The position numbers and the translations under genes were made by a program. Positions 1 to 64,000 of a stretch of DNA of 64,000 nucleotides are shown here, piece after piece. Under the pieces are notes generated by a model. The model was given only the letters and a program-made list of their open reading frames with translations, did not search any database and had not been told where the DNA came from. Position 1 is the stretch's first letter, and the number at the start of each line of letters is the position of its first letter. The stretch is from a virus. The stretch lies in IMG/VR virus record IMGVR_UViG_3300030419_007436, positions 1 to 64,000 of that record. One strand, written 5' to 3'.

Positions 1-1952
1 TGGTATTCAAAAAACATATTTAGCCAAAGCTTAACCAAGGTTTCAGAAAATAAAGAATGTTCCCACGCACTAATGTCGCCAACTTTATCGTTTTTAAAAT
101 TATCTTTAAAATATGAGTCTTGTCTGATTAAACAAGCGTCTACCATTGCGCCTGGAGGTTTTGTTTCAAGGGTTTCATAAAACCTCGTGGCCGTATTTGT
201 TGTACCCTCAACTTTAGAGCGTGCTGTATATCTGGGCCACATCGCAGCCATAATGTTTTGCATAAAAATATCAGTTAAATCGTTTTCATATAATATTTTT
301 CCAACAATACCAGTGTTTGAGGCCGGTATTTCAATATCAACATGCATCGGAAAATGTTTTTTTAATTTATCAGCCTCTAATATAAAATCTTTCATCTTAT
401 AAGCAGAAATTCCAGTAGTGTGATATTTTTTCTCCAAGGATAAAATATGTGGGGATTTTACTCCCCCTTTATCGATGTCGGGCCAATTAGGTATTGTGGA
501 GGGCGCCTTATCAATTTTGTCAGTCGCTCTCACGAAATTATTCAAATACTCTGATATGGTTATTTTTGGGTTAAAAAGAGGTTTGATAATTTTTTCTATT
601 TCATCAGAGGCAGCGTCGAAACCTGTAAGAGAGGCTTTCTTATATTCTAAATTGTGCCAGTACGCACCATTCTCCATTTTTTCAAAATTTAATCTTTTTC
701 CAAGATAGGAAAAATGCGAATCGTCCGTGACACCCTGACTGCCAACATCCTTTGACCACCAACTAATAGGCATATAGGAGCCCTGATCCCAGTATCTATA
801 AGACGGCTCATTGGAAGTTCTATCATAGATTAGTGCATATATGTTTGGCAACATTGTTTCAGGTATTGGAACAAACCCTGAGCCGTCAAAAATATTAACT
901 TTATTGCTGTGATAATCAGAAATGGCTTGTTCATAGGGTAGTAAATAAAAATTATAATGCGCATCAATCTTGACTGGTGCACTCAGCCCTGATTCTTCAG
1001 CCAGAGAAGATTGATATGCGGTTTCTAGAGATGGCTTTTCAATAGTAAAAAATGCATCCCGATAAGAAATATTAGGCATATCTATTTTTGATATATTTGA
1101 TTTTTCATTAGGAACTTTCTGATGCCAAGTCCAAAGTGAGTGCCAGTTTACTGAAGTAAAAGAATCGCCATCTATATCCACATCCCCCATTAATGACAAA
1201 TCTTGAGTATATTGTTTAAAGGTACCTGCTACATATTCAGAATCAACCTCTTTCGGCAGCGACCAAAGGACGGGAGTGGCGCCTTCTGAAGATACTTGTA
1301 GTTCTTCATGTCGCGGGGGCACCAATTTTATAATTGCACCAGGCAATGAAAAAGCAGCATGTTTTGGCAAAACTCCCATCGTCTTGACCGCGGCAGGATT
1401 GTTTTTTTCCAAAATAGGGTTCGTTTCCTCCACCCTACTAAAGAGCGCTCCGTATCTCACAGGATCCCAAAACTGGCCGAAACTTTGTGGGGGAGGCTTC
1501 GAAACATCCCAAGAGGGTAAAGGATTGCTCATATAAGATTTCCACACTCCTAATACATTCCCTTCCCCTGGAGTCCAACCGCGGTTCAAATATTCACTTG
1601 CATCTTTCATTTGCTCCCAGCCAAGCTTACTCCCATCAACAGGCCAAAACTGCATTCCAGTACTTTGGGGGGCGTTTGATTCACCAGCATTCCAAGGGGA
1701 CCATGCAGACAAATCTCCCTTTTTTGTGAGATCGCGAGGTTTTCCAGAAAGTGCATTAATGCCTCTAATTTTTGCCATTTCACATGCAGTTCCTCCTGCC
1801 TTCATTATGCCGTTCCAAAAACTTAAATATGGAATATTAAACGGCGCACAGGAAATTTGACCCTTAATTGAATATGTATTGGCTCCATCCGTATTTTTTT
1901 CATAGATGTCTATCTGCTTGGTTTCGCCGTCCGCATCTTTATAATAGGGCAT
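1..1952 (-). CDS. Large virion-type protein of unknown function, C-terminus cut by window edge
   Basis: An uninterrupted minus-strand frame starts at the ATG at 1952-1950 (N-terminus MPYYKDADGETKQ) and stays open to base 1, so at least 650 residues are present and the C-terminus lies outside the window. A GGAGG lies about 13 bases upstream, overlapping the end of the preceding 79-aa gene, and the gap to that gene is 6 bases. The product is soluble in appearance, rich in Trp, Tyr and Pro, with no signal peptide or membrane segment. I do not recognise a domain. Its place at the end of a run of baseplate/tail genes suggests a structural protein; that is inference from context only. Confidence 0.85.
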   Translation of the reverse strand, partial: MPYYKDADGETKQIDIYEKNTDGANTYSIKGQISCAPFNIPYLSFWNGIMKAGGTACEMAKIRGINALSGKPRDLTKKGDLSAWSPWNAGESNAPQSTGMQFWPVDGSKLGWEQMKDASEYLNRGWTPGEGNVLGVWKSYMSNPLPSWDVSKPPPQSFGQFWDPVRYGALFSRVEETNPILEKNNPAAVKTMGVLPKHAAFSLPGAIIKLVPPRHEELQVSSEGATPVLWSLPKEVDSEYVAGTFKQYTQDLSLMGDVDIDGDSFTSVNWHSLWTWHQKVPNEKSNISKIDMPNISYRDAFFTIEKPSLETAYQSSLAEESGLSAPVKIDAHYNFYLLPYEQAISDYHSNKVNIFDGSGFVPIPETMLPNIYALIYDRTSNEPSYRYWDQGSYMPISWWSKDVGSQGVTDDSHFSYLGKRLNFEKMENGAYWHNLEYKKASLTGFDAASDEIEKIIKPLFNPKITISEYLNNFVRATDKIDKAPSTIPNWPDIDKGGVKSPHILSLEKKYHTTGISAYKMKDFILEADKLKKHFPMHVDIEIPASNTGIVGKILYENDLTDIFMQNIMAAMWPRYTARSKVEGTTNTATRFYETLETKPPGAMVDACLIRQDSYFKDNFKNDKVGDISAWEHSLFSETLVKLWLNMFFEY

Positions 1953-1958
1953 TTTTTA

Positions 1959-2198
1959 TTAATATCCTCCGCCTGAAGACATATCATAATCATCTTCTAG
2001 TTCGGCATAGGCTAGCCAACCAGATTTACTATAGTCGCGGCCGGACGTTACCCCCGACAGGTCCCAACTAGAAAGTTGAGAGGCGACCGATGGCACGTTA
2101 GTGTCGATCATATCATACATGTATCCAGTACATATGTATTCACTGCCCAGTTGTGAAAAAAAGCTTTTATCATAAAAATCTGTTATATTTAGGGCCAT
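1959..2198 (-). CDS. Small acidic virion-module protein, unknown
   Basis: This 79-aa reading frame starts MALNITDFYDKSFF and ends SSGGGY. It is acidic (ELEDDYD near the C-terminus) with no membrane segment. The C-terminal Gly-Gly-Gly-Tyr tail resembles the ends of the 3355-aa protein (SGGGLY) and the 1330-aa protein (STEGY) of the same module. It sits 71 bases after the 1330-aa gene and 6 bases before the next structural gene. A variant late-promoter box lies about 30 bases upstream. Coding status rests on position, a tight fit between neighbours and an AGAGG-type ribosome site; function is unknown. Confidence 0.7.
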   Translation of the reverse strand: MALNITDFYDKSFFSQLGSEYICTGYMYDMIDTNVPSVASQLSSWDLSGVTSGRDYSKSGWLAYAELEDDYDMSSGGGY

Positions 2199-2228
2199 TT
2201 GTTAATTCCTCTTTTAATAAATATTTTT

Positions 2229-2236
2229 AATTTATA
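2229..2236 (-). promoter_or_regulatory. Possible T4-late-type promoter box (TATAAATT)
   Basis: On the minus strand this reads TATAAATT, one mismatch from the T4 late consensus TATAAATA. It lies about 30 bases upstream of the 79-aa gene in the 71-base intergenic gap, one of the few gaps in the structural module. The surrounding DNA is extremely AT-rich, so chance occurrence is likely enough to keep confidence low. The gp55-like sigma factor encoded at 33940-34632 would be the expected reader. Confidence 0.25.
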
Positions 2237-2269
2237 TTTTTTATATTTTAAACCAAATCCTATTATATC

Positions 2270-5200
2270 TTAATAACCTTCTGTCGATTCTTCAATCGTA
2301 GGGCCCTTCAGCCACGACGGTGCTGGTTTTCCCTGGTAATAAGTGTTTATGCCACCGGCCAATTGATTGTCACTTGCAATAAAAAAATGTTCATCAAATA
2401 TCGGCAAATCTAATTTTTCATATATTCTAGTGCTATACATTGGATCTCTATGTTTTTTAATTCTGCATAGCAAGTGTCCACCAACATTTTCAGACGATTG
2501 CCAACTGTCTATAATTTTGGTGGACAAGGGGCGCCAGTACGGTACCTTAACTGAGCTTCCATATATATCTTCATATTTTACACCAACGTTGTTTTTATTT
2601 TCAAAACTTTCAACTATCCCGTAACCGGCTAAATATTCTATTTCCCCTAAGTTTTGGTGATTAAACCAAAATTGACCAAATTTATCAACAAACATATTTT
2701 TATCACTTGGAGGATTTTCAGCATCATATAGTTTAGAGGCGCCTCCCTTAAACCAATATTGAAAATCAGCAGAAACTTGACCTCTTACATTATCTTCTTC
2801 AATATGATTTACAATTAGTGCTAGAATTTGATAGGGCAACTTATTAAAATAAAACTCTTCTGCAAGGGCGGCGCCGAGTTGTTGTTTGCTCCAAAATTGA
2901 GACAGTTGGCCAGTTCCTGCTGCTCCAAGTGTGATTCCATATTTGTCTCTATAAAATATTTCGTTTTTGTTTGTACCATCGCCGTGAGGATCTAATTTCT
3001 CCCTAATGGCGCGCTCAATCATTACCTGTACAGCTGTTTTAGAAACTGTTGCATCAAAAGAGCCCAACTTTAAATTAAAATAGTTCGGCTTAAGGTGTGC
3101 CATATTAATTAAACTCATAAGAAGCTGCTCTTGTCCTTTACTCTCTTGATAAGGGATTTTAACAGCGGATGGTGTAGCTTGACTATCAAAGTCCGGATCT
3201 TCAGATGAATTGCTTGCTGAATCTGGCATGGGATTGTTGGGGCCATCCCACGACTCTTGTTGGCCGTCTGGCTCTCCTGATGAGTCGTCCGATGGGTCAG
3301 CTTTTGCAAAATCGGCGGCGTCGCCCCCTTCAGTTATTTTCATAGATATAGAAATATCGTCAGCTGCAGAGATACTCGTTTGTGGAAAATAAACACCTAC
3401 GGAATTTAAAGTCTGATATTCTTTTAAGAGCCTTTCAAGTGTGCGCGTCACAGTAAGACTTTCAGCAACACTATTGTCTCCTGTTTTCATGCCAACAGTT
3501 GCCCCCTGTATAGCATCAAATAACGTAGTGTCCCCAAAATTATCCGACACTGAGGATGGATTTCCATATAGTTCTTTTTTATAACGAATTATATCATTCG
3601 CCACTTTCCAATAATCGTTGTCATCATCTTTTCCAACAATTGTTTTTGGCAAGTGTGTATACCCAACAGGAACTCTGAAGTATCTGCCTGCTGTTTTTAA
3701 AACATCAAAGGACTCCAAGGTGGTTGCGGTGTTACCATAAGAAGTTTTCCAGCTAAATGGTATTGTTAACTGTAAATTCATTGCAGATGGAAAATAATTT
3801 ACTATCTCTGAATAAGCGTGATTCTTATAATGTTTAACCATTATTGATTTCAATCCGATAGATGTAGAAGATGCATTTGGGGCGACCGGCGCGGGTAAAA
3901 ACTCATACCCGGCTTCAGCTTTTTTTGTATCAACTAATTCAGAAGAAGCTTTATTATTAAAGGTATGTGTTATTTTTATTTTTCTTTTATGAGCTGCACC
4001 AACAGATGGTGATTTTGTAAAGAGCAATTCTATTTTGCCATTGCTGTCTTTAAAAGGCCCAGTCGTTTTTGGTGTTTTTGCAGTGGAGAAAGAATTTATA
4101 ATTTTTTGTAAATTGTTTGAAATATTTTCAACTATTTCATATACCCCGTTGATCGAATCGGGAGTGGCAGATACTGGATTTAAATTAAATAACATGTTTT
4201 TAAAAAGAGAACCTAAAGTCTGTTGTTTTTCTAGGTTTTTTTTGTTTTTCGTATCTGACCTTAACAAGATCATCATATTTGCCGCTGTCGACAGAGCAGA
4301 ATATAGTTCATCTGGTGTTCCAGTTTTTCCGCTAGAATCTACGAATCCTAGCTTCGAAGCTTCTTTTTTAAACTTCGCATTAAATATACCACTGTAGGGG
4401 TCAAAATAATTTACAGATTGTTTTCCTAAAGTGTTCGATGTCCCATTTGCCAATTGTGCGTAAGGAGCTAATTTTTCTAGACCATTTCTAATAATTTTTA
4501 ATTTACCCGAAAGAAATGATAGGGTAAAATCAGGCATCTCAATTTCCAAAGAATATTCAAATACCCCTTTGTTAATTTTTTGCTTATTATAGTCAGTAAA
4601 AGTGTAGTGTCGCAGAAATCCTGATACTCCTTGTATACCGGCCGATTTTCCATACTCAGAGATGGCACCGCTCTCTGGTCCATAACTTATATTAATTGGA
4701 GAAAGTGCCGATATTGGTTGTGGCCATAACTCTTCTGGGAGTATTCCCTGCTTAGAATCTAAAAAATCAGACGCCCTGTTGCCAAAATAATACATTTGTG
4801 GGTAATTATCATACACTAATTCTCGACCATCTTGATCCATAATATCGTGCGAAACATTAAGGCGGCGGCGGTATATTTTAAATGATAAAAATTTCATAGA
4901 ATTTTTAAAGAAAGTTTCGAGCATTCCAGGGTCTAGAGACATTTTATCTAAAAGCCTAGGAATGGCACAATATCTTTTAACTATTTTTCCCCAATCAATA
5001 CAAAAATATAACTTTACGAGGCCGTCTGTATCTACACTTGATATAAGATCAGAAAAACAAGAAATTTGACTAAAATCTGCCACAGAAACTTTAGATTGTA
5101 AATTAGTATAGTTCCCTCCAAAAATAGATTGACTTAAAGGATTTATATCAAAAAGTTGTTTTTTTGCCAAAGCCTCTTGTCTAAAATCAACTATTCTATT

Positions 5201-6262
5201 GTTATCAACCAAAAGATAATCTAAAAAAGGATGTGGTTCGTTTGTGTGTATATTCCCCGCCATAAACCTGTTGTTGTGTTTATGCACGCCGCCTAACCAT
5301 AATTTACCTTTAAGATGATTAAATGCATTGTTTTCATCACCAGTAGAAACAAAAAATACCATTCCCTTTTCTACAGTTTGTCCCCCTTTTACTATTAGTT
5401 CAGATGCATGTTTGCCATAATTGGCCATGTCGGAAGACATTCCGAAAGTTAGGCGACTATTCCCTTCAATAAATAAACCAGAAAGCATTTCAAATATTTT
5501 TTCTAAATCAATAGTGCATGTAGCAATTGCTGCCAACTCATCAGGAAAAGTTTCACCCAACAAATCATGTGATATTTTAACAGGAATCTTATATACTATG
5601 GTACCATCAGGCAACTGATGGGCAAGTTTTTGCTTCATATCAGATAAATTTTTATGAGTAAATCCTTTTTGTTTAGATTTTTTATTCTTATTAAAATAAC
5701 TTAGAGACTCCATAGTTTTGGCGCTCAGCTTATAATCATTACCATGCTTCAATTTGCCTGATGTAGATTTTTGTATCTTCCAGACTGCGGAGAGAGAATC
5801 TCCTATTGTTAAGTTTCCAAATTTAGAGGTATTTGGTTTATCACCATTTAGATGCCTATATAGCGCCACTGAGGCTTCTCCCTTAAAGGTCATAACATTC
5901 ACTTTAATAAATTGAAGAATGCTTTGAAACGGATCAGTCGAATTTGAACCTCCGTTAGCATGAGTAATATCACCAGCAGAAAGAGCTAAGTCTAAAAATG
6001 TTCCTCCGGTTTCGGGCACCTCCACTAGTAAGTCATAAGTTATTTTTAGGGCTGGCTTGTTGATATATTTATCATTATTGCCCTGCCATCCGCCTAGTTC
6101 ATTATTTTCAGAGTCCCTTTTGTCGATATGAGCTTCAATAACATTTTGCCGACTTGAAGCAATTTTATTTGAGCCCTGTGGGGTTCCCTCTAAAGTAATT
6201 TTATTTATATAAACATTTGGTAAAATGTCACTTATAAGTCCATTTAGCTCATAACTAGACAT
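2270..6262 (-). CDS. Large baseplate/tail-module protein, unknown (1330 aa)
   Basis: I place the start at the ATG at 6262-6260 (MSSYELNGLIS) rather than the upstream in-frame ATG at 6286. The former overlaps the stop of the preceding gene as TAATG and is preceded by AGAGGAG at normal spacing. The product is soluble, with an acidic Asp/Ser/Pro-rich linker at roughly residues 975-1030, followed by a C-terminal domain of about 270 residues. It ends ESTEGY. No family was recognised. Position between the 354-aa protein and the 79-aa protein, downstream of gp6/gp25 homologues, suggests a virion component. The linker may join separately folded parts. Confidence 0.85.
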   Translation of the reverse strand: MSSYELNGLISDILPNVYINKITLEGTPQGSNKIASSRQNVIEAHIDKRDSENNELGGWQGNNDKYINKPALKITYDLLVEVPETGGTFLDLALSAGDITHANGGSNSTDPFQSILQFIKVNVMTFKGEASVALYRHLNGDKPNTSKFGNLTIGDSLSAVWKIQKSTSGKLKHGNDYKLSAKTMESLSYFNKNKKSKQKGFTHKNLSDMKQKLAHQLPDGTIVYKIPVKISHDLLGETFPDELAAIATCTIDLEKIFEMLSGLFIEGNSRLTFGMSSDMANYGKHASELIVKGGQTVEKGMVFFVSTGDENNAFNHLKGKLWLGGVHKHNNRFMAGNIHTNEPHPFLDYLLVDNNRIVDFRQEALAKKQLFDINPLSQSIFGGNYTNLQSKVSVADFSQISCFSDLISSVDTDGLVKLYFCIDWGKIVKRYCAIPRLLDKMSLDPGMLETFFKNSMKFLSFKIYRRRLNVSHDIMDQDGRELVYDNYPQMYYFGNRASDFLDSKQGILPEELWPQPISALSPINISYGPESGAISEYGKSAGIQGVSGFLRHYTFTDYNKQKINKGVFEYSLEIEMPDFTLSFLSGKLKIIRNGLEKLAPYAQLANGTSNTLGKQSVNYFDPYSGIFNAKFKKEASKLGFVDSSGKTGTPDELYSALSTAANMMILLRSDTKNKKNLEKQQTLGSLFKNMLFNLNPVSATPDSINGVYEIVENISNNLQKIINSFSTAKTPKTTGPFKDSNGKIELLFTKSPSVGAAHKRKIKITHTFNNKASSELVDTKKAEAGYEFLPAPVAPNASSTSIGLKSIMVKHYKNHAYSEIVNYFPSAMNLQLTIPFSWKTSYGNTATTLESFDVLKTAGRYFRVPVGYTHLPKTIVGKDDDNDYWKVANDIIRYKKELYGNPSSVSDNFGDTTLFDAIQGATVGMKTGDNSVAESLTVTRTLERLLKEYQTLNSVGVYFPQTSISAADDISISMKITEGGDAADFAKADPSDDSSGEPDGQQESWDGPNNPMPDSASNSSEDPDFDSQATPSAVKIPYQESKGQEQLLMSLINMAHLKPNYFNLKLGSFDATVSKTAVQVMIERAIREKLDPHGDGTNKNEIFYRDKYGITLGAAGTGQLSQFWSKQQLGAALAEEFYFNKLPYQILALIVNHIEEDNVRGQVSADFQYWFKGGASKLYDAENPPSDKNMFVDKFGQFWFNHQNLGEIEYLAGYGIVESFENKNNVGVKYEDIYGSSVKVPYWRPLSTKIIDSWQSSENVGGHLLCRIKKHRDPMYSTRIYEKLDLPIFDEHFFIASDNQLAGGINTYYQGKPAPSWLKGPTIEESTEGY

Positions 6263-7326
6263 TATGAAATCTCCTCTGGGCCGCATGGCTCACCAATATC
6301 ATTATTTTCACCGGTATCATAAATATTTAAAGACTCCAGCTGTGAACTCGGATCGCTGCAATCAAACACTTTGTCGGTATATATATTAGAAACCTTTTCT
6401 TGTTGTAAATTTAGCAGTTGACAGAATTCTGCCTCATCAATATCAAAATCAGTTTCAATTTCAAAATAATATTCAACTGTTTTCTCATCTACGGTGCCTT
6501 GATCTGACAAGAAAAAGAGCCTTTCCAAAACTTCTGGCTGTGTGGTGGTTGCTTCAGATTTTATTCTATAAACCTCAAGTTCAAAATTTTCTTTTCGAAA
6601 CTCAGTGTTTGCCTCTTCTACTTTCAAAAATGCAAAATCGTCTACATAAACCATATAAGAGTCGTCTTTTAGGGGCATAATAACCCTAGAACCGTCGTTG
6701 TTTTCTATATTGGTGCTATATTTTTGTTCAATTTGAAACAATCTATCGTTTTGTTTACTTACTGGAGCACTCGCATCTATCGGATAAATATGAAACTCAA
6801 ACCTAAGATCACATTCTAATTGGGGAATAAAAGTTGTCGGTATTAAATTGTTAGAGCCTATCCAATAACCGGTTGCACCTAAGAGTGGTGCTCTATAAAA
6901 GCCAATGTCCCAAGCCGCAACATATTTAGAGTTATATGCAGAGTTGCCAAGGGGGTTCATAAAAATATAAGAACTGTCAGGAGTCTCTAATAAAAAGTCA
7001 GATGATTTTTTATTTGTTGAAGCAACAACTCCAGGCATTAGATTGTTGACATATTCAGAATTTTCTGAGAAAACACCAATTTCGGCGCCGCGGTAAATTG
7101 TTTGCGCTGACATTCGAGGAGTGTTTTCTTGTATTCTCCCTTCTATTTCATTTTGTGGCTCTTCTTCCTTAGCGCCAGAACCAGAAACGTATCTCCTATC
7201 ATAAAGTATATCATCGTCAAAAAAAGCATAGGATGCGGGTTTAAGCTTTCCCAAAGACAACAGATATCTTCCATATGAAGTTAACTGCAAATCAATGACT
7301 TGTTCTTTTGAGTTGAGAAATGTCAT
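6262..7326 (-). CDS. T4-like phage structural-module protein (354 aa), unknown function
   Basis: The N-terminus (MTFLNSKEQVIDLQLTSYG, then RYLLSLGKLKPASYAFFDDD) has the look of a conserved N-terminal signature I associate with hypothetical proteins in structural modules of marine T4-like phages; I cannot verify this here. The rest is beta-rich in appearance with many acidic residues near the C-terminus (TGENNDIGEPCGPEE). It starts immediately before the stop of the 3355-aa gene and overlaps the next gene as TAATG, so the three are probably translationally coupled. No catalytic motif is visible. A virion/baseplate role is inferred from neighbours. Confidence 0.85.
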   Translation of the reverse strand: MTFLNSKEQVIDLQLTSYGRYLLSLGKLKPASYAFFDDDILYDRRYVSGSGAKEEEPQNEIEGRIQENTPRMSAQTIYRGAEIGVFSENSEYVNNLMPGVVASTNKKSSDFLLETPDSSYIFMNPLGNSAYNSKYVAAWDIGFYRAPLLGATGYWIGSNNLIPTTFIPQLECDLRFEFHIYPIDASAPVSKQNDRLFQIEQKYSTNIENNDGSRVIMPLKDDSYMVYVDDFAFLKVEEANTEFRKENFELEVYRIKSEATTTQPEVLERLFFLSDQGTVDEKTVEYYFEIETDFDIDEAEFCQLLNLQQEKVSNIYTDKVFDCSDPSSQLESLNIYDTGENNDIGEPCGPEEIS

Positions 7327-10300
7327 TTAGTAAAGTCCCCCTCCCGATGGTTTCATTTTTCCAAGTTTTCCAAGAGCACCCAGATCAGTTGCCTTTTTAT
7401 CGGTAGCTTCTGCTTTATTTATCGAATCTGTAGTAACAATTCTATTTAAATTCCAAGCACTAGCTCCAAGATTTACGGCAGCTGAAGTAAATAGAGGGTC
7501 TGCTGCAATTTTAACAGCAGAGGCTGCCGCAGCTGCGGCTGCAGCTTGCGCGTTGAGCTTATCTAGTGCAGAGGCGGCCGCTTTCATTGTGTTTGCTGTG
7601 GCGCCTCCGCCGGGGATATTAACAAAATTTTCTAATATATCCGCACTAGTAACAGCTGCTTTCGTCTTTTTGATATCAAAATCACTTATATTATCAGAAA
7701 TACCAAAAACCGGTGGATTGTTGTCCCCCACTGAGTCAAGTATATCTTTCATTGAGATATTAAAATCTTTGTTTTTGTTTTGTCCCAATGTGCTTAATGA
7801 GTCGTGTGGTTCAAATCTTGCCGTACTCTCAATTTTTGCTAACTCTACAATAGAACAAAAATCATATGGCCAATTATAACTATATGGAGGAATTTCACTA
7901 CCAAATATTTTTGGTTGTATGGGTACCTCTATGGGTGTAAATGTTAACATGGGCATGCCTGGTAATCCCCAAAATGATGGGCCAGTAGTAAAGGTTGGCA
8001 TAAGAACTTGTTTTGTTCTTTTACCTAAATCTCGCTGCGCTGTTAAATCAAAATAATTTGTTTGAGCTTTTTGTTTTACTTTAAAAACCATCCATTGTAT
8101 ATTATTTGGAAGGCCTCCGCCCCACGGTTCTGCGGGCTTTGAATTTAACAGATCAAATCCCTTATATTCTTCATATGGCCATGTTGCATCTTTTGTTTTA
8201 TCCCACTCACTCAAAAGGTTTAAACCAATATCAATCTCTCCAACTGCGCATTGAATTCCAGAGGCTGCGTTTTTCCTTTCAGCATTCGGTAGAACATTTT
8301 GCCAAATATTAACCAAATCATCTTGATTGAGGTGCATAGAAAATTCAAAGAAAACCATAGCAAAAGGATTTTGAGAAACATTATTCAAGAAATCAAACTG
8401 AGGTGGTATTGAATATTTTCGCATTGAATTTACCATCTTAACAACAGAATTAGCTGGTTTTCGTAGAGGCGGAAGCTTTTTCAATTGCTGTTCTAGATCG
8501 GCCTCCTTACCATCAATTATGGCTTGAGCCCAGTCAATTGTTGTTCTATTTATGGGGAAATAAAATTTATTTTTTTGATTGTGATCATATCTAAAAGGAA
8601 TGGCAACAATAGCTTCACTAATTGTTTTTCCTTCGTCAGGTATTTCACCTATTTTAGTCCACTGAGGGACGTTAGAATCTTTAAATCCTAAAAGCTTTGA
8701 TAAAGATTGTGTGTTAAGATATGTATCTGGGTCTGCTTCAATTTCTTTGTGTGGTATGTCCTTAACTTCAAGTATGATGCCAGAATATGCTGATGGGATT
8801 GTACCAGCTTGATGCCACATTCCTTTCGCGACCGAATCAGATCCATATTCTGGTAATGTTATGGGGGCTTGCGCAAAATCTAATACTGGGCACTCCCACT
8901 TGGGCTGTATCACAAGGCGCTCCTCTAGACCTGCTTTGCTCGGGACAGAGACGATTTGGTTCCAATTGATAGAAGCGCTAAGTGGCATACCATTCATCCA
9001 TGCGGTTGTTCCAGAAAGTCGAGAATGTGGTCGTGTTGTTTCCCTATAAGAAGTTACTGTAACGTCCTTCATTATATCAGTAATACTTTTGTCGCCGCCC
9101 TCGTTCGGAATGTAAGTCAATTCTAAGTGGCTGTATCCATCATAATAAGGAGGAGTATAGGGCTCAAAAGAAGATTCTTCCCATGGTTTTGGTGCGCTTG
9201 GCGTATGGCCTGCCATTGCGACCGTCATGACGGTTGTTGCGTCGCAAGGGGGCCCAAAAGAACTTCCATATGCCTGCGTTTTATTTCTTGGGCCGACGTA
9301 CGTTGTGGTATATCCATGCAATGTAGTTTTTGTCCTATCAAAAGAACGATTATACATAGTTAAAGTCGGCTCGTTGTATATAAAAGATGGATAGTTTAGC
9401 TGATAATTCGAATCATTATGAATATCATATAAATCTCGATTAAGAGCATGCGAACAAATTATCCTCATTCTATATGGTACATTGGCCTCAACATTAATGA
9501 CGTTGTTGCTAGCATCTGGGTTCGCTGCTGTATCAGGATCTATATAAGCTTTTGATACCAGAGAAGATAACGGCCCGAATTTACTGCCCTTAGTTCCGTC
9601 AGTGCCCCCCAAAAAGAAATACGGTGTTTCGGCCAAGAAGTTATTCATTGCATATTTAAAAAGTGGGTTTGCAGGTCGTTTAAATGTGCCAGTACTATTA
9701 ATGGATGCAGATGGATGTGGTTCACTATCAACAATAGTTTTACCAACCAGATGCCAATCGGGGGCCGCCAAAGCCTCAAAAGGAATTCTTGTATCAAATC
9801 GGTCTCCTTTGAGTGCAGGGTCATGATCTAATGGTGGTGCTGTTGCCCCAGCGCTTCCGCCGGGGGCCGTAAACTCTGGTCCTGCGCCGGTGAATTCAAT
9901 TACAGAATCTCCAACTGAGGATGTTATAATTGGATAATCAACTGCTATGCCTGATTTGATCGAATTAAAAAGTATTCCTGGTGCAAAAAGTGGCGCAACC
10001 ATGGTTTTCCAATTTGAATCTGTTCCTTGTAGGTTTGCATTAGGTCCATACGATTGACTAAAAAGTTTCGCTATTTGTACTGTGCGTTCGGCCGGATAAA
10101 AACCATCGTATGGTAATAGTTTAGTAATTCCTTTACACTTAAGAGTAAGTTTCGTTGGAATAGCAGTTTCAGAAAAATCTCCTCGAATTGGTTTAAAATA
10201 CTTCATGAAATCACTGTGAGCAAAAATAGTATAAAACGAATTATCTTCGCTACTGGAGTGTCGCGATCCGGAAAGAGTTAAAAACCCAGATGGTTTGTGG

Positions 10301-13300
10301 GTATACCACTTTTGTTTATGGTCAACCACGTAGCTTTCAATATGTTCACTAATTCTAAATTCTGGTATTATTCCAAAGTCTTTTCCTATTCTCTTTATAT
10401 CTTCTGCATATTCCTCGTATGTTTCAAAAGATGGATTAGCCCCTATTTGTTCACCAGCTTCCCATTTTGTATCACCAGCATATATTAAAGTGTTTGCACC
10501 ATAAACTTCTGGAACTTTTCTATTATAGTTTGCTCCAGCTTTTGGGCCCTGATGATATGTGTTGGCTTTTGAGTGGAAAAGAGAATAACCATTTTGTAGT
10601 TCTCCTTCGGATCCGGATGCGTTGTCATGAATTAATTCAGCGAACCCCTCGCGAGCGTCGAGAGACCAAATACTTTGTGAAATTGCAGCCGTACGGATTG
10701 CTACTCCTTGGGAATTATATGTATCAGGAGTGAAACTATTTACCGTACTACTAGCTGACAGAGGCTGTGTTCTTTCCGTTCTCTTATCTCTCCAAAAATG
10801 ATTAAGAAAAAATTCTCTTTGGCGAGCCATTTTTGTATAAGTATAATGTTCCCGTGGGAAAATTATTTCTGAAACCTCTAAGTTAACTAATTCACTAATT
10901 GGATTTGCTGTGCCTCCAACATAAGTGTCGGAATTTAGAATTAAATAATTGTTTAGCAAATCATAAGTTAAGAGTTTTTTTGTTTGATGTAAAGTTTTTG
11001 TAGTATTACCAGCCTTGGAATACACAACAGGAGAAGTATTTAAATTAATTAATCCCGATACTTTTGAATCAGGTATATTTGTAAAATAGCCCTTTTCATT
11101 TCCATATGTTGTCCACATTGTTGTGTAATTTGTTGTTTCTTCATCGTGGTTAATTTTATATTTCAAACGATATTTTAGCGGCTTAAACCTAGAGGTTACT
11201 ACCGGCTCGCTTTGAGAGAGTACAGAAATACTCTGACCAACAAAACCACCGTCTGATATCGTTTTATCCACAGTTTTAAATGTTTGAATATTGTGTGCAT
11301 AATTATAGCGCATGACAGGATGCCATGAGCCTCTAGTTTGTTTCCAAGAAGGCCAGCCATAGGGGCCCTGGCGGTGGATAATAAGGCTGTTAAAGTCGTT
11401 AGGTTGTGCTAAAGATACAATGTTCGTATTTCTGTAATCTTTACTTGAAGCACTCAACATATTTAGAGATGAATAAATGGGGTCGTATATTACTGCATTA
11501 GTGCCAGCAAAATCAGACGACAAACCATTAAACCCACTAGAACTAACATGACTTCCCGTGGAGAATGTGATGTCGGTCGAAGCCAAGTTAGCATTGCTGA
11601 AGTCTGGCTGAGAAAAGCCGTATAAAACAGATCCGGTGTAGCCATCGGTAAGACTGGCTGTGATCCATTGGTATTGCAAGTCTGTTTGTGGAATCTGATG
11701 TTGTACAAACCAATTATCATATGCATAATCTTCTTCAGTACCAACACATGCGTCAGGGCAAATTTGACTAGAATATTTAATTACCTTTCGAGGGTTCCTG
11801 TTTATTTTATGAAATGAGGCTGACGCGTCGGGATATCCTGCCGCAGTATAATAGTTAGTTGCATTTACAGTCCCGCTGGTACCAGGATAAACCATATTAG
11901 ATAGACGCTCGTGAGCATATGCCCAACTTCCGGAGGAAAAGGCGTCACTAAAATAGCCGAATTGTTTTGAATGATCTCTATAAAGTTCGCCCATTCTTTC
12001 TCTGACAAGTAAGTTTCTCCAAGGGAGAGCATTATAAACAGAATATTCGGCAGACTCTAAGTCCAAAAAGCCTTGGCCCATTGTAGTGACATCGCCCGGG
12101 GCGGCGAACCTATTAACGATTATACTTTCAGTAGTCTTTCCCCTTTGTGGCACTGCAAAATCAATTACACCACTAACCAGAGTTTCTTGACCTCCGACTG
12201 TGATTCCTTCATTTTCGACAAAGAATTTGTTGTTAATTGCTCTTTCGTTCGTTATAAGAACTTCATAATTTTTAGTATAATTGCCAAGACCTTGAGCATC
12301 TGTCGTTTGTACAATATTTTTAATGTTTAGTGGGCGTTTGGCGGTCTCGTCCCTAAGCATGTTTCCTCTTGGCAAGTGCAATAAATTAGAGCCCGAGGTG
12401 GGTCCATAAAAATAAAGATTATAATCTTGAATTTTTAAACGAAAGCCTTCAGGTCGAGTTGTTCGGTCATCTCCCGAATCAGTACCGCCAGCAAATCCTG
12501 AAACAATGGGAGTAATAAAATTATGTGTAATCACTGTGTTGCCGGTCGAACCAGCAGTATCTTGAGTTAAAAGTAAGACTTTTGCACTATATGGGTTAAC
12601 TTCTGCAAGAATCTTTCCATTGTGGCCCGATGAGTGGTTGATGCAATCTCTTAAAGATTGCGCAGCAAAATACTCACCACGCATAAATTCATTGGCCGCT
12701 TTATTTTCTGAATTTTTGGCAGTATATGTTCTAGAGGTTCCATCAGCTGATATGATAGTAATTGTTTGACCTGCGGAGGGCGACCCTGGAATAAATGATA
12801 TTTCTGCTGTTGCCTTTCTTGTTGTGCTAAGGTTAACGTCGACATGTCTATATTGATGTCCACCAACATGTTTTTCCGTAAATGGGCTTTGTAGTGGCCT
12901 TCCAGAGAGATTAGACATGTAAATATCTTCGTGAAGATTTGTGATATCCACTGCAGATTTAAAATTATTCGCTAATTCAGAGTGATAACCTCCGGAGATA
13001 GAAGCGCTGTATATATTAAATGCTGAAAACAAGTTTCCTTTCGTATTCAAAAAAGATTCTTTCTTCAGCGGATCAGAAACATCAGATTGCATATATCCAC
13101 CAAATGAATATTTGCGCGTTTCTAAAAGGTTTGAGTTGTCGTTACAAACTTCAAAAGGCACAAAATCAGAAGATTTGACAACAAAGAAATTTCCAGGCTC
13201 ATGTCCCGACATCTCTTTTCGAAAAATATCAGTTTGCTTATTTGCACGTGAACTAACACCTTCTTGGGTTGTTTTCGACTCATCTATCCTCAGTCTAAGT

Positions 13301-16300
13301 GGTGTTGCGAGCCTTCTGGTTGCAAACGTAGAGCCGGAATATGTAGTAATTGTAGCAGATCCAGAAGAGCCTAGAGTCGGTGCAGAAGCGTTCGTTAAAT
13401 TATTGATAGAGTTTGATATGGATTGCTTGTTAGAATCAATATTAGAGTCACCTGAAGAAATGTCTGCCTGGTCTCTTTCAGCGCGGTCTTTCCACCAAAG
13501 GCAATTATCATTCTCCCCGCCATTTCCGCCGGAAAAATTTGAAGTTGTAGCATTAGTAAAATCACTTGTAATTGCTGTATTTCCTCGTACACCACCCCTT
13601 GTTTGTGATAAGTTTACTATCCGATCATCTCCAGCATTTATCTGTGCAGATATTTTTCCATTGTGGCCTGCGGCGGCGTTGATACAATCCCTTAAAGAAG
13701 TTGCAACTGCCTGGAGGTTTGGAACTGGATTGCGTTTAAATTGATTGGCTGATGTATTTTCTGTATTTTTGCCAACATATGTTATAGACGTTCCGTCAGT
13801 CGACACAATTGTAACTTCTTCATTCAAAGAAGGAGCGCCGGGAACAAAAGATATTTCTGCTGTTGCCTTTTCAAGGACCGGTGCATGGCCAGACTTCCAA
13901 TTATATGAAAGCTCGGATCCGCCGAGCATTGTTCCTTCCGGGTCTGACGTCTTGTCTTCAAATGTGGGATATTGCCATTTATATTTATTTCTTTGAAGAA
14001 CCGTGTTTTCAACAACAGTTCTTACGGCGCTTCCGTATTCATCTTTAATGTCTGAAGACATTGGCACTAAGTGACCCAAAAGGGTATCAAGGGTAATATC
14101 TACCCACTTGTAAAAATCAATATATTTGTCTAAATCTGGAGTGTTGCCAACTCTTTCAAAGAAAAGTTCCCTGAGTTTTGACATCAACTTATAATCATCT
14201 CGATATTTATTTACAGGTTCACCAATCAAATTATTAAAATCTTTAATCGTTGAAAACATCTTGACCATCTCATCAGAAATCGACTGGTACATGCTTTTTT
14301 CAATTGATGTATAATAATTTGTAGGCCTCATCAATTCGCCCTTGTTAAAAAATTTGTCATCATCTTCTAAAATATTTACCATATCAGAGCTATTGATTGT
14401 CTCGGGAAGTTGTTTTTTAGCAGAATAAACATATTTCTTGTTTACTGAGTTACTATAGTTTAATGGAAAATTATCTCCTTTTGGTAGATATTGTTTACCA
14501 ACAATTTCACCCAAAGGCCCATACATACGTACTTTGTCCGCGGAACCAGAAGAAAAATCTTCTCCTAAAAATTGACCGCTTGAATCAGAACCAGTAACGG
14601 TATTAAATTCCCAATTTACAGCTAGGGTGTCAATTTCTGGTATTCTAATTCCCGATACGGACGTGGGATATAAATATGTGCTTCTATAAGGATGGTCAGT
14701 ACCATAATTTTTTGTATCTTGGTGGTGTTGTTTTATTGTTCCCGTTGGTAAGTGTTTAAACCATACGCGTGCCGAAGATATATTACAATCTGATTTATGT
14801 ACAAGGCTTCCAGAAAAATTTGTACGGTGAGCACCAATATAAGGCGCCTTCGGATAGTTCATAAATCGCCAGCCTGCATGGGAACTTATAGTGCCGGTCG
14901 TATAAAATTCATTCTTAATGACATCTATTATTTTTTCAACACCATAAAATTCAACCGTATATCCCTCGACAGCAACAGAGCCAGAAGATCCGGCAATTAA
15001 ATTTGCATTTACTTTTGGTTTGAGAGTTACCGAGAAGGTCCAGCGACTGTCATCAAAGACATCATCAACGTAGCTGCTAGTTAAGTTAAGAGGCGCAATA
15101 ACAGAATCTCCAACGCCAGTTAATATAAACTTACACCGCTTTGAATAATCACTAGATTTTGCTGCAATAACCTGAAAATTTGCATAGTTATCTGCTGCCC
15201 AAGTTAAATCATTTCCAGTTGCATCTAATTCTAATTGGTGCATTCCAAAAAGTGAAGCGCTCAAGACAGGAACATAACTTCTAAATTGTCTGCTTGGGCC
15301 CTTTGTCGTAGAAACAATTGTATTTGAATTTGCTAAGCTGTGTCTGATGGGGAAATGAACTTCAGTTTCCATGGTGAAACCCATATAAGTTGTAAGATCA
15401 TTGCTTCCAGAAAGAATCGCTTTTGAATTTGGATTTGTACTAGATGAATGTGGATAAACGGTTGCCTCTGCGGTACCCGTTAAACCAAAATTAATATATT
15501 TTTTGTATTCAGATACAGATTTAAAATTATCTTTTAAAGTGTATTTTACTCGATTTCCATATGTATTGATTCTGTATATCTCATCTCCGAGGCCGAAGCA
15601 ATGCATTAAGTTGCGAAAAGATTTTTCTGTACCTTTTGTCTTATATATGTAAACGATATTATTATAAATATTTTGATATATTTTATTCTTTACATCATAT
15701 AATTTCTCTTCAAAAAGTTTTTTGTCGTTTCTGCTTCTAAAGTGTTCTAGCGCTGTTGCATCAGCAAACAACTCAGGAAAATATGTAAATCCTAAAGACT
15801 GCAACATTCTATCTGCAAAAGGATATGCCTTGGCGCTAGAGCTAACATAGTTCTTGTGTTTTAGTTGAGAGATTAATGAAATGTTTTGAGAAAGAGAATC
15901 AAAATAACTTCCTATAATTTGAGTTAAGTTCTTTAATGGAGAATATTCTGCAGTTTCATCATTTTCTGTTACCCATTCTGGGTATGAGCTATATAATGAC
16001 GCATTGTTGGAGAAATCGTGAATTCTACCATCTTGCTTCTTTTCTTCCCGCACACTAGCAACAGTTGGGTGAAAACTATAAAGTATAGGATCTTTAAATT
16101 CTTTATTGATTAGGCTAGAACTCACCATTGCGGAACCAACATTTCTAGCAGAAGAGTTATAGCCTACAAAGTTACCATTACTAATTCTTCCAGAATAATC
16201 CAACACTGTTTTGTCATATGTTGAATCTCCTGTAATTCCCTCATTGAATTTATAGTAAACGCCCAAAGTTGTGTTTGCGTCATCAGTATTTGTGCCACCG

Positions 16301-17394
16301 CCAACAGGCTCAATCATATATCGTGCAATCTCTTGCGTACTTCTTTGTGTTTTCCAAAATCTGAACTCGTCTAGCGAACCTGATAATTTTCCCCAACCTA
16401 AATTTGGAAGAAACGTCCCAGAAGGAGCAAGAGCGAGGGAACCAATCGTTGCGTTTATGTTTCCGCTTATATATCCCACCGAAGAACCAAGTGTTGTTGT
16501 ACTGTCACAAGCTCCGTCGACATATATTCTAAGCTGTACGCTGTCTCCAATATTTTTAAGAGCAAATGCATAATGATGCCAATTGCCATCAGCAATAGAA
16601 GATGTCGTTATGGAAGAACCAACCGTTTGGTCTGAAAAGCCCGTAGTACCGGACATGTAGGTCAACCTAAAGGGCGACGCGTCGACGGCCGAGGTCATTT
16701 CAATTGTTAAACGACCATAATCTGCACTGGAAGAAGCAAAATCAGTAGTATATGCATCGAATATTACTTCCCGGCCGGTAAGAGAATTAACAAAGGCGTC
16801 CTTTTTCATCCAGAACTCTACTGTATTTCCCTCTATTCCTCCAAGCTTTAGATTGCATTCTCTGTTTTTTGTGGGATCCCAAACTCCAGAATATCCACTT
16901 TTATAATCTCCACTAATGTCAGTTATGCTTTTTGATTTAGAGCGGGAAGACGATCTCGGGCCACCAAATGTTAATATATATTCATAAGATGCTGTGGCTG
17001 GGGCGCCATAATTATCTGAATTTCCAACCTGAGTACCCCAACCTTCTGCTGAAAGTATTACATGGCCGTTTGTTCTAGGATAAACATGATCAAAAACATA
17101 TAAATCAAAGAAAGATGAGCTTAATTCCCATTGAATTCTTTCTTTTAAAGAGCCATCGTAAGGATAGGTTTTATATATTCTATCAATAGAATCAATATAA
17201 TATTTTTCTGCAGATCCAAAGCGAGCAAACTGAGTGGGATCAGAGAGATCTAAAGGAGGAATAAACCTTTCCTTTTTGTTGAAATACTCCTCCATATAAC
17301 CAACAGATTCCACCTCCGCTGTTAAGCTTTCTGGATCTGCATTGGTTAGAATTATCTCGTTTTGTTCATAAAGTTTTTTATAATCAATTCCCAT
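7327..17394 (-). CDS. Giant LamG-containing virion protein (3355 aa)
   Basis: This single uninterrupted 10-kb frame is the largest gene here. Residues about 170-385 form a laminin-G/concanavalin-like jelly-roll domain (EFWMKK, GNWHHYAFALKN, RIYVDG, GSLDEFRFWK motifs), usually carbohydrate-binding. A roughly 115-residue beta module occurs twice, at residues 1176-1293 and 1527-1637. Near the C-terminus (about 3278-3300) is a poly-Ala helix, and the chain ends KPSGGGLY. There is no signal peptide. It lies between the DNRLRE-like 508-aa protein and the 354-aa protein in the baseplate module. A tail-fibre, baseplate-peripheral or whisker-like adhesin is the best inference; it could also be the acceptor for the glycans made by the downstream-mapped cluster. 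Confidence 0.88.
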   Translation of the reverse strand: MGIDYKKLYEQNEIILTNADPESLTAEVESVGYMEEYFNKKERFIPPLDLSDPTQFARFGSAEKYYIDSIDRIYKTYPYDGSLKERIQWELSSSFFDLYVFDHVYPRTNGHVILSAEGWGTQVGNSDNYGAPATASYEYILTFGGPRSSSRSKSKSITDISGDYKSGYSGVWDPTKNRECNLKLGGIEGNTVEFWMKKDAFVNSLTGREVIFDAYTTDFASSSADYGRLTIEMTSAVDASPFRLTYMSGTTGFSDQTVGSSITTSSIADGNWHHYAFALKNIGDSVQLRIYVDGACDSTTTLGSSVGYISGNINATIGSLALAPSGTFLPNLGWGKLSGSLDEFRFWKTQRSTQEIARYMIEPVGGGTNTDDANTTLGVYYKFNEGITGDSTYDKTVLDYSGRISNGNFVGYNSSARNVGSAMVSSSLINKEFKDPILYSFHPTVASVREEKKQDGRIHDFSNNASLYSSYPEWVTENDETAEYSPLKNLTQIIGSYFDSLSQNISLISQLKHKNYVSSSAKAYPFADRMLQSLGFTYFPELFADATALEHFRSRNDKKLFEEKLYDVKNKIYQNIYNNIVYIYKTKGTEKSFRNLMHCFGLGDEIYRINTYGNRVKYTLKDNFKSVSEYKKYINFGLTGTAEATVYPHSSSTNPNSKAILSGSNDLTTYMGFTMETEVHFPIRHSLANSNTIVSTTKGPSRQFRSYVPVLSASLFGMHQLELDATGNDLTWAADNYANFQVIAAKSSDYSKRCKFILTGVGDSVIAPLNLTSSYVDDVFDDSRWTFSVTLKPKVNANLIAGSSGSVAVEGYTVEFYGVEKIIDVIKNEFYTTGTISSHAGWRFMNYPKAPYIGAHRTNFSGSLVHKSDCNISSARVWFKHLPTGTIKQHHQDTKNYGTDHPYRSTYLYPTSVSGIRIPEIDTLAVNWEFNTVTGSDSSGQFLGEDFSSGSADKVRMYGPLGEIVGKQYLPKGDNFPLNYSNSVNKKYVYSAKKQLPETINSSDMVNILEDDDKFFNKGELMRPTNYYTSIEKSMYQSISDEMVKMFSTIKDFNNLIGEPVNKYRDDYKLMSKLRELFFERVGNTPDLDKYIDFYKWVDITLDTLLGHLVPMSSDIKDEYGSAVRTVVENTVLQRNKYKWQYPTFEDKTSDPEGTMLGGSELSYNWKSGHAPVLEKATAEISFVPGAPSLNEEVTIVSTDGTSITYVGKNTENTSANQFKRNPVPNLQAVATSLRDCINAAAGHNGKISAQINAGDDRIVNLSQTRGGVRGNTAITSDFTNATTSNFSGGNGGENDNCLWWKDRAERDQADISSGDSNIDSNKQSISNSINNLTNASAPTLGSSGSATITTYSGSTFATRRLATPLRLRIDESKTTQEGVSSRANKQTDIFRKEMSGHEPGNFFVVKSSDFVPFEVCNDNSNLLETRKYSFGGYMQSDVSDPLKKESFLNTKGNLFSAFNIYSASISGGYHSELANNFKSAVDITNLHEDIYMSNLSGRPLQSPFTEKHVGGHQYRHVDVNLSTTRKATAEISFIPGSPSAGQTITIISADGTSRTYTAKNSENKAANEFMRGEYFAAQSLRDCINHSSGHNGKILAEVNPYSAKVLLLTQDTAGSTGNTVITHNFITPIVSGFAGGTDSGDDRTTRPEGFRLKIQDYNLYFYGPTSGSNLLHLPRGNMLRDETAKRPLNIKNIVQTTDAQGLGNYTKNYEVLITNERAINNKFFVENEGITVGGQETLVSGVIDFAVPQRGKTTESIIVNRFAAPGDVTTMGQGFLDLESAEYSVYNALPWRNLLVRERMGELYRDHSKQFGYFSDAFSSGSWAYAHERLSNMVYPGTSGTVNATNYYTAAGYPDASASFHKINRNPRKVIKYSSQICPDACVGTEEDYAYDNWFVQHQIPQTDLQYQWITASLTDGYTGSVLYGFSQPDFSNANLASTDITFSTGSHVSSSGFNGLSSDFAGTNAVIYDPIYSSLNMLSASSKDYRNTNIVSLAQPNDFNSLIIHRQGPYGWPSWKQTRGSWHPVMRYNYAHNIQTFKTVDKTISDGGFVGQSISVLSQSEPVVTSRFKPLKYRLKYKINHDEETTNYTTMWTTYGNEKGYFTNIPDSKVSGLINLNTSPVVYSKAGNTTKTLHQTKKLLTYDLLNNYLILNSDTYVGGTANPISELVNLEVSEIIFPREHYTYTKMARQREFFLNHFWRDKRTERTQPLSASSTVNSFTPDTYNSQGVAIRTAAISQSIWSLDAREGFAELIHDNASGSEGELQNGYSLFHSKANTYHQGPKAGANYNRKVPEVYGANTLIYAGDTKWEAGEQIGANPSFETYEEYAEDIKRIGKDFGIIPEFRISEHIESYVVDHKQKWYTHKPSGFLTLSGSRHSSSEDNSFYTIFAHSDFMKYFKPIRGDFSETAIPTKLTLKCKGITKLLPYDGFYPAERTVQIAKLFSQSYGPNANLQGTDSNWKTMVAPLFAPGILFNSIKSGIAVDYPIITSSVGDSVIEFTGAGPEFTAPGGSAGATAPPLDHDPALKGDRFDTRIPFEALAAPDWHLVGKTIVDSEPHPSASINSTGTFKRPANPLFKYAMNNFLAETPYFFLGGTDGTKGSKFGPLSSLVSKAYIDPDTAANPDASNNVINVEANVPYRMRIICSHALNRDLYDIHNDSNYQLNYPSFIYNEPTLTMYNRSFDRTKTTLHGYTTTYVGPRNKTQAYGSSFGPPCDATTVMTVAMAGHTPSAPKPWEESSFEPYTPPYYDGYSHLELTYIPNEGGDKSITDIMKDVTVTSYRETTRPHSRLSGTTAWMNGMPLSASINWNQIVSVPSKAGLEERLVIQPKWECPVLDFAQAPITLPEYGSDSVAKGMWHQAGTIPSAYSGIILEVKDIPHKEIEADPDTYLNTQSLSKLLGFKDSNVPQWTKIGEIPDEGKTISEAIVAIPFRYDHNQKNKFYFPINRTTIDWAQAIIDGKEADLEQQLKKLPPLRKPANSVVKMVNSMRKYSIPPQFDFLNNVSQNPFAMVFFEFSMHLNQDDLVNIWQNVLPNAERKNAASGIQCAVGEIDIGLNLLSEWDKTKDATWPYEEYKGFDLLNSKPAEPWGGGLPNNIQWMVFKVKQKAQTNYFDLTAQRDLGKRTKQVLMPTFTTGPSFWGLPGMPMLTFTPIEVPIQPKIFGSEIPPYSYNWPYDFCSIVELAKIESTARFEPHDSLSTLGQNKNKDFNISMKDILDSVGDNNPPVFGISDNISDFDIKKTKAAVTSADILENFVNIPGGGATANTMKAAASALDKLNAQAAAAAAAASAVKIAADPLFTSAAVNLGASAWNLNRIVTTDSINKAEATDKKATDLGALGKLGKMKPSGGGLY
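12484..12816 (-). repeat. Internal protein repeat, copy 2 (in 3355-aa protein)
   Basis: This segment encodes residues 1527-1637, beginning KATAEISFIPGSPS and ending VSGFAGGTDS. It aligns with copy 1 at 13516-13869: KATAEISF, the dipeptide-rich TI-IS-DGTS strand, SLRDCINH/SLRDCINA, GHNGKI, and GNT.IT near the end. The pattern resembles small beta modules seen in many phage structural proteins. Confidence 0.85.
13516..13869 (-). repeat. Internal protein repeat, copy 1 (in 3355-aa protein)
   Basis: This segment encodes residues 1176-1293, beginning KATAEISFVPGAPS and ending NFSGGNGG. Copy 2 lies about 1 kb downstream in the gene. The two are clearly homologous at protein level and partly at DNA level (for example around the GHNGKI segment), but have diverged enough that the duplication is not recent. 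Confidence 0.85.
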
Positions 17395-17395
17395 A

Positions 17396-18922
17396 TTAAT
17401 CTACTCTAAACTTAAATTCTTCTTCTTGTTCCACATACTGGCCGTTGAGGTAAAAAACAAATTTTATTGAATAAGTGTTGTCTGCCTCCAACAAGGACAT
17501 ATCTAAATCAAAGTAACTTCCGCTAGTGTCGAAACAAAGTCTTGTGTTATTATCACTGCCAGTACCGTAAGAAATAACTTCACAATCATCATTCACACGA
17601 CTTACTTTATAATATGAATCTTCAACCAAGTCAATTGGGGCATCCTGTGAAGCAACTGAGTAAATAGAAGGGCTCCAATCTTTCTTTCTGGTATAGAGTC
17701 TAAATCTAGCACTAGTATTTTGTGTAGAATAAGATGATTTTAAATTAGTTATTTTACTAACAAATTGTTGATTTGGGTTCATCGAGTTTCCTGACCAAAC
17801 CTGAGTTAAACTTTTGGGATCTATCGAGCTGGTAAAATATTCTACATGATCTTTATGCCACACATCAAATATTCGTGTTAAAGATGTTGAGCCCGTGAAA
17901 GCAAAAGAAGCTGAGTATATTCCAGTAGATACATAGGCTCCTGTTATATTCGTATGTCCGCTGGTTACAACACCACCGCCAGCACTCAAGGCTAGTTTAG
18001 ATGCGCTAGGCTCAGTATTATCTGAAGATCCGGAAAATATGCTTACAAATATTGACCCGGTACCAATTGCGGGAATATTTTTTAGTTGGCCGCGAACATA
18101 ATTGTAAAGATATATTGTGTTTAAATTATCTTCGGCTGGTGCTAGTGAGCTACTATAATAAAAATTTCCTCTGTCATCTTTTTTGGAGGAATCCCACCTA
18201 GCCTCAATGTATGGTCTTTTGAAAAAATATTGACTTCCTCTTGCGAAAAACTTCTTCGTATAGTAGGATGTTTCAGCATCCTCTTGTGCAGAATCTAACT
18301 TGATCAAAAGGCCGTGATTTGATTTTGAGCCTAAAACATTTCCACTGCTGTTTATCCACTGCTCAACTAGTGGAGTAATATCTAAGTTTATGTCTTCGAA
18401 TCCAGAATCAAAAGAGGCCGTAAAAGAAGAGGACGTGTCTGTATAAAAATCACCTCCTTCGGCTGTCCAGGCGCCTCCATCGGCGCTACTAGATGCAACT
18501 GCTGATGTCCAGTTTGCCGGATATTCATCAGAATAATTTTCCATATCTAGTCCGGTGCCCTCGTCCCAAGCCGTGGTTCGAGAGCTAGAAACTGCTGAAA
18601 CAATTAAGTCAAAGTTTTTAGGGGTGGTTTGAGAGTGTCTTGCATTAAACATTCTAAGATAGAAAGAAACGCTGCCAGACTCTGGTATATTAGATTGCTC
18701 TCTATCATATGACATATATTTTGAAGTTGAGCCGGTAACAGGAAATTTAATCAATATTCTTTCTAATTCAGAAGAAGAGGTGGATTCTTGTGCATAAATA
18801 GAAAAAACCTCTAATATGTCAGATTGTCCCATATTGCCACTAACGCCACGTTCTGTTAGGTTTGGTTTGTATGCATTGGTAATACTAGTGTCCGCGTCTG
18901 CAAAATATCTTTTAATTGCCAT
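17396..18922 (-). CDS. DNRLRE/CBM96-like virion protein (508 aa)
   Basis: The N-terminus (MAIKRYFADADTSITNAYKP, then N-LTERG-GNMG-SDILEVFSIYAQ and RILIKFPV) resembles the opening of DNRLRE/CBM96-type beta-sandwich domains, in which an ADT-I strand is followed by a phrase describing grouped strands; the assignment is tentative. The chain is Ser/Thr-rich and beta-predicted throughout, with no helix-rich region. The stop is one base from the start of the 3355-aa gene, and its ATG overlaps the stop of the gp6-like gene as TAATG. A tail or baseplate-associated structural role, possibly glycan binding, is inferred from context. Similar proteins are, to my knowledge, common near gp6 in marine T4-like phages. 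Confidence 0.8.
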   Translation of the reverse strand: MAIKRYFADADTSITNAYKPNLTERGVSGNMGQSDILEVFSIYAQESTSSSELERILIKFPVTGSTSKYMSYDREQSNIPESGSVSFYLRMFNARHSQTTPKNFDLIVSAVSSSRTTAWDEGTGLDMENYSDEYPANWTSAVASSSADGGAWTAEGGDFYTDTSSSFTASFDSGFEDINLDITPLVEQWINSSGNVLGSKSNHGLLIKLDSAQEDAETSYYTKKFFARGSQYFFKRPYIEARWDSSKKDDRGNFYYSSSLAPAEDNLNTIYLYNYVRGQLKNIPAIGTGSIFVSIFSGSSDNTEPSASKLALSAGGGVVTSGHTNITGAYVSTGIYSASFAFTGSTSLTRIFDVWHKDHVEYFTSSIDPKSLTQVWSGNSMNPNQQFVSKITNLKSSYSTQNTSARFRLYTRKKDWSPSIYSVASQDAPIDLVEDSYYKVSRVNDDCEVISYGTGSDNNTRLCFDTSGSYFDLDMSLLEADNTYSIKFVFYLNGQYVEQEEEFKFRVD

Positions 18923-20712
18923 TAAAGTATTGTCCCCCTAATATCTCTATTTGGAAATTTAATCTCAAATACAGTGTCAGAGGGAGGTATTACAAATCTA
19001 CCATCTGCAGAAAGAGATTCTTCTATCGTTACGGGAGAGTCGGCATATTCACTACCTTCTCTTAGAACGACTTTTGCTTTTGTCACGTCCATAAGATCGG
19101 GAACGGATTTCAAGACTTGATATATGTCTGTTATTAATATTGGTTCGCCAATATCAAATGACCTAGAAAATGCCGCTCTCAGTATTCTGTTACATTCATT
19201 TAGAAGATCGTATTTATTCACGCCTGGAAATGCAGTGCCAACAAATTCAATTCCAATATTAGATATTTTTGCGTCTAGAATATCAATTGTATCGTTAATC
19301 ATTTTATATTGATTGATCCAAGTTTTTAAATTGCTTTTGAGTGTTTGATTTGCCTGTACCAAAAAGTTATTTGTATCCTCTGCTAAAATATAATAATTTA
19401 AATTTCTTTGATTATAAGAATCGGTATCCAACTCTAGCGCAATTCTTTTAAGTTTACCATACTTTGATGGCATATTATATGCCATACTTATATAATCTTG
19501 TTTTGTAACTGCTCTATATTGTGCTGCAAAATTTCCTTTTGCTCTTTCTTTTATTTCATTTGCAGAAACTATGCCCACATCTCCTGTCATCGGAGTTTCG
19601 TTTAAAACTGCCAAGCTATTTGTAACAGAAGAAATTTTTCCATTATCAAGCTGTTCACTCGAAGGAAAATCAAAATCTGCTGTTCCGACACGATTGATAC
19701 TGTTAGCTGCGACGTTTGTGTTATCAGTCGTGTTGATTCTATAAACAATGGTTAACACTGTATCAGATGGAACGACGCCTAATTTATCAGTTTGGTTTAA
19801 AATAGAAGGATCAAAAGAAGTATCTGAAACATAATCTTTGCCATGAAGCTGTAAGGCTACCTCAGAAGGGTCTTTTATTTCAACTGGTGTTTCATCACTC
19901 CCTTGTCCAAATTGTAAGAATATTCCATCTGGAGTATTTTCAACTCTGAAGCGGCGACCAACAGAAACTGGTTTTAAAATATAAGGAGTTGTTTGGCTGT
20001 GCGCGCCCCTGTTTAATACCGGCACATATATCGTATCTTGGGTCAAATAATCAACCTCATAATATTGATTCCCACTATCATCAAAAACTGTAGATATTTC
20101 ACTAATATTCTGGCCGCTTATTTTAATTCTTAAAAATGGCTTATATTCTCCAACGTTTACCTCCTGTACAGCTAACTCTCCAGAGATAACTTGGGCTGCG
20201 GCCCTGACCGCATAGGAAGTCGGTGCACCAGTGTTAGAATCTTCTTCTGCTACAACAATAGGGTTGGTTGAATTAGCGAAATTGACATCTTCTAATAAAG
20301 TAAAAATAGTATCATTATCAGAAAAGAAAGTAGATCCTTTTTTAAGAATTGGCATATAGTTTTTATCTGGTTCTGGTGAACCGGTTTCCGCCGGAATTGT
20401 TATATAAAAATTACACACACCAAAAGATGAGGGATACGGACTATACTTATATCCTAACTCTCTGCTCAGCTTCAATATGTTATCAAACTCCATAGCAGTG
20501 TCTAAAAATGATTCATTGGCCTGATAATCAACATAGAAAGATAAGACATCTCCTACATATGCAACAGTGTCGAGCATTAAAGCACCAAAAGACGCTTCAG
20601 AAAAATCTCTAAACGTGTCTGGATAATATCTTCGTACATGAGATTCTAAATCTGCTCGGATTGATGTATAATCTCGACTAGTATAATTTATTGATGGTTT
20701 TATCTTTGACAT
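18922..20712 (-). CDS. 6: Baseplate wedge protein, T4 gp6 / baseplate J family
   Basis: The product of 596 aa opens INYTSRDYTSIRADLESHV, followed by FRDFSEASFGALMLDTVAYV and LSRELGYKYSPYPSSFG. These are hallmark N-terminal features of T4 gp6-like (baseplate_J) wedge proteins. The central region carries the VAANSINRVGT-type beta segment and the C-terminal third has the conserved gp6 core (KERAKGNFAAQYRAVTKQDY). It would form the inner ring of the contractile-tail baseplate. It is encoded just after the gp25 homologue (15-base gap), the usual order in T4-like phages. Length fits the family (T4 gp6 is about 660 aa). Confidence 0.92.
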   Translation of the reverse strand: MSKIKPSINYTSRDYTSIRADLESHVRRYYPDTFRDFSEASFGALMLDTVAYVGDVLSFYVDYQANESFLDTAMEFDNILKLSRELGYKYSPYPSSFGVCNFYITIPAETGSPEPDKNYMPILKKGSTFFSDNDTIFTLLEDVNFANSTNPIVVAEEDSNTGAPTSYAVRAAAQVISGELAVQEVNVGEYKPFLRIKISGQNISEISTVFDDSGNQYYEVDYLTQDTIYVPVLNRGAHSQTTPYILKPVSVGRRFRVENTPDGIFLQFGQGSDETPVEIKDPSEVALQLHGKDYVSDTSFDPSILNQTDKLGVVPSDTVLTIVYRINTTDNTNVAANSINRVGTADFDFPSSEQLDNGKISSVTNSLAVLNETPMTGDVGIVSANEIKERAKGNFAAQYRAVTKQDYISMAYNMPSKYGKLKRIALELDTDSYNQRNLNYYILAEDTNNFLVQANQTLKSNLKTWINQYKMINDTIDILDAKISNIGIEFVGTAFPGVNKYDLLNECNRILRAAFSRSFDIGEPILITDIYQVLKSVPDLMDVTKAKVVLREGSEYADSPVTIEESLSADGRFVIPPSDTVFEIKFPNRDIRGTIL

Positions 20713-20727
20713 ATATTTATTCCTTAA

Positions 20728-21126
20728 TTAGCCGCCTGCTTTTACATTTATTGTTAAACTATCATCCAATCCAACATCTGGTATTACATAAGATATTCTT
20801 ATCCCCAATTTTTGGGAAGAATCTATATGACTGTTGTCCTCTATTTCAAAAGATGAGACGTCCACCAACCTGACAGAAGGTAAATATTTTTTAACCTGTT
20901 CAAATAATTTAGTTTTAAAATTATGAAAAGATTCCGCCTTAGTCTCAAATAAATAATTTCTTGCGCCCACTCCAAAATCTGGATTCATCATTCTCTCACC
21001 CGGAGTCGTTAATACAATCATCTTAATATTTTGTCTAACTACTTCTGAAAGTGTTTTGTTGAGTTTATAGTATCCATCTACTGAGTCGTGCAACAAAGGT
21101 AATTTTAGTGAGTATCCAATTGCCAT
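20728..21126 (-). CDS. 25: Baseplate wedge subunit, T4 gp25 / GPW family
   Basis: This 132-aa protein has the family signature VVRQNIKMIVLTTPGERMMN followed by PDFGVGARNYLFE, then a helix and two beta strands (RISYVIPDVGLDDSLTINV). That is the gp25 fold shared by contractile tails, T6SS TssE and the P2 W protein. gp25 binds the gp6/gp53 wedge. Length matches T4 gp25 (132 aa). A GAGG-type ribosome site precedes the ATG. Upstream lies an 82-base gap with a possible late-promoter variant, suggesting a transcription start for the wedge genes. Confidence 0.95.
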   Translation of the reverse strand: MAIGYSLKLPLLHDSVDGYYKLNKTLSEVVRQNIKMIVLTTPGERMMNPDFGVGARNYLFETKAESFHNFKTKLFEQVKKYLPSVRLVDVSSFEIEDNSHIDSSQKLGIRISYVIPDVGLDDSLTINVKAGG

Positions 21127-21164
21127 GTCTTTTACCTCTTGAATTAATTAGAATTTAAAACTTA

Positions 21165-21172
21165 TTTTTATA
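21165..21172 (-). promoter_or_regulatory. Possible late-promoter variant (TATAAAAA) upstream of gp25 gene
   Basis: On the minus strand the gap before the gp25 gene contains TATAAAAA about 39 bases upstream of the ATG. It differs from the T4 late consensus TATAAATA at one position. The gap (21127-21208) is one of the few in the structural module. The AT-rich context makes chance a real alternative. Confidence 0.25.
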
Positions 21173-21208
21173 ATAAAAATTGTATTTACATTTCTCTTAA
21201 GGATACCT

Positions 21209-24200
21209 TTAATCTTCACAAGGATCTTTGTTTGGATCAGTGGAAAGTTTGTCGGTGGCGCCCTTATCTTTATTCTTGTCTTTTTCGCTCCTAGAGATAT
21301 ATTTTGCTAACACGCCAACTGGAGTTAGTGGGCCCGGAAAGAACCATGGAGTTTTCCATGTTGGGTCGACCATGTTTGCACCCATTTGTATCACTAGTTT
21401 AAAAAACATTCCAACTATTTCATTTGTACTAGGGCTCGTCATCTCATCTGCAGCGTCCATCTCTAAGTTTTTTGATACTTCATCTAAATATTGATAATCC
21501 CCTTTGTGAGCAGCTTCTGCATGTGCTATCAAGTTGGCGATTAAATCTTTTGTTGGTTTAAGAAGCGTACTCAGCTGTGGATATGTTCCTTCCATGAAAT
21601 AACGATAAAACAATGCAGCAGTTATTGACCCCTCCTGTATTGGAAATACTTCCTCAAAAAGTTTATGGGGCTTGTCGGCGCCTGATCCGGTTCCGGATAT
21701 CTTATTCATCAAAGACGAGTTTAAATTATCTAAAATGGTCCAGCGTCGGTCTTCGCTTAGGGCTACATTTAACAATTTACAAGTAGCCCAAAACGTTGGG
21801 ATACTTTCACTTCTGCCATTAAATCTTAAATAATTCATATATTCTTCTACAGGTTCTGGAAACCAATGTAACTTAGAATCTAGCGTGCCTGGAGCCGGAT
21901 CCGGCGAGAGCGTGATTATATTTTTGTTCTTCATGGCCTCGTTGAAAAAATTAATAATCTCTGGAATATTATGTTGAATGTTGTTGGCGTCGGAGTCGTC
22001 TTGCCAGTCATACGCCAGTCGTATACCACTCGGTGATGGCGAGGTCCCATCCACGGCCAAACACATGTTTTTCCAATTGCCTAGAGTGTTATTATATATT
22101 ATATGCCACGGGTTGTTTTTGTCTTTATTTATATCCATCCAATAATCAGTTAAATTATGTTCTACATATTCTAGAGGAATACAAAGAAAATACCTATCTT
22201 TATTTGATTTTTGCCACTTTGCTTGTCCATCTTCAGACGTTATTGTTTCTGTTGACGGCTGAGTTATAACAAAAGATTTGTCTTCTAAATATTTTTTATC
22301 CGTCTTGAAACCTTCCCAGTCGCCAGCAGCGATTGGAAGTAAATTTACAATCGTATCAAAATATTGAGATATTTGTTGTTGATCATCAGATTCAATTGGT
22401 ATTACTAAGTTCATTCTCATGCCGATTGACATATCAAACCATTGATCGAATGGCGCGTCTACAACAATGTCAAGCAAATATTTCCAGAATACACATTCAT
22501 AGTGGTAGTTACTCTCCGACTCTGTATAGCTTGAAGCCATGGCGGGGTCATCACCAGTATATGGGCTGGACCAAATAAACTTTTTATCTAATCCAATTTT
22601 ATCTTGTCTTAAAAAATCCCCTATTTTTTTCAAGAAAACATTTGAAACAGGATTGCCGTTTATTATATCATGCAAGCCTGAATATTGACCACTGCCAGCT
22701 ACTGTTTGTTCTTGCTCGACACCTATCATTACATCTTTTGCCCGGGCGTATAACGCTATTGTCGATAGCTTGCAAGTAGAGAAAAAGCTAGTAGAAAAAT
22801 TTGGCGCTTTGTGTTTGCCTCCAACTGGAGCGTTGTGATTATAAGAAACTGTATCAAAATCAATGATACCTCTATTAATAAATTCATTGGCCGCGGCTGG
22901 TACAACTCCATAGGGATAATGCTGCCAATAATAAAATCCGTCCCAAAAAGGAAGAATATTATAATCATTTTTACTATTTCCAATAACAGTGGCAAATGTT
23001 TCTTTTTTGCCGGGGGTCGAAGGGCCAGAGCCATATTTGTTTTCATCAGATGCATATGCAGGAGGCACACCGGTATATGAAGACAGGATCCTGGAGAAAA
23101 AAGATCTTTGACCATAAGCCGTTTTGCCTAATACGGCATCGTCTTTGGCTGTGGCGCCCACAATGTTATCTGGGGCTGTTGGTGGTGAAGAGCCGGGGTC
23201 AACGCCAACAGTTCCGAACTTGGCCAGCGCATCTGCATAGTCCATAGGATAAAGGGGACTAAAAAATAAATCATAAAATTGCCTAAAAATGGTGCCGTCT
23301 TCTATAAATGCGATGTCCCCCTTTTCATTAACTTCTGAATCGACGGCAAGTATTATATTTTCAATTGCGCCTCTCATGGCCCTTAATGTATCTGTGTTTA
23401 GAGAATTTTGCGGACCTCCCATATCAAAGTTGCTTTTATAGGTTTTTTCTTTACCACCAACCATGACGGTTTTTGGTTCCTCGAAACGCATATCATTATT
23501 AACGAGCGTTCTGTGTTTCCAATAGTTAAACGCCAGGCCGGAATCGGTACTGACGGTTTGTACACCTTGATCTGGGCCCGGGCTGCTAACTTCGCTGGTT
23601 TCGTGTGTCCAAGTATCGATGCTGGTCTCTTGAATTGCTTTATATCTATATGCCTCTTTAAATTTAGACCAAAATTTCTTCAATGGAATAACATATGTTA
23701 AATTGGCATTCGGGGCGTCAAGATCTTCTGGTTTTTCATTTAATATATCATCTGCAAAAACAGATTTTAAACGAAGATAAGGCTGCCTAATTAGCCCTCC
23801 GTTCCAATTTGGAGCAAAAGGAGACCCTAGATCTGTCGTTGGTACTGAAAAGAAAGGAATATTATTGTGAAGGGTATAATTGCCATCCGCATCAGGAGTA
23901 TCATATTTTCTAACTGGGTAGAGTGGTTTGTTCCAATATTCATTTTTTACAAAATATTTCATCATTCTTCGAAGATAGTGCTTCTCAGCATCCGCCTCAC
24001 CAGCTTCTTCAAAATCTATAATTTCAGATTTCCAGCTAGGGTTTACCATAGTGCGAACCCTGTCATCCAAAATATCATTTACTTCAATAGCTATTTCTTT
24101 TACTAATATTTCTAAACAATTTTGTGGACTTAAGTAAAGAAAATCTGAAGGATTTTCTTCGTCTTCAAACATTCCCAATTGTTTGCGGCCGTTGATTATT

Positions 24201-27200
24201 TTTTCTGAATAATATAATAGATTTTCATAACCATCATGACCCACTTTTGCTCTGACCAAATCTTTAATATTATCAAGAAAATATTCCATATAGGCGTCGG
24301 TCTCTAAAATATCTCTTATTCTAATAAAAGCAAACATAAAAATATTTTTTAAATATTCTTCAACAACACAAACTTTTATTAACAGCGTGTAAAGTCCGTA
24401 AACACTAGCAATTTGTAATGAATCTGGTGTATCAAACGTGCTGACCACGCACTCTAAGCTTTGTCTGGTTTTATCTACATCATCGATAACCTTCTCAATA
24501 TTTAACAATGGCGTTGATCCGAGTCCTTCAATACATTTTGCTTTTATTTCATCATTCGTAAATGGAATTTCTGAAAAGTTCGAAGCCTTGAATAATCCTT
24601 CCGTCGTTGCTTGCATAAGGAGAGTCTCAAAAAGATAGCTTGTAGCGATTGGGAACAACCCTTTAAAAGCAAGGGACGCAGCGTCGGTGGATAAAGTTGT
24701 CGCTAAATTTTTTGAAGCGTTCTCGTTGCTCTTATAATAGTCAAGCAGATGTGCACCAACATCATTTAAATTAAAGTCTTTATTTATAATAGTATCATCT
24801 TCATCTTTTGGCCACTCATAATCTAAGTTACCAGTAGTTTTGTCAATTATAATAATTTTAATTTGTTTTGGGTTTATTGTTACTTTTCTTCCGGTAGGTT
24901 TAAGTATATATTCCCTACCATCCGTGTCATTATAGTTAAAAGCCAAATGTATATCATAATTGCTATTTGGCACCTCATATAAGTAAGCAGCAAAGTTTTC
25001 ATTTATATCAAAATCTTTAATTTGATTCCCGAAGCCGTTTGGATCTTCTATGGCGCTTTTTAGCGCTGTCCTTAAAGCATTTGCAACTAGTGTGTTCTCG
25101 AAATTTCCAAAACTGGCAGCGCTGGAGATAATGAGTGCATTTAAACCTGATTTAAAAGTATCAGTGGGATCTTCTTTATCTGCAGAGTCAGGGAGATTAA
25201 TGGGGAGAGCTGCTCCATATTTACCATAATCCTTTATTGTTTCTGCAATTATATTTTTATAGGGCAATAAATTGTTATTAAACGTTTTATCAATAGATGT
25301 ATATGTTGCTGAGTTAACTTGATCAAACATATATAATTGACTAGGATCAGTAGGTTTTGGCATCAATGGCTCTTGACCAACTTGTCTCGGATTACATGGG
25401 CCACAAAATAAAGGAGGAAATTGATCCTCTAATGCCTTTGGATCTAAAAGCGGAACTGTGGAAATTATATCGTTTATTAAATCTTGTTTGTCTTTTTCAG
25501 CTAACAGAGCCACATCTTCACATGCAATACCTTCACATAAGACTTGTATTGCCGCACTATCTGGGTCACATAAATCAATAAATTTTTCTTTAAAATCATT
25601 ATATTGATCAACTGAGTCGTCAAGAACCGATGTGTCAAACAGTTGGCCAACACCATGCAGGAATTCATGACACTGATCAATTGACATATATCCCGGTAGG
25701 CCTTGTTCCTTGGCAATTTTTTCACCCTCAGAAGAAAGCACAGATACACCGGGCGCTGCAGATTGAATGGCAGCAATAGTGTCAGCTGGTATAAAAACAG
25801 TTGCTGCTGTGGCATATAAACTATCAGCAGAATTATCATTACACTCAGTTGTTAATAGTCTTTTGACCTCACTAGGGCTATGTTGTAAACTCAATTTATC
25901 AAAACCATCTATGAGGGCCTGAACTTCTGGATTAAGAAACATATCTTTTTTCATGCCTTTAACTTTATCCCAAATTTGTTGCTGTCCGTTGTCTTCGTAT
26001 AAAGGCGATTCCATAATAAAAGACGATAGAGATTTAAATCCGAAGGCGCCATCGCCGGAAGAGTTGCACATATCGGTCAACAAACTTCCTAATATTTCTT
26101 GTTTAACATACTTGAGCAAAATCAAAAGAGTGGCTAATAATATATTTGTAGCCATATCAACAAGAGCCTTAGCTAAAAATTCACCCCAACCGGCCAACTT
26201 GTCGCCTGGTTTACTCCAATCTAAGAATGGTTTTATAAATTTTTTAAAAGAGAGAGTTCCTTGTTTCTCAATTTGCTCTGGTCTGTTTTTTCTACTGTCA
26301 AACAGTTCATCTATAACCATTCCAGAAACATCTTCAGCTAAAGCTGCCAGATCTTGGGCGGGGCCATATATTGATAAAATACAATCACATATTGCACCCT
26401 CTGCTTTCTCGCTTGCCCACTGCTCTAGCTCATCATTAAAGTCGTCTGGTGAACGCCCCAATTTATTTTGCATTGTTGGGTCCGAACAATAAAGTTTTGT
26501 AATGGCTGCCAGATCAGCCTCTGAAGCTGCCTGTTCCGATGGGTCTTTAGTAAATTTATCTGGGTATCTTGATTTTGCCATTTGATATACAAGGCCTTTT
26601 CTACCAGAAACCATCTCTTCGAGTCTTGCAATTGCCAACTCTCCTGGAGATCCTAATTGTCTTAAACAAGGATATAACATTACCCTTATTTCTGCTAGTG
26701 GGACTGTTTTAAGAATTTGTTTACAAAGCTGTTTTTTAAAATCATCAAATGGCACGCACTTTAATGCAGATGCAACCAACATTTTTGTTAATTCTACGGC
26801 CGGTATCTTGTTTAATAGTTTTTCATATAAACCAGCAGTACTAAATATATCATCTGTGAGTGCTTTAAAAAGCGCATCATCGCCAACCTGAAGGCTCATT
26901 GCGTCGGATGATGCGGCAATAATCTCTTTCATTTGAGGGCTTAATACTTGAGTGGGATCTTGCAAATAACTACCGGCCATAATTTTAGCCCAGGCTGGGT
27001 TTTTCATTAAGTCCATAAGTCCCGTTTGGTCATACGGAGTGCCATCACTGCTATATGAAATATCTACAGGAGGATAAACATACTTTTGTGCAAAAGAAAC
27101 CCACGATTGTTGAGAAGAAAAGAGAGCCGAGCTTATCCCAGAAGACGTCAAGTATTTAGAGTATTTTCTTTTAATTTCTGGTAAATAATGCAACAATCCA

Positions 27201-28426
27201 TTAACAGTGGAGGAAGAAAATGGTGGTGTAGAGTATGTTTCTTCAATGCCCGCCTTCAAAATATAGGCACTTAAATTTTCTTTATCACATAAACAATCGG
27301 GGACTTCACTAAAAGAGATATATTTTAATCTATAATCTTCAGTAAAACCAAATTGAATAGCTGAATCTGTTTTTTCAAGATCTTTGAGTGGGGGCTTCCC
27401 ATTTAATATCATAAACTCATTTAAAGTCTCATAAACCTTTGATATTTTACCCGCTGTGCACTCACCGTCAAAATTAATACTAATATTTCCAATTCTACTT
27501 TCTGAATTCTTAAATTGACCATGAAAGTGATTTAAAATTCTTTGGAGATTGTTTAAATCAAACTCAAGCTCTCTTGTAAAAATCATCACTTCGTGACTTA
27601 CCAAATCAAGGTTGACTGATGGGTCAACTTTAAGGGGCAATGATTCTACCCACCCCCTATCAAAAAGTACTTTAATCCAAAGGCTCTGGAATTCTTTCTT
27701 TCGCGGCGAGATGTGTACGGCTTCAGCTATGGTCGGCTTTATAGGGATTGTGCCGTAGTTTTGTGCATCTAGCATGTGTTGCGAGCCATCTTGAAGTTGT
27801 AGAGCTATTCCAAGATCTCTTCCAAGTTTTCTTATTGCCATTCCCTTGGCACCAGATATAAAGGCTTTGTCCTCTAGTAAAGAGGAGAGGTTAAGTTTTT
27901 TATCATCCTCAAGGCCCGTAAAGTGATTTGATAGTTCTTTATTTTTTTGTATTTTTTCATATGCAAGGGGAACAACATAATATTTTTTATTTTTAGAAAG
28001 ATGTACTTTCTTTTGTTTCCACCACTCTAGCCCCCCTTTCATAAGGTCCGTATTTGTTATCTTCGGATCGGAAATTTCAGGACCTAAGCCATATTTCTCT
28101 TTTACATATTTTATAAATCCCACCCAAGTTTTATTGTAATTTTCCGCCTGATATGACCAAGCGGGAGACTTATAATCTGTGTTATCTCCTTCACTAGCTT
28201 TGGGATTAGGTTCTTGGCCCTTTCCATATTCCTTTAAAAGATCTTCAGTAAAGGATGTTATGCTCGGAGTATATACTTTTCCAGCTTTAATTGTGTTTTG
28301 TGATGCTTCAGGGTGTATTTCCCTAACTACAATCCCTCTTTCTGGTTCATCTTTTAGTCGGTTCCATATTTTATGAATTTCACGCTTAAGTTTATTATAT
28401 GTTACCTGATCATTTCTTGGTGCCAT
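21209..28426 (-). CDS. Giant baseplate-module protein (2405 aa), unknown
   Basis: This intact 7.2-kb frame opens MAPRNDQVTYNKLKREIHKI and ends DPNKDPCED. It is mostly helical in appearance, with many Cys residues in the middle third (for example VPFDDFKKQLCKQ and TECNDNS) and one hydrophobic stretch around residues 750-775 (LLATLLILL). No catalytic or structural family was recognised. It lies between the 328-aa protein and gp25. In size and position it could be a tape measure, a central-spike/hub extension or a wedge component, but I see no feature that decides between these. Inter-gene spacing is 82 bases to gp25 and 23 bases to the preceding gene. Confidence 0.85.
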   Translation of the reverse strand: MAPRNDQVTYNKLKREIHKIWNRLKDEPERGIVVREIHPEASQNTIKAGKVYTPSITSFTEDLLKEYGKGQEPNPKASEGDNTDYKSPAWSYQAENYNKTWVGFIKYVKEKYGLGPEISDPKITNTDLMKGGLEWWKQKKVHLSKNKKYYVVPLAYEKIQKNKELSNHFTGLEDDKKLNLSSLLEDKAFISGAKGMAIRKLGRDLGIALQLQDGSQHMLDAQNYGTIPIKPTIAEAVHISPRKKEFQSLWIKVLFDRGWVESLPLKVDPSVNLDLVSHEVMIFTRELEFDLNNLQRILNHFHGQFKNSESRIGNISINFDGECTAGKISKVYETLNEFMILNGKPPLKDLEKTDSAIQFGFTEDYRLKYISFSEVPDCLCDKENLSAYILKAGIEETYSTPPFSSSTVNGLLHYLPEIKRKYSKYLTSSGISSALFSSQQSWVSFAQKYVYPPVDISYSSDGTPYDQTGLMDLMKNPAWAKIMAGSYLQDPTQVLSPQMKEIIAASSDAMSLQVGDDALFKALTDDIFSTAGLYEKLLNKIPAVELTKMLVASALKCVPFDDFKKQLCKQILKTVPLAEIRVMLYPCLRQLGSPGELAIARLEEMVSGRKGLVYQMAKSRYPDKFTKDPSEQAASEADLAAITKLYCSDPTMQNKLGRSPDDFNDELEQWASEKAEGAICDCILSIYGPAQDLAALAEDVSGMVIDELFDSRKNRPEQIEKQGTLSFKKFIKPFLDWSKPGDKLAGWGEFLAKALVDMATNILLATLLILLKYVKQEILGSLLTDMCNSSGDGAFGFKSLSSFIMESPLYEDNGQQQIWDKVKGMKKDMFLNPEVQALIDGFDKLSLQHSPSEVKRLLTTECNDNSADSLYATAATVFIPADTIAAIQSAAPGVSVLSSEGEKIAKEQGLPGYMSIDQCHEFLHGVGQLFDTSVLDDSVDQYNDFKEKFIDLCDPDSAAIQVLCEGIACEDVALLAEKDKQDLINDIISTVPLLDPKALEDQFPPLFCGPCNPRQVGQEPLMPKPTDPSQLYMFDQVNSATYTSIDKTFNNNLLPYKNIIAETIKDYGKYGAALPINLPDSADKEDPTDTFKSGLNALIISSAASFGNFENTLVANALRTALKSAIEDPNGFGNQIKDFDINENFAAYLYEVPNSNYDIHLAFNYNDTDGREYILKPTGRKVTINPKQIKIIIIDKTTGNLDYEWPKDEDDTIINKDFNLNDVGAHLLDYYKSNENASKNLATTLSTDAASLAFKGLFPIATSYLFETLLMQATTEGLFKASNFSEIPFTNDEIKAKCIEGLGSTPLLNIEKVIDDVDKTRQSLECVVSTFDTPDSLQIASVYGLYTLLIKVCVVEEYLKNIFMFAFIRIRDILETDAYMEYFLDNIKDLVRAKVGHDGYENLLYYSEKIINGRKQLGMFEDEENPSDFLYLSPQNCLEILVKEIAIEVNDILDDRVRTMVNPSWKSEIIDFEEAGEADAEKHYLRRMMKYFVKNEYWNKPLYPVRKYDTPDADGNYTLHNNIPFFSVPTTDLGSPFAPNWNGGLIRQPYLRLKSVFADDILNEKPEDLDAPNANLTYVIPLKKFWSKFKEAYRYKAIQETSIDTWTHETSEVSSPGPDQGVQTVSTDSGLAFNYWKHRTLVNNDMRFEEPKTVMVGGKEKTYKSNFDMGGPQNSLNTDTLRAMRGAIENIILAVDSEVNEKGDIAFIEDGTIFRQFYDLFFSPLYPMDYADALAKFGTVGVDPGSSPPTAPDNIVGATAKDDAVLGKTAYGQRSFFSRILSSYTGVPPAYASDENKYGSGPSTPGKKETFATVIGNSKNDYNILPFWDGFYYWQHYPYGVVPAAANEFINRGIIDFDTVSYNHNAPVGGKHKAPNFSTSFFSTCKLSTIALYARAKDVMIGVEQEQTVAGSGQYSGLHDIINGNPVSNVFLKKIGDFLRQDKIGLDKKFIWSSPYTGDDPAMASSYTESESNYHYECVFWKYLLDIVVDAPFDQWFDMSIGMRMNLVIPIESDDQQQISQYFDTIVNLLPIAAGDWEGFKTDKKYLEDKSFVITQPSTETITSEDGQAKWQKSNKDRYFLCIPLEYVEHNLTDYWMDINKDKNNPWHIIYNNTLGNWKNMCLAVDGTSPSPSGIRLAYDWQDDSDANNIQHNIPEIINFFNEAMKNKNIITLSPDPAPGTLDSKLHWFPEPVEEYMNYLRFNGRSESIPTFWATCKLLNVALSEDRRWTILDNLNSSLMNKISGTGSGADKPHKLFEEVFPIQEGSITAALFYRYFMEGTYPQLSTLLKPTKDLIANLIAHAEAAHKGDYQYLDEVSKNLEMDAADEMTSPSTNEIVGMFFKLVIQMGANMVDPTWKTPWFFPGPLTPVGVLAKYISRSEKDKNKDKGATDKLSTDPNKDPCED

Positions 28427-28449
28427 GATTTACCTCTTTTTTTCGAATA

Positions 28450-29436
28450 CTAAGACACAAAAACGTGGCGACTGTTTATATAGTCACTACTAAACATTTT
28501 CAGTGCAGCCGTTCTTTCGCCTTCCGCTGCGTGGCGATACATCATCATATCTTTTTGACACATTAAACCAGCTGTTAACGCCTTATAACCAGCCATAAAA
28601 GTTTTATAGTGTGGCAGCGTTTCCCCATTACAAAATCCTTTTGGCCCGGCGCCAGCAAGAGTACTAATAGCTATTCCAGTTGGCGATGGGTGCACGTGTG
28701 CCATAACATGACAATTTAATTCCATCTGAAACTGAAGAAAATTTTGAAGAGCAGACTGTATTTGATTCATTCTATCAACAATACTATTGAGAGCGGCAAC
28801 TAGTTTATGTCCCTTTGGTATTGGTTCTAGTTGGTCGGGCCTAACATTTCCAGCTATTAATTCAATAGGAGGTACAGAAATTACTGGTTTATGTTTTGAG
28901 TTAAATTTATCTACACCAGTAACAAGCTTCAATCCCTCGCGGCCTACAATTCTAGTATGATCTGCCTTTAATACTGCAGCAGATTTTCCTTGTGGTTTTC
29001 CGGTTTTACCCTCGGGCAAATTAAACTGATCGTCGACGTCACACATAGCAGAGATATACATTCTTGCAGCATCCATTTCTGCACTAGGGTTAACTCTCTT
29101 GTCTTCTGGTACGGGTATTTTCTTATCTGCCACGGACCAGGAATAAAGACCTGCGTAAATATCTACAGCAGAACATCCAATTCCTCCAATTCCTCCATAT
29201 CCATTTCCATATTTAAACCCATTTTTTTCATTTAACCTGTCGGTTCCAATTCGAATGCCAGAGCCATAAGGGCCCACATACACTTCTTCTCCAAAAGGAG
29301 GATATTTTAACTGGGGGACTTTCTGTGGATTTGGATCTCCATCAATACCTTTATAATACCTTTCTTCTTCTGGATTTAAATTATGTGGAGTTTTATCCTT
29401 TATTATCTTCGATTCGGGTCTTAATTTACCACTCAT
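28450..29436 (-). CDS. Virion-module protein (328 aa), possible baseplate hub/spike component
   Basis: The protein contains a Gly-rich N-terminal third (YGNGYGGIGGIGCSAVDIYA), a segment DAARMYISAMCDVDDQFNLP, a short beta run KADHTRIVGREGLKLVTG, and a C-terminal helical part with LNCHVMAHVHPSPTG. The combination looks like a conserved hypothetical of T4-like structural modules, but no enzyme motif is visible. It lies directly before the 2405-aa gene and after the endopeptidase-containing protein, which suggests a place near the baseplate hub. Function is not established. Confidence 0.8.
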   Translation of the reverse strand: MSGKLRPESKIIKDKTPHNLNPEEERYYKGIDGDPNPQKVPQLKYPPFGEEVYVGPYGSGIRIGTDRLNEKNGFKYGNGYGGIGGIGCSAVDIYAGLYSWSVADKKIPVPEDKRVNPSAEMDAARMYISAMCDVDDQFNLPEGKTGKPQGKSAAVLKADHTRIVGREGLKLVTGVDKFNSKHKPVISVPPIELIAGNVRPDQLEPIPKGHKLVAALNSIVDRMNQIQSALQNFLQFQMELNCHVMAHVHPSPTGIAISTLAGAGPKGFCNGETLPHYKTFMAGYKALTAGLMCQKDMMMYRHAAEGERTAALKMFSSDYINSRHVFVS

Positions 29437-29455
29437 TTTAACTTGCTCCTTTTCT

Positions 29456-32400
29456 CTAAATTACATTTGGAAAATCTATTGAAGAATTTTTATGAGACAC
29501 CCATCCATACGCGCGGTGTGGGGTGCACCCGTTTCTTTTTAATTTTCGGATGGCGCCTTGAAGGCCCTGTGTTTTATAAAGGGGATCTGTTCGGGTTAGT
29601 CTAATAAAAAGTTTATTTTCACAACCATGAGATGCCCTAAACATATCATATACCTTCCACGATGTCTCATATAAACCACTTTTATATATTTTTTGTCCTG
29701 ACTGTGCTGGGCCAAGTATGTGGGTCCTAAATAATCTAAAAAACGCCTGGTCTATTTCCTTTCTTTTATAAACCGCTGTGTCTTGCAATTGTATTAATCT
29801 TTTTTTCAACTCAGGTATAAAATTACAGTCACCGGTGTCGGGGGCCCTTCTTTGAGACGGGGGCTTTCCCCATAAAATTCTTGCATGGCCATGCTGAAGA
29901 CCGGCATTCGGACCGGCCTCGAATCCTAATAAAACCATTGCAATTATTCTATCATAATCAACCCAACCACCAGACCTACCCTCCTTGTGGTATCTAGATT
30001 TATTTGCAAGATAAAATTTTTGATTTTTTGCTACTGTGTGAAAAGAACCGTTAACAACCTCATAGGTCCCTTGAGGGCCGGTTTCATTTCTAAAGGGTAT
30101 ATTTAGATCAAATCCAATTCCCTCTCTGTGATCTTTGTGTCCCGCCACCTTATCAATTCCGTTGGCCCATTCCGGAGAAATATCATGAATTTCCCAAAAT
30201 TGTTTACCAAAGCAACGGGTCCAAACGGGAGACTCTAATACTAAATCAATAAAATTCCCAATGTGTCCGACGCCAAAAGAATAATCGCGGCGTGATGGGG
30301 CAATAATAGTGCGTGAGTATTTTATTTCTTTATAATTTATTAAACCAAGTGGGTTTTTGGGGCGACCTTGGCCATTGTCAATACATTCTATTTTTCCCTT
30401 TTGTACTTCTTGAGTGCCTGCTTTGTTTGTGTCTTTGCATTTTGAAAGACACTTCTTATCTATTTTTGGTTTGCTTGTCAGCGCTGTATGTCTTTTTATA
30501 TTGTCTTTCTGACAGTCTATGGCTGGTACTTTTAAATCATATTTATTTCCTATTTGTGGATATGTTACGCTGATGATTTCGCCTTTAAAATTTACTGCTT
30601 GGCCTTTTGGATTATATGAAGCTGGTATTTGAGATGGCAGTGGAGGTGTGTTGGGATCATTTGCTATTGCATTGACTTCTTCTTGAGTAAGTGGTGCACG
30701 TGACGCTTTATATGAATCGGCCAACAGAGACTCTGCACTAAATTTTTCTATAACAACTTGGTATGCAGTTCTTACTGTTTCGGGAAGACATCTTTCTATA
30801 TAGAGTCCATTGAGGTCGCTAAGCGTTTCTCCTTCTACTTTTTTATCCCCATTAAATTTATCTGCGTCGACTTTATCATCATTTTTGTATTTTTTCAATG
30901 TATTTTCATATGTTGAGGGTGATGCATTTTCTTGATTTTTTGAATAATAAGTATGTATCTCAAAATCTTTGCCGGGTTCAATGAGCTTCTTTTGGGCCCA
31001 ATTATTATAAATGTGTTCAAATACAGCCTTGACTGCATAGGAAGAATCTAAATAATCAACTCTCTGTAATTTTACCCCATCTATGCTTGGGTTTTGCAAG
31101 GATGTAATGGCGGCTGTTAGTGATTGATATCCCCCTGAAAAAGATTTAAAACTAATAAATTTTGGTTTTACGCCTCCCCATTGAGGAGTACCCTCTTCTG
31201 TACTTTGTATATATTGTAAAACCTTATTGTGAAACATTCTAAAATCGCCATATTCGGCGCCACCAAAAGTTGATTTTGACGCCTGCTGATTCGTCTTGAC
31301 GTTTAAGTCCATTGTAACATAAATTATATTTCTTCTTTGGTGGGGGGCCACAACCATGTTGTTTAAAATACTAAATATTTTTTCGGACACCGATTGTTGA
31401 AAATAGCTACCGCCTGGGCCATGAAAAAAATAAATTAATTCATAAGGTTTTTTCGGATCAGAAAATGTTGGTTTAAATATGGCGGCGCGGCCGGGTACGC
31501 CAGGAACTTTTCCAATATTAATATTTTTAAATAATATTGCTTTCCCATTAAATTTTTTCCAAAGGGCGCCCTTTGATACTGCTTCACCTTTCATGTCCCA
31601 ATTATCACCCTTTGCTGAAAATATTTTTTCATTAAATTTTCGTTCAATAATTTTTTTGATATCTGCAACAGGGATTTCATGTGCACTATTAATATATTCT
31701 AACCATCTTATCGATGGTGCAGATTTTCCATGTCCTTTAAATATTATATTGTTCAAAGGGAAACTAAATTGAAACTCAGTTTCCTTCTTCGTATCAATAT
31801 AATAATTGCCACTTTGATTGGCATGTTTTAAATAGGTCTTCGCATCTTCAAAATTATCAACTGTGGCAGGCGACGTAAAAGTGTTTGTTTTTAAACCGAA
31901 AGCACCATTATAAAACTGGCCATTATACAGCCCTTCTACTTCTCCTTTAATCTCTTCTGGTGTATTTAATAAAAATGTGTCCGGGTTTGATCTCATATGA
32001 GTAATGGTTCCCAAAAAAGATGAAAACGCCTTTCTGGGTAAAGATTGCGTGCCTCTTGCCCAAGACAAATGTATTTCAAAAAGAGTGTCAGAATCAATTG
32101 CAGAAAATATCTCTTTTATATCATTATCATGATAGGCGTTACGCGCTGTGCTGCTATAATCTGAATGGAAAAATTGTATTTTTTTTAATTTTCCTCCGAA
32201 AAGAGGCTCTTTCGACACCTTCGCCACCTTTTTATTTCTTAAGAGGCCTTTGCGCGCCAGGTTTGATATGGCGATTCCACCGTAACCCAATGCGGACAAT
32301 GTAACTTGGCTTATCTTCGATGCATCTGGTACTCCAAATTTTTCCACAAGAAGCTGTTTTATTTGTGTATGTAGCGCCTCCATATCGCCGCACTCTTCAG

Positions 32401-33646
32401 GTGTTGCTGGTTTGTTATCAAGACTTGTGCCCCAAGGAAGATATCCATTTGTTTTTCCTTTATAATATGCTGAAGTTCCGTCTACATTCCATGCGGCCCA
32501 ATGTCGCATTGTATATCTTTCGGCCCAGCTATATAAAAGTGGTTGTATGTGTGTTTGTTTTCTTGGATAACCGGTTGGATCTTTGACATTGCCAGCGGAC
32601 CACAACATCTCTGGCATAACAAAAATAAAATTGCGGCGTCCCCCTAACTTATTTGCAGTACCATATTTTTTTGAAGTCATTTTATTCAGAGTACGACCCA
32701 AACTTTCCCATTCTGCCCTGCTATTTTTAAAGCCTAAATTATCATGGAAAAAATAAATAAGCTCAAAATCAGATTTGGGGTCTGTTCCTTTCGGCATATA
32801 TATAAAAGTTTGGCGCCCATTGCTTTCTATTGTTCCGACAGTATCATTTGGCCCATTTCCATCAAGTGTGCCAAACCATGAAATCCCCGGGAAAAACTTT
32901 TGCTGAATCGGAGATAAAATATTTTTAAGCCACGATGCATGTGTTTCTCCGGGAATTACTTTATCTTCTGTGTTTCCTTCTCCACTAATAATTGGAGGGG
33001 CAACATTATTTAAAAGGGGTACTCTCTTAAAATTTCCAATACAATCTCCAATTGATCCGCCGTTTTTATATTGTTTATTACATATAAATTCGTTTCTTAA
33101 GCACTCGTCAAAATCATTTTTATGATTGTTGTTTTTTAATTTTGCTGCAGTCTTAGAGTCTAGAGGGCCATCATAATAAAATCTATTATTAACAGAAGTT
33201 ACCCAAATTAAATCGCCCGGCACTACGCCCTTTAATTGTGTATCAGTATCTTTTGCTTGTGCTGTTGGGTGTGTATCTATCGCTAAGCTATCAAAAGTAC
33301 TAGGATTTTTTAAGCTTTTTGGTATCGGCAATGAAAAGTGAAGTTCTGGAATTCTAATTTTGTATGTAATTAGTGAATACTTTGAGCTTCCCGGCGTTAG
33401 AGCCTGTACTGCTACATCTTGGGCTGTTTCTTCTGGAGCATTGCCGCCTGCGCAGGGGGCGTCGGTTCTAAGCAATATTGCGACCCACCGCGGACGGTTA
33501 AAATAATTTGGAGTAAATACTTTGTCACGCATGCGCGCTAGTATTGATTGCGCAGACTCAGACTGAAAATCAATACTTTCTTTTGTATTTGGATCTTCTA
33601 AACTATTAAGCGCTCCGGGTGGAGTATCTAATACATTGGCGCCCAT
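29456..33646 (-). CDS. Virion protein with two alpha/beta-hydrolase-like units and a C-terminal murein endopeptidase domain (1396 aa)
   Basis: The C-terminal region has H1170-x2-H1173-x2-G-x3-D1180 (GHKDHREGIGFDL) and H1252-G-H1254-A-R. This matches, in spacing and order, the zinc-binding and catalytic motifs of MepA-type (M74, LAS superfamily) murein endopeptidases. Upstream are two tandem alpha/beta-hydrolase-like units: ELIYFFHDN at about 294 and ELIYFFHGP at about 734, each followed by RRN-I-V and a nucleophile-elbow strand. In unit 2 the elbow reads SFSGG with Ser837; in unit 1 the aligned position is Tyr455 (GYGG), so unit 1 is probably inactive. It is likely a baseplate-hub cell-wall-digesting protein used at DNA entry. 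The hydrolase-unit assignment is weaker than the endopeptidase one. Confidence 0.85.
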   Translation of the reverse strand: MGANVLDTPPGALNSLEDPNTKESIDFQSESAQSILARMRDKVFTPNYFNRPRWVAILLRTDAPCAGGNAPEETAQDVAVQALTPGSSKYSLITYKIRIPELHFSLPIPKSLKNPSTFDSLAIDTHPTAQAKDTDTQLKGVVPGDLIWVTSVNNRFYYDGPLDSKTAAKLKNNNHKNDFDECLRNEFICNKQYKNGGSIGDCIGNFKRVPLLNNVAPPIISGEGNTEDKVIPGETHASWLKNILSPIQQKFFPGISWFGTLDGNGPNDTVGTIESNGRQTFIYMPKGTDPKSDFELIYFFHDNLGFKNSRAEWESLGRTLNKMTSKKYGTANKLGGRRNFIFVMPEMLWSAGNVKDPTGYPRKQTHIQPLLYSWAERYTMRHWAAWNVDGTSAYYKGKTNGYLPWGTSLDNKPATPEECGDMEALHTQIKQLLVEKFGVPDASKISQVTLSALGYGGIAISNLARKGLLRNKKVAKVSKEPLFGGKLKKIQFFHSDYSSTARNAYHDNDIKEIFSAIDSDTLFEIHLSWARGTQSLPRKAFSSFLGTITHMRSNPDTFLLNTPEEIKGEVEGLYNGQFYNGAFGLKTNTFTSPATVDNFEDAKTYLKHANQSGNYYIDTKKETEFQFSFPLNNIIFKGHGKSAPSIRWLEYINSAHEIPVADIKKIIERKFNEKIFSAKGDNWDMKGEAVSKGALWKKFNGKAILFKNINIGKVPGVPGRAAIFKPTFSDPKKPYELIYFFHGPGGSYFQQSVSEKIFSILNNMVVAPHQRRNIIYVTMDLNVKTNQQASKSTFGGAEYGDFRMFHNKVLQYIQSTEEGTPQWGGVKPKFISFKSFSGGYQSLTAAITSLQNPSIDGVKLQRVDYLDSSYAVKAVFEHIYNNWAQKKLIEPGKDFEIHTYYSKNQENASPSTYENTLKKYKNDDKVDADKFNGDKKVEGETLSDLNGLYIERCLPETVRTAYQVVIEKFSAESLLADSYKASRAPLTQEEVNAIANDPNTPPLPSQIPASYNPKGQAVNFKGEIISVTYPQIGNKYDLKVPAIDCQKDNIKRHTALTSKPKIDKKCLSKCKDTNKAGTQEVQKGKIECIDNGQGRPKNPLGLINYKEIKYSRTIIAPSRRDYSFGVGHIGNFIDLVLESPVWTRCFGKQFWEIHDISPEWANGIDKVAGHKDHREGIGFDLNIPFRNETGPQGTYEVVNGSFHTVAKNQKFYLANKSRYHKEGRSGGWVDYDRIIAMVLLGFEAGPNAGLQHGHARILWGKPPSQRRAPDTGDCNFIPELKKRLIQLQDTAVYKRKEIDQAFFRLFRTHILGPAQSGQKIYKSGLYETSWKVYDMFRASHGCENKLFIRLTRTDPLYKTQGLQGAIRKLKRNGCTPHRAYGWVSHKNSSIDFPNVI

Positions 33647-33649
33647 AAG

Positions 33650-33958
33650 TTACTTTTCGCCCCCTTGAATTAAATCAAAAAGCTGTTCTTTATCACTTTC
33701 ATTTAATTCAAGTACTCCATCTTGTTTCTTACTTAAAATATTGGTTAATTTTACTAGCTGTTCATTCGAGCGTTGGAGGGTTTCAACATATTTTGAAGCA
33801 ATTAATCCTAATTGTTTGTGTGTTTCTAAATCATTTGTTTTTTTCATTTCCAATAAGAGGTCTGTTAAAAGAGTTGAAGTTACAGAACGATCATCACGAA
33901 TGTTGGCGATTGATTCGGTAATATATTTTTCAACATTTTCTAGTTTTCCGTGTCCCAC
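33650..33958 (-). CDS. Small helical protein between sigma factor and baseplate genes
   Basis: This 102-aa product is strongly helical and charged (LLTDLLLEMKKTNDLETHKQ, then LQRSNEQLVKLTNILSKKQD), suggesting a coiled coil. The start codon is GTG at 33958, overlapping the last codons of the gp55-like gene by 19 bases; no better start exists in the frame. It ends 3 bases before the 1396-aa gene start. No family was recognised. Such small helical proteins next to gp55 could be transcription co-factors or tail chaperones; neither can be decided here. Confidence 0.7.
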   Translation of the reverse strand: MGHGKLENVEKYITESIANIRDDRSVTSTLLTDLLLEMKKTNDLETHKQLGLIASKYVETLQRSNEQLVKLTNILSKKQDGVLELNESDKEQLFDLIQGGEK

Positions 33959-34632
33959 TTCTTTTTAAAATCCCTATATCTGGCTCTTATTTTGTTTAAT
34001 GAACTTACAACCTGTTTAGTGTTTAAACCAGTAATTTCTCGTATGTATAGGTAAATAGCTTTCTTATTAAAAATTTCTATATTTTCAGACTCCTCAAAAA
34101 GAATCTTAACAGCTTGAATAACTTTTTTCTCATTTTGCCTAACCGGTAATTTTTCCCAGGCATGAATTTGTTCTTTAAAAGAAAGCCAAAATTCTTTTTT
34201 TATTGCGTCCTGAACCACCGTGTTATAAACAACCAACGGGTTTGATCCGTTTTCGCTATCTGTTGTAGAACAATAATCTTCAATTAATACTTCTCTTTTT
34301 GATTGTTGTACTGTTTTTTTAACCTTGTGTATAAACCAGTTTTTTGTTATAACACTAAAATATGAAAAGGCTTTGGAACCCCTGTTCGGATCATACTTAT
34401 CAAGTATAGTTATTAACCAGTTTTTACAATCATCTTTTAAACAATCTACGTTTGGTAAGTTTGTAAATTTATAAGTATATACAATTTTATCTACCATTTC
34501 ATCGAAGGCTGGGCCAATATAAGTATTATATAGCTCATTTCTCGTTTTCATGTCTCTTGTTGAACAATAATCAATTATTGCCTGTTCATGTACTTTAGTA
34601 AAGTATAAGTTCTTTTTTCTAGTTCGTGCCAT
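33940..34632 (-). CDS. 55: Late-transcription sigma factor, T4 gp55-like
   Basis: The product is 230 aa. Its middle contains CKNWLITILDKYDPNRGSKA followed by FSYFSVITKNWFIHKVKK, the region-2-like signature of gp55 sigma factors that bind host RNA polymerase and recognise the TATAAATA late box. The C-terminal part (LNTKQVVSSLNKIRARYRDF) looks like a short helix-turn-helix tail. T4 gp55 is 185 aa, so this one is slightly longer. In the window a good TATAAATA box lies in the divergent gap at 60317. It sits immediately before the structural module, as expected for late control. I see no gp33 or gp45 in the window. Confidence 0.9.
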   Translation of the reverse strand: MARTRKKNLYFTKVHEQAIIDYCSTRDMKTRNELYNTYIGPAFDEMVDKIVYTYKFTNLPNVDCLKDDCKNWLITILDKYDPNRGSKAFSYFSVITKNWFIHKVKKTVQQSKREVLIEDYCSTTDSENGSNPLVVYNTVVQDAIKKEFWLSFKEQIHAWEKLPVRQNEKKVIQAVKILFEESENIEIFNKKAIYLYIREITGLNTKQVVSSLNKIRARYRDFKKKWDTEN

Positions 34633-34635
34633 AAT

Positions 34636-34947
34636 TTATTCTTCTATATTGTCTTCATCATAATCTTCTTCGTCGCCAGGTTCATAATTAATATCATATA
34701 TTGCTCGAAAGCTTTTCGCTCTTTCTGAAATTGATTTTGAGTGTCTCAAAAGGTTCTCTAAGGTTGTATCGCCATAAAACCTCTCCAGTTGATATACAAG
34801 ATCAACATGGTTAGAATATTCCTCCAATAAAATAAATAAGCCCTCTAGTTCGTCAGATATATTAAGAAATTTTTTTAATAATTTAACAAGGTACCATATA
34901 AAAAAAACATTTATTAAAACTGATATGGTTAATATTATTTCAAGCAT
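34636..34947 (-). CDS. Small membrane-anchored acidic protein
   Basis: This 103-aa protein has one N-terminal membrane segment (residues about 3-25, IILTISVLINVFFIWYLVKL), a helical middle (ISDELEGLFILLEEYSNHVD, then LERFYGDTTLENLLRHSKS) and a very acidic C-terminal tail (PGDEEDYDEDNIEE). The organisation resembles conserved hypotheticals next to gp55 in marine T4-like phages, to my recollection. It overlaps the zinc-ribbon gene by 8 bases. Function is unknown; the orientation suggests a short N-terminal anchor with the rest in the cytoplasm. Confidence 0.8.
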   Translation of the reverse strand: MLEIILTISVLINVFFIWYLVKLLKKFLNISDELEGLFILLEEYSNHVDLVYQLERFYGDTTLENLLRHSKSISERAKSFRAIYDINYEPGDEEDYDEDNIEE

Positions 34948-35188
34948 TTTTATTCTTTAGTTCTTCCTTTTGGTCTTTTAAATCATTTTTTGCATCTTCT
35001 ATAAATTCTTTGACGTGGGAGCCGACTTTTTGTTTTGAGTCTTTTTTAGCATTAAAAAACATCGAGGGCTTCCTAACCAAAGTACCTATAGTTTCACACA
35101 CATCACAATATTCTATTTTTTCAGACATTGAGTGACTTATTTTTGTGGAGGACCCACATTTGGTACATTCATAAATATAAATTGGCAT
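34940..35188 (-). CDS. FmdB-type zinc-ribbon protein
   Basis: This 82-aa product opens MPIYIYECTKCG and has a second knuckle EYCDVCETIG, giving the C-x2-C...C-x2-C zinc ribbon typical of FmdB-family (CxxC_CxxC_SSSS) small regulators. A basic, helical C-terminal tail follows (DAKNDLKDQKEELKNKNA). The gene overlaps the membrane-anchored gene by 8 bases and is one base from the 80-aa gene. FmdB-like proteins are linked to regulation, but their molecular role is unclear; DNA or RNA polymerase contact is a guess from its place beside the sigma factor. Confidence 0.85.
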   Translation of the reverse strand: MPIYIYECTKCGSSTKISHSMSEKIEYCDVCETIGTLVRKPSMFFNAKKDSKQKVGSHVKEFIEDAKNDLKDQKEELKNKNA

Positions 35189-35189
35189 T

Positions 35190-35432
35190 TTAAGTCTGCT
35201 GTGATTGTTCTACTTTAATTTCTTCGCGATCAAAATTTTGTTGCAATTTTTCCTCAAATTCATCATTAAATTTTAAAATGGGGGGATTCATAACAACTAG
35301 CCCCTCTTCTGATAATTTAAATTTAAATCCCTTTAATACAGGGACAATATCGCTCTGCTCCATCAAACTTTTTTGTAAAGCCATCATAACAGAGCCGAGG
35401 GCTTGGTCTGAAAAATTAAATTCTTTACTCAT
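35190..35432 (-). CDS. Conserved-looking small phage protein (80 aa), unknown
   Basis: The reading frame encodes DQALGSVMMALQKSLMEQSD followed by IVPVLKGFKFKL and NPPILKFN, an arrangement I associate with a small conserved protein near gp55 in marine T4-like phages (from memory, not verified). The C-terminus is polar. It overlaps the first sugar-cluster gene by 8 bases, so the transition from late-regulatory to glycan genes is seamless. No function can be assigned. Confidence 0.75.
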   Translation of the reverse strand: MSKEFNFSDQALGSVMMALQKSLMEQSDIVPVLKGFKFKLSEEGLVVMNPPILKFNDEFEEKLQQNFDREEIKVEQSQQT

Positions 35433-36318
35433 TTTTTTCTCCTTGTAGGCTAAACTTTTTACTTAGCCAATCTGAAATATAATTTTGTAATTTAACGTTA
35501 GGGCTCCACCCTAATAATTTTTGTGTTTTAGATATATCTGCTAGTGTTATCCATGCTTCTCCGGGGCGTGCGTCGATATGCTCCACGTCTTCCTTATACA
35601 TTGCTGCCAACTCATTAATAGAGTGGTTTGTACCCGTTCCTAAGTTAAAAATCTCACCTTTCCATGTGTCTTTTGACATAGCAATTAAGGCCGAACAAAT
35701 ATCTTTAACGTTGGTAAAGTCCCTTCGTTGCTCTCCAGTGCCCGTTATTGTTAAAGGCTGGTCAAACAACATTTGTTTCTCAAAGATGCCAATAACCGTG
35801 GCGTATGGGCCTGAGCGCAGGTGTCGAGGGCCATAAACATTAAAAAATCGTGCAATTGTAGTGCTCACACCATAAACTTCTGAGTAAAGTTTACATATTT
35901 CTTCTCCTTGCCACTTGGAAAAGGCATAAGGATTTAAATATACTCCACCATAAAATGAACTGGAACCGGCGTAAACTACTTTTACATTATTTTTTCTGGC
36001 GTATTCACATACCAAAGAAGTGCCTTTGGTATTAACATCTAAAGTTTCGCTCGGTCTATCAAAACTTGGTTGAATTCTGGCTAGGGCGGCCAAATGAAAT
36101 ACAACATCAATATCTTTAAGCATTTCGAAAGAGTCTGCAATCTCAAAGACGTGTCGCAAATCTTGAAAAATATATTTTGCCTTTTCATTACAGTTTTCCA
36201 TTTTTCCTGTATCTAGGTTGTCGATAACAACGACGTTATTTTCTGGATCTTCAACAAGTATATCAACCAAATTACTCCCTATAAACCCACAACCTCCTGT
36301 AACTAAAATATTTGTCAT
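35425..36318 (-). CDS. NAD-dependent sugar epimerase/dehydratase (GalE-like SDR)
   Basis: This 297-aa extended short-chain dehydrogenase has the N-terminal GGCGFIGSN dinucleotide motif, D-N-L-D-TG, the FHLAALA strand, a Ser-rich active-site strand (AGSSSFYGG) and the Y-x3-K pair (YAFSK). RFFNVYGP and RRDFTNVKD, substrate-side signatures of UDP-hexose 4-epimerases, also occur. It therefore probably interconverts or dehydrates a UDP- or GDP-activated sugar. It is the promoter-distal end of the glycan cluster as transcribed, followed by the sigma-factor group. The exact substrate cannot be read from the sequence. Confidence 0.88.
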   Translation of the reverse strand: MTNILVTGGCGFIGSNLVDILVEDPENNVVVIDNLDTGKMENCNEKAKYIFQDLRHVFEIADSFEMLKDIDVVFHLAALARIQPSFDRPSETLDVNTKGTSLVCEYARKNNVKVVYAGSSSFYGGVYLNPYAFSKWQGEEICKLYSEVYGVSTTIARFFNVYGPRHLRSGPYATVIGIFEKQMLFDQPLTITGTGEQRRDFTNVKDICSALIAMSKDTWKGEIFNLGTGTNHSINELAAMYKEDVEHIDARPGEAWITLADISKTQKLLGWSPNVKLQNYISDWLSKKFSLQGEKNE

Positions 36319-36329
36319 TTTCTATTTCC

Positions 36330-37142
36330 TTATATTCTTATCCAACTTTCTGGTATTAAATCCGCTGTTTCTTTTTTATTAGAAGACACTCTTTTTGGGC
36401 CAAACCAACACCATGGCGAAACCACCTTTTTGTCTTTGTTTTTGTTTAAGTAAGCTGCCCACCATGAAAAAGTAGAATTAGCTATTATATTGTTTTTTAT
36501 TTTTGACATCAAGTACATATCAACCACATCTAATTCTCCCTCAATATAAATTTTTTCAGTTGAGCCAAGAAAATCTGTGTTATTTTTTACCCAATTAATA
36601 TCATCACTGAACAATACTAGAGTATCATATTCCCCAATCTTATTTAACGCATTAAGATAGTAGCTTTCTTCCAATTGGCAATACAAATTTTCAAATTTTA
36701 GGTAATCCTTTCTTCTAAAGTGAAGTGCTACTGCATTCTTTTTATATAAATATTCATATTTTTTATCTATTGAATCTGTATAGAAATCTGGTAAGGAAAA
36801 CATGTCTTGTATATGTTCTTCATAATCGTGAAAGTATTTATACGATTGAAAGTATCCATATATACATAAATCCTCTTTATATTCAATCTTATTGTATATT
36901 GTACTGGTGTATGATTTTTCGGTATATCTATTTTTCACAAACTTTTTATCAAATGCGCTTTTATTTAATTTGTGAAATATACTGTTCCCATAAAAATCGT
37001 AAGGATGAAAATTTAAATCAGGAAATACTGCTTTATCGTTGTTTTCTTTTGCCAACCCTAGAGCAGTTGCTATACAAAACATCTGATTTCCCAATCCATT
37101 ATTAGAGGTAGGACAATAACCTAAGACATCACACGTAATCAA
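36330..37142 (-). CDS. Alpha-1,2-fucosyltransferase-like (GT11)
   Basis: The 270-aa product carries the GT11 motifs: GLGNQMF near residue 16, LHFRRKDY (the H-x-R-R-x-D donor-site motif) in the middle and NSTFSWWAAYL near the C-terminus. It would transfer L-fucose from GDP-fucose, in line with gmd and fcl next door. The start is a TTG at 37142 preceded by a GGGGG stretch; the next in-frame ATG falls inside GLGNQMF and would destroy the motif. The length fits GT11 enzymes. It abuts fcl with one base between. Confidence 0.92.
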   Translation of the reverse strand: MITCDVLGYCPTSNNGLGNQMFCIATALGLAKENNDKAVFPDLNFHPYDFYGNSIFHKLNKSAFDKKFVKNRYTEKSYTSTIYNKIEYKEDLCIYGYFQSYKYFHDYEEHIQDMFSLPDFYTDSIDKKYEYLYKKNAVALHFRRKDYLKFENLYCQLEESYYLNALNKIGEYDTLVLFSDDINWVKNNTDFLGSTEKIYIEGELDVVDMYLMSKIKNNIIANSTFSWWAAYLNKNKDKKVVSPWCWFGPKRVSSNKKETADLIPESWIRI

Positions 37143-37143
37143 A

Positions 37144-38067
37144 TTATATCCCCCTTATATTGGGATAGTTTTTTTCAAACCACCCACACACATTGGACAG
37201 ACTTTCATAAAAGTCTGTGTATTTTTCCTGCTTCCACCCAAGAGAAATTAACTTTGAATTATCGGACGGTTTTCTATATTGTCCTTTTGGCATATCTGTT
37301 TGCCAAACTATTTCTCCATTGTAATCCAATATTTCTGCAATCATGTTGGCTACATTTTTTATAGAATACTCTTTCGTGTTTCCGACATTGATTGGAGTTT
37401 CATCGTTATATTTATCAAGTAAAAATAAAATAATTTTTGATAAATCTTTTGAATATGTGAATTCTCTTAGAGGAGATCCATCTCCCCATAAATATACAGA
37501 ATTATTACTCTTTTTTGCTTCATATATTTTTCTAATTATAGCTGGTAGAACGTGACTATCTTCTAAATCAAAATTATCATTTTCACCAAATAGATTGTTT
37601 GGTACGATAGTTACAAAATTACAATCATATTGTCTTCTATATGCTCTAGATTGAATGTCCGCCATTCTCTTAACGTGTGCATACGCAAAATTTGACTGAT
37701 GTGGTTCTCCATTATGAATGTCTTTTTCTACAAGAGGATAGCTTACAACATCAGGATAAACACATGTACTTAAAACTGATAAAACCTTTTTTACATTATA
37801 TTCTTTCGCGTAATGCAAAACATTTGTGCTAATCATTGTATTTTCATAATAAAAGTCGGCTAACTTGTCCATATTAGCTTTTATCCCTCCGACCTTAGCA
37901 GCTAAATGAATAACACAATCTGGTTTATGATCTTTGTACATTTGCTCACACTGCTCACTTTTAATCAAGTTGTAGTCTTGTGAAGAAATATAAACCGCAC
38001 TCTCCAAATCTTGTTTAAGTGCGGTACCGATCATTCCAGAACCTCCTGTAACTAAAATTTTACTCAT
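37144..38067 (-). CDS. fcl: GDP-L-fucose synthase
   Basis: This 307-aa SDR has GGSGMIGTAL at the N-terminus, AAKVGGIKAN, LSTCVYPDV and the Y-x3-K pair YAHVK, followed by NLFGENDNFD. These are the signature segments of GDP-4-keto-6-deoxymannose 3,5-epimerase/4-reductase (WcaG/Fcl). It makes GDP-L-fucose from the product of Gmd. It overlaps gmd as ATGA and lies beside the GT11 fucosyltransferase, making a complete two-step pathway plus transferase. GDP-mannose itself must come from the host, since no manB/manC is in the window. Confidence 0.95.
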   Translation of the reverse strand: MSKILVTGGSGMIGTALKQDLESAVYISSQDYNLIKSEQCEQMYKDHKPDCVIHLAAKVGGIKANMDKLADFYYENTMISTNVLHYAKEYNVKKVLSVLSTCVYPDVVSYPLVEKDIHNGEPHQSNFAYAHVKRMADIQSRAYRRQYDCNFVTIVPNNLFGENDNFDLEDSHVLPAIIRKIYEAKKSNNSVYLWGDGSPLREFTYSKDLSKIILFLLDKYNDETPINVGNTKEYSIKNVANMIAEILDYNGEIVWQTDMPKGQYRKPSDNSKLISLGWKQEKYTDFYESLSNVCGWFEKNYPNIRGI

Positions 38068-39032
38068 TCTATTGTTGTCATCCAGTGATTAATCATATCG
38101 TCCATCAACGTTTCAAATGTATATTCGGGGGCCCACCCAAGAACCTCTCTTGCTTTTGTTGAATCTCCCTTAAGATATTTCAACTCTTCGGGTCTCATAT
38201 ATTTTGGATTTTGTACAACATAATCCTTATAGTCTAGGCCCAGCTGTCCGAAAACATATTCACATAGATTTCTAACTGAGTGTGTTTCGCCGGTTGCAAC
38301 TATAAATTCATCAGGAGTGTGATGGTTAATAATCATGTGCATGGCCCTTACATAATCCTTTGAATGTCCCCAGTCTCGAAAAGAGTCTAAATTACCAAGC
38401 TCTAGTTTATCTCTATAACCCTTCTTAATTTCTACTGCGGTTTTAACGACCTTATTTGTGACAAAGTTAGAGCCGCGGCGAGGGGATTCGTGATTAAATA
38501 AAATCCCATTACAGGCATGTAAATTATAGGCATTTCGGTAGTGTTTAACTAGATTGTATGCTAAAAGTTTAGCGCAGCCGTAAGGACTCACAGGGTTCAT
38601 GGGAGTTGTCAGTCTTTGGCTTCCATCTTCATCAACAGAATTTCCAAACATTTCAGAAGAACTAGCCTGATAGAATTTTGCTTTTGGTACAATCGATTTG
38701 TATACTTCTAAGAGATTGAGTACTCCCATCGCGTTTGTTTGAATAGTATAAGACGGTACATCAAAACTAATTCTTACATGACTCATCGCAGCCAAATTAT
38801 ATATCTCATCTGGCTTTACCTCATTTACAACGCGAGTTAAGGAGGGGACATCCATCATATCAGCATAAAAAGTGTTAATTTTATCATTAACGTGTTTAAG
38901 TCTGCTGTCTTGATTTTCAGCAACAGAACTTCTTCTAATAAGTCCATGAACTTCATATCCCTTGTTCAAAAGGTATTCAGATAAGTAACTCCCGTCTTGT
39001 CCTGAAACACCTGTAATTAACGCTCTTTTCAT
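38064..39032 (-). CDS. gmd: GDP-mannose 4,6-dehydratase
   Basis: The 322-aa protein opens MKRALITGVSGQDGSYLSEY and contains GLIRRSS, YNLAAMSHV, ASSSEMFG, PVSPYGCAK and FNHESPRRG. All of these are diagnostic of Gmd. It converts GDP-D-mannose to GDP-4-keto-6-deoxymannose, the first step to GDP-fucose. Its start overlaps the stop of the mini aminotransferase, and its stop overlaps the fcl start. The length is slightly short of bacterial Gmd (about 345-370 aa), with the active-site part intact. Confidence 0.96.
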   Translation of the reverse strand: MKRALITGVSGQDGSYLSEYLLNKGYEVHGLIRRSSVAENQDSRLKHVNDKINTFYADMMDVPSLTRVVNEVKPDEIYNLAAMSHVRISFDVPSYTIQTNAMGVLNLLEVYKSIVPKAKFYQASSSEMFGNSVDEDGSQRLTTPMNPVSPYGCAKLLAYNLVKHYRNAYNLHACNGILFNHESPRRGSNFVTNKVVKTAVEIKKGYRDKLELGNLDSFRDWGHSKDYVRAMHMIINHHTPDEFIVATGETHSVRNLCEYVFGQLGLDYKDYVVQNPKYMRPEELKYLKGDSTKAREVLGWAPEYTFETLMDDMINHWMTTIE

Positions 39033-39619
39033 TTAAAAATCCTCATATTTGTTAAATCTGGCCAATCTGAAATTGTCCATTGTTTTGGTTTGTTGTTGAT
39101 CGCCTCTGGCAATCTTTCTAGCCCCAAGGCTGCAGTTTCTGGTGTCATATAATAATGGTATCCCATTGAAGATATATTTTGCTCTCTCCATGGAATATTT
39201 GGCAACCTTCCGTCATATGACATTTTTTTTAATTCTTCTTGTGCTGTTTTATTGTCTGTTAAAATCATTCCGCCGCGGCCAAGACTTAAATGCTTCCTGT
39301 ATTGAAAACTCAAACACATAAACGTCTTAGGAATATAGCTGTCTTTTTTCCATAGGACCGCGGCATCTATAATATTTGTATTTCCTAAATAATAATAATC
39401 ATTCCAATTCTCCTCTCTCCATTCAAAATCAATATCTATTTTTCTTGCCAAAAAAGGAACAGATATGTATGTATGTTTTGGTATTGTTATTTTTGTTGGC
39501 TTTTCATATCTTAAACAAAGCTCCAATGCATGTGTACAACAATCAACTGCAATTCCGTGGGGCGCGCCGAAAAACTTAGCCACTTGTTGTTCAAATTTTT
39601 CTACAAGATCAAAACTCAT
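39029..39619 (-). CDS. Truncated DegT/DnrJ/EryC1-type aminotransferase
   Basis: This 196-aa protein matches the large domain of PLP-dependent sugar aminotransferases: VDCCTHALELCL, IPKHTYISVPFLA, NIIDAA, SFQYRKHLSLGRGG with the putative Schiff-base Lys109, and YYMTPETAALGLERL. Family members are usually about 370 aa; the C-terminal small domain is missing and the chain ends soon after the last motif. It may be a reduced enzyme, an inactive substrate-binding protein, or a partner subunit. It is coupled to gmd by a 4-base overlap, so a 4-amino-sugar made from the Gmd ketosugar is conceivable, but that is inference. Confidence 0.82.
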   Translation of the reverse strand: MSFDLVEKFEQQVAKFFGAPHGIAVDCCTHALELCLRYEKPTKITIPKHTYISVPFLARKIDIDFEWREENWNDYYYLGNTNIIDAAVLWKKDSYIPKTFMCLSFQYRKHLSLGRGGMILTDNKTAQEELKKMSYDGRLPNIPWREQNISSMGYHYYMTPETAALGLERLPEAINNKPKQWTISDWPDLTNMRIFK

Positions 39620-40155
39620 TTTGTTGCCTCAACGTTTAAACTTATAAGAGTACCACTTTCTTTATCCATGTGAGGCTTGTATGCTTGAGAATGATCATCA
39701 AAAGATGCATGCTCTGTTTCTTTCCAATCATAGGTCTCAACATTAAGAAAGCCGCACTGCTCTAACAAATCAGATAAACTATTAAAATCATAAGTTGTTT
39801 TATGGTATATGGTTTTATCACCCATTTCCATTTTTCCATATAAAGGCCCCAAAAATTCTTCCAAACTATAAGCTTTATAACAATAGAGATTGACCATCGA
39901 TTCAAAGTCTGGTACTGCAACTCTCAATATTCCATTCGGCTTGAGTACACGATACCACTCTTTTAAGACAAGCTCCGCTTCTTTTCTGTCAAAATATTCT
40001 AAAACATGAGACGCATATATTAAATCAACAGTATTATTATCGAAATTTAGTCTCGTGATATCATAGTCATTTAAATGATCATAATCGCCGCCATCGATGT
40101 GCACCCAATCTTTTCCAAAATTTCTCCAACCGCAACCTAAATGTAATTTTATCAT
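39616..40155 (-). CDS. Class I SAM-dependent methyltransferase
   Basis: The 179-aa product has the SAM-binding GCGWRNFG near the N-terminus (LHLGCG), an acidic second motif (VHIDGGDYD), then DLIYASHVLEYF and a post-motif strand WYRVLKPNGILRVAVPD. This is the layout of small class I methyltransferases in sugar and lipopolysaccharide clusters. The substrate could be a sugar hydroxyl or the glycan terminus. It overlaps both neighbours by 4 bases. The C-terminal region (FDDHSQAYKPHM) is His-rich and may contribute to the acceptor site. Confidence 0.9.
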   Translation of the reverse strand: MIKLHLGCGWRNFGKDWVHIDGGDYDHLNDYDITRLNFDNNTVDLIYASHVLEYFDRKEAELVLKEWYRVLKPNGILRVAVPDFESMVNLYCYKAYSLEEFLGPLYGKMEMGDKTIYHKTTYDFNSLSDLLEQCGFLNVETYDWKETEHASFDDHSQAYKPHMDKESGTLISLNVEATK

Positions 40156-40559
40156 ATAAATTCTTTATCCTGTTCAATGCCTAAGTACGGCCCAGTTTTG
40201 TATTCATATACCAAAGTGTCATCTTCCAATATTTCATACGTGTGGCCACCATATAAGGTAATACTACAATCTCCAGCATCTAAAATTTCTTCAGAAACAA
40301 CTTTGTCATCCAAATCATATAAAATAGCCTTTACTTTTCCGCTTATTACCGCCCACGATTCTTGGGCTATTGTAGTTGTTTTTTCACAAAAAACATGTTT
40401 GTGGGGCTTAAATGTCTTTCCCTTCGGTAAGCGCATCGCGGCTAACTGAATAAATTCTTTATCCTCAACAACATTAAGCCTTTCAGTTTGAACGCTGTCT
40501 TTTTTTAAAATTATATGTAATAACGTCTCTGGTTCAACTTTAGAATAAATTTTTTTCAT
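40152..40559 (-). CDS. Small cupin-fold protein
   Basis: This 135-aa protein contains FKPHKHVFCEKT, AQESWAVISGKVKAILYD and GGHTYEILEDDTLVYEYKTG, which correspond to the two cupin strand motifs, with His residues that could bind metal. Such cupins (WbuC-like) occur in O-antigen clusters and as sugar epimerase or isomerase relatives, but the exact reaction cannot be read. No clear Shine-Dalgarno precedes the ATG; instead TATAAT lies 7 bases upstream of it (40572-40567), so a leaderless transcript is possible. Confidence 0.82.
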   Translation of the reverse strand: MKKIYSKVEPETLLHIILKKDSVQTERLNVVEDKEFIQLAAMRLPKGKTFKPHKHVFCEKTTTIAQESWAVISGKVKAILYDLDDKVVSEEILDAGDCSITLYGGHTYEILEDDTLVYEYKTGPYLGIEQDKEFI

Positions 40560-40583
40560 GATAATGATTATACTGTAATACTG

Positions 40584-40952
40584 TCAATAATTTAAAGAAT
40601 TATCTATAAAATCTAGCACGTAGTCCCAAGAGCTTTTTTTACCTCTTTCAAATCTAATTGCTTTGTCATCAATATAACATTTAGCAGGCAATTTTGTATT
40701 TGATATCTCGTCAAAATAGTGAAGCATGTCTTGTTCTACAAGCCATTTTTTAATTGGTTCGGGGGGTCGACAAGAAACAATAACAAGCCGATATCCATTG
40801 CTCTTTAGCTTTTCTAATGCCTCTCTCGTGCCCTCTGTTGGCTTATCATAGACATTTTGTTGTCCCTTAAACCCCTTAGAATATCGATGGATAACACCAT
40901 CAAAATCTATAGCAATTGTTTTGTCTTTAACTTTTACGTCAATTTCTTTCAT
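40584..40952 (-). CDS. HAD-like phosphatase-fold protein (122 aa)
   Basis: The N-terminal AIDFDGVIHRYS supplies the DxD nucleophile motif of HAD enzymes; VIVSCRPP is the second (Ser) motif and AKCYIDDKA the third acidic motif. The minimal size fits compact HAD hydrolases. Near a sugar-nucleotide cluster it could dephosphorylate a sugar phosphate or clean up a phosphorylated precursor. It overlaps the APS kinase gene by 4 bases. An alternative is a polynucleotide-kinase-phosphatase-like domain, but no kinase P-loop is present in this protein. Confidence 0.82.
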   Translation of the reverse strand: MKEIDVKVKDKTIAIDFDGVIHRYSKGFKGQQNVYDKPTEGTREALEKLKSNGYRLVIVSCRPPEPIKKWLVEQDMLHYFDEISNTKLPAKCYIDDKAIRFERGKKSSWDYVLDFIDNSLNY

Positions 40953-41680
40953 GATATACTCTCAATTATAAAATTTTCTAATGTTTTCAAAGAGTGTTTT
41001 ATATCCTCTTTGTCTGTTTCAATAGCAAGATCTTCGATTTCTGGTTCATCAAACGGGTCAGATATACCAGTAAAGTTGTATACTTTATCTGGATCTCCAT
41101 CTGGAAGGAGCGCCCTTTTATATAAGCCTTTCGTGTCTCTTCTCTTTAATTCATCCAGTCCGCACTTAATGTAAACCAGTTTTGAATCAGGTATAGTTTT
41201 TTTAATGTGGTTTCGAGTGGAGTTGTAAGGGTTGATTGCAGACATTATACATACAACATTGTTTCTTCCTAAAACCTTGCCAACAAAAGAGAGTCTCCTT
41301 ATGTTTTCTTCTCGATCTCCCTTTGAAAAACCCAAGTCTCTACATAAGTTTTCCCTGTATTCGTCTCCATCGATGACTTCTACTTTAATGCCGCGGCTTT
41401 GAAGCCTTTTTTTAACTGCCATGGCTAAAGTTGTTTTTCCGGCTCCAGACATTCCCGTCAGTTGAATATAGAGTCCCTTGGTTTTTCCCCACTTTATTTT
41501 GTTCCACACTCTTTCATGAAGCATGAATAAACAGAGCATCAAAAGGTGATACACAATTGCAACAAAGCTGGTTTGTTTAATAGAGCCTGTAATAATAAAA
41601 GCAACTAAAGATAGGATAAAAAATCCTAAAACTTTCCAGCTAACTGCTTTTGTAAAACTTCTTTTTTTTGAATCAATCAT
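40949..41680 (-). CDS. cysC: Membrane-anchored adenylylsulfate (APS) kinase, DUF2061 fusion
   Basis: The 243-aa protein has two parts. Residues 1-62 carry the DUF2061 signature (RSFTKAVSWKVLGF, VAFIITGS, MLHERVWNKIKWG) with two hydrophobic segments. From residue 70 follows APS kinase: GMSGAGKT (P-loop 76-83), VIDGDEYRENLCRDLGFSK, REENIRRL and GLYKRA. It phosphorylates APS to PAPS, the donor used by the sulfotransferase at 47768-48493. An APS kinase held at the membrane is unusual and suggests local PAPS supply. No ATP sulfurylase is in the window, so APS must come from the host. It sits between the HAD protein and the 246-aa gene. Confidence 0.93.
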   Translation of the reverse strand: MIDSKKRSFTKAVSWKVLGFFILSLVAFIITGSIKQTSFVAIVYHLLMLCLFMLHERVWNKIKWGKTKGLYIQLTGMSGAGKTTLAMAVKKRLQSRGIKVEVIDGDEYRENLCRDLGFSKGDREENIRRLSFVGKVLGRNNVVCIMSAINPYNSTRNHIKKTIPDSKLVYIKCGLDELKRRDTKGLYKRALLPDGDPDKVYNFTGISDPFDEPEIEDLAIETDKEDIKHSLKTLENFIIESIS

Positions 41681-41683
41681 AAT

Positions 41684-42424
41684 TTAAAACCTATGTGTCG
41701 GATAATCCTTGTATTTTGTTAATTTATCAATATGTGGGTATCGATCTTCTATATATTCACAATCTTCATAGAGCGCTCGGACCAGTTCATGATCAATGCC
41801 CTCAAAAAAAGTATATAATATTGGAATGTTCATTTTCCTCGTGTGATAATAAGATTCCAAGTGTGCATTAAAGATTTTGTATTCTTCCCAATAATCATAT
41901 AAAGTTGAAAACTTATCCATGTTTTCAGAACTAGAAAAAAACCAATAATCTAAAAGCATGTTACTAGTTTTTGTTTTAATCGGATCGTGGTCATCGCATG
42001 GGGCGTAAAAGAAACTATTATCATAATTAGAAAAATTTAATTCCCTAAGAAACGCCAAATCGAACCTTGTTAACAAGACCCAATCATATTTAAAATTATT
42101 TTCTTCTTCATGTTGTTTTTTTAATTCCATGACCTTTTTTGTAGAATACCACCTACTTTTAAGAAACTCTTTTCTTCTGTTCTCCTGATTAAAAGCTAGC
42201 TGCTTTTCAAATATGCTTTTTTTTGGTTCATAATCTCTTATTATTTCACTCTCGTAATTTTCACTCCAAGAATGTATGAACACATCTACGTTATTAACAC
42301 CCATTACATGTTTTTTAAAGTGTTGAAGGGCAATCCTATAATCCACATCGCCCTTCCATTCATAGTCTTTTTTATTTTTATACACGTTTCCCACAACGCC
42401 GCATATACAAAGAGCAATTCTCAT
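41684..42424 (-). CDS. Glycan-cluster protein of unknown function (246 aa), glycosyltransferase-like
   Basis: The protein opens MRIALCICGVVGN and carries FIHSWSENYE, a long charged helix, YDWVLLTRFDLAFLREL with a short acidic FDL strand, and a DDHDPIKTK loop. The sequence looks like the uncharacterised GT-A-like proteins found in O-antigen loci, where R-x-D acts as the metal-binding motif; I could not place it in a named family. It ends 3 bases before the APS kinase gene and overlaps the next gene's end by 4 bases. Glycosyltransferase activity is inference. Confidence 0.7.
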   Translation of the reverse strand: MRIALCICGVVGNVYKNKKDYEWKGDVDYRIALQHFKKHVMGVNNVDVFIHSWSENYESEIIRDYEPKKSIFEKQLAFNQENRRKEFLKSRWYSTKKVMELKKQHEEENNFKYDWVLLTRFDLAFLRELNFSNYDNSFFYAPCDDHDPIKTKTSNMLLDYWFFSSSENMDKFSTLYDYWEEYKIFNAHLESYYHTRKMNIPILYTFFEGIDHELVRALYEDCEYIEDRYPHIDKLTKYKDYPTHRF

Positions 42425-43431
42425 TGAGTGTTCTCCGTCTTTTTAACGTAATCTACAACCCTTTTAATTCCTTCGTCTAAATCAACCTCTGGTTTCCAAT
42501 TTAATACTGTGTGTGATTTTTCATTAGATCCTAAGCTATATTTGTTTACTTCACTTTCTACTCTTTCTTTGCTTAGAGTGTATTCTCCAGAAAATAACTG
42601 TGGGTATTTGTCCCAGAAACTATCAGCTTTTTCAAACCTGGGTTCAATAAAAAAATCAAAATGATTACAAAAAATATTATAAATTTCTTTTACAGAATAG
42701 GCTTTTCCAGAAGCGACATTAAAAACCTCTCCTGATATATCATTTCTCTTCAAACAGATTTCAACGAGCCTTATGAGATCATCTACATACACATAGTCTC
42801 TTTTTTGTTCTCCATCGGAATAAAAAGTTGGTTGAGTTTTATTTAATAGACACTTTGTTATATATCCCAAAAGAGGAGGGTGTTTTCTCCTAAAATCTTG
42901 GTGGGGACCATAAACATTAAAGAAGCGGAGCAAAACAACATCCATCCCATAAGCTGAAACATATGATTTACATAGAATTTCGCACTGGCGCTTACTTATA
43001 GCGTATATCAGATCAGGTTCTTTTTCTAAATCATTTTCAACAAATGGGGCGTTTTTACAATTTTCATATAGCGCACTTGTGCTGGCAAATATAAACTTTT
43101 TAACTCCCATTCTTCTAGAGGCATCTAACATATTAGCAGTTCCGCATAAATTATTATCTAGAGCATTAACTGGGTTGGACTGGCAATCTGGGAGTGGCGC
43201 AATGCCAGCCATGTGAATTACTGCATCTACTCCTTCTAAATGTTTATAGATATCTTTATCTCTCACATCTTTTTTTATAAAAGTTCCAATATTTTTTCCA
43301 TCAACAGATAAATTATCTGCATGTCCATAGCTCATATTGTCTAAAAGAATAATTTCATTTCCAGATTTTTCTAAATTGTATCCTATTTGAGACCCTATAA
43401 ATCCGGCACCACCCGTAATAAGAATTTTCAT
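42421..43431 (-). CDS. NAD-dependent nucleotide-sugar epimerase
   Basis: This 336-aa extended SDR has GGAGFIGSQI, IHMAGIAPLPD, ASTSALYE and the Y-x3-K pair YAISK, with RFFNVYGPHQ and DYVYVDDL substrate-domain signatures. It is a second, distinct epimerase/dehydratase of the cluster and resembles UDP-glucose/GlcNAc 4-epimerases. The substrate is not identifiable from sequence. It overlaps both neighbours by 4 bases, in line with one long operon. Confidence 0.9.
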   Translation of the reverse strand: MKILITGGAGFIGSQIGYNLEKSGNEIILLDNMSYGHADNLSVDGKNIGTFIKKDVRDKDIYKHLEGVDAVIHMAGIAPLPDCQSNPVNALDNNLCGTANMLDASRRMGVKKFIFASTSALYENCKNAPFVENDLEKEPDLIYAISKRQCEILCKSYVSAYGMDVVLLRFFNVYGPHQDFRRKHPPLLGYITKCLLNKTQPTFYSDGEQKRDYVYVDDLIRLVEICLKRNDISGEVFNVASGKAYSVKEIYNIFCNHFDFFIEPRFEKADSFWDKYPQLFSGEYTLSKERVESEVNKYSLGSNEKSHTVLNWKPEVDLDEGIKRVVDYVKKTENTQ

Positions 43432-44483
43432 AATATATAATTCTCCAAATAATCATTTCGTTTGCAAGATATTGAATGGCACGAGGGATATGGGTTTGTG
43501 TTTGAAAAATCATTCACTATAATCCGTTGTCCGTGATTGCAACCAGATATTATTTGCTTATATTTTATCCCTCTAAGCTTCATGTAGTCCTTGAATTGCT
43601 TAAGATACTTTTCTGTTCTAGACGTCATAAAAATTAATTCATAACCACTATCGGACAGCTTTTTTAGTGTCATAATGTTTTTTTCTATTGGCTCAAAAGT
43701 ATTTGACCAGTTTTTCTTGCCATATTTTCCATAGTTTTTTAAAAGAACACCATCAATATCAAAAATATAAGTTTTATGCTTCCTTACTTCTTTAAACCAA
43801 TCATCTTTTGTTCCCCAGTCAACGAACTTATCACCCTCTATGTATTCAAAAACCATCTTGTCTTCTAGGATTAAATACGAAATCACATGACTGACATATA
43901 TTTCTGAACTACTAATATTAACATGACTATTATGAATTTTATCATAAGCGCTAACAAAGTTCTCGGCTATAGTAGAATAAACGCCAAGGCAAATAATATT
44001 AGAAACAATTTCTTTCTCTACAATATCTAATACTATATCATCATCGTTTTTAACAATAAAGCTCTTTGATTGTATGTTATCAACCTTAGAATCGTGGTCG
44101 ACCGTTAAACCTACTATAAAATTTTTATTTTTTGAAAAAGAACATTCTACAAGACAGTCAGAATCCTTAATTACAACCTGATCTGTTACTTCACATTCTT
44201 TAATTGTTTTGTAAACTGTTTCTGAAGCAGAAGAAGTAGGATTTTCTAATACCAATATTTCAATATTTTCTCCGAAAGCTTGTCTCAGGATAATATCAAC
44301 GTTATGTGTATCACAATGATCTCTTATTACGGTTATGATCACTCTATCAAATTTTTTATAATTAATAGAATTCATTACCTTTTGTATCATAAGATCTCCG
44401 TCTGGATGGGTTAGCGTCCACTTTGGCCTCATGTTTGGGTATCTTGAAGATTTTCCCGCTGCCGGTATTATTAGAGTTTTCAC
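43428..44483 (-). CDS. Bifunctional nucleotidyltransferase-HAD phosphatase
   Basis: Residues 1 to about 230 form a sugar-nucleotidyltransferase domain (TLIIPAAGKSSRYP, VVIKDSDC, DKFVDWGTKDDW). Residues from about 238 form a HAD domain with FDIDGVLL (D242, D244), FMTSRTEK and IVNDFSNTNP. The GTG start at 44483 overlaps the kinase gene stop as GTGA. The fusion joins nucleotide-activation with a phosphatase, as seen in some capsule clusters. Together with the adjacent APH-like kinase it could prepare an activated phosphorylated compound; the compound is not known. Confidence 0.88.
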   Translation of the reverse strand: MKTLIIPAAGKSSRYPNMRPKWTLTHPDGDLMIQKVMNSINYKKFDRVIITVIRDHCDTHNVDIILRQAFGENIEILVLENPTSSASETVYKTIKECEVTDQVVIKDSDCLVECSFSKNKNFIVGLTVDHDSKVDNIQSKSFIVKNDDDIVLDIVEKEIVSNIICLGVYSTIAENFVSAYDKIHNSHVNISSSEIYVSHVISYLILEDKMVFEYIEGDKFVDWGTKDDWFKEVRKHKTYIFDIDGVLLKNYGKYGKKNWSNTFEPIEKNIMTLKKLSDSGYELIFMTSRTEKYLKQFKDYMKLRGIKYKQIISGCNHGQRIIVNDFSNTNPYPSCHSISCKRNDYLENYIL

Positions 44484-45292
44484 GATATATAAAATTTCCC
44501 TGATAAGTGATTTAAACTATTTTCTAAGAAGAATTTGGTGTCCTTGTTTTTTGCATAAGGAAAAATTCTTAATAGATTTAATATCAACATCCTCTTTATA
44601 AGCTCAAATTTTTCTTTACCAACAAAGCTTTTTAATTGTTCATAAAGAAAAATGTTTTTAATAAAAGGCTTCTTTCTTTGATTGCGCCAAGACCACATAA
44701 TTAACATATCTTGCAACAACTTAGAATAATCAATTATGTTGGTATTAACAAATGAATCTAAAAAGTCAATTAAATAAATTTTTCCCTTGTAAATTAACAC
44801 ATTTTCAAAAGTTAAGTCTCCATGACAAAAACCAGACTCAACCATGCTCCAATCATATTTTAAACAATAATTAATGTATTTTTCATCAATACCTTGCACA
44901 AGACTAGAAATATTTAATATTTTCTTTTCCATTTCATCGACGATGTTTACATGCTTTCTTTCTCCATTATTTTGTATAAATAAAAATATTTCTAATATGA
45001 TGAAATCAATATCTTTTTTACTGTTGAAAGACATGTACTTGTTTAATGATATACCATTTATATATTCCATATCAAAATAAAACAAGCCGTTATTTATTCC
45101 GCAATCATATATTTTTGGAGTTTTAATTGTGTTGCTCGAAGGACAAAAACCCTTCTGTTTGAGCATTTGTTTTTCTAGTCTGTCATTATATTTTGTTGAG
45201 CCGGATGTTTTTCTTACATATTTTCCCCTGGAGTTTTCACGTAATTCTATATTACATCCAGAGTGGCCATTTAATTTTCTTATTATAGACAT
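44480..45292 (-). CDS. APH/choline-kinase-like phosphotransferase
   Basis: The 270-aa product shows the phosphotransferase-fold catalytic loop HGDLTFENVL and the metal-binding IDFLDS. It is preceded by a basic N-terminal region (NIELRENSRGKYVRK) and followed by helices. These are shared by aminoglycoside, choline and sugar kinases. In a sugar cluster it would phosphorylate a small molecule or sugar, which the neighbouring nucleotidyltransferase could then activate. It overlaps that gene by 4 bases and lies 2 bases after the GT10 gene. It lacks further family-specific motifs, so the substrate is open. Confidence 0.85.
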   Translation of the reverse strand: MSIIRKLNGHSGCNIELRENSRGKYVRKTSGSTKYNDRLEKQMLKQKGFCPSSNTIKTPKIYDCGINNGLFYFDMEYINGISLNKYMSFNSKKDIDFIILEIFLFIQNNGERKHVNIVDEMEKKILNISSLVQGIDEKYINYCLKYDWSMVESGFCHGDLTFENVLIYKGKIYLIDFLDSFVNTNIIDYSKLLQDMLIMWSWRNQRKKPFIKNIFLYEQLKSFVGKEKFELIKRMLILNLLRIFPYAKNKDTKFFLENSLNHLSGKFYIS

Positions 45293-45294
45293 AT

Positions 45295-46164
45295 TTATTT
45301 ATCATAATATCGTCTAAATGAAAATTCTATACTATCAATAAAGTTATTCTTTGCAATTTGGAAATTATTTTTAATTGCATTCATTCTTTTCTTGTAATCA
45401 GACATGGTTAAATTATCCACAATATTTAATAAGTCTTCACGACCTTTAAAAAATATAATTCCATCCGGATCAAAATATTCTGATATTTTTTTAGCTCCCA
45501 TATATATTGGTACAACCCCTGTTAAAAAACAATCTATTATTTTTTCTGAAAAATAGTGATCAGACACATGATTTTCAATTGTGATTGAAAAAGCATAATC
45601 CCTCATAGCCTCTATTTTTCCAACAACATCTGGTAAAGGGTTGTGGCCAGTACCAAAAAGGTCAGGAACAAACTTTGGTCGGCCGGAGACTATCCGACGA
45701 CTATAAAAATGATTTAATAGGTTCACGCGATTCTTTTGCAAAGGAGTCCAGTTTTTAGTTGAACACACATAAGAACACAGCTTTGTTTTCTCAAATATTT
45801 GCCAATTTTCTTTTGGCCATATAAAAGTACCTCCGGCCGGAGTAATCCATGCCTTTGGGCCCAAAGAGTTTATGGAAATATCATCATATGTTACAACATA
45901 ATCAAAATTATGGTGATTTTTATCTATCCAATCATAAAACCATGGAACTATGCAGCGACAATCAGTTATTAATGCGACTTTGACATCTGACTCGGTTTTA
46001 TCAAACTCTTCCATTGCATCATTGATAAAATAAGTTAATTCATTATTATCTGGTTTATTATAAACAACATCAAATCTTTCAGATCCCGGGCCGCGCGTTA
46101 AAGATTCTTTAGAATACCAACCGTCCGCGCCTACAATATTTATTGTTTTTTTATTTTCTTTCAA
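45295..46164 (-). CDS. Alpha-1,3/4-fucosyltransferase-like (GT10)
   Basis: The C-terminal half contains YAFSITIENHVSDHYFSEKI followed by CFLTGVVPIYMG and EYFDPDGIIFF. This is the GT10 motif (F-x2-EN.....Y.TEK....G.VP...G) that binds GDP-fucose. The N-terminus is acceptor-side, with no membrane anchor. The start is a TTG at 46164 preceded by AGGA; the next in-frame ATG is about residue 51 and would cut off the N-terminal strand. It lies within the same overlapping operon as gmd, fcl and the GT11 enzyme. Confidence 0.92.
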   Translation of the reverse strand: MKENKKTINIVGADGWYSKESLTRGPGSERFDVVYNKPDNNELTYFINDAMEEFDKTESDVKVALITDCRCIVPWFYDWIDKNHHNFDYVVTYDDISINSLGPKAWITPAGGTFIWPKENWQIFEKTKLCSYVCSTKNWTPLQKNRVNLLNHFYSRRIVSGRPKFVPDLFGTGHNPLPDVVGKIEAMRDYAFSITIENHVSDHYFSEKIIDCFLTGVVPIYMGAKKISEYFDPDGIIFFKGREDLLNIVDNLTMSDYKKRMNAIKNNFQIAKNNFIDSIEFSFRRYYDK

Positions 46165-47767
46165 TTAATAATCCTAGCTCATAAAAATATAAATAATCAA
46201 TTTGAGTTCCCAAAAAGCAGTTAATTGCATCCTTGGGAGTTTCAACGATTGGCTCTCTATCGTTGAAACTTGTATTAAGCAATATTGGCACACCTGTTTT
46301 TTTAAAAAATGTGTCTATCAAACCATAATACCATTCATTATCATTTTTTGTAACAGTCTGTAGTCTTGCAGTGTTGTTGAAGTGTACCACCGCCGGGACT
46401 TTTTCTTTTGCCTCATCTAAAAACTTTATTGCAAAAGACATATATGGGCTGTCTATATCCCTTACAAACCAATTTTTTACCTCTTCTCTGAGGATAGACG
46501 GAGCGAATGGCCTAAACCACTGTCTATGCTTTACTCTCTCATTAACAATATCTTTTGTTTCTGCGTGTCTTGGATCTGCTAAGATACTTCTGTTTCCGAG
46601 GGCGCGGCGTCCGGATTCGGAGCCCCCACCGTAAACTGATACTATTTTTTTATCAATCAACAAATCTACCACATTTTCATCACTAGCTTCTGATATTTTA
46701 ATTTCTCCCGCTGTGACTCTTGAAAATATTTCAGCTTTAATTAATGATTCTTGGTGTCTCTCTCCTAAGTATGAAGAAGAATTATCTTCCCACGTTATTC
46801 TTGGGTTGTCTAAAATATGGTGCCACAAATATCTTGGAGCACCGAGGGCTAGTCCAGCGTCATATGGTATTGGATCCGCATAAATATTATCAATTTCGTT
46901 TTCAAACCAATCATATATTTTTCCAGCAACTACACAGTTCAAAGAAACACCGCCAGAAATACACAAATTTCTTTTTTTAGATTTTCCAACATATTCAGAA
47001 AGAAGATCTTTTATTCTCGCCTCTGTTGCTCTTTGAAGCGCAGCTGCAACATCAAATTTATTATTTTCATTTATGGACGCAAGTTCTTTATATTTTTGAT
47101 AATCAAAATTTTGATTATTATTATAGGATGAAAGATGTTCGTAGAACTGTTTAAAATATTTTTTATGATTCCCTAGGGCGCCCATGGCCATGACTGTTCC
47201 AGCCTGATGTCCTTTTGGATATCCCGCGGACAAGCCAAAAATATCTTTAGTACATCTAGACCAAAATCCTCCAATGTTTGTTGCTTTTTTCTCGCCGTCA
47301 TCAGAAAGGACATCAACTCGATTAATCTTATTACCACTGCCCTCCCAAACTGTAAAGTGTGCTGATACAACATTGTTGCCTTCTTTTTCTTCTCCGCCGC
47401 CATCAATTGTTATAATGAGGGCATCTTCAAAGTTACTAGAAAAGAAAGCGTTTGCGGCGTGCGCCTGGTGATGTCCAACAATAACAATTTTTCCATCATT
47501 CTTTTTGACAATATCTTCCATTTTTTTCCAAGTATTAGGAAATCTTGTGTGTGGGCCACCATGCCAAAGATCAATACCAGTTGTAAAATACTTTATATTC
47601 TTAAAATCATCATATTCCTTAAAAAGAAATTCTAAAGAATCCCCAATTGGTTCTTTAAGTCTTATATATCTTTCAAGCTCTGCGTGAATTTGTGGTATAC
47701 CATTTTCAAGGACGCCAAAAGAACAGTCATGTCCTGAATGAAATCCGGCAATTAATGTTTTATCCAT
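46151..47767 (-). CDS. O-carbamoyltransferase (NodU/CmcH/TobZ family)
   Basis: The 538-aa protein has a Kae1-like N-terminal domain with H99-H100-Q101-A102-H103-A104 (HHQAHA), GGGEEKEG and IGGFWSRCT. Its C-terminal YrdC-like domain carries GGSESGRRALGNRSILADPR, then FRPFAPSIL and LLNTSFNDREPIV. These are the carbamoyl-phosphate and carbamoyl-adenylate binding motifs of NodU/TobZ-type enzymes. It should carbamoylate a hydroxyl of a sugar (or a glycan end) using carbamoyl phosphate and ATP from the host. The length is within the family range (500-600 aa). It overlaps the GT10 gene. Confidence 0.95.
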   Translation of the reverse strand: MDKTLIAGFHSGHDCSFGVLENGIPQIHAELERYIRLKEPIGDSLEFLFKEYDDFKNIKYFTTGIDLWHGGPHTRFPNTWKKMEDIVKKNDGKIVIVGHHQAHAANAFFSSNFEDALIITIDGGGEEKEGNNVVSAHFTVWEGSGNKINRVDVLSDDGEKKATNIGGFWSRCTKDIFGLSAGYPKGHQAGTVMAMGALGNHKKYFKQFYEHLSSYNNNQNFDYQKYKELASINENNKFDVAAALQRATEARIKDLLSEYVGKSKKRNLCISGGVSLNCVVAGKIYDWFENEIDNIYADPIPYDAGLALGAPRYLWHHILDNPRITWEDNSSSYLGERHQESLIKAEIFSRVTAGEIKISEASDENVVDLLIDKKIVSVYGGGSESGRRALGNRSILADPRHAETKDIVNERVKHRQWFRPFAPSILREEVKNWFVRDIDSPYMSFAIKFLDEAKEKVPAVVHFNNTARLQTVTKNDNEWYYGLIDTFFKKTGVPILLNTSFNDREPIVETPKDAINCFLGTQIDYLYFYELGLLIERK

Positions 47768-48493
47768 TTAAATATATCCCCACTCTTTTAATTCATTAGC
47801 CAATATATCAGTAATTAAAGCATGATATTGTTCTGGCACTAGACTTTTCCAAGTACCATTTTTGCCTGTGTATAAATGATGCCCATGAATGTGTCTTTTA
47901 TGTAGTTTTTCTATGAGGCCTTTCTTTTGCAAATCTTCATATCCTGCCTCTTCTTCGTTCCACCCATCATGAAAATCTTTGTAGTTTTTCGATTCCTTTT
48001 TTTGAGAGGAGAAACAAAATTCTTTTTGTATATATTTTTTCTCTTCGTCCGTAATTTTTATCTCTAAAAAATTTTCAAGCTTTTCTAAAAGAAAATCAAA
48101 ATTAACATCGCCTTTTTCGCTATCAAAGAAATCTTCATATTTAAGAAAAAGTACTTCTCTATCTTTATTTTTAACATCATTTTTAAAGAAGTTTAAGTGT
48201 TGTACGGTTGTTTTTTGTGATTGTGCGTGGTTAACCATTTCATGTACGGTCATTTTTTTAGCGCCAGATGATTCGTCAAACCCTTCTTTTCTAAGACCGA
48301 GTGTGAACGTTCTCCAATGAGAAGTACAACAATCTCTAAAATCTCTATAAGTTGCAATTACTTTTTCATCTGAAGAAAAATAATTATGTTTCTGTGGTGA
48401 CGCTTGTCCTCCCCACAAATAATCAATAATATTATAAATTAAAGTTCCGCCGCTCCTGGGAACGCCAAACATTTTTGGTACATTACTACGCAT
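47768..48493 (-). CDS. PAPS-dependent sulfotransferase
   Basis: The N-terminal FGVPRSGGTLIYNIIDYL (P12-R-S-G-G-T17) is the 5'-phosphosulfate loop, YRDFRDCCTSHW is the 3'-phosphate strand, FLKYEDFF the core strand, and TGKNGTWKSLVPEQ the C-terminal G-x-W-K loop. These identify a sulfotransferase domain of about 240 aa. The PAPS it needs could come from the APS kinase in the same cluster. It abuts the carbamoyltransferase (stop and start adjacent) and overlaps the GT2 gene by 8 bases. The acceptor is probably a hydroxyl of the glycan; a protein Tyr is a less likely alternative. Confidence 0.9.
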   Translation of the reverse strand: MRSNVPKMFGVPRSGGTLIYNIIDYLWGGQASPQKHNYFSSDEKVIATYRDFRDCCTSHWRTFTLGLRKEGFDESSGAKKMTVHEMVNHAQSQKTTVQHLNFFKNDVKNKDREVLFLKYEDFFDSEKGDVNFDFLLEKLENFLEIKITDEEKKYIQKEFCFSSQKKESKNYKDFHDGWNEEEAGYEDLQKKGLIEKLHKRHIHGHHLYTGKNGTWKSLVPEQYHALITDILANELKEWGYI

Positions 48494-49247
48494 CTTCTCT
48501 CCCTTCGAGATATCCTCTTTGTTTAATATATGTTGAACATTTAACAGCTAATCTTGCCCTGTCGTCCGCTTCTGCAGTGCCAGAGCGTGGTTTTGAAGGA
48601 TTTCCATAAAATGTATGCATATACAACGGTTCGTCTATAAAACCAACCGATGAATAGCCACCATCCCTTTTCCAGAGTCTGTATAATATAGGCAATGTCA
48701 TTGCGTGATCAGTTGCGATTTTAAACCACTCACCATTCCAATCTAAAAAATTATTCACAGAAATTTCTTTGAGCGCTTTGGCCTTAAAGGTAGACATGTG
48801 ACTTGTTATCCAGGCGCCAGTATATGGATTCCAATTATCATTGGGAATGGGACTGCTGCAGCCAAGTTGCCCATGTGTTAACAAATATCTACTATAAACA
48901 TATTCTAGTTTGTTATTCTCTTCGTATGTTTTCTTTATGGTTTCTAGAGCGGTGTTTCTTCCTAACCAATCATCGCTATCAACAATACAAACAATATCTT
49001 CAGGATCTCTGTCTATGGCGCTGTCGTATATGTTTTTAAGCCTGTATTTTCTTTCTTCGTTTATTTTTATATCAATGCCCTCAACACCTTTATATTTTTC
49101 TAGGTATGAAGCGGTATCATCATCGCTGATGTCATCTATAACGATATGAGATTTGGGTCTAACTGTTTGACTACGTACACTATCAATACAATTAACAACA
49201 AATTTATTCGCATTTCTGCCAGTAGAAATTACATATATATTACTCAT
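48486..49247 (-). CDS. GT2-family glycosyltransferase
   Basis: The 253-aa product has a GT-A fold opening MSNIYVISTGRNANKF, with HIVIDDISDDDTASYLE (nucleotide strand) and VCIVDSDDWLG (D-x-D metal site), followed by TGAWITSHMSTFKAKALKEI. No membrane segments are present, so it would work on a soluble or membrane-peripheral acceptor. The gene overlaps its neighbours by 8 bases on both sides. The donor sugar cannot be read from the sequence. Confidence 0.92.
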   Translation of the reverse strand: MSNIYVISTGRNANKFVVNCIDSVRSQTVRPKSHIVIDDISDDDTASYLEKYKGVEGIDIKINEERKYRLKNIYDSAIDRDPEDIVCIVDSDDWLGRNTALETIKKTYEENNKLEYVYSRYLLTHGQLGCSSPIPNDNWNPYTGAWITSHMSTFKAKALKEISVNNFLDWNGEWFKIATDHAMTLPILYRLWKRDGGYSSVGFIDEPLYMHTFYGNPSKPRSGTAEADDRARLAVKCSTYIKQRGYLEGREDA

Positions 49248-50043
49248 TTATATATTCCTTAATAATATTCTCCCAGCCAGATATTTTCATTTTTGAAAGA
49301 TCATAAAGTTTGGAGGACATTTCTTCATATTTTTTACTTAGATAATTATAGTTTATGTCTTCCCAATTTTTAACAAATAAAATAGGAAGATCTTTAAATT
49401 CATTCATTGCGATGCTTTCTTTGACTATGGGAATGGTTCTCAAATATAAAGCTTCCCAAGTTCTATGGCAGTCCACGCCATTTCCTCGTGGAGAAAATAC
49501 GAACTTATGAGAGGCTATATCTCTATAATATTCTTTCCAAGATATATTCTTTTTATTAGTAACCCAACTCTCATTTTGAAACAAATCTAAAACGCGCTGT
49601 CTTTCTACGGGGTAAGTTTTGGGATTGATATTTAAGTATACAAAATTTTTGTGTTGTAGTTTCTCTTTGGCTACACCGTTTATGTACACCGCCTTCTCCA
49701 ATGAATTTTGGGGTTGTGATGAATATTTTCCAAGATGACTTGTCATATTAATTCTAAGGTTCATATTTTCTAAACCAATTGGAATTCCAATTAGCCTACT
49801 ATCTTTATAATCCTTGTTTTGAGCAAACCATTTTGTGACATTTTTAGGTATATAAGAGAATCGGTTTTCCTCAATATGATAATCACTATTGTGTGTGACA
49901 AAAACAGACTGTTCTGTGTTGGTATACTCTGTTAAAAAATCTGTTTTACAAAAAGTTATATTTAAATTTTCACATATATCTATAAATTTATTGCCTGTAA
50001 TATATTCTTTTATATCAATATTGTGTTCTAAAAAATTCTCCAT
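49240..50043 (-). CDS. Exostosin-like glycosyltransferase (GT47-type)
   Basis: The C-terminal half holds IASHKFVFSPRGNGVDCHRT, then WEALYLRTIPIVKESIAMNE and LPILFVKNW. This is the exostosin/GT47-type donor-site signature (F-S-P-R-G..C-H-R-T-W-E). The N-terminal 140 residues form the acceptor part. It lies in the overlapping operon with GT2 upstream in transcription of the sulfotransferase. Whether it adds a hexuronic or neutral sugar is not readable from sequence. Confidence 0.82.
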   Translation of the reverse strand: MENFLEHNIDIKEYITGNKFIDICENLNITFCKTDFLTEYTNTEQSVFVTHNSDYHIEENRFSYIPKNVTKWFAQNKDYKDSRLIGIPIGLENMNLRINMTSHLGKYSSQPQNSLEKAVYINGVAKEKLQHKNFVYLNINPKTYPVERQRVLDLFQNESWVTNKKNISWKEYYRDIASHKFVFSPRGNGVDCHRTWEALYLRTIPIVKESIAMNEFKDLPILFVKNWEDINYNYLSKKYEEMSSKLYDLSKMKISGWENIIKEYINE

Positions 50044-50880
50044 TTACACTAGCTCTACAAATTTCTGTTTATATCCTTCAAAATAGGCGCGCTCTAATTC
50101 TGAAAAAACCAGAGACATAATTATTTTAGTGTCCGCCCATATTTCATCTTTATATGGATCTCTATGTAGGTGTACATCAATTACACTGCTGCTTATACAT
50201 TGCATAAATGTCTCTTTCCAAGCACCTCTATCAATTCTTCCGTTTCTCATTCCATATTGGTTTCCGCCGCGCTCAAACATTTGACAATTGTTTGGATAAT
50301 ATTTACTTTCGAAAACTCTTTTAGTTAATATATATTCATCTAAATTCCAACCTTGATCCCAGGTCGATTCCTTAGATAGCATTTTAGAAAGACAATCAGA
50401 CAGGTTTTCTCTCAATGATTTATCACTTATCCCAATCACCTCTTTCCAGATCTTTGCTTTCATTCCTATGTTTCCAATTTTTAAACGTGTATAGTTTGTT
50501 TCATCCGGATCAAATATGTGAATGTCTTTTGAAAAATCTTGCTGATTGAACCATTTGTCTGATATAACAAATTTATCCATATCGTCTGTTATAAGATAAT
50601 CATCATCATTAAATAAAGGATCTGCAGCTGCAAATAACCTTGAGATTTGGGCAACATTACAAGTTCTATATCCCTCAATATGTTTAAAATGATTTATGTG
50701 GGCGCCCACTTTTTCGGCGCTAGTTAAAATCAAATTTAAAATATCGGGAGATATATCGTTGTTATCAACCAAAACAACATAAGGGTGATAGCCCAGCTTT
50801 TTCCAAAAAGCACATGTAATTGGAACAAAAAACAAATAATCTGTATTTGAGTCTACGGATAAGACTGAATATTTTTTCAT
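50044..50880 (-). CDS. GT-A-like glycosyltransferase (278 aa)
   Basis: I place the start at the ATG at 50880 (MKKYSVLSVDSNTDY) because it overlaps the previous stop as ATGA and follows GAGAGG; a TTG start 18 bases earlier is less likely. A GT-A-like DDDYLITDDMDKFVIS motif lies near residue 100, preceded by FFVPITCAFWKKLGY and followed by IGMKAKIW and a WDQGWNLDEY segment. This has the look of a nucleotide-sugar transferase with D-x-D, but it does not match a family I can name. It abuts the GT47-like gene. Confidence 0.8.
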   Translation of the reverse strand: MKKYSVLSVDSNTDYLFFVPITCAFWKKLGYHPYVVLVDNNDISPDILNLILTSAEKVGAHINHFKHIEGYRTCNVAQISRLFAAADPLFNDDDYLITDDMDKFVISDKWFNQQDFSKDIHIFDPDETNYTRLKIGNIGMKAKIWKEVIGISDKSLRENLSDCLSKMLSKESTWDQGWNLDEYILTKRVFESKYYPNNCQMFERGGNQYGMRNGRIDRGAWKETFMQCISSSVIDVHLHRDPYKDEIWADTKIIMSLVFSELERAYFEGYKQKFVELV

Positions 50881-52418
50881 TTTAACCTCTCTACGCAAAG
50901 TCTTCTTTTTTTGGAATTTTTACACTCGCCAGTTTTTAAATTAAACTTCCAATTATGAAGTGGACAAACCAAGTTATCATTCTCATCAACAAACCCTGTT
51001 GTTTCTAGGTCTGCGAGCATATGAGGACAATATTTCTGAACCTTATATTTATCACCTTTGTGTTCTAAAATAAAATTTTCTTCTGTTGATACTCTTTGGT
51101 TATAAAGACTTTCAGATATTCTTAATCTTGTGTTGTCCATATTTCTTAGTAGAGCAAACAAAATATCATCATATTCATCTGGTCTTCTATATGCTTTAAA
51201 CTTCAAGCTTAAAAAATAATAGTCAAAATCAATAAATTTATTTCCCAATATATGTGCCAATAGGGCACCATCAAAAGAGAAGTGATATCGACAATCTTCA
51301 TTTTCATATTTTTTAAAACACCTTTCCTCATCTTCAGAAAAATTTACAACCCATTTATTTCCATCTATTTCAAATAAAATAGGATAATTTAATTTATTTT
51401 TATATATTTTAGAATTTTTTACAACTTGAATCGTTCTATATCTTAGTAAATCTTCAGCACCGTAGCCAGATTTGATTTCTACGGTTGCAACTCCCTTTTT
51501 CAACTCAAGTCTTTTTTCTTTAACATATTTGTTTATATATTCATCAACATTTTGATATATTTTGTGGCTTTCTTCCGTGTCACATAAAAATTCAATCTGT
51601 TTCTTATCTAATTTAATTATATCATTTGGTATAACCAAATGAGCGTTATGGCCACTATCTTTTATATATTGTACACCTTCATCCATTAAAGGAAAAGGAT
51701 TATGTTTCTTTGCCCTTTCATGATTCCATCTAGATTCTTCTACCCCTGAAAATATTGGGGGCCCTGCGCACGGTATAATATTTTTTGCTTTTGTCCACTT
51801 GGCATAGTTTACCGACCTTTTTAGTACGCCTTCTCTTTTTTTCTCGCATACAGAATTCATCTTTTCTTCTTCATAATTATAAACACATGGCCACCATAGC
51901 GCACTGGAACACTGAAGCATAAGTACATCAATTTGTTTCATTTCTTTAAACTTTTCTGGTTTTAGATGGCAGTCATTTAAGTTCAATATCGTGCTGTGTT
52001 CGTCTTCAACGTATATACAAGAATCCTTGTCTAAATAATCTTCTTCTTTGAATATTTTAATTTTTAAGTTTTTCTTAAAATATGTGTCATCTTCCTCCAT
52101 TTCAAGAATATTTGTAAATCCCATACTTTTTAGTTCGTATTTTAAAGAAAAGTCTTTAAATTTGGGAATACAGACTTGCACATCTTTGTTTATCTTTTGT
52201 AGTGTCCATGGGTCATAATGATCTGCGTGAGAGTGAGAAATATATAGAACGTCTACATCTTTAGTTATTTCTTTAATATCTACATTATCTATCCTGGGAA
52301 ACTGAAGCCAACTAGAAAAAAATGTACCGTCTGGGTTTAACCAGGGATCACATAAAATTTTTATACCATTGTTTTTAATAGACCACCCAGCGTGTCCTAA
52401 GTATTGTATTTCAAACAT
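50877..52418 (-). CDS. Metallo-beta-lactamase-fold and Rieske fusion oxidoreductase (CMAH-like parts)
   Basis: Residues 1 to about 270 form a metallo-beta-lactamase (UlaG-like) domain: LGHAGWSIKNNG and the metal motif H62-S-H64-A-D66-H67, then IIPCAGPPIFSG. Residues about 455-510 form a Rieske domain with C464-x-H466 and C485-x2-H488. The two domains occur together in CMP-N-acetylneuraminate hydroxylase (CMAH), where to my knowledge the Rieske part is N-terminal; here the order is reversed. A hydroxylating oxidoreductase acting on an activated sugar is therefore a reasonable inference, not a proven one. It overlaps the neighbouring glycosyltransferase by 8 bases. No reductase partner is in the window. 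Confidence 0.88.
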   Translation of the reverse strand: MFEIQYLGHAGWSIKNNGIKILCDPWLNPDGTFFSSWLQFPRIDNVDIKEITKDVDVLYISHSHADHYDPWTLQKINKDVQVCIPKFKDFSLKYELKSMGFTNILEMEEDDTYFKKNLKIKIFKEEDYLDKDSCIYVEDEHSTILNLNDCHLKPEKFKEMKQIDVLMLQCSSALWWPCVYNYEEEKMNSVCEKKREGVLKRSVNYAKWTKAKNIIPCAGPPIFSGVEESRWNHERAKKHNPFPLMDEGVQYIKDSGHNAHLVIPNDIIKLDKKQIEFLCDTEESHKIYQNVDEYINKYVKEKRLELKKGVATVEIKSGYGAEDLLRYRTIQVVKNSKIYKNKLNYPILFEIDGNKWVVNFSEDEERCFKKYENEDCRYHFSFDGALLAHILGNKFIDFDYYFLSLKFKAYRRPDEYDDILFALLRNMDNTRLRISESLYNQRVSTEENFILEHKGDKYKVQKYCPHMLADLETTGFVDENDNLVCPLHNWKFNLKTGECKNSKKRRLCVERLK

Positions 52419-53232
52419 CTAATTTTTGCCTTACAGTATCGCTAACAAATCTACAATCTCCAAATTTTGACATTCTAGAAAATAAAACAATTTTATTTGG
52501 ATCTAAAGTATAAGATGGATCAAAAGATACTAATGTCTGCTGATCTCCGTATTTATTAAGTATATCACTTTCATAGTCCTGTTGTAAATTATATTTTTCT
52601 ATCAGTAACGATAAAATAGACTGATCCTGACGATGTTCTATACATAGTGATTCTGGTCCGTCAGGTTTTTTAACAGTTGTATCGGGGCCTATTATTTCTA
52701 AATTTAATGAACAATTATACATTTCATTAATAAATTGAGAGTTTGTATGATTTGATTCATAACATTGATACCCGGCCCAATATTGGGGGGCGTCGCGATA
52801 TCTTTCACTATCACACCCCATTTGTGTAAAACAAGCTTCAGTGGTCCAATATTTATTTTTTAATTGTTCTGGATGATATTTTAAAAACAAGCAGCCACTC
52901 TTTTTAACGTCTTTTTTAAGCTCAACTGTCATATTAACAAATGCATTTGTAGCATCAGAGTAAATGAAGTCATGGCCAAATTTCGAAGCGCCATGGATTG
53001 CGGCGACTTTATAGAAAAACATTCTAGGAGAGTGAGCATAATCGCAGACTCTTTCCACTTCTTTTAATATTATTTGAGATCCATATCTGTTTTGTAAAAA
53101 ATCTAAATAAACCTCATCTAAATCAAAATAATAGAATAAAATTTCTTTGTTAAAAGAGTTGTGTTTGTAGCTTTCAATTAAATTAATGGAAGAAAGAAAA
53201 AACTTATTATTTGTTACAGTAGAGAGTATCAT
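52411..53232 (-). CDS. Glycosyltransferase-like protein (273 aa)
   Basis: The protein has a short GT-A-like layout (ILSTVTNNKFFLSSINLIES at the start, DFIYSDATNAFV as a candidate D-x-D loop, HRQDQSILSLLIEKY near the end). This is the arrangement seen in uncharacterised transferases of O-antigen and capsule loci; the H-R-Q-D-Q-S-I-L motif is typical of them. It overlaps both the MBL-Rieske gene (8 bases) and the GT4-GT2 gene (4 bases). No firm family call is possible. Confidence 0.78.
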   Translation of the reverse strand: MILSTVTNNKFFLSSINLIESYKHNSFNKEILFYYFDLDEVYLDFLQNRYGSQIILKEVERVCDYAHSPRMFFYKVAAIHGASKFGHDFIYSDATNAFVNMTVELKKDVKKSGCLFLKYHPEQLKNKYWTTEACFTQMGCDSERYRDAPQYWAGYQCYESNHTNSQFINEMYNCSLNLEIIGPDTTVKKPDGPESLCIEHRQDQSILSLLIEKYNLQQDYESDILNKYGDQQTLVSFDPSYTLDPNKIVLFSRMSKFGDCRFVSDTVRQKLDV

Positions 53233-55202
53233 GCATCTTTATATTTCTCGTATACTTCTTCTTCTTCTTTTCTTTTCCAAGAGAAATTTTCAGGATTTGT
53301 TGAAATTCCTGTAGGATTAAAATAATATAATCCAAGAGGATTAGAATTAATTTTCTTATACGTAGACCCTTTTGAAGCCGCTCTCAACCACATTTCCCAA
53401 TCCCCTGCAGATTTGTATTTTTGATCAAACAATCCAGCCTCTTTATGTAAAGATTTTCTCCACATTGGAGAAGAGTGAGGCATGTTAATCATCTTGAGAT
53501 TATCAAAAGAGAATTCTGGAAAATTATACCTTCTTTCATTTGAGGAATTTTGTTCCCATGTTTCATTTGGTTTGTCAGTTATTAACATATCCGCATAAAC
53601 TAAATCAATGTCTGAATTTTTATATAGTTCTTTTGCATGTGCCTCCAAAGACCAAGGAGCCTTTCTATCATCTAAGTTTGCATTTGTTAGATATTCTCCA
53701 CTTGACATTTCAACACCCATATTCCAAACACTATAAATGCCCGGATCAGAATCAAGTTTCTTATAAACTATATTATCAGGATATTTTTCTAAATACTCGT
53801 TGATTACTTCTTCTTCATTGTGAGGAGAGTTAGCATTAATCAAAATTAATTCACATTTATCCTTAAAGATAGTTTGTCTAGTAATGTCTTCTAGGAATGA
53901 CTTAATAAATTCATCCCCTTTATAAACAGATGTTATGATAGAGACTTTTGGTAGTTCATTAGAAGACACGGAAACCAATTTTTCTCCGGCAATCAATTCA
54001 GCCATTTTTGCATACTGATCTTCTTCTTTAAAATTTTCAACTACAAATTTTTTAAGATCTTTTGCCTGCTTTTTAAACCGACCATATTCCTTATACATTT
54101 CTCTAAGGCGCATTTTATATGAACCTTGTTGTGGATAACACCACATAGAATTTTTTTCTAATACCCCTTCCCAAACGCTACTTTCTGGAATCGGTTTAAT
54201 ATCATAATCTATTCGAGAGAAATGCGGGCGCATTTTTACTTTGCCGCTCTTTTTCTCTTTTTTTGGAGCAAAAAGAAAATCAACATGACCACTCCATTCT
54301 GGCGCCATCACAGGAAGGCCGGAATAAGCAGCTTCAAATATCGGCAGACCGAAACCTTCGCCATGAGCTAAAGAAACAAGTGCTTTAATTTGTGGATGTT
54401 TATATAGAGAGTGCATTTGTTGATCTGACATATCGCCATGAAGAAGATATATCTTACACTTTCTATTTTCATACTTGGATATAAACTTTGTTAATTTATC
54501 TACTGCATCATATCTATCACTTATTGAGTTTCCAGTTGCAAATGTTTTAACCACCAAGCCAACATCAGGGTTGTCAATAAATTCTTCCATAAACCAACTA
54601 ATCGTGTTTTCCAAATTTTTTCTTGGCCCCCATTGGGCAACAGTAAGAAAATTAAATTTAGAACTCAACTCTAAATCCAAATCAACTTCTTCATATTCCT
54701 TAACTGGGTAATGTACAACAGATATTTCTTTGTTGCACGAAAGTGTCATTTTTTGACCAGTTTCTTTATCAACCCCTTGATATGAAGACGCTTGATATAC
54801 ATTTTTTGAATGGCTCGATACAGTAATTACCCTATCCATCATATTCGCTTTTTCTAACCAAACTGGGGCAACTCTATTCGTTTCAATACCAGCCGTAATT
54901 CCAACATTAACCGGCGCCATTTTTTGCCATTCATTGGGAATTGTTACTTGTATGCTCATATCAAACCGAACATCTCCTTTAGTTTCAGTTTGATAATTAG
55001 CTGTTTTTTTGACCAAGGTGTCAAACCATTGTCGTTCTTCATCATCTGCAGATATCCATCCACATTGTCCCCAATTAACTGGTAAAACATAAAGGTCAAA
55101 GATGTCTTCATGTTTTCTCAGTGATCGGAGTACAAAACGTCCATGTTCACCATATCCAGAGCGCGTCAAAAAAGGTGCTCTTACTATTACTTTCTTTTTC
55201 AC
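53229..55202 (-). CDS. Two-domain glycosyltransferase, GT4 plus GT2 (657 aa)
   Basis: I start at GTG 55202 because it overlaps the previous stop as GTGA with AAGGAG 5 bases upstream; a TTG start at 55223 is possible. The first ~400 residues are GT-B (GT4): WGPRKNLENTI, and SLAHGEGFGLPIFEAAYSG with the acidic E-G-F-G-L-P-x-x-E donor motif. The last ~240 residues are GT-A (GT2): PKVSIITSVYKGDEFIKSFL, TNANLDDRKAPW, AGDWEMWLRAASKG. One chain therefore could add two sugars in sequence. It overlaps both neighbours by 4 bases. Confidence 0.92.
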   Translation of the reverse strand: MKKKVIVRAPFLTRSGYGEHGRFVLRSLRKHEDIFDLYVLPVNWGQCGWISADDEERQWFDTLVKKTANYQTETKGDVRFDMSIQVTIPNEWQKMAPVNVGITAGIETNRVAPVWLEKANMMDRVITVSSHSKNVYQASSYQGVDKETGQKMTLSCNKEISVVHYPVKEYEEVDLDLELSSKFNFLTVAQWGPRKNLENTISWFMEEFIDNPDVGLVVKTFATGNSISDRYDAVDKLTKFISKYENRKCKIYLLHGDMSDQQMHSLYKHPQIKALVSLAHGEGFGLPIFEAAYSGLPVMAPEWSGHVDFLFAPKKEKKSGKVKMRPHFSRIDYDIKPIPESSVWEGVLEKNSMWCYPQQGSYKMRLREMYKEYGRFKKQAKDLKKFVVENFKEEDQYAKMAELIAGEKLVSVSSNELPKVSIITSVYKGDEFIKSFLEDITRQTIFKDKCELILINANSPHNEEEVINEYLEKYPDNIVYKKLDSDPGIYSVWNMGVEMSSGEYLTNANLDDRKAPWSLEAHAKELYKNSDIDLVYADMLITDKPNETWEQNSSNERRYNFPEFSFDNLKMINMPHSSPMWRKSLHKEAGLFDQKYKSAGDWEMWLRAASKGSTYKKINSNPLGLYYFNPTGISTNPENFSWKRKEEEEVYEKYKDA

Positions 55203-56470
55203 GATATCTCCTTGATTTCCCAATTCTTATAGCCCTTTCTTTCTCCCCAAGAGCCCATTTCTTCGTAAACCATTGTAAATATTTCATCCCACTGTTTAGA
55301 AAAATCATTAAAATTATAATTTTCTATTACATGCTGGCGCCCTGCGGCGCCAAGCGCTCTTCGATCTTCTTCTTTCATATTATACATTTTTTCGAGCGCG
55401 GCGACGACGACATCTTCAGATAGTCGATCTTCATATATCCATGGAATATCTTGAGAACCAATAATCGCCTTAGATGTTGGTTCTAAACCAATGCCAAACC
55501 AATTTTCCCCATCCGTCACTTGTTCTTGTAAACCACCCGTCATATTTACAATGATTGGTGTTTCACAAGCTAAAGATTCAAGAGTTGCTAAACCAAATCC
55601 TTCAGCATCTGATATGTTGATAGTACAGTCTGCAATATTATACATAACAGCTAATGTTTCTGGGTCAACTTTCTGGCGAGAGAACAGTACTTCTCCGTTT
55701 GTTAAACCAAGCTCAGAAACTATTAATTCCAAATCTTGACCATGTTGATCTTTTGTATCTGTGTGCATTATTAAAACAGCATTTTCTTTACCAACTTTTT
55801 CCAAAAACTTTGCGTACCAATAAATTAAAGTACCACTTTGTTTTCTACGAGCGTTTCTATTGTTCCAAAAAAAGACGAACTTATTGGGGTCATAGTTATC
55901 TCCAAACGACCTTGATGCAAACTCTTTTACACGCTCTTCATCATATCTTTTATAAGAGTCAGTATCAACAGCGTGTGGTAAGTATACAGACTTTACATTT
56001 GGAGAGACTTTTTTAACAATATCATCAGTAACTTTTGATATTGTCACAATTAAATCGTTTGATTCATACCACTTTTTGTTATATGTTGGAAGAGGATAAT
56101 TGTCCCACACATGATAATATACCATCGGAACAAGTGGTCTAATTTCATTTTCTATTCCCCAAAGCCATGGCCAAAACCTAGGATCAGTCATAAACCATAA
56201 AATGTCGGGCCTTTCCTGTCGCACAATAGATCTTATCATATCTGGATTTCCATAACCTTCCACGGGAAGAGTAATCCAATCATCTTTCCATTCTTCTGTT
56301 TTTATCGGATTAAAATCAGGGTGGTGCATTGCGCCGCCTAAACTAAAAAATTTATATTTTCCAGTTTTAAGCATATTCTCTATAATATATCTTGTTTGGT
56401 TGCCAACGCCGGATGGCGCGAATGGCATATCACTAATAGTTAATATTTTAATTTTATTCGTGTCAGACAA
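55199..56470 (-). CDS. GT4-family glycosyltransferase (423 aa)
   Basis: This GT-B enzyme opens KIKILTISDMPFAPSGVGNQ and has VYLPHAVDTD, FFWNNRNARRKQSG and the GT4 donor motif SDAEGFGLATLESLACETP. The start is TTG at 56470 after GAGGG; the nearest ATG (residue 15) would remove the N-terminal strand. It is the first gene of the glycan cluster in transcription order, 9 bases after the nuclease gene. The donor sugar cannot be deduced. Confidence 0.93.
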   Translation of the reverse strand: MSDTNKIKILTISDMPFAPSGVGNQTRYIIENMLKTGKYKFFSLGGAMHHPDFNPIKTEEWKDDWITLPVEGYGNPDMIRSIVRQERPDILWFMTDPRFWPWLWGIENEIRPLVPMVYYHVWDNYPLPTYNKKWYESNDLIVTISKVTDDIVKKVSPNVKSVYLPHAVDTDSYKRYDEERVKEFASRSFGDNYDPNKFVFFWNNRNARRKQSGTLIYWYAKFLEKVGKENAVLIMHTDTKDQHGQDLELIVSELGLTNGEVLFSRQKVDPETLAVMYNIADCTINISDAEGFGLATLESLACETPIIVNMTGGLQEQVTDGENWFGIGLEPTSKAIIGSQDIPWIYEDRLSEDVVVAALEKMYNMKEEDRRALGAAGRQHVIENYNFNDFSKQWDEIFTMVYEEMGSWGERKGYKNWEIKEIS

Positions 56471-56479
56471 TTTTCCCTC

Positions 56480-57253
56480 TTATTTACAATGTTGTGTTTT
56501 ATAAAATTCGCAAAAACCAAATCTTGTTTGACAGCTTAAACGATTTTTAATATATTTTTTTCTTTTTAAATTATAAAGCGCCTTGTCTAATAATTTAAGA
56601 GCATTCTCAGTTTTTTTAACACCACTGGTAACTTTAAATATTTCTATATTATCTTTCTTGGCGGTGCGCTTTAAAAGGGCAAAGTGTGTAACAATATTTT
56701 TAGGATCTACGTCATGTTTTAATCCAAAAAAGTGTTTATATAATGTTAGTTGATATGTGGTCATTCTGTCGCTTTTTCTTCTAGTGTCCCATCCCCACGA
56801 ACACGTCTTCCAATCGATAATATGATATTTGCCGTCATCTGTTTTTAAGACTAAATCAACATATCCTTTAAAATCAAAATCATAATCTTTTATTGGTTCG
56901 AACAATTTTTCTTCTACAGAAATTAATTCATATTTACCAAAATTTTCTTTAAGTGACGGAAGTACTTTCTTAACCAACATACATCCTTGTACACGCATGT
57001 TAGAGATTAATGATTTATTTAATTCTAGGTCATCTGGTAGTTTTTTTAACTCTTCTAGAAATTCTTTCTGAAAGTGTTCCGGGGCATCTGATATGTTATT
57101 TTCAACTAACTGCTCACATGCTGAATGTACCGCAGTACCGAATGCAGTATGTTCGTTTCCTTTGAATCCACCAATTTCATCTAAATAAACGAGTTTATGT
57201 TTCCAACCACATTCATTCCATAACTTTAACTCAGAAAAAGATATGTGAGACAT
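56480..57253 (-). CDS. PD-(D/E)XK exonuclease with Fe-S cysteines (Cas4/AddB-like)
   Basis: The 257-aa protein has an N-terminal FSELKLWNECGWKHKLVY with Cys15, GTAVHSACEQL (His43), the catalytic strand GYVDLVLKTDD (D133) and IIDWKT (D147-x-K149), and a C-terminal cysteine set C241-x6-C248-x7-C256. This arrangement, one N-terminal and three C-terminal Cys around a RecB-type nuclease core, is the Cas4/AddB-type 4Fe-4S layout. It may process DNA ends in phage replication or recombination. The window contains no CRISPR array or cas genes, so a CRISPR role is not supported. It is one base from the next gene. Confidence 0.88.
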   Translation of the reverse strand: MSHISFSELKLWNECGWKHKLVYLDEIGGFKGNEHTAFGTAVHSACEQLVENNISDAPEHFQKEFLEELKKLPDDLELNKSLISNMRVQGCMLVKKVLPSLKENFGKYELISVEEKLFEPIKDYDFDFKGYVDLVLKTDDGKYHIIDWKTCSWGWDTRRKSDRMTTYQLTLYKHFFGLKHDVDPKNIVTHFALLKRTAKKDNIEIFKVTSGVKKTENALKLLDKALYNLKRKKYIKNRLSCQTRFGFCEFYKTQHCK

Positions 57254-57553
57254 TTATTCCTCTTCTTTAATAATTTTAGGAGCGCTTTTGGGGCGTCTCT
57301 TTGATGTCGTTTTTGTTTTTTTAATTTTTTCCACCGTTAAAATCCACGTTCCAGTAGAGCTTTCTGGGCTTATATAATTTGAAATCCTGTAGGGACCATC
57401 AGCTTCCTCAACAATATACAAGGGATGTTTCTTTTTAAATTTTTTAACAATCTCAGGTCTAGTAATTGATTTTTTTTGATCAGGTCTTGTTCCTTCATAA
57501 TCTAAAGATTCTGTAATTTTTACTGTTTTTTCATCGACAAATTCAATATTCAT
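57254..57553 (-). CDS. Small basic protein of unknown function (99 aa)
   Basis: The protein has an acidic N-terminal half and a Lys/Arg-rich C-terminal tail (KKTKTTSKRRPKSAPKI). It abuts the nuclease gene without gap and follows the metalloprotease gene by 2 bases. The basic tail suggests nucleic-acid contact. I do not recognise the fold and cannot assign a role. Confidence 0.7.
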   Translation of the reverse strand: MNIEFVDEKTVKITESLDYEGTRPDQKKSITRPEIVKKFKKKHPLYIVEEADGPYRISNYISPESSTGTWILTVEKIKKTKTTSKRRPKSAPKIIKEEE

Positions 57554-57555
57554 TT

Positions 57556-58257
57556 TTATTCTCCTTCTATATTATTATCATCTAATAAATTAGAAATTTT
57601 ATTATATAATATAGGACTTATTTTACGTAAATAGTCACTATCCCTAAGAAAAAAGTTTTCAAAACCATTTGCAAAATATTCATTTATACTTGTAATAGAG
57701 TATGGAGAGTAAAATAATCCCACTGTCAGGCTTGTCAAAGTTGGATACCCAACAATGTTGAACAGGTAATAATCTAGTTTTTTGTCGTATTCAATGTTAT
57801 TTAGTTGTTCTTCCGAGGGTTGATATCCCTCTTGTTCTAAATAATGATACAAAGTTTGTCTTTTTCCTCTAAATTCACTTTCTATGTCACCGTCTGAATA
57901 TAAATAACTTCCATATTTTTCTTCGACGGCATGCGCCAACTCGTGTATGATATCATCAATCATATCGTTTTCGTTGTCTTGTTCATTGGTTATATACAAG
58001 GCGCCATCTTTATATTTCGCGTTAAAAGGAAGGCTCTTATCTTTATTGAAATCATTAAATTTACCAATATATATTGCATCTACATTTTCAACAAAAGCTC
58101 TTGGTACAATATTCTCAATAGTTTCAATTACATAATCTAGATTAAATCCATAGGGGAGCACATCTTTTACAAAAACTAATTTGTCTCCATATATATGTTT
58201 TTCTCTACTGTTACTTTTTGCGCTTTTACTGCTTTCTAAAATATATTCAGTATTCAT
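57556..58257 (-). CDS. HExxH zinc metalloprotease-like protein
   Basis: The 233-aa product has MIDDIIHELAHAVEEKYG with H105-E106-L-A-H109, and INEYFANGFENFF where E193 could be the third metal ligand, the gluzincin pattern. No signal peptide is seen, so it acts in the cytoplasm if active. A long middle region with many Tyr and acidic residues precedes the second motif. Host-protein processing during infection is a guess. It lies between the 87-aa gene and the 99-aa basic gene in the small-gene group before the nuclease. Confidence 0.85.
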   Translation of the reverse strand: MNTEYILESSKSAKSNSREKHIYGDKLVFVKDVLPYGFNLDYVIETIENIVPRAFVENVDAIYIGKFNDFNKDKSLPFNAKYKDGALYITNEQDNENDMIDDIIHELAHAVEEKYGSYLYSDGDIESEFRGKRQTLYHYLEQEGYQPSEEQLNNIEYDKKLDYYLFNIVGYPTLTSLTVGLFYSPYSITSINEYFANGFENFFLRDSDYLRKISPILYNKISNLLDDNNIEGE

Positions 58258-58259
58258 TA

Positions 58260-58523
58260 TTAAATAAGACCATCCTTTCTCATCAACTTTTCTCCTTCAT
58301 CGACATCATTCATTGCTTGCTGATAGCCGCGGATAAAATTTTCTTCAGCAATTGGTAAAAGAAACTCCGGAAATTCTTCAGCTACAACTTTGATAATCAT
58401 TTCTACAGTTACTTCATCATCTTTTGGTGATAGTTTTTCTCCAACATATTCAACAAGCCAATTCTTCACTTCGGTGTCTGGTTCTACCGGCTTTAGAAGA
58501 TCCGGATTTTCATTTACATTCAT
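58260..58523 (-). CDS. Small acidic phage protein (87 aa), unknown
   Basis: The start chosen is the ATG at 58523 (MNVNENPDLLKPVEPD), one base after the previous stop, preceded by GGAG in GGTGGAGAAATAAA. The in-frame extension to 58595 would overlap the DoxX gene and has no ribosome site. The product is acidic and helical, with FLLPIAEENFIRGYQQAMND, a phrase I recall from hypothetical proteins in cyanophage-like genomes. Function is unknown. Confidence 0.78.
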   Translation of the reverse strand: MNVNENPDLLKPVEPDTEVKNWLVEYVGEKLSPKDDEVTVEMIIKVVAEEFPEFLLPIAEENFIRGYQQAMNDVDEGEKLMRKDGLI

Positions 58524-58524
58524 T

Positions 58525-58926
58525 TTATTTCTCCACCAAGACTGATAGTTTGCTGCGATTTTGCCACAACAAATGTGCATAAAGCACGGCAACAACGAGA
58601 GCTATAACTAGCCCAGTTGGATCTAAAAATGCATGAAAAGCCACCACATTAACTACTACGGGTGCCAAAGCTACAAGAGCTAAAGTTACGTATTTGCCCC
58701 ATAGTAAGAGAGCGCCACAAACTAATTCCACGCCTTTAAGTAGTGGAAAAAAATATGGTGCTGTGGCCAGGCCCACTAAAAATCCATGAGCCGTTTCTGC
58801 GGGAGTTGGTGAAGAAAACAGACTGAAAAATCCATTTAGTCCAAAAACAAAGAACACCAAACCCAATGCAACTCTAGAGCCGCTTTCCTTTAGGCTATCC
58901 AATAAATATAAAAGTTTAAATTTCAT
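58525..58926 (-). CDS. DoxX-like membrane protein
   Basis: The start is the ATG at 58926, which has AAGGAGG 9 bases upstream; an earlier ATG at 58959 lacks this. The 133-aa product has four hydrophobic segments (VALGLVFFVFGLNGFFSLF, YFFPLLKGVELVCGALLLW, LALVALAPVVVNVVAF, GLVIALVVAVLYAHLLW) with the DoxX-type arrangement. DoxX relatives are poorly defined membrane proteins, sometimes linked to redox or quinone functions. A promoter-like sequence lies directly upstream, so it may be expressed on its own early in infection. Confidence 0.88.
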   Translation of the reverse strand: MKFKLLYLLDSLKESGSRVALGLVFFVFGLNGFFSLFSSPTPAETAHGFLVGLATAPYFFPLLKGVELVCGALLLWGKYVTLALVALAPVVVNVVAFHAFLDPTGLVIALVVAVLYAHLLWQNRSKLSVLVEK

Positions 58927-58944
58927 AGTAAACTTCCTCCTTAA

Positions 58945-58973
58945 ATAATAAACCATCATATAATATTTGTCAA
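58945..58973 (-). promoter_or_regulatory. Sigma-70-type promoter upstream of DoxX gene
   Basis: On the minus strand TTGACA (58973-58968) is followed after 17 bases by TATTAT (58950-58945), a near-perfect sigma-70 pair in the gap between phoH and the DoxX gene. The predicted start would lie around 58938, which partly overlaps the Shine-Dalgarno (58942-58936); the leader would be very short. A host-type promoter here would put the DoxX gene and those after it under early expression. It is the strongest sigma-70-like element I saw in the window. Confidence 0.55.
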
Positions 58974-58979
58974 GTTATT

Positions 58980-60290
58980 TTAAAGTATTTTAGATGCTAG
59001 AGTTGCAACCTTTGATCTTTCGCCCTTTATTAACGTTACATGACCGGCCACGTCATAACTTTTAAACCTCTCTACTGCATATGCTAATCCATTAGAAGTT
59101 TCGTCTACATATACGTTATCTATTTGGTCTATATCTCCAGTTAATACCACTTTTGTGTTTTCTCCGACTCTAGTAATTATAGTCTTTAATTCATGCGCTG
59201 TCAAATTTTGGGCTTCATCAATTATAATAAACGCATTAGATATAGAGCGCCCCCTTATATATGTAAGCGCCTCTATTTCTATTGTTCCTTGTGCTATATA
59301 CATTCTCAAAGTTTCTTTATCGTTACCCATTAGATGGCGTAAATTGTCTTGAATTGGAGCCAGCCATGGAGTCATTTTTTCCTCCATTGTGCCAGGCAAA
59401 TATCCAATATCTTTTCCCATCGGCTGAATTGGCCTAGAAACTATTAATCTTTTAAATGGAGCTAACTTATCGCTCTCGACAACCTGAGCTAAACCAGAAG
59501 CTATAGCTAATAGGGTTTTTCCGCTACCAGCTTTACCAATCAAAGTTACGACTTTGACGTCGGGATCTAATAATAAATCTAATGAAAAATTTTGTTCTTT
59601 GTTTCTTGGCTTAACTCCCCATATTCCTTTTTTATATTCTCCATTAATTCTTTTCAAAGGTTTTGAGTAATCATAAAATCTAGCTAGTGCTGTTTTTTTA
59701 TCATTTGAACTAGAAACTAACATTACAAAATGATTAGGAAAGAGCTTAATATCTTCTTTTTCTAAATAAATCTTTTCGCCCGCGTAAAATTGATCTAATA
59801 TTTGATCATCAACCAAATGTGTTTTAAAGCCCGTATAAAGATTCTCTGTGTTTTTTATCACCTGATTTACAATAAAGTCTTGTGTTAATAGGCCCAAAGA
59901 ATCACATTTAACGCGCATGTTAATATCTCGTGATACTAATATTACTTTCCTGTTTGGATGAAGTTCTTTTTCTTCTAAAGCAACTGATATAATTTCATTG
60001 TCCGCAACAGACATGTCAAGCGATTGTGATGTGCTGGTTTTTACGTATACTAGGCCTTTTCCCTTATCTATTCTCACCCCCTTATAAAGGGAACCTTTTT
60101 CACGTAAATTATCCAGCGCTCGAATTAATCTTCTTGCATTAGAGCCGACACCATCTTGTCGCTTTTTGTGATTATCTACTTCTTCCAATACTTTAAAAGG
60201 AATAACGATATCATTGTTTTGATAAGAAGTTAAAGCATTAGCGTCCGTTAAATAAACACTAGTATCAAGGATATATATTTTTTTTGCCAT
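58980..60290 (-). CDS. phoH: PIN domain-PhoH family ATPase (PhoH2)
   Basis: Residues 1 to about 135 are a PIN ribonuclease-like domain (ILDTSVYLTDANAL, VIPFKVLEEVDNHK, DNEIISVAL). The rest is PhoH with Walker A G252-K-A-G-S-G-K258-T, RLIVSRPIQPMGKDIGYLPG, a Walker B strand FIIIDEAQNLT and VVLTGDIDQID. PhoH2 proteins are proposed RNA-acting helicase/nucleases, and phoH genes are very frequent in marine phages. It is divergent from the plus-strand pair across a 108-base gap. The domain order and length (436 aa) match bacterial PhoH2. Confidence 0.95.
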   Translation of the reverse strand: MAKKIYILDTSVYLTDANALTSYQNNDIVIPFKVLEEVDNHKKRQDGVGSNARRLIRALDNLREKGSLYKGVRIDKGKGLVYVKTSTSQSLDMSVADNEIISVALEEKELHPNRKVILVSRDINMRVKCDSLGLLTQDFIVNQVIKNTENLYTGFKTHLVDDQILDQFYAGEKIYLEKEDIKLFPNHFVMLVSSSNDKKTALARFYDYSKPLKRINGEYKKGIWGVKPRNKEQNFSLDLLLDPDVKVVTLIGKAGSGKTLLAIASGLAQVVESDKLAPFKRLIVSRPIQPMGKDIGYLPGTMEEKMTPWLAPIQDNLRHLMGNDKETLRMYIAQGTIEIEALTYIRGRSISNAFIIIDEAQNLTAHELKTIITRVGENTKVVLTGDIDQIDNVYVDETSNGLAYAVERFKSYDVAGHVTLIKGERSKVATLASKIL

Positions 60291-60316
60291 ACGTTTTTAT
60301 AAGCTAGCGCTTCATA

Positions 60317-60324
60317 TATAAATA
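60317..60324 (+). promoter_or_regulatory. T4-late-type promoter box (TATAAATA)
   Basis: The plus strand of the divergent gap 60291-60398 contains an exact TATAAATA about 75 bases upstream of the exported-protein pair. This is the T4 late consensus read by gp55, and a gp55 homologue is encoded in this window. The same octamer occurs by chance inside coding DNA (for example near 14669, 15662 and 57897), so orientation and intergenic placement carry the argument. The gap also holds an AT-rich inverted repeat around 60356-60376, of no clear function. Confidence 0.5.
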
Positions 60325-60398
60325 GTTCTTAGCAATTTAATATCAAAAAGAACCGATGTTTTATTTTTAAAAACATAGTTATTATAAGGCGGGCTCAT

Positions 60399-60854
60399 AT
60401 GAAAAATAAAATATTATTTATTTTAATGTTTATGTTTATACCATTAATTGCTGAAGCAAAAATTGTATTATGCAAAAAAACATGCTCGGAATTAAGGAAT
60501 GAACACATTGAACCGATAAAAGGTCTTATTTACGAATTGTCGCAGAGGCAGGGGGCCGAGACTAAAAAACAGTTTGCCATACATGCAGCTAAAACAATTG
60601 TTTGGATCGATAAGCTCCATAAAGATGAAAAAATCTATAATCTAGAAGATTATAAAAATGACGATAGAGCCAGCTTGGTTAATACGTGTATAAAATATAT
60701 AATTAGCGTTGTTAACGGACAAGAAGGCCTTCCAATAGATGAAACATTAAATAGATGGGGTTTAACTGGAAAAAGAGTTGTTGCAGAATATAAAGAAGAA
60801 ATAATAAAAAAACAAAAGGTTATAAAATGGAAATTGGAGTTGAGTAAAATATGA
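60399..60854 (+). CDS. Exported helical protein (151 aa)
   Basis: It is one of only two plus-strand genes. The N-terminus MKNKILFILMFMFIPLIAEA is a typical Sec signal peptide (cleavage probably after AEA), followed by KIVLCKKTCSELR with two Cys that may form a disulfide and a helical body rich in Lys and Glu. AAGGCGG precedes the ATG. It overlaps the protease gene as ATGA and is presumably co-translated. Periplasmic location is inferred from the signal peptide. No known family was recognised; it could be a protease partner, inhibitor or substrate. Confidence 0.82.
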   Translation: MKNKILFILMFMFIPLIAEAKIVLCKKTCSELRNEHIEPIKGLIYELSQRQGAETKKQFAIHAAKTIVWIDKLHKDEKIYNLEDYKNDDRASLVNTCIKYIISVVNGQEGLPIDETLNRWGLTGKRVVAEYKEEIIKKQKVIKWKLELSKI

Positions 60855-61603
60855 GATTTTTTATTTTATTAGCTTTATCTTTTGTAACTTTAACTTGCAG
60901 CACAACAAATAACTATAATAAAATTCCAGTTGCATATGATTATAGCGCTGAAAAAGTTGTCAAAAATCTTCCAAGAGATTCTTTCATACATATATCAGCA
61001 AAAGAATTCACACAATTTTGTTTTAATCAAGATGGAGAAAAATTTTGCATAAGTGTAGGGAGTCCCAAACATTCCACAGGTTCTGGTTTCGTTATTGGTG
61101 CAACTGTTAATGGAAGCTTGGTAATTACTGCAGCACACGTTTGCAATCCAAAACACAAAAGTATGCAAATAGAGTTTGTATTAACTGATTTAGATGGCAA
61201 TGAATATTCTGCACATGTTGTCGCCAGAGATAATGATAGAAAAAGTGATATATGTATGTTATATTCTGAAAAACTGACCAAGCCACCAGTAAAATTGGCG
61301 GTGCAAGGGCCGTTACCCGGGGCGAAACTCTATAATGTTGCGGCGCCCATGGGAATATTTAATAAAAACATGGTGCCAATATTAGAAGGTAGATATAATG
61401 GTGTTTCTTTCAGGGGGAGCGCCATGTATTCAATACCTGCGGCGCCTGGATCTTCCGGATCGATGGTTTTAAATGAAAATTTTGAATTAGTTGGGATGAT
61501 TCATTCTCTCCATATAAGATTCCCTAATGTAACTGTTGGTCCAAAATTTGAAATATTGAGTAAATTTATAAGAAAGAATAAAGTTAAATTTAATAAATTA
61601 TGA
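60851..61603 (+). CDS. Exported trypsin-like serine protease
   Basis: The product (250 aa) has a hydrophobic N-terminus ending VTLTC (Cys16, a weak lipobox). Its mature part has the chymotrypsin-fold triad: H96 in VITAAHVC, D133 in KSDICML and S202 in PGSSGS, with TGSGFVIG as the first strand. It would act in the periplasm or at the outer membrane. It is translationally coupled to the 151-aa protein and converges with the 108-aa minus-strand gene, overlapping it by 6 bases. A role in envelope remodelling, superinfection exclusion or lysis is possible. Confidence 0.9.
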   Translation: MRFFILLALSFVTLTCSTTNNYNKIPVAYDYSAEKVVKNLPRDSFIHISAKEFTQFCFNQDGEKFCISVGSPKHSTGSGFVIGATVNGSLVITAAHVCNPKHKSMQIEFVLTDLDGNEYSAHVVARDNDRKSDICMLYSEKLTKPPVKLAVQGPLPGAKLYNVAAPMGIFNKNMVPILEGRYNGVSFRGSAMYSIPAAPGSSGSMVLNENFELVGMIHSLHIRFPNVTVGPKFEILSKFIRKNKVKFNKL

Positions 61604-61924
61604 TTTCCACACTGTTTTACCAGAAGGTGTTTTAACATTCTTAAGAAATCTATGAATATTTAATATTGCCATAATATTGTCTTCTTCAAATCTATCTTGT
61701 ATATAATCTTCAGTTGTGCCTTTTACAAAATTACAACATCGTGCCACGTGGGAATCTATATCATCTTTTGTCGGTGTGTAAATCTTAAGATTGTGAACCA
61801 AATCAAAAATTTCTTTATTGTTTAAAAAAAAAGTTATTTTAATACCTTTGCTGCTGGTTGGTACACTTTGCGCTGTAATCATTATTTTATTTGGTTCACA
61901 GACATAGCGATGATGGTATTTCAT
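61598..61924 (-). CDS. Small protein of unknown function (108 aa)
   Basis: The protein opens MKYHHRYVCEPNKIMITAQS and is followed by a Lys-rich beta stretch and a helical C-terminus with HVARCCNF. Its end overlaps the end of the plus-strand protease gene by 6 bases, tail to tail, and its start is 2 bases after the GAPDH homologue. No known family is visible. Coding status is supported by the tight packing and the absence of an alternative frame. Confidence 0.72.
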   Translation of the reverse strand: MKYHHRYVCEPNKIMITAQSVPTSSKGIKITFFLNNKEIFDLVHNLKIYTPTKDDIDSHVARCCNFVKGTTEDYIQDRFEEDNIMAILNIHRFLKNVKTPSGKTVWKS

Positions 61925-61926
61925 TC

Positions 61927-62988
61927 TTATACCTCTGAAAATAAATAGTCATTGAACATCTTTATCTTCGAAGTATACTTCTTTCCATATATGCCATATA
62001 GTACTGCAGCTATGCTACTTAATAGAGAATTTCCATCCTGTGGTGTGAAACAAAATCCTACTATTCTTGTACCGTCTTTTACGCTGTGAGTGCTGATAGA
62101 TGGTATAGAAACAACAGTGTGATTAAATATTCTTCCATAATATCCATGATCACGACCAAAAGAAAATATCTTATTAGCTAAATTCTTATGAGTGAGTGCA
62201 ACATACGGGTTCTCTTTAAATTTATTGACAACCTTTTGTACATTTTCGTTACCTCTTACAACTACACTAAACCTAACTGTATGCATATATTGAGAATTTA
62301 CCTTCATTGCACTTGAATAAAGTGACAAATGTTTATAAAGTGTATTAAGCACTCTGGACGCGTCTGATGCATGGTGAGTGCCAAAAAGATTAACATTGTG
62401 GGCGCCCACTTCTGGGGAAGCAACAAAGCTGCCATTTTGGCTTATATCGTTTGCCCTTCTTATACAAACAAAATCAGCATCGACAATTCTATCAAATTTT
62501 GGAGACAAGCTTTTTAATACGCCACAAATATTATGTGTATTGCAGCTTACCACCTGAATGAAATTTGGTGTAGACCTAAGCAATGCATCATCATTAATGC
62601 CATATGCATATGGAAGACCGAAATTCTTTTCGCTCCCTTGGGCTATATATATTTTATTTTTTCTCTTTCTATAATATTTTTCTTTATTCTCATTTCCCGC
62701 GGGAGTACAATCAACAACAACATCACAAAGATCTAAAGCTGCCTCATAATTTAAAACTGGTTCATGTCCTAGGGATTGAAATTCTTCTACTTTGTCTGAA
62801 TCTACAACTAAATTAGCACCACGATTAATCATGCTATTTACTTTAGCAACTTCATCGACAAGCGGCGTTCTTTTATGAAAATATACATTAATTCCTAATT
62901 TTCTTTTAAAATCTGACAATAAGCCAATAAGAGGCTCTCCAATGGTGCCAGTGCCAACAACTAAAACGTTCTTTTTTGCTTTACTCAT
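61927..62988 (-). CDS. Type II (archaeal-type) glyceraldehyde-3-phosphate dehydrogenase homologue
   Basis: The 353-aa product has the Rossmann motif VVGTGTIGEPL (G12-T-G-T-I-G17), VVDCTPAGNENK, YIAQGSEKN, and VVSCNTHNICG with Cys149 in the place of the catalytic cysteine, then FVCIRRANDISQNG and GAHNV. These match phosphorylating type II GAPDH, the form typical of archaea, rather than the common type I enzyme. The N-terminal half is better conserved than the C-terminal half, so altered substrate use is possible. It could divert host carbon or supply NAD(P)H. It overlaps the 70-aa gene by 4 bases. Confidence 0.88.
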   Translation of the reverse strand: MSKAKKNVLVVGTGTIGEPLIGLLSDFKRKLGINVYFHKRTPLVDEVAKVNSMINRGANLVVDSDKVEEFQSLGHEPVLNYEAALDLCDVVVDCTPAGNENKEKYYRKRKNKIYIAQGSEKNFGLPYAYGINDDALLRSTPNFIQVVSCNTHNICGVLKSLSPKFDRIVDADFVCIRRANDISQNGSFVASPEVGAHNVNLFGTHHASDASRVLNTLYKHLSLYSSAMKVNSQYMHTVRFSVVVRGNENVQKVVNKFKENPYVALTHKNLANKIFSFGRDHGYYGRIFNHTVVSIPSISTHSVKDGTRIVGFCFTPQDGNSLLSSIAAVLYGIYGKKYTSKIKMFNDYLFSEV

Positions 62989-63197
62989 AATACATTAATA
63001 GCCTTTACATTATTTGGGGAAATAAATTTCATTTTTTTATTTTTATTCTTTTTATCTGCCAGTGTTAAATATTGATTAGTATTCCAAGACAAATATTCTA
63101 TATCTTCAATAAGAAAAAGCCTGTTATTATATTTAACAGTACTTCCAACAAAAACTTTATTCTTGTGCATATCTAGCGCGTATCTTCTTGTTGTCAT
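62985..63197 (-). CDS. Small beta-type protein (70 aa)
   Basis: I start at the ATG at 63197 (MTTRRYALDMHKNKVFVG), which has AGAAGG upstream; a longer frame from 63269 would overlap more of the previous gene. The body (STVKYNNRLFLIEDIEYLSW, then YLTLADKKNKN) looks like a small SH3-like barrel. It overlaps the 88-aa gene by 41 bases and the GAPDH gene by 4 bases. No function can be assigned. Confidence 0.68.
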   Translation of the reverse strand: MTTRRYALDMHKNKVFVGSTVKYNNRLFLIEDIEYLSWNTNQYLTLADKKNKNKKMKFISPNNVKAINVL

Positions 63198-63423
63198 TTT
63201 TTTGCCTTCTTTTATTATTTTCACCTTTCGAAAAGGATTTTTTAGATTTTTTATTTTCTTTTTTAACAACAGGGGGATCCCATACCTTAACCCTATATTC
63301 TTTAGCGCCTCTTCTTATTTTTATTAATTCATGTTTTCCAACTAACGAATCTTTATAATCACTAGCTTCTTGGTATGTTTGGAAAGTAGCAGAAGTTTTC
63401 CAAGTTTTAGTTTCACTCTGCAT
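63157..63423 (-). CDS. Small basic protein (88 aa)
   Basis: The start is the ATG at 63423 (MQSETKTWKTSATFQTYQ), overlapping the 75-aa gene by 11 bases and preceded by GGGAGG. The N-terminal half has a Y-Q-E-A-S-D-Y helix and a basic strand (ELIKIRRGAKEYRVKVW); the C-terminal half is a Lys/Arg/Asn tail. It could bind nucleic acid. No family was recognised. Confidence 0.68.
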   Translation of the reverse strand: MQSETKTWKTSATFQTYQEASDYKDSLVGKHELIKIRRGAKEYRVKVWDPPVVKKENKKSKKSFSKGENNKRRQKNDNKKIRARYAQE

Positions 63424-63640
63424 TATTTGCCTCCCTTTCTTTAAAAAGGCCATTCAGGGTATTAATACAGGATTCTGATTTTTCTAATATTCCAACCCAC
63501 TTTTTTAACTCATCTAATATGTTTGTATGATCTCCAATTGCAGTAGAATTATTATATATTAATTCTATCATTGCAATTGCTTCTGCTTTTTTAGCCACAT
63601 AATGTCCAATAATTGCTGAATGTAAACTTTGTGTTTGCAT
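63413..63640 (-). CDS. Small helical phage protein (75 aa)
   Basis: The protein opens MQTQSLHSAIIGHYVAKKAE and continues with a hydrophilic helix (LDELKKWVGILEKSES). I associate this opening with small conserved hypotheticals in T4-like and cyanophage genomes, from memory. AAGGA precedes the ATG. It follows the tmRNA gene by about 20 bases and is the first protein gene of this group. Function is unknown. Confidence 0.72.
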   Translation of the reverse strand: MQTQSLHSAIIGHYVAKKAEAIAMIELIYNNSTAIGDHTNILDELKKWVGILEKSESCINTLNGLFKEREANNAE

Positions 63641-63661
63641 ATATATCCTTTTTTAATTAAG

Positions 63662-64000
63662 TGGAGACGTCGGGAGTCGAACCCGAGTCCAAAAAATCTA
63701 AAATATAATATGATATACAAGAATTGGTACGTTCACCACCTAAGCACCAGCCACCCAACTCTATGTCGGGGAAATCCATTCACCACTCTTAAGGCGTTGG
63801 CTACCAAAATTATATAGTCCTTATATAATTCAATCGCCCAGCCGATTTTAAGACCTTTTTTATGGCCACAGCTAAGCTAGGTTATTCGAACCCTTAAAAA
63901 CTAATACATGATATCGTATGCATTGCCGATCTAACTTTTTTAATAAAGTGTTAGCCACTCCAGATTATGCAGCTAAGGCGTAATCAAATTCAACGTTATC
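63662..64000 (-). ncRNA. ssrA: tmRNA (transfer-messenger RNA), 5' end beyond the window
   Basis: On the minus strand the 3' end (63691-63662) is GGACTCGGGTTCGACTCCCG followed by ACGTCTCCA. This is the tmRNA T-arm and acceptor strand with discriminator A; one C follows, then TTAATT, so the full CCA is not encoded. Upstream, codons 64000-63965 read D-N-V-E-F-D-Y-A-L-A-A-stop, a proteolysis tag with the usual YALAA end. The stop-to-3' distance of about 300 nt fits the pseudoknot-rich middle part, and a TATATAAT hairpin is visible at 63808-63832. The 5' acceptor strand and tag start are outside the window. A phage-encoded tmRNA would support tagging and rescue of stalled ribosomes during infection. 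Confidence 0.93.

Follow-up and report, generated by a model that had tools for sequence, protein, structure and literature searches.

The window, the 64,000-nucleotide stretch analysed here, covers bases 1-64000 of a virus record that is 190,629 bases long. Its gene block at positions 35425-56470 represents one allele of a glycan island that is hypervariable and sits at the same genomic site across a large clade of T4-like phages. As an earlier note on this DNA had described, the block comprises 23 open reading frames (ORFs) on a single strand, here the minus strand, on which all the genes detailed below also lie. The interpretation given in that note is partly supported. The enzyme families that it named were mostly recovered with Pfam above the curated cut-offs, the GT10 family being weak, and the tight packing that it pointed out is confirmed, with overlaps of 4-8 bp at 13 of the 22 junctions; at the others, neighbouring genes either overlap by 14-25 bp or are separated by 0-24 bp. 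The set of sugar chemistries also stands, while its presumed one-off status does not, as the block is one of many alternative payloads found at the same hypervariable locus and phages of a distant lineage carry a similar set. The phage itself, a large marine one, is T4-like, with a terminase 45% identical to that of Flavobacterium phage immuto and 43% identical to that of Microcystis phage Mel-JY01; near-identical phage records were sought and none was found.

The site is defined by anchor genes that keep their order on both sides of the island. On one side, the order is PhoH, the gene at 57556, nuclease, GT4 glycosyltransferase and second glycosyltransferase. The outer anchor is a PIN-PhoH protein (58980-60290; Pfam PhoH, 1.5e-52), 58-85% conserved beside the island in relatives, and it is followed by a PD-(D/E)XK nuclease (56480-57253; PDDEXK_1, 4.7e-17), whose profile matches the gene immediately upstream of or near the glycosyltransferase pair in immuto (8.8e-37) and Mel-JY01 (2.4e-34). 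The pair consists of a GT4 glycosyltransferase (55199-56470; Glycos_transf_1, 7.2e-13), hereafter GT 1, and of a second enzyme with a GT4 domain, hereafter GT 2 (53229-55223), which in this phage carries a fused C-terminal GT2-family domain (1.4e-13) with a weak GtrB-like PHROG match; its Glycos_transf_1 match (4e-6) clears the cut-off only just. On the other side, the order is the boundary gene, zinc ribbon, the gene at 34636, the sigma-like gene and the gene at 33650. The small boundary gene (35190-35432) has counterparts of 45-74% identity that border the islands on their far side, the zinc-ribbon protein (34940-35188) matches Zn_ribbon_8 slightly under the cut-off (1.1e-7), and the putative late sigma factor (33940-34632; 55-81% in relatives, which also exist in immuto and Mel-JY01) is called gp55-like solely from the appearance of its sequence. 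The earlier note had placed the block between a sigma-factor group and a nuclease/PhoH group; the sigma gene has no convincing Pfam match.

Related viral contigs were retrieved via GT 1 or via the sigma-like gene. Both flanks were present at 32 loci, which correspond to 25 distinct islands once duplicates are removed. These islands hold 403 ORFs, 402 of them on one strand, that fall into 224 families at 35% identity, including 153 singletons. GT 2 is the only family found in all 25 islands, and the mean overlap in content between two payloads amounts to about 9% of the smaller one. The distance from GT 1 to the boundary gene ranges from 1.27 kb in the nearly empty island L149, where it holds one ORF, to 19.8 kb in the window. 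The gmd family occurs in 7 islands and the carbamoyltransferase family in 5, and 12 of 34 records contain NeuB, which belongs to the nonulosonic acid pathway, so that fucose is one option among several. The 35 epimerase matches, distributed over 10 records, are without exception located within approximately 25 kb of GT 1 on its payload side, and they fall between GT 1 and the sigma-like gene in all seven records in which both were located; no epimerase was found anywhere in the near-empty record or in one other record. No tail-fibre family was detected by Pfam in the payload of the window or among the 25 commonest Pfam families in each batch of payload representatives. That 25 distinct related islands share these anchors and enclose an interval of glycan type makes a chance explanation unlikely. 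The earlier note would have been contradicted by the same block in a host O-antigen locus lacking phage relatives; as far as the analysis reached, this is not the situation, because the anchors and many payload genes do have phage relatives. A hint of a Maf-type flagellin glycosyltransferase (PF01973, matched in 6 of 34 records, of which 5 also have NeuB) was set aside, a single match lying above the cut-off in a protein that has no PDB relative.

In the allele of the window, the genes assigned to fucose are the best defined. GDP-mannose 4,6-dehydratase (gmd, 38064-39032; GDP_Man_Dehyd, 8.8e-116; 85% identical in island L021), GDP-fucose synthase (fcl, 37144-38067; Epimerase, 3.7e-52; 63% in L062) and a GT11 fucosyltransferase (36330-37142; 2.1e-23), in which an HFRRKD motif can be read, all exceed the curated cut-offs. 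The claimed GT10 fucosyltransferase (45295-46164; 1.3e-5) is retained as a weak match, at 25.4 bits against a cut-off of 23.9. Gmd and Fcl would make GDP-fucose, from which the GT11 and GT10 enzymes would transfer fucose. APS kinase (40949-41680; 2.3e-44), fused to an N-terminal DUF2061 membrane domain (4.1e-10) with two membrane segments, is predicted to make PAPS. Sulfation would be carried out by the sulfotransferase (47768-48493; Sulfotransfer_1, 4.6e-7), which displays the PAPS-loop-like motifs RSGGT and RDFRD, carbamoyl addition by a NodU/CmcH-type carbamoyltransferase (46151-47767; Carbam_trans_C, 3.9e-61, and N, 2.9e-18; relatives of 48-65% in viral contigs) and methyl addition by a SAM methyltransferase (39616-40155; Methyltransf_11, 1.1e-10). 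These assignments agree with those made previously, and so do the two NAD-dependent sugar epimerases, A (35425-36318; 8.1e-48; 81% in L021) and B (42421-43431; Epimerase, 1e-51).

The further glycosyltransferases that had been announced were likewise recovered, namely a GT2-family enzyme (48486-49247; 3.9e-10; 76% in L021) and an RXYLT1/GT47-like enzyme (49240-50043; RXYLT1_C, 1.6e-8; 69% in L021), in addition to the domains of GT 1 and GT 2 described above. Three other putative glycosyltransferases have no convincing Pfam family: 41684-42424 (DUF7796, 5e-4, below cut-off), 50044-50898 (63% in L021) and 52411-53232 (44% in L021). The payload also encodes an APH-fold kinase (44480-45292; 3.4e-5), a probable nucleotidyltransferase-HAD fusion (43428-44483; NTP_transf_3 and HAD families, both below cut-off), a HAD phosphatase (40584-40952; HAD_2, 1.3e-6), a short DegT-family aminotransferase of 196 aa (39029-39619; 9e-18) whose family is present in 7 other islands, and a WbuC-like protein (40152-40559) that matches no Pfam family and was recognised as cupin-like by eye only.

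The two anchor glycosyltransferases form a core that extends to distant phages. In immuto, GT 1 and GT 2 are adjacent and in the same order (302.9 and 267.0 bits), with the nuclease upstream and with aminotransferases, an epimerase, a methyltransferase and more glycosyltransferases after the pair. In Mel-JY01, the nuclease is again upstream and GT 1 is split into two ORFs, followed by GT 2 at 248.3 bits. Rhodothermus phage RM378 has GT 1 at 165.4 bits, and the next gene scores just 27.8 bits to GT 2, a weak match. All 26 large related records that were searched contain GT 1, and 14 of these records had been chosen through the sigma-like gene alone. The EX7E glutamates of GT 1, E290 and E298, are invariant in 29 sequences, and its AF2 model (pLDDT 86.7) is a confident soluble GT-B fold. 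With Foldseek, the best PDB match of this model is chlorovirus NY-2A B736L (3oy2). Similar scores are reached by MshA and other GT4 enzymes, so that the fold gives no indication of the acceptor.

Comparison of closely related loci provides a view of how payloads change. Contigs L027 and L028 come from different metagenomes, yet 8,832 bp of their sequence match at 99.85% identity; identity then falls to chance level within about 40 bp, at the last codons or 3′ end of GT 2, beyond which each continues into different ORFs; this breakpoint is read from short metagenomic contigs (10-15 kb) in which chimeric assembly is possible. A second pair, L049 and L074, shows 98% identity along 4.4 kb and 87% across the two glycosyltransferases, and the two sequences are unrelated thereafter. 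Since similarity between L027 and L028 is lost abruptly at the end of GT 2, these alignments indicate that the payload may be replaced as a cassette by recombination, at least on the glycosyltransferase side. On the boundary side, near-identical flanks with unlike payloads come down to one weak case, L144 and L152, at 89%. A crowding of contig ends on the payload side of GT 1 (12 versus 4 within 1 kb, p ~0.05-0.08) was rejected as a signal, the count being biased by the way in which loci were selected.

The distant lineage that carries a similar set of chemistries is represented by island L005. Its anchors are only remotely related to those of the window, with 25% identity for the nuclease, 31% for GT 1 and 29% for GT 2. 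Its payload is closer, with 67% for gmd, 65% for the carbamoyltransferase, 66% for the methyltransferase, 60% for the DegT protein, 57% for the cupin-like protein and 47% for the GT10 enzyme, and it includes a sulfotransferase of another family (Sulfotransfer_2) as well as an RmlD-type reductase. The combination of distant anchors and close payload implies either that the payload moved between lineages or that it was kept while the anchors diverged faster, and transfer appears to be the simpler reading.

The explanation towards which we lean, on slightly better than even terms, is that this hypervariable, exchangeable island serves the glycosylation of a phage-encoded protein. In this model, the two conserved cytosolic GT4-fold enzymes would initiate a glycan on an acceptor that is conserved and encoded by the phage, most probably a virion protein. 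The variable payload, located between GT 2 and the boundary gene, would extend this glycan with outer sugars. The type of glycan would change among related phages by payload replacement, as in the switching of bacterial O-antigens and capsules. We infer that the acceptor is a virion protein, in which order the sugars are added and what each enzyme acts on; the selective reason would presumably lie in the evasion of receptors, defences, predators or competing phages. A broader formulation, put forward more tentatively and on slightly worse than even terms, would make the island a phage serotype locus, in which an ancient two-enzyme core of a deep T4-like lineage glycosylates the virion while exchangeable payloads switch the outer glycan by recombination between fucosylated-sulfated-carbamoylated, nonulosonic-acid-type and almost absent forms.

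The earlier note had proposed glycosylation of the virion or conversion of the host surface, and these are the right pair of alternatives. The main rival, which we hold to be unlikely, is that the island acts on the envelope of the infected host and remodels it: its soluble enzymes would modify or replace lipid-linked O-antigen or capsule units handled by the host Wzx, Wzy and ligase, and would so exclude competing phages or keep progeny off debris. Indeed, the sugar chemistries of the block are all at home in bacterial surface polysaccharides, and any bacterial O-antigen locus consists mostly of genes for soluble enzymes, so that initiation, flippase and polymerase could come from the host, which counts against the virion reading. 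Host-envelope remodelling is also the role given to the glycosyltransferases of the pelagimyophage hypervariable island (PMC7029224). However, none of the 403 payload ORFs of the 25 islands encodes a protein with three or more membrane segments, in a scan that detects Wzx (9 segments) and Wzy (6 segments) in E. coli K-12 and that is blind to single-pass or peripheral enzymes. One or more hydrophobic segments were found in 11 of these ORFs, one of which, the DUF2061-APS kinase, has two. No multi-pass initiating enzyme, flippase, polymerase, ligase or transporter candidate, including ABC exporters, is evident by this measure, nor is a membrane GtrA/GtrC or membrane O-acetylase of the kind used by temperate phages in seroconversion (gtrABC, wzy-alpha). 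The islands thus combine the exchangeable interior and conserved flanks of an O-antigen or capsule locus, and the variable sugar-nucleotide and glycosyltransferase set of T4-like phage glycan/LPS islands, with glycosyltransferases that are apparently cytosolic, including the GT-B-fold GT 1, and that would work without lipid-carrier assembly. This absence of membrane assembly enzymes tilts the balance towards cytosolic protein glycosylation. Moreover, phages of Bacteroidota and phages of Cyanobacteria have both retained the glycosyltransferase pair, which persists even next to a near-empty payload, which would be odd for a host-specific acceptor and fits better with a phage-encoded one.

Two other readings have far less in their favour. 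Glycosylation of DNA by phage glycosyltransferases is established, and the enzymes could in principle act on hypermodified phage DNA, such as the hydroxymethylcytosine of T4-like phages; DNA hypermodification with diverse glycans has been reported (Pyle 2024, as cited in PMC12619734). This is very improbable here, as no dCMP/dUMP hydroxymethylase of the thymidylate synthase fold (PF00303) was found in the 190.6 kb record, which may be incomplete, and the lack of this enzyme argues against glycosylation of the T4 type. We know of no DNA glycan that involves sulfation, carbamoylation or payloads of about 20 genes. Equally remote is the view that the payload is stuffer DNA or passing host O-antigen cargo without function in the phage. 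LPS-like clusters have long been seen in phages without known purpose, and the 2010 comparison of cyanophages still raised stuffer DNA as a possibility (PMC3037559). The payload also has a GC content of 33%, versus 38% for the whole record, but the local flanks are similar at 33-37%. This reading is already disfavoured by purifying selection on payload genes between phages (pN/pS median 0.26 and maximum 0.43 over 42 pairs, with synonymous sites near saturation), by the tight same-strand packing of the islands and by the fact that linked chemistries recur in a distant lineage.

Several known systems resemble the glycan island in part. The LPS clusters of cyanophages P-SSM2, S-SSM7 and S-SM2 are also surface-sugar gene clusters of T4-like phages, one of which, in P-SSM2, lies near phoH; they are found in larger genomes and given as of unknown function, and the consulted parts of that comparison report no two-glycosyltransferase anchor, near-empty allele or cassette switching (PMC3037559). 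The NodU-type carbamoyltransferases of cyanophages are approximately 30-42% identical to the 46151 protein. The host-recognition cluster of pelagimyophages is likewise hypervariable, marine, T4-like and equipped with glycosyltransferases, yet it lies in the structural region between VrlC and gp14, includes tail fibres and is judged to diverge gradually (PMC7029224), whereas the payloads described here look glycan-only, sit between the nuclease/glycosyltransferase pair and the sigma-like genes, and show at least one abrupt switch. Megavirinae glycosylation clusters comprise 6-33 virus genes for nucleotide-sugar synthesis and glycosyl transfer, are clade-specific and make bacterial-like rare sugars, but they belong to eukaryotic viruses whose virion fibril sugars have been measured, while the present island is known from genes alone (PMC10117803). 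Bacterial O-antigen and capsule loci (e.g., E. coli rfb, L185) likewise have conserved flanks around an interior that can be exchanged and that comprises sugar-nucleotide, transferase and decoration genes, and O-antigen loci differ in carrying membrane Wzx/Wzy. Virion glycosylation in mycobacteriophages relies on few glycosyltransferases and is not known to involve an exchangeable island of about 20 genes. It nevertheless corresponds to the function proposed here, in that the phage encodes the glycosylation of its virion proteins (Freeman 2023, cited in PMC12619734). In a limited literature search, no description of a fixed two-glycosyltransferase anchor, a near-empty allele and abrupt cassette exchange was found.

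The fixed site, the conserved pair, the near-empty allele and the clean switch offer handles on the purpose of such clusters, the near-empty allele being a natural negative control. Cultured carriers in which virion glycans can be studied are immuto, which grows on Flavobacterium sp. LMO8, RM378 and Mel-JY01; a literature search returned nothing on immuto virion glycans, on Mel-JY01 or on RM378. If virions do bear switchable glycans, phages would own a surface-antigen system, with a bearing on adsorption, grazing and marine competition.

The MBL-Rieske fusion of the earlier note (50877-52418) is confirmed by Pfam matches to Lactamase_B_3, SCP2_Rv3818 and Rieske, the domain content of the Rv3818-like SCP2 entry of Pfam, and the motifs HSHADH and CPH..CPLH, corresponding to the HxHxDH and Rieske CxH..CxxH signatures sought for a CMAH/CmlA-like oxygenase, can be read in it. 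A pattern scan of viral contigs for this protein gave zero matches, and its single-sequence AlphaFold model was discarded (pLDDT 36). Tblastn revealed a partial relative in L071, and full-length relatives exist in Actinomycetospora. The protein is a probable iron-dependent oxygenase, with a weak PDB match to CmlA-type diiron monooxygenases, and it probably hydroxylates a sugar or an acyl group.

The exchangeable payload of the glycan island in the window includes a gene at 40949-41680 whose product joins a DUF2061 membrane domain to an APS kinase; the islands of three related viral contigs (L066, L076 and L087) contain relatives (58-60%) of this kinase. It also includes a gene for a DegT-family protein at 39029-39619 that, with 196 aa, has about half the usual length and belongs to a family common to eight islands. 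The payloads of two further loci (L139 and L151, in the related viral records G017 and G025) carry a PF01973-like gene flanked by two NeuB-domain genes, a group that possibly represents a nonulosonic acid set including a transferase of its own.

Outside the island, PhoH is adjoined by a conserved gene (window 57556-58257), which the metallopeptidase families M90 and ATLF match only weakly, below the cut-off. Very large ORFs (1338, 3355, 2405 and 1396 aa) adjoin the baseplate wedge genes within window 2270-33646, and the three of them that were scanned gave no PHROG match.

Beyond the window, the whole virus record encodes proteins that by eye appear GroEL-like (111443-113017), IMP dehydrogenase/GMP reductase-like (117738-118778) and small heat-shock-like (181136-181570); among cultured relatives, GroEL is annotated in Flavobacterium phage immuto and GuaB in Microcystis phage Mel-JY01. 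At least 12 proteins encoded at 71900-94533, 136800-137636 and 184238-184669 of the same record share a repeated peptide at or near the N-terminus, in the form MKLLFENWRxYLxE or MKLTKSxLKQxIxEEL. By analogy with the prohead-targeting tags of T4 internal proteins, to which it was likened, this peptide could serve as such a tag.
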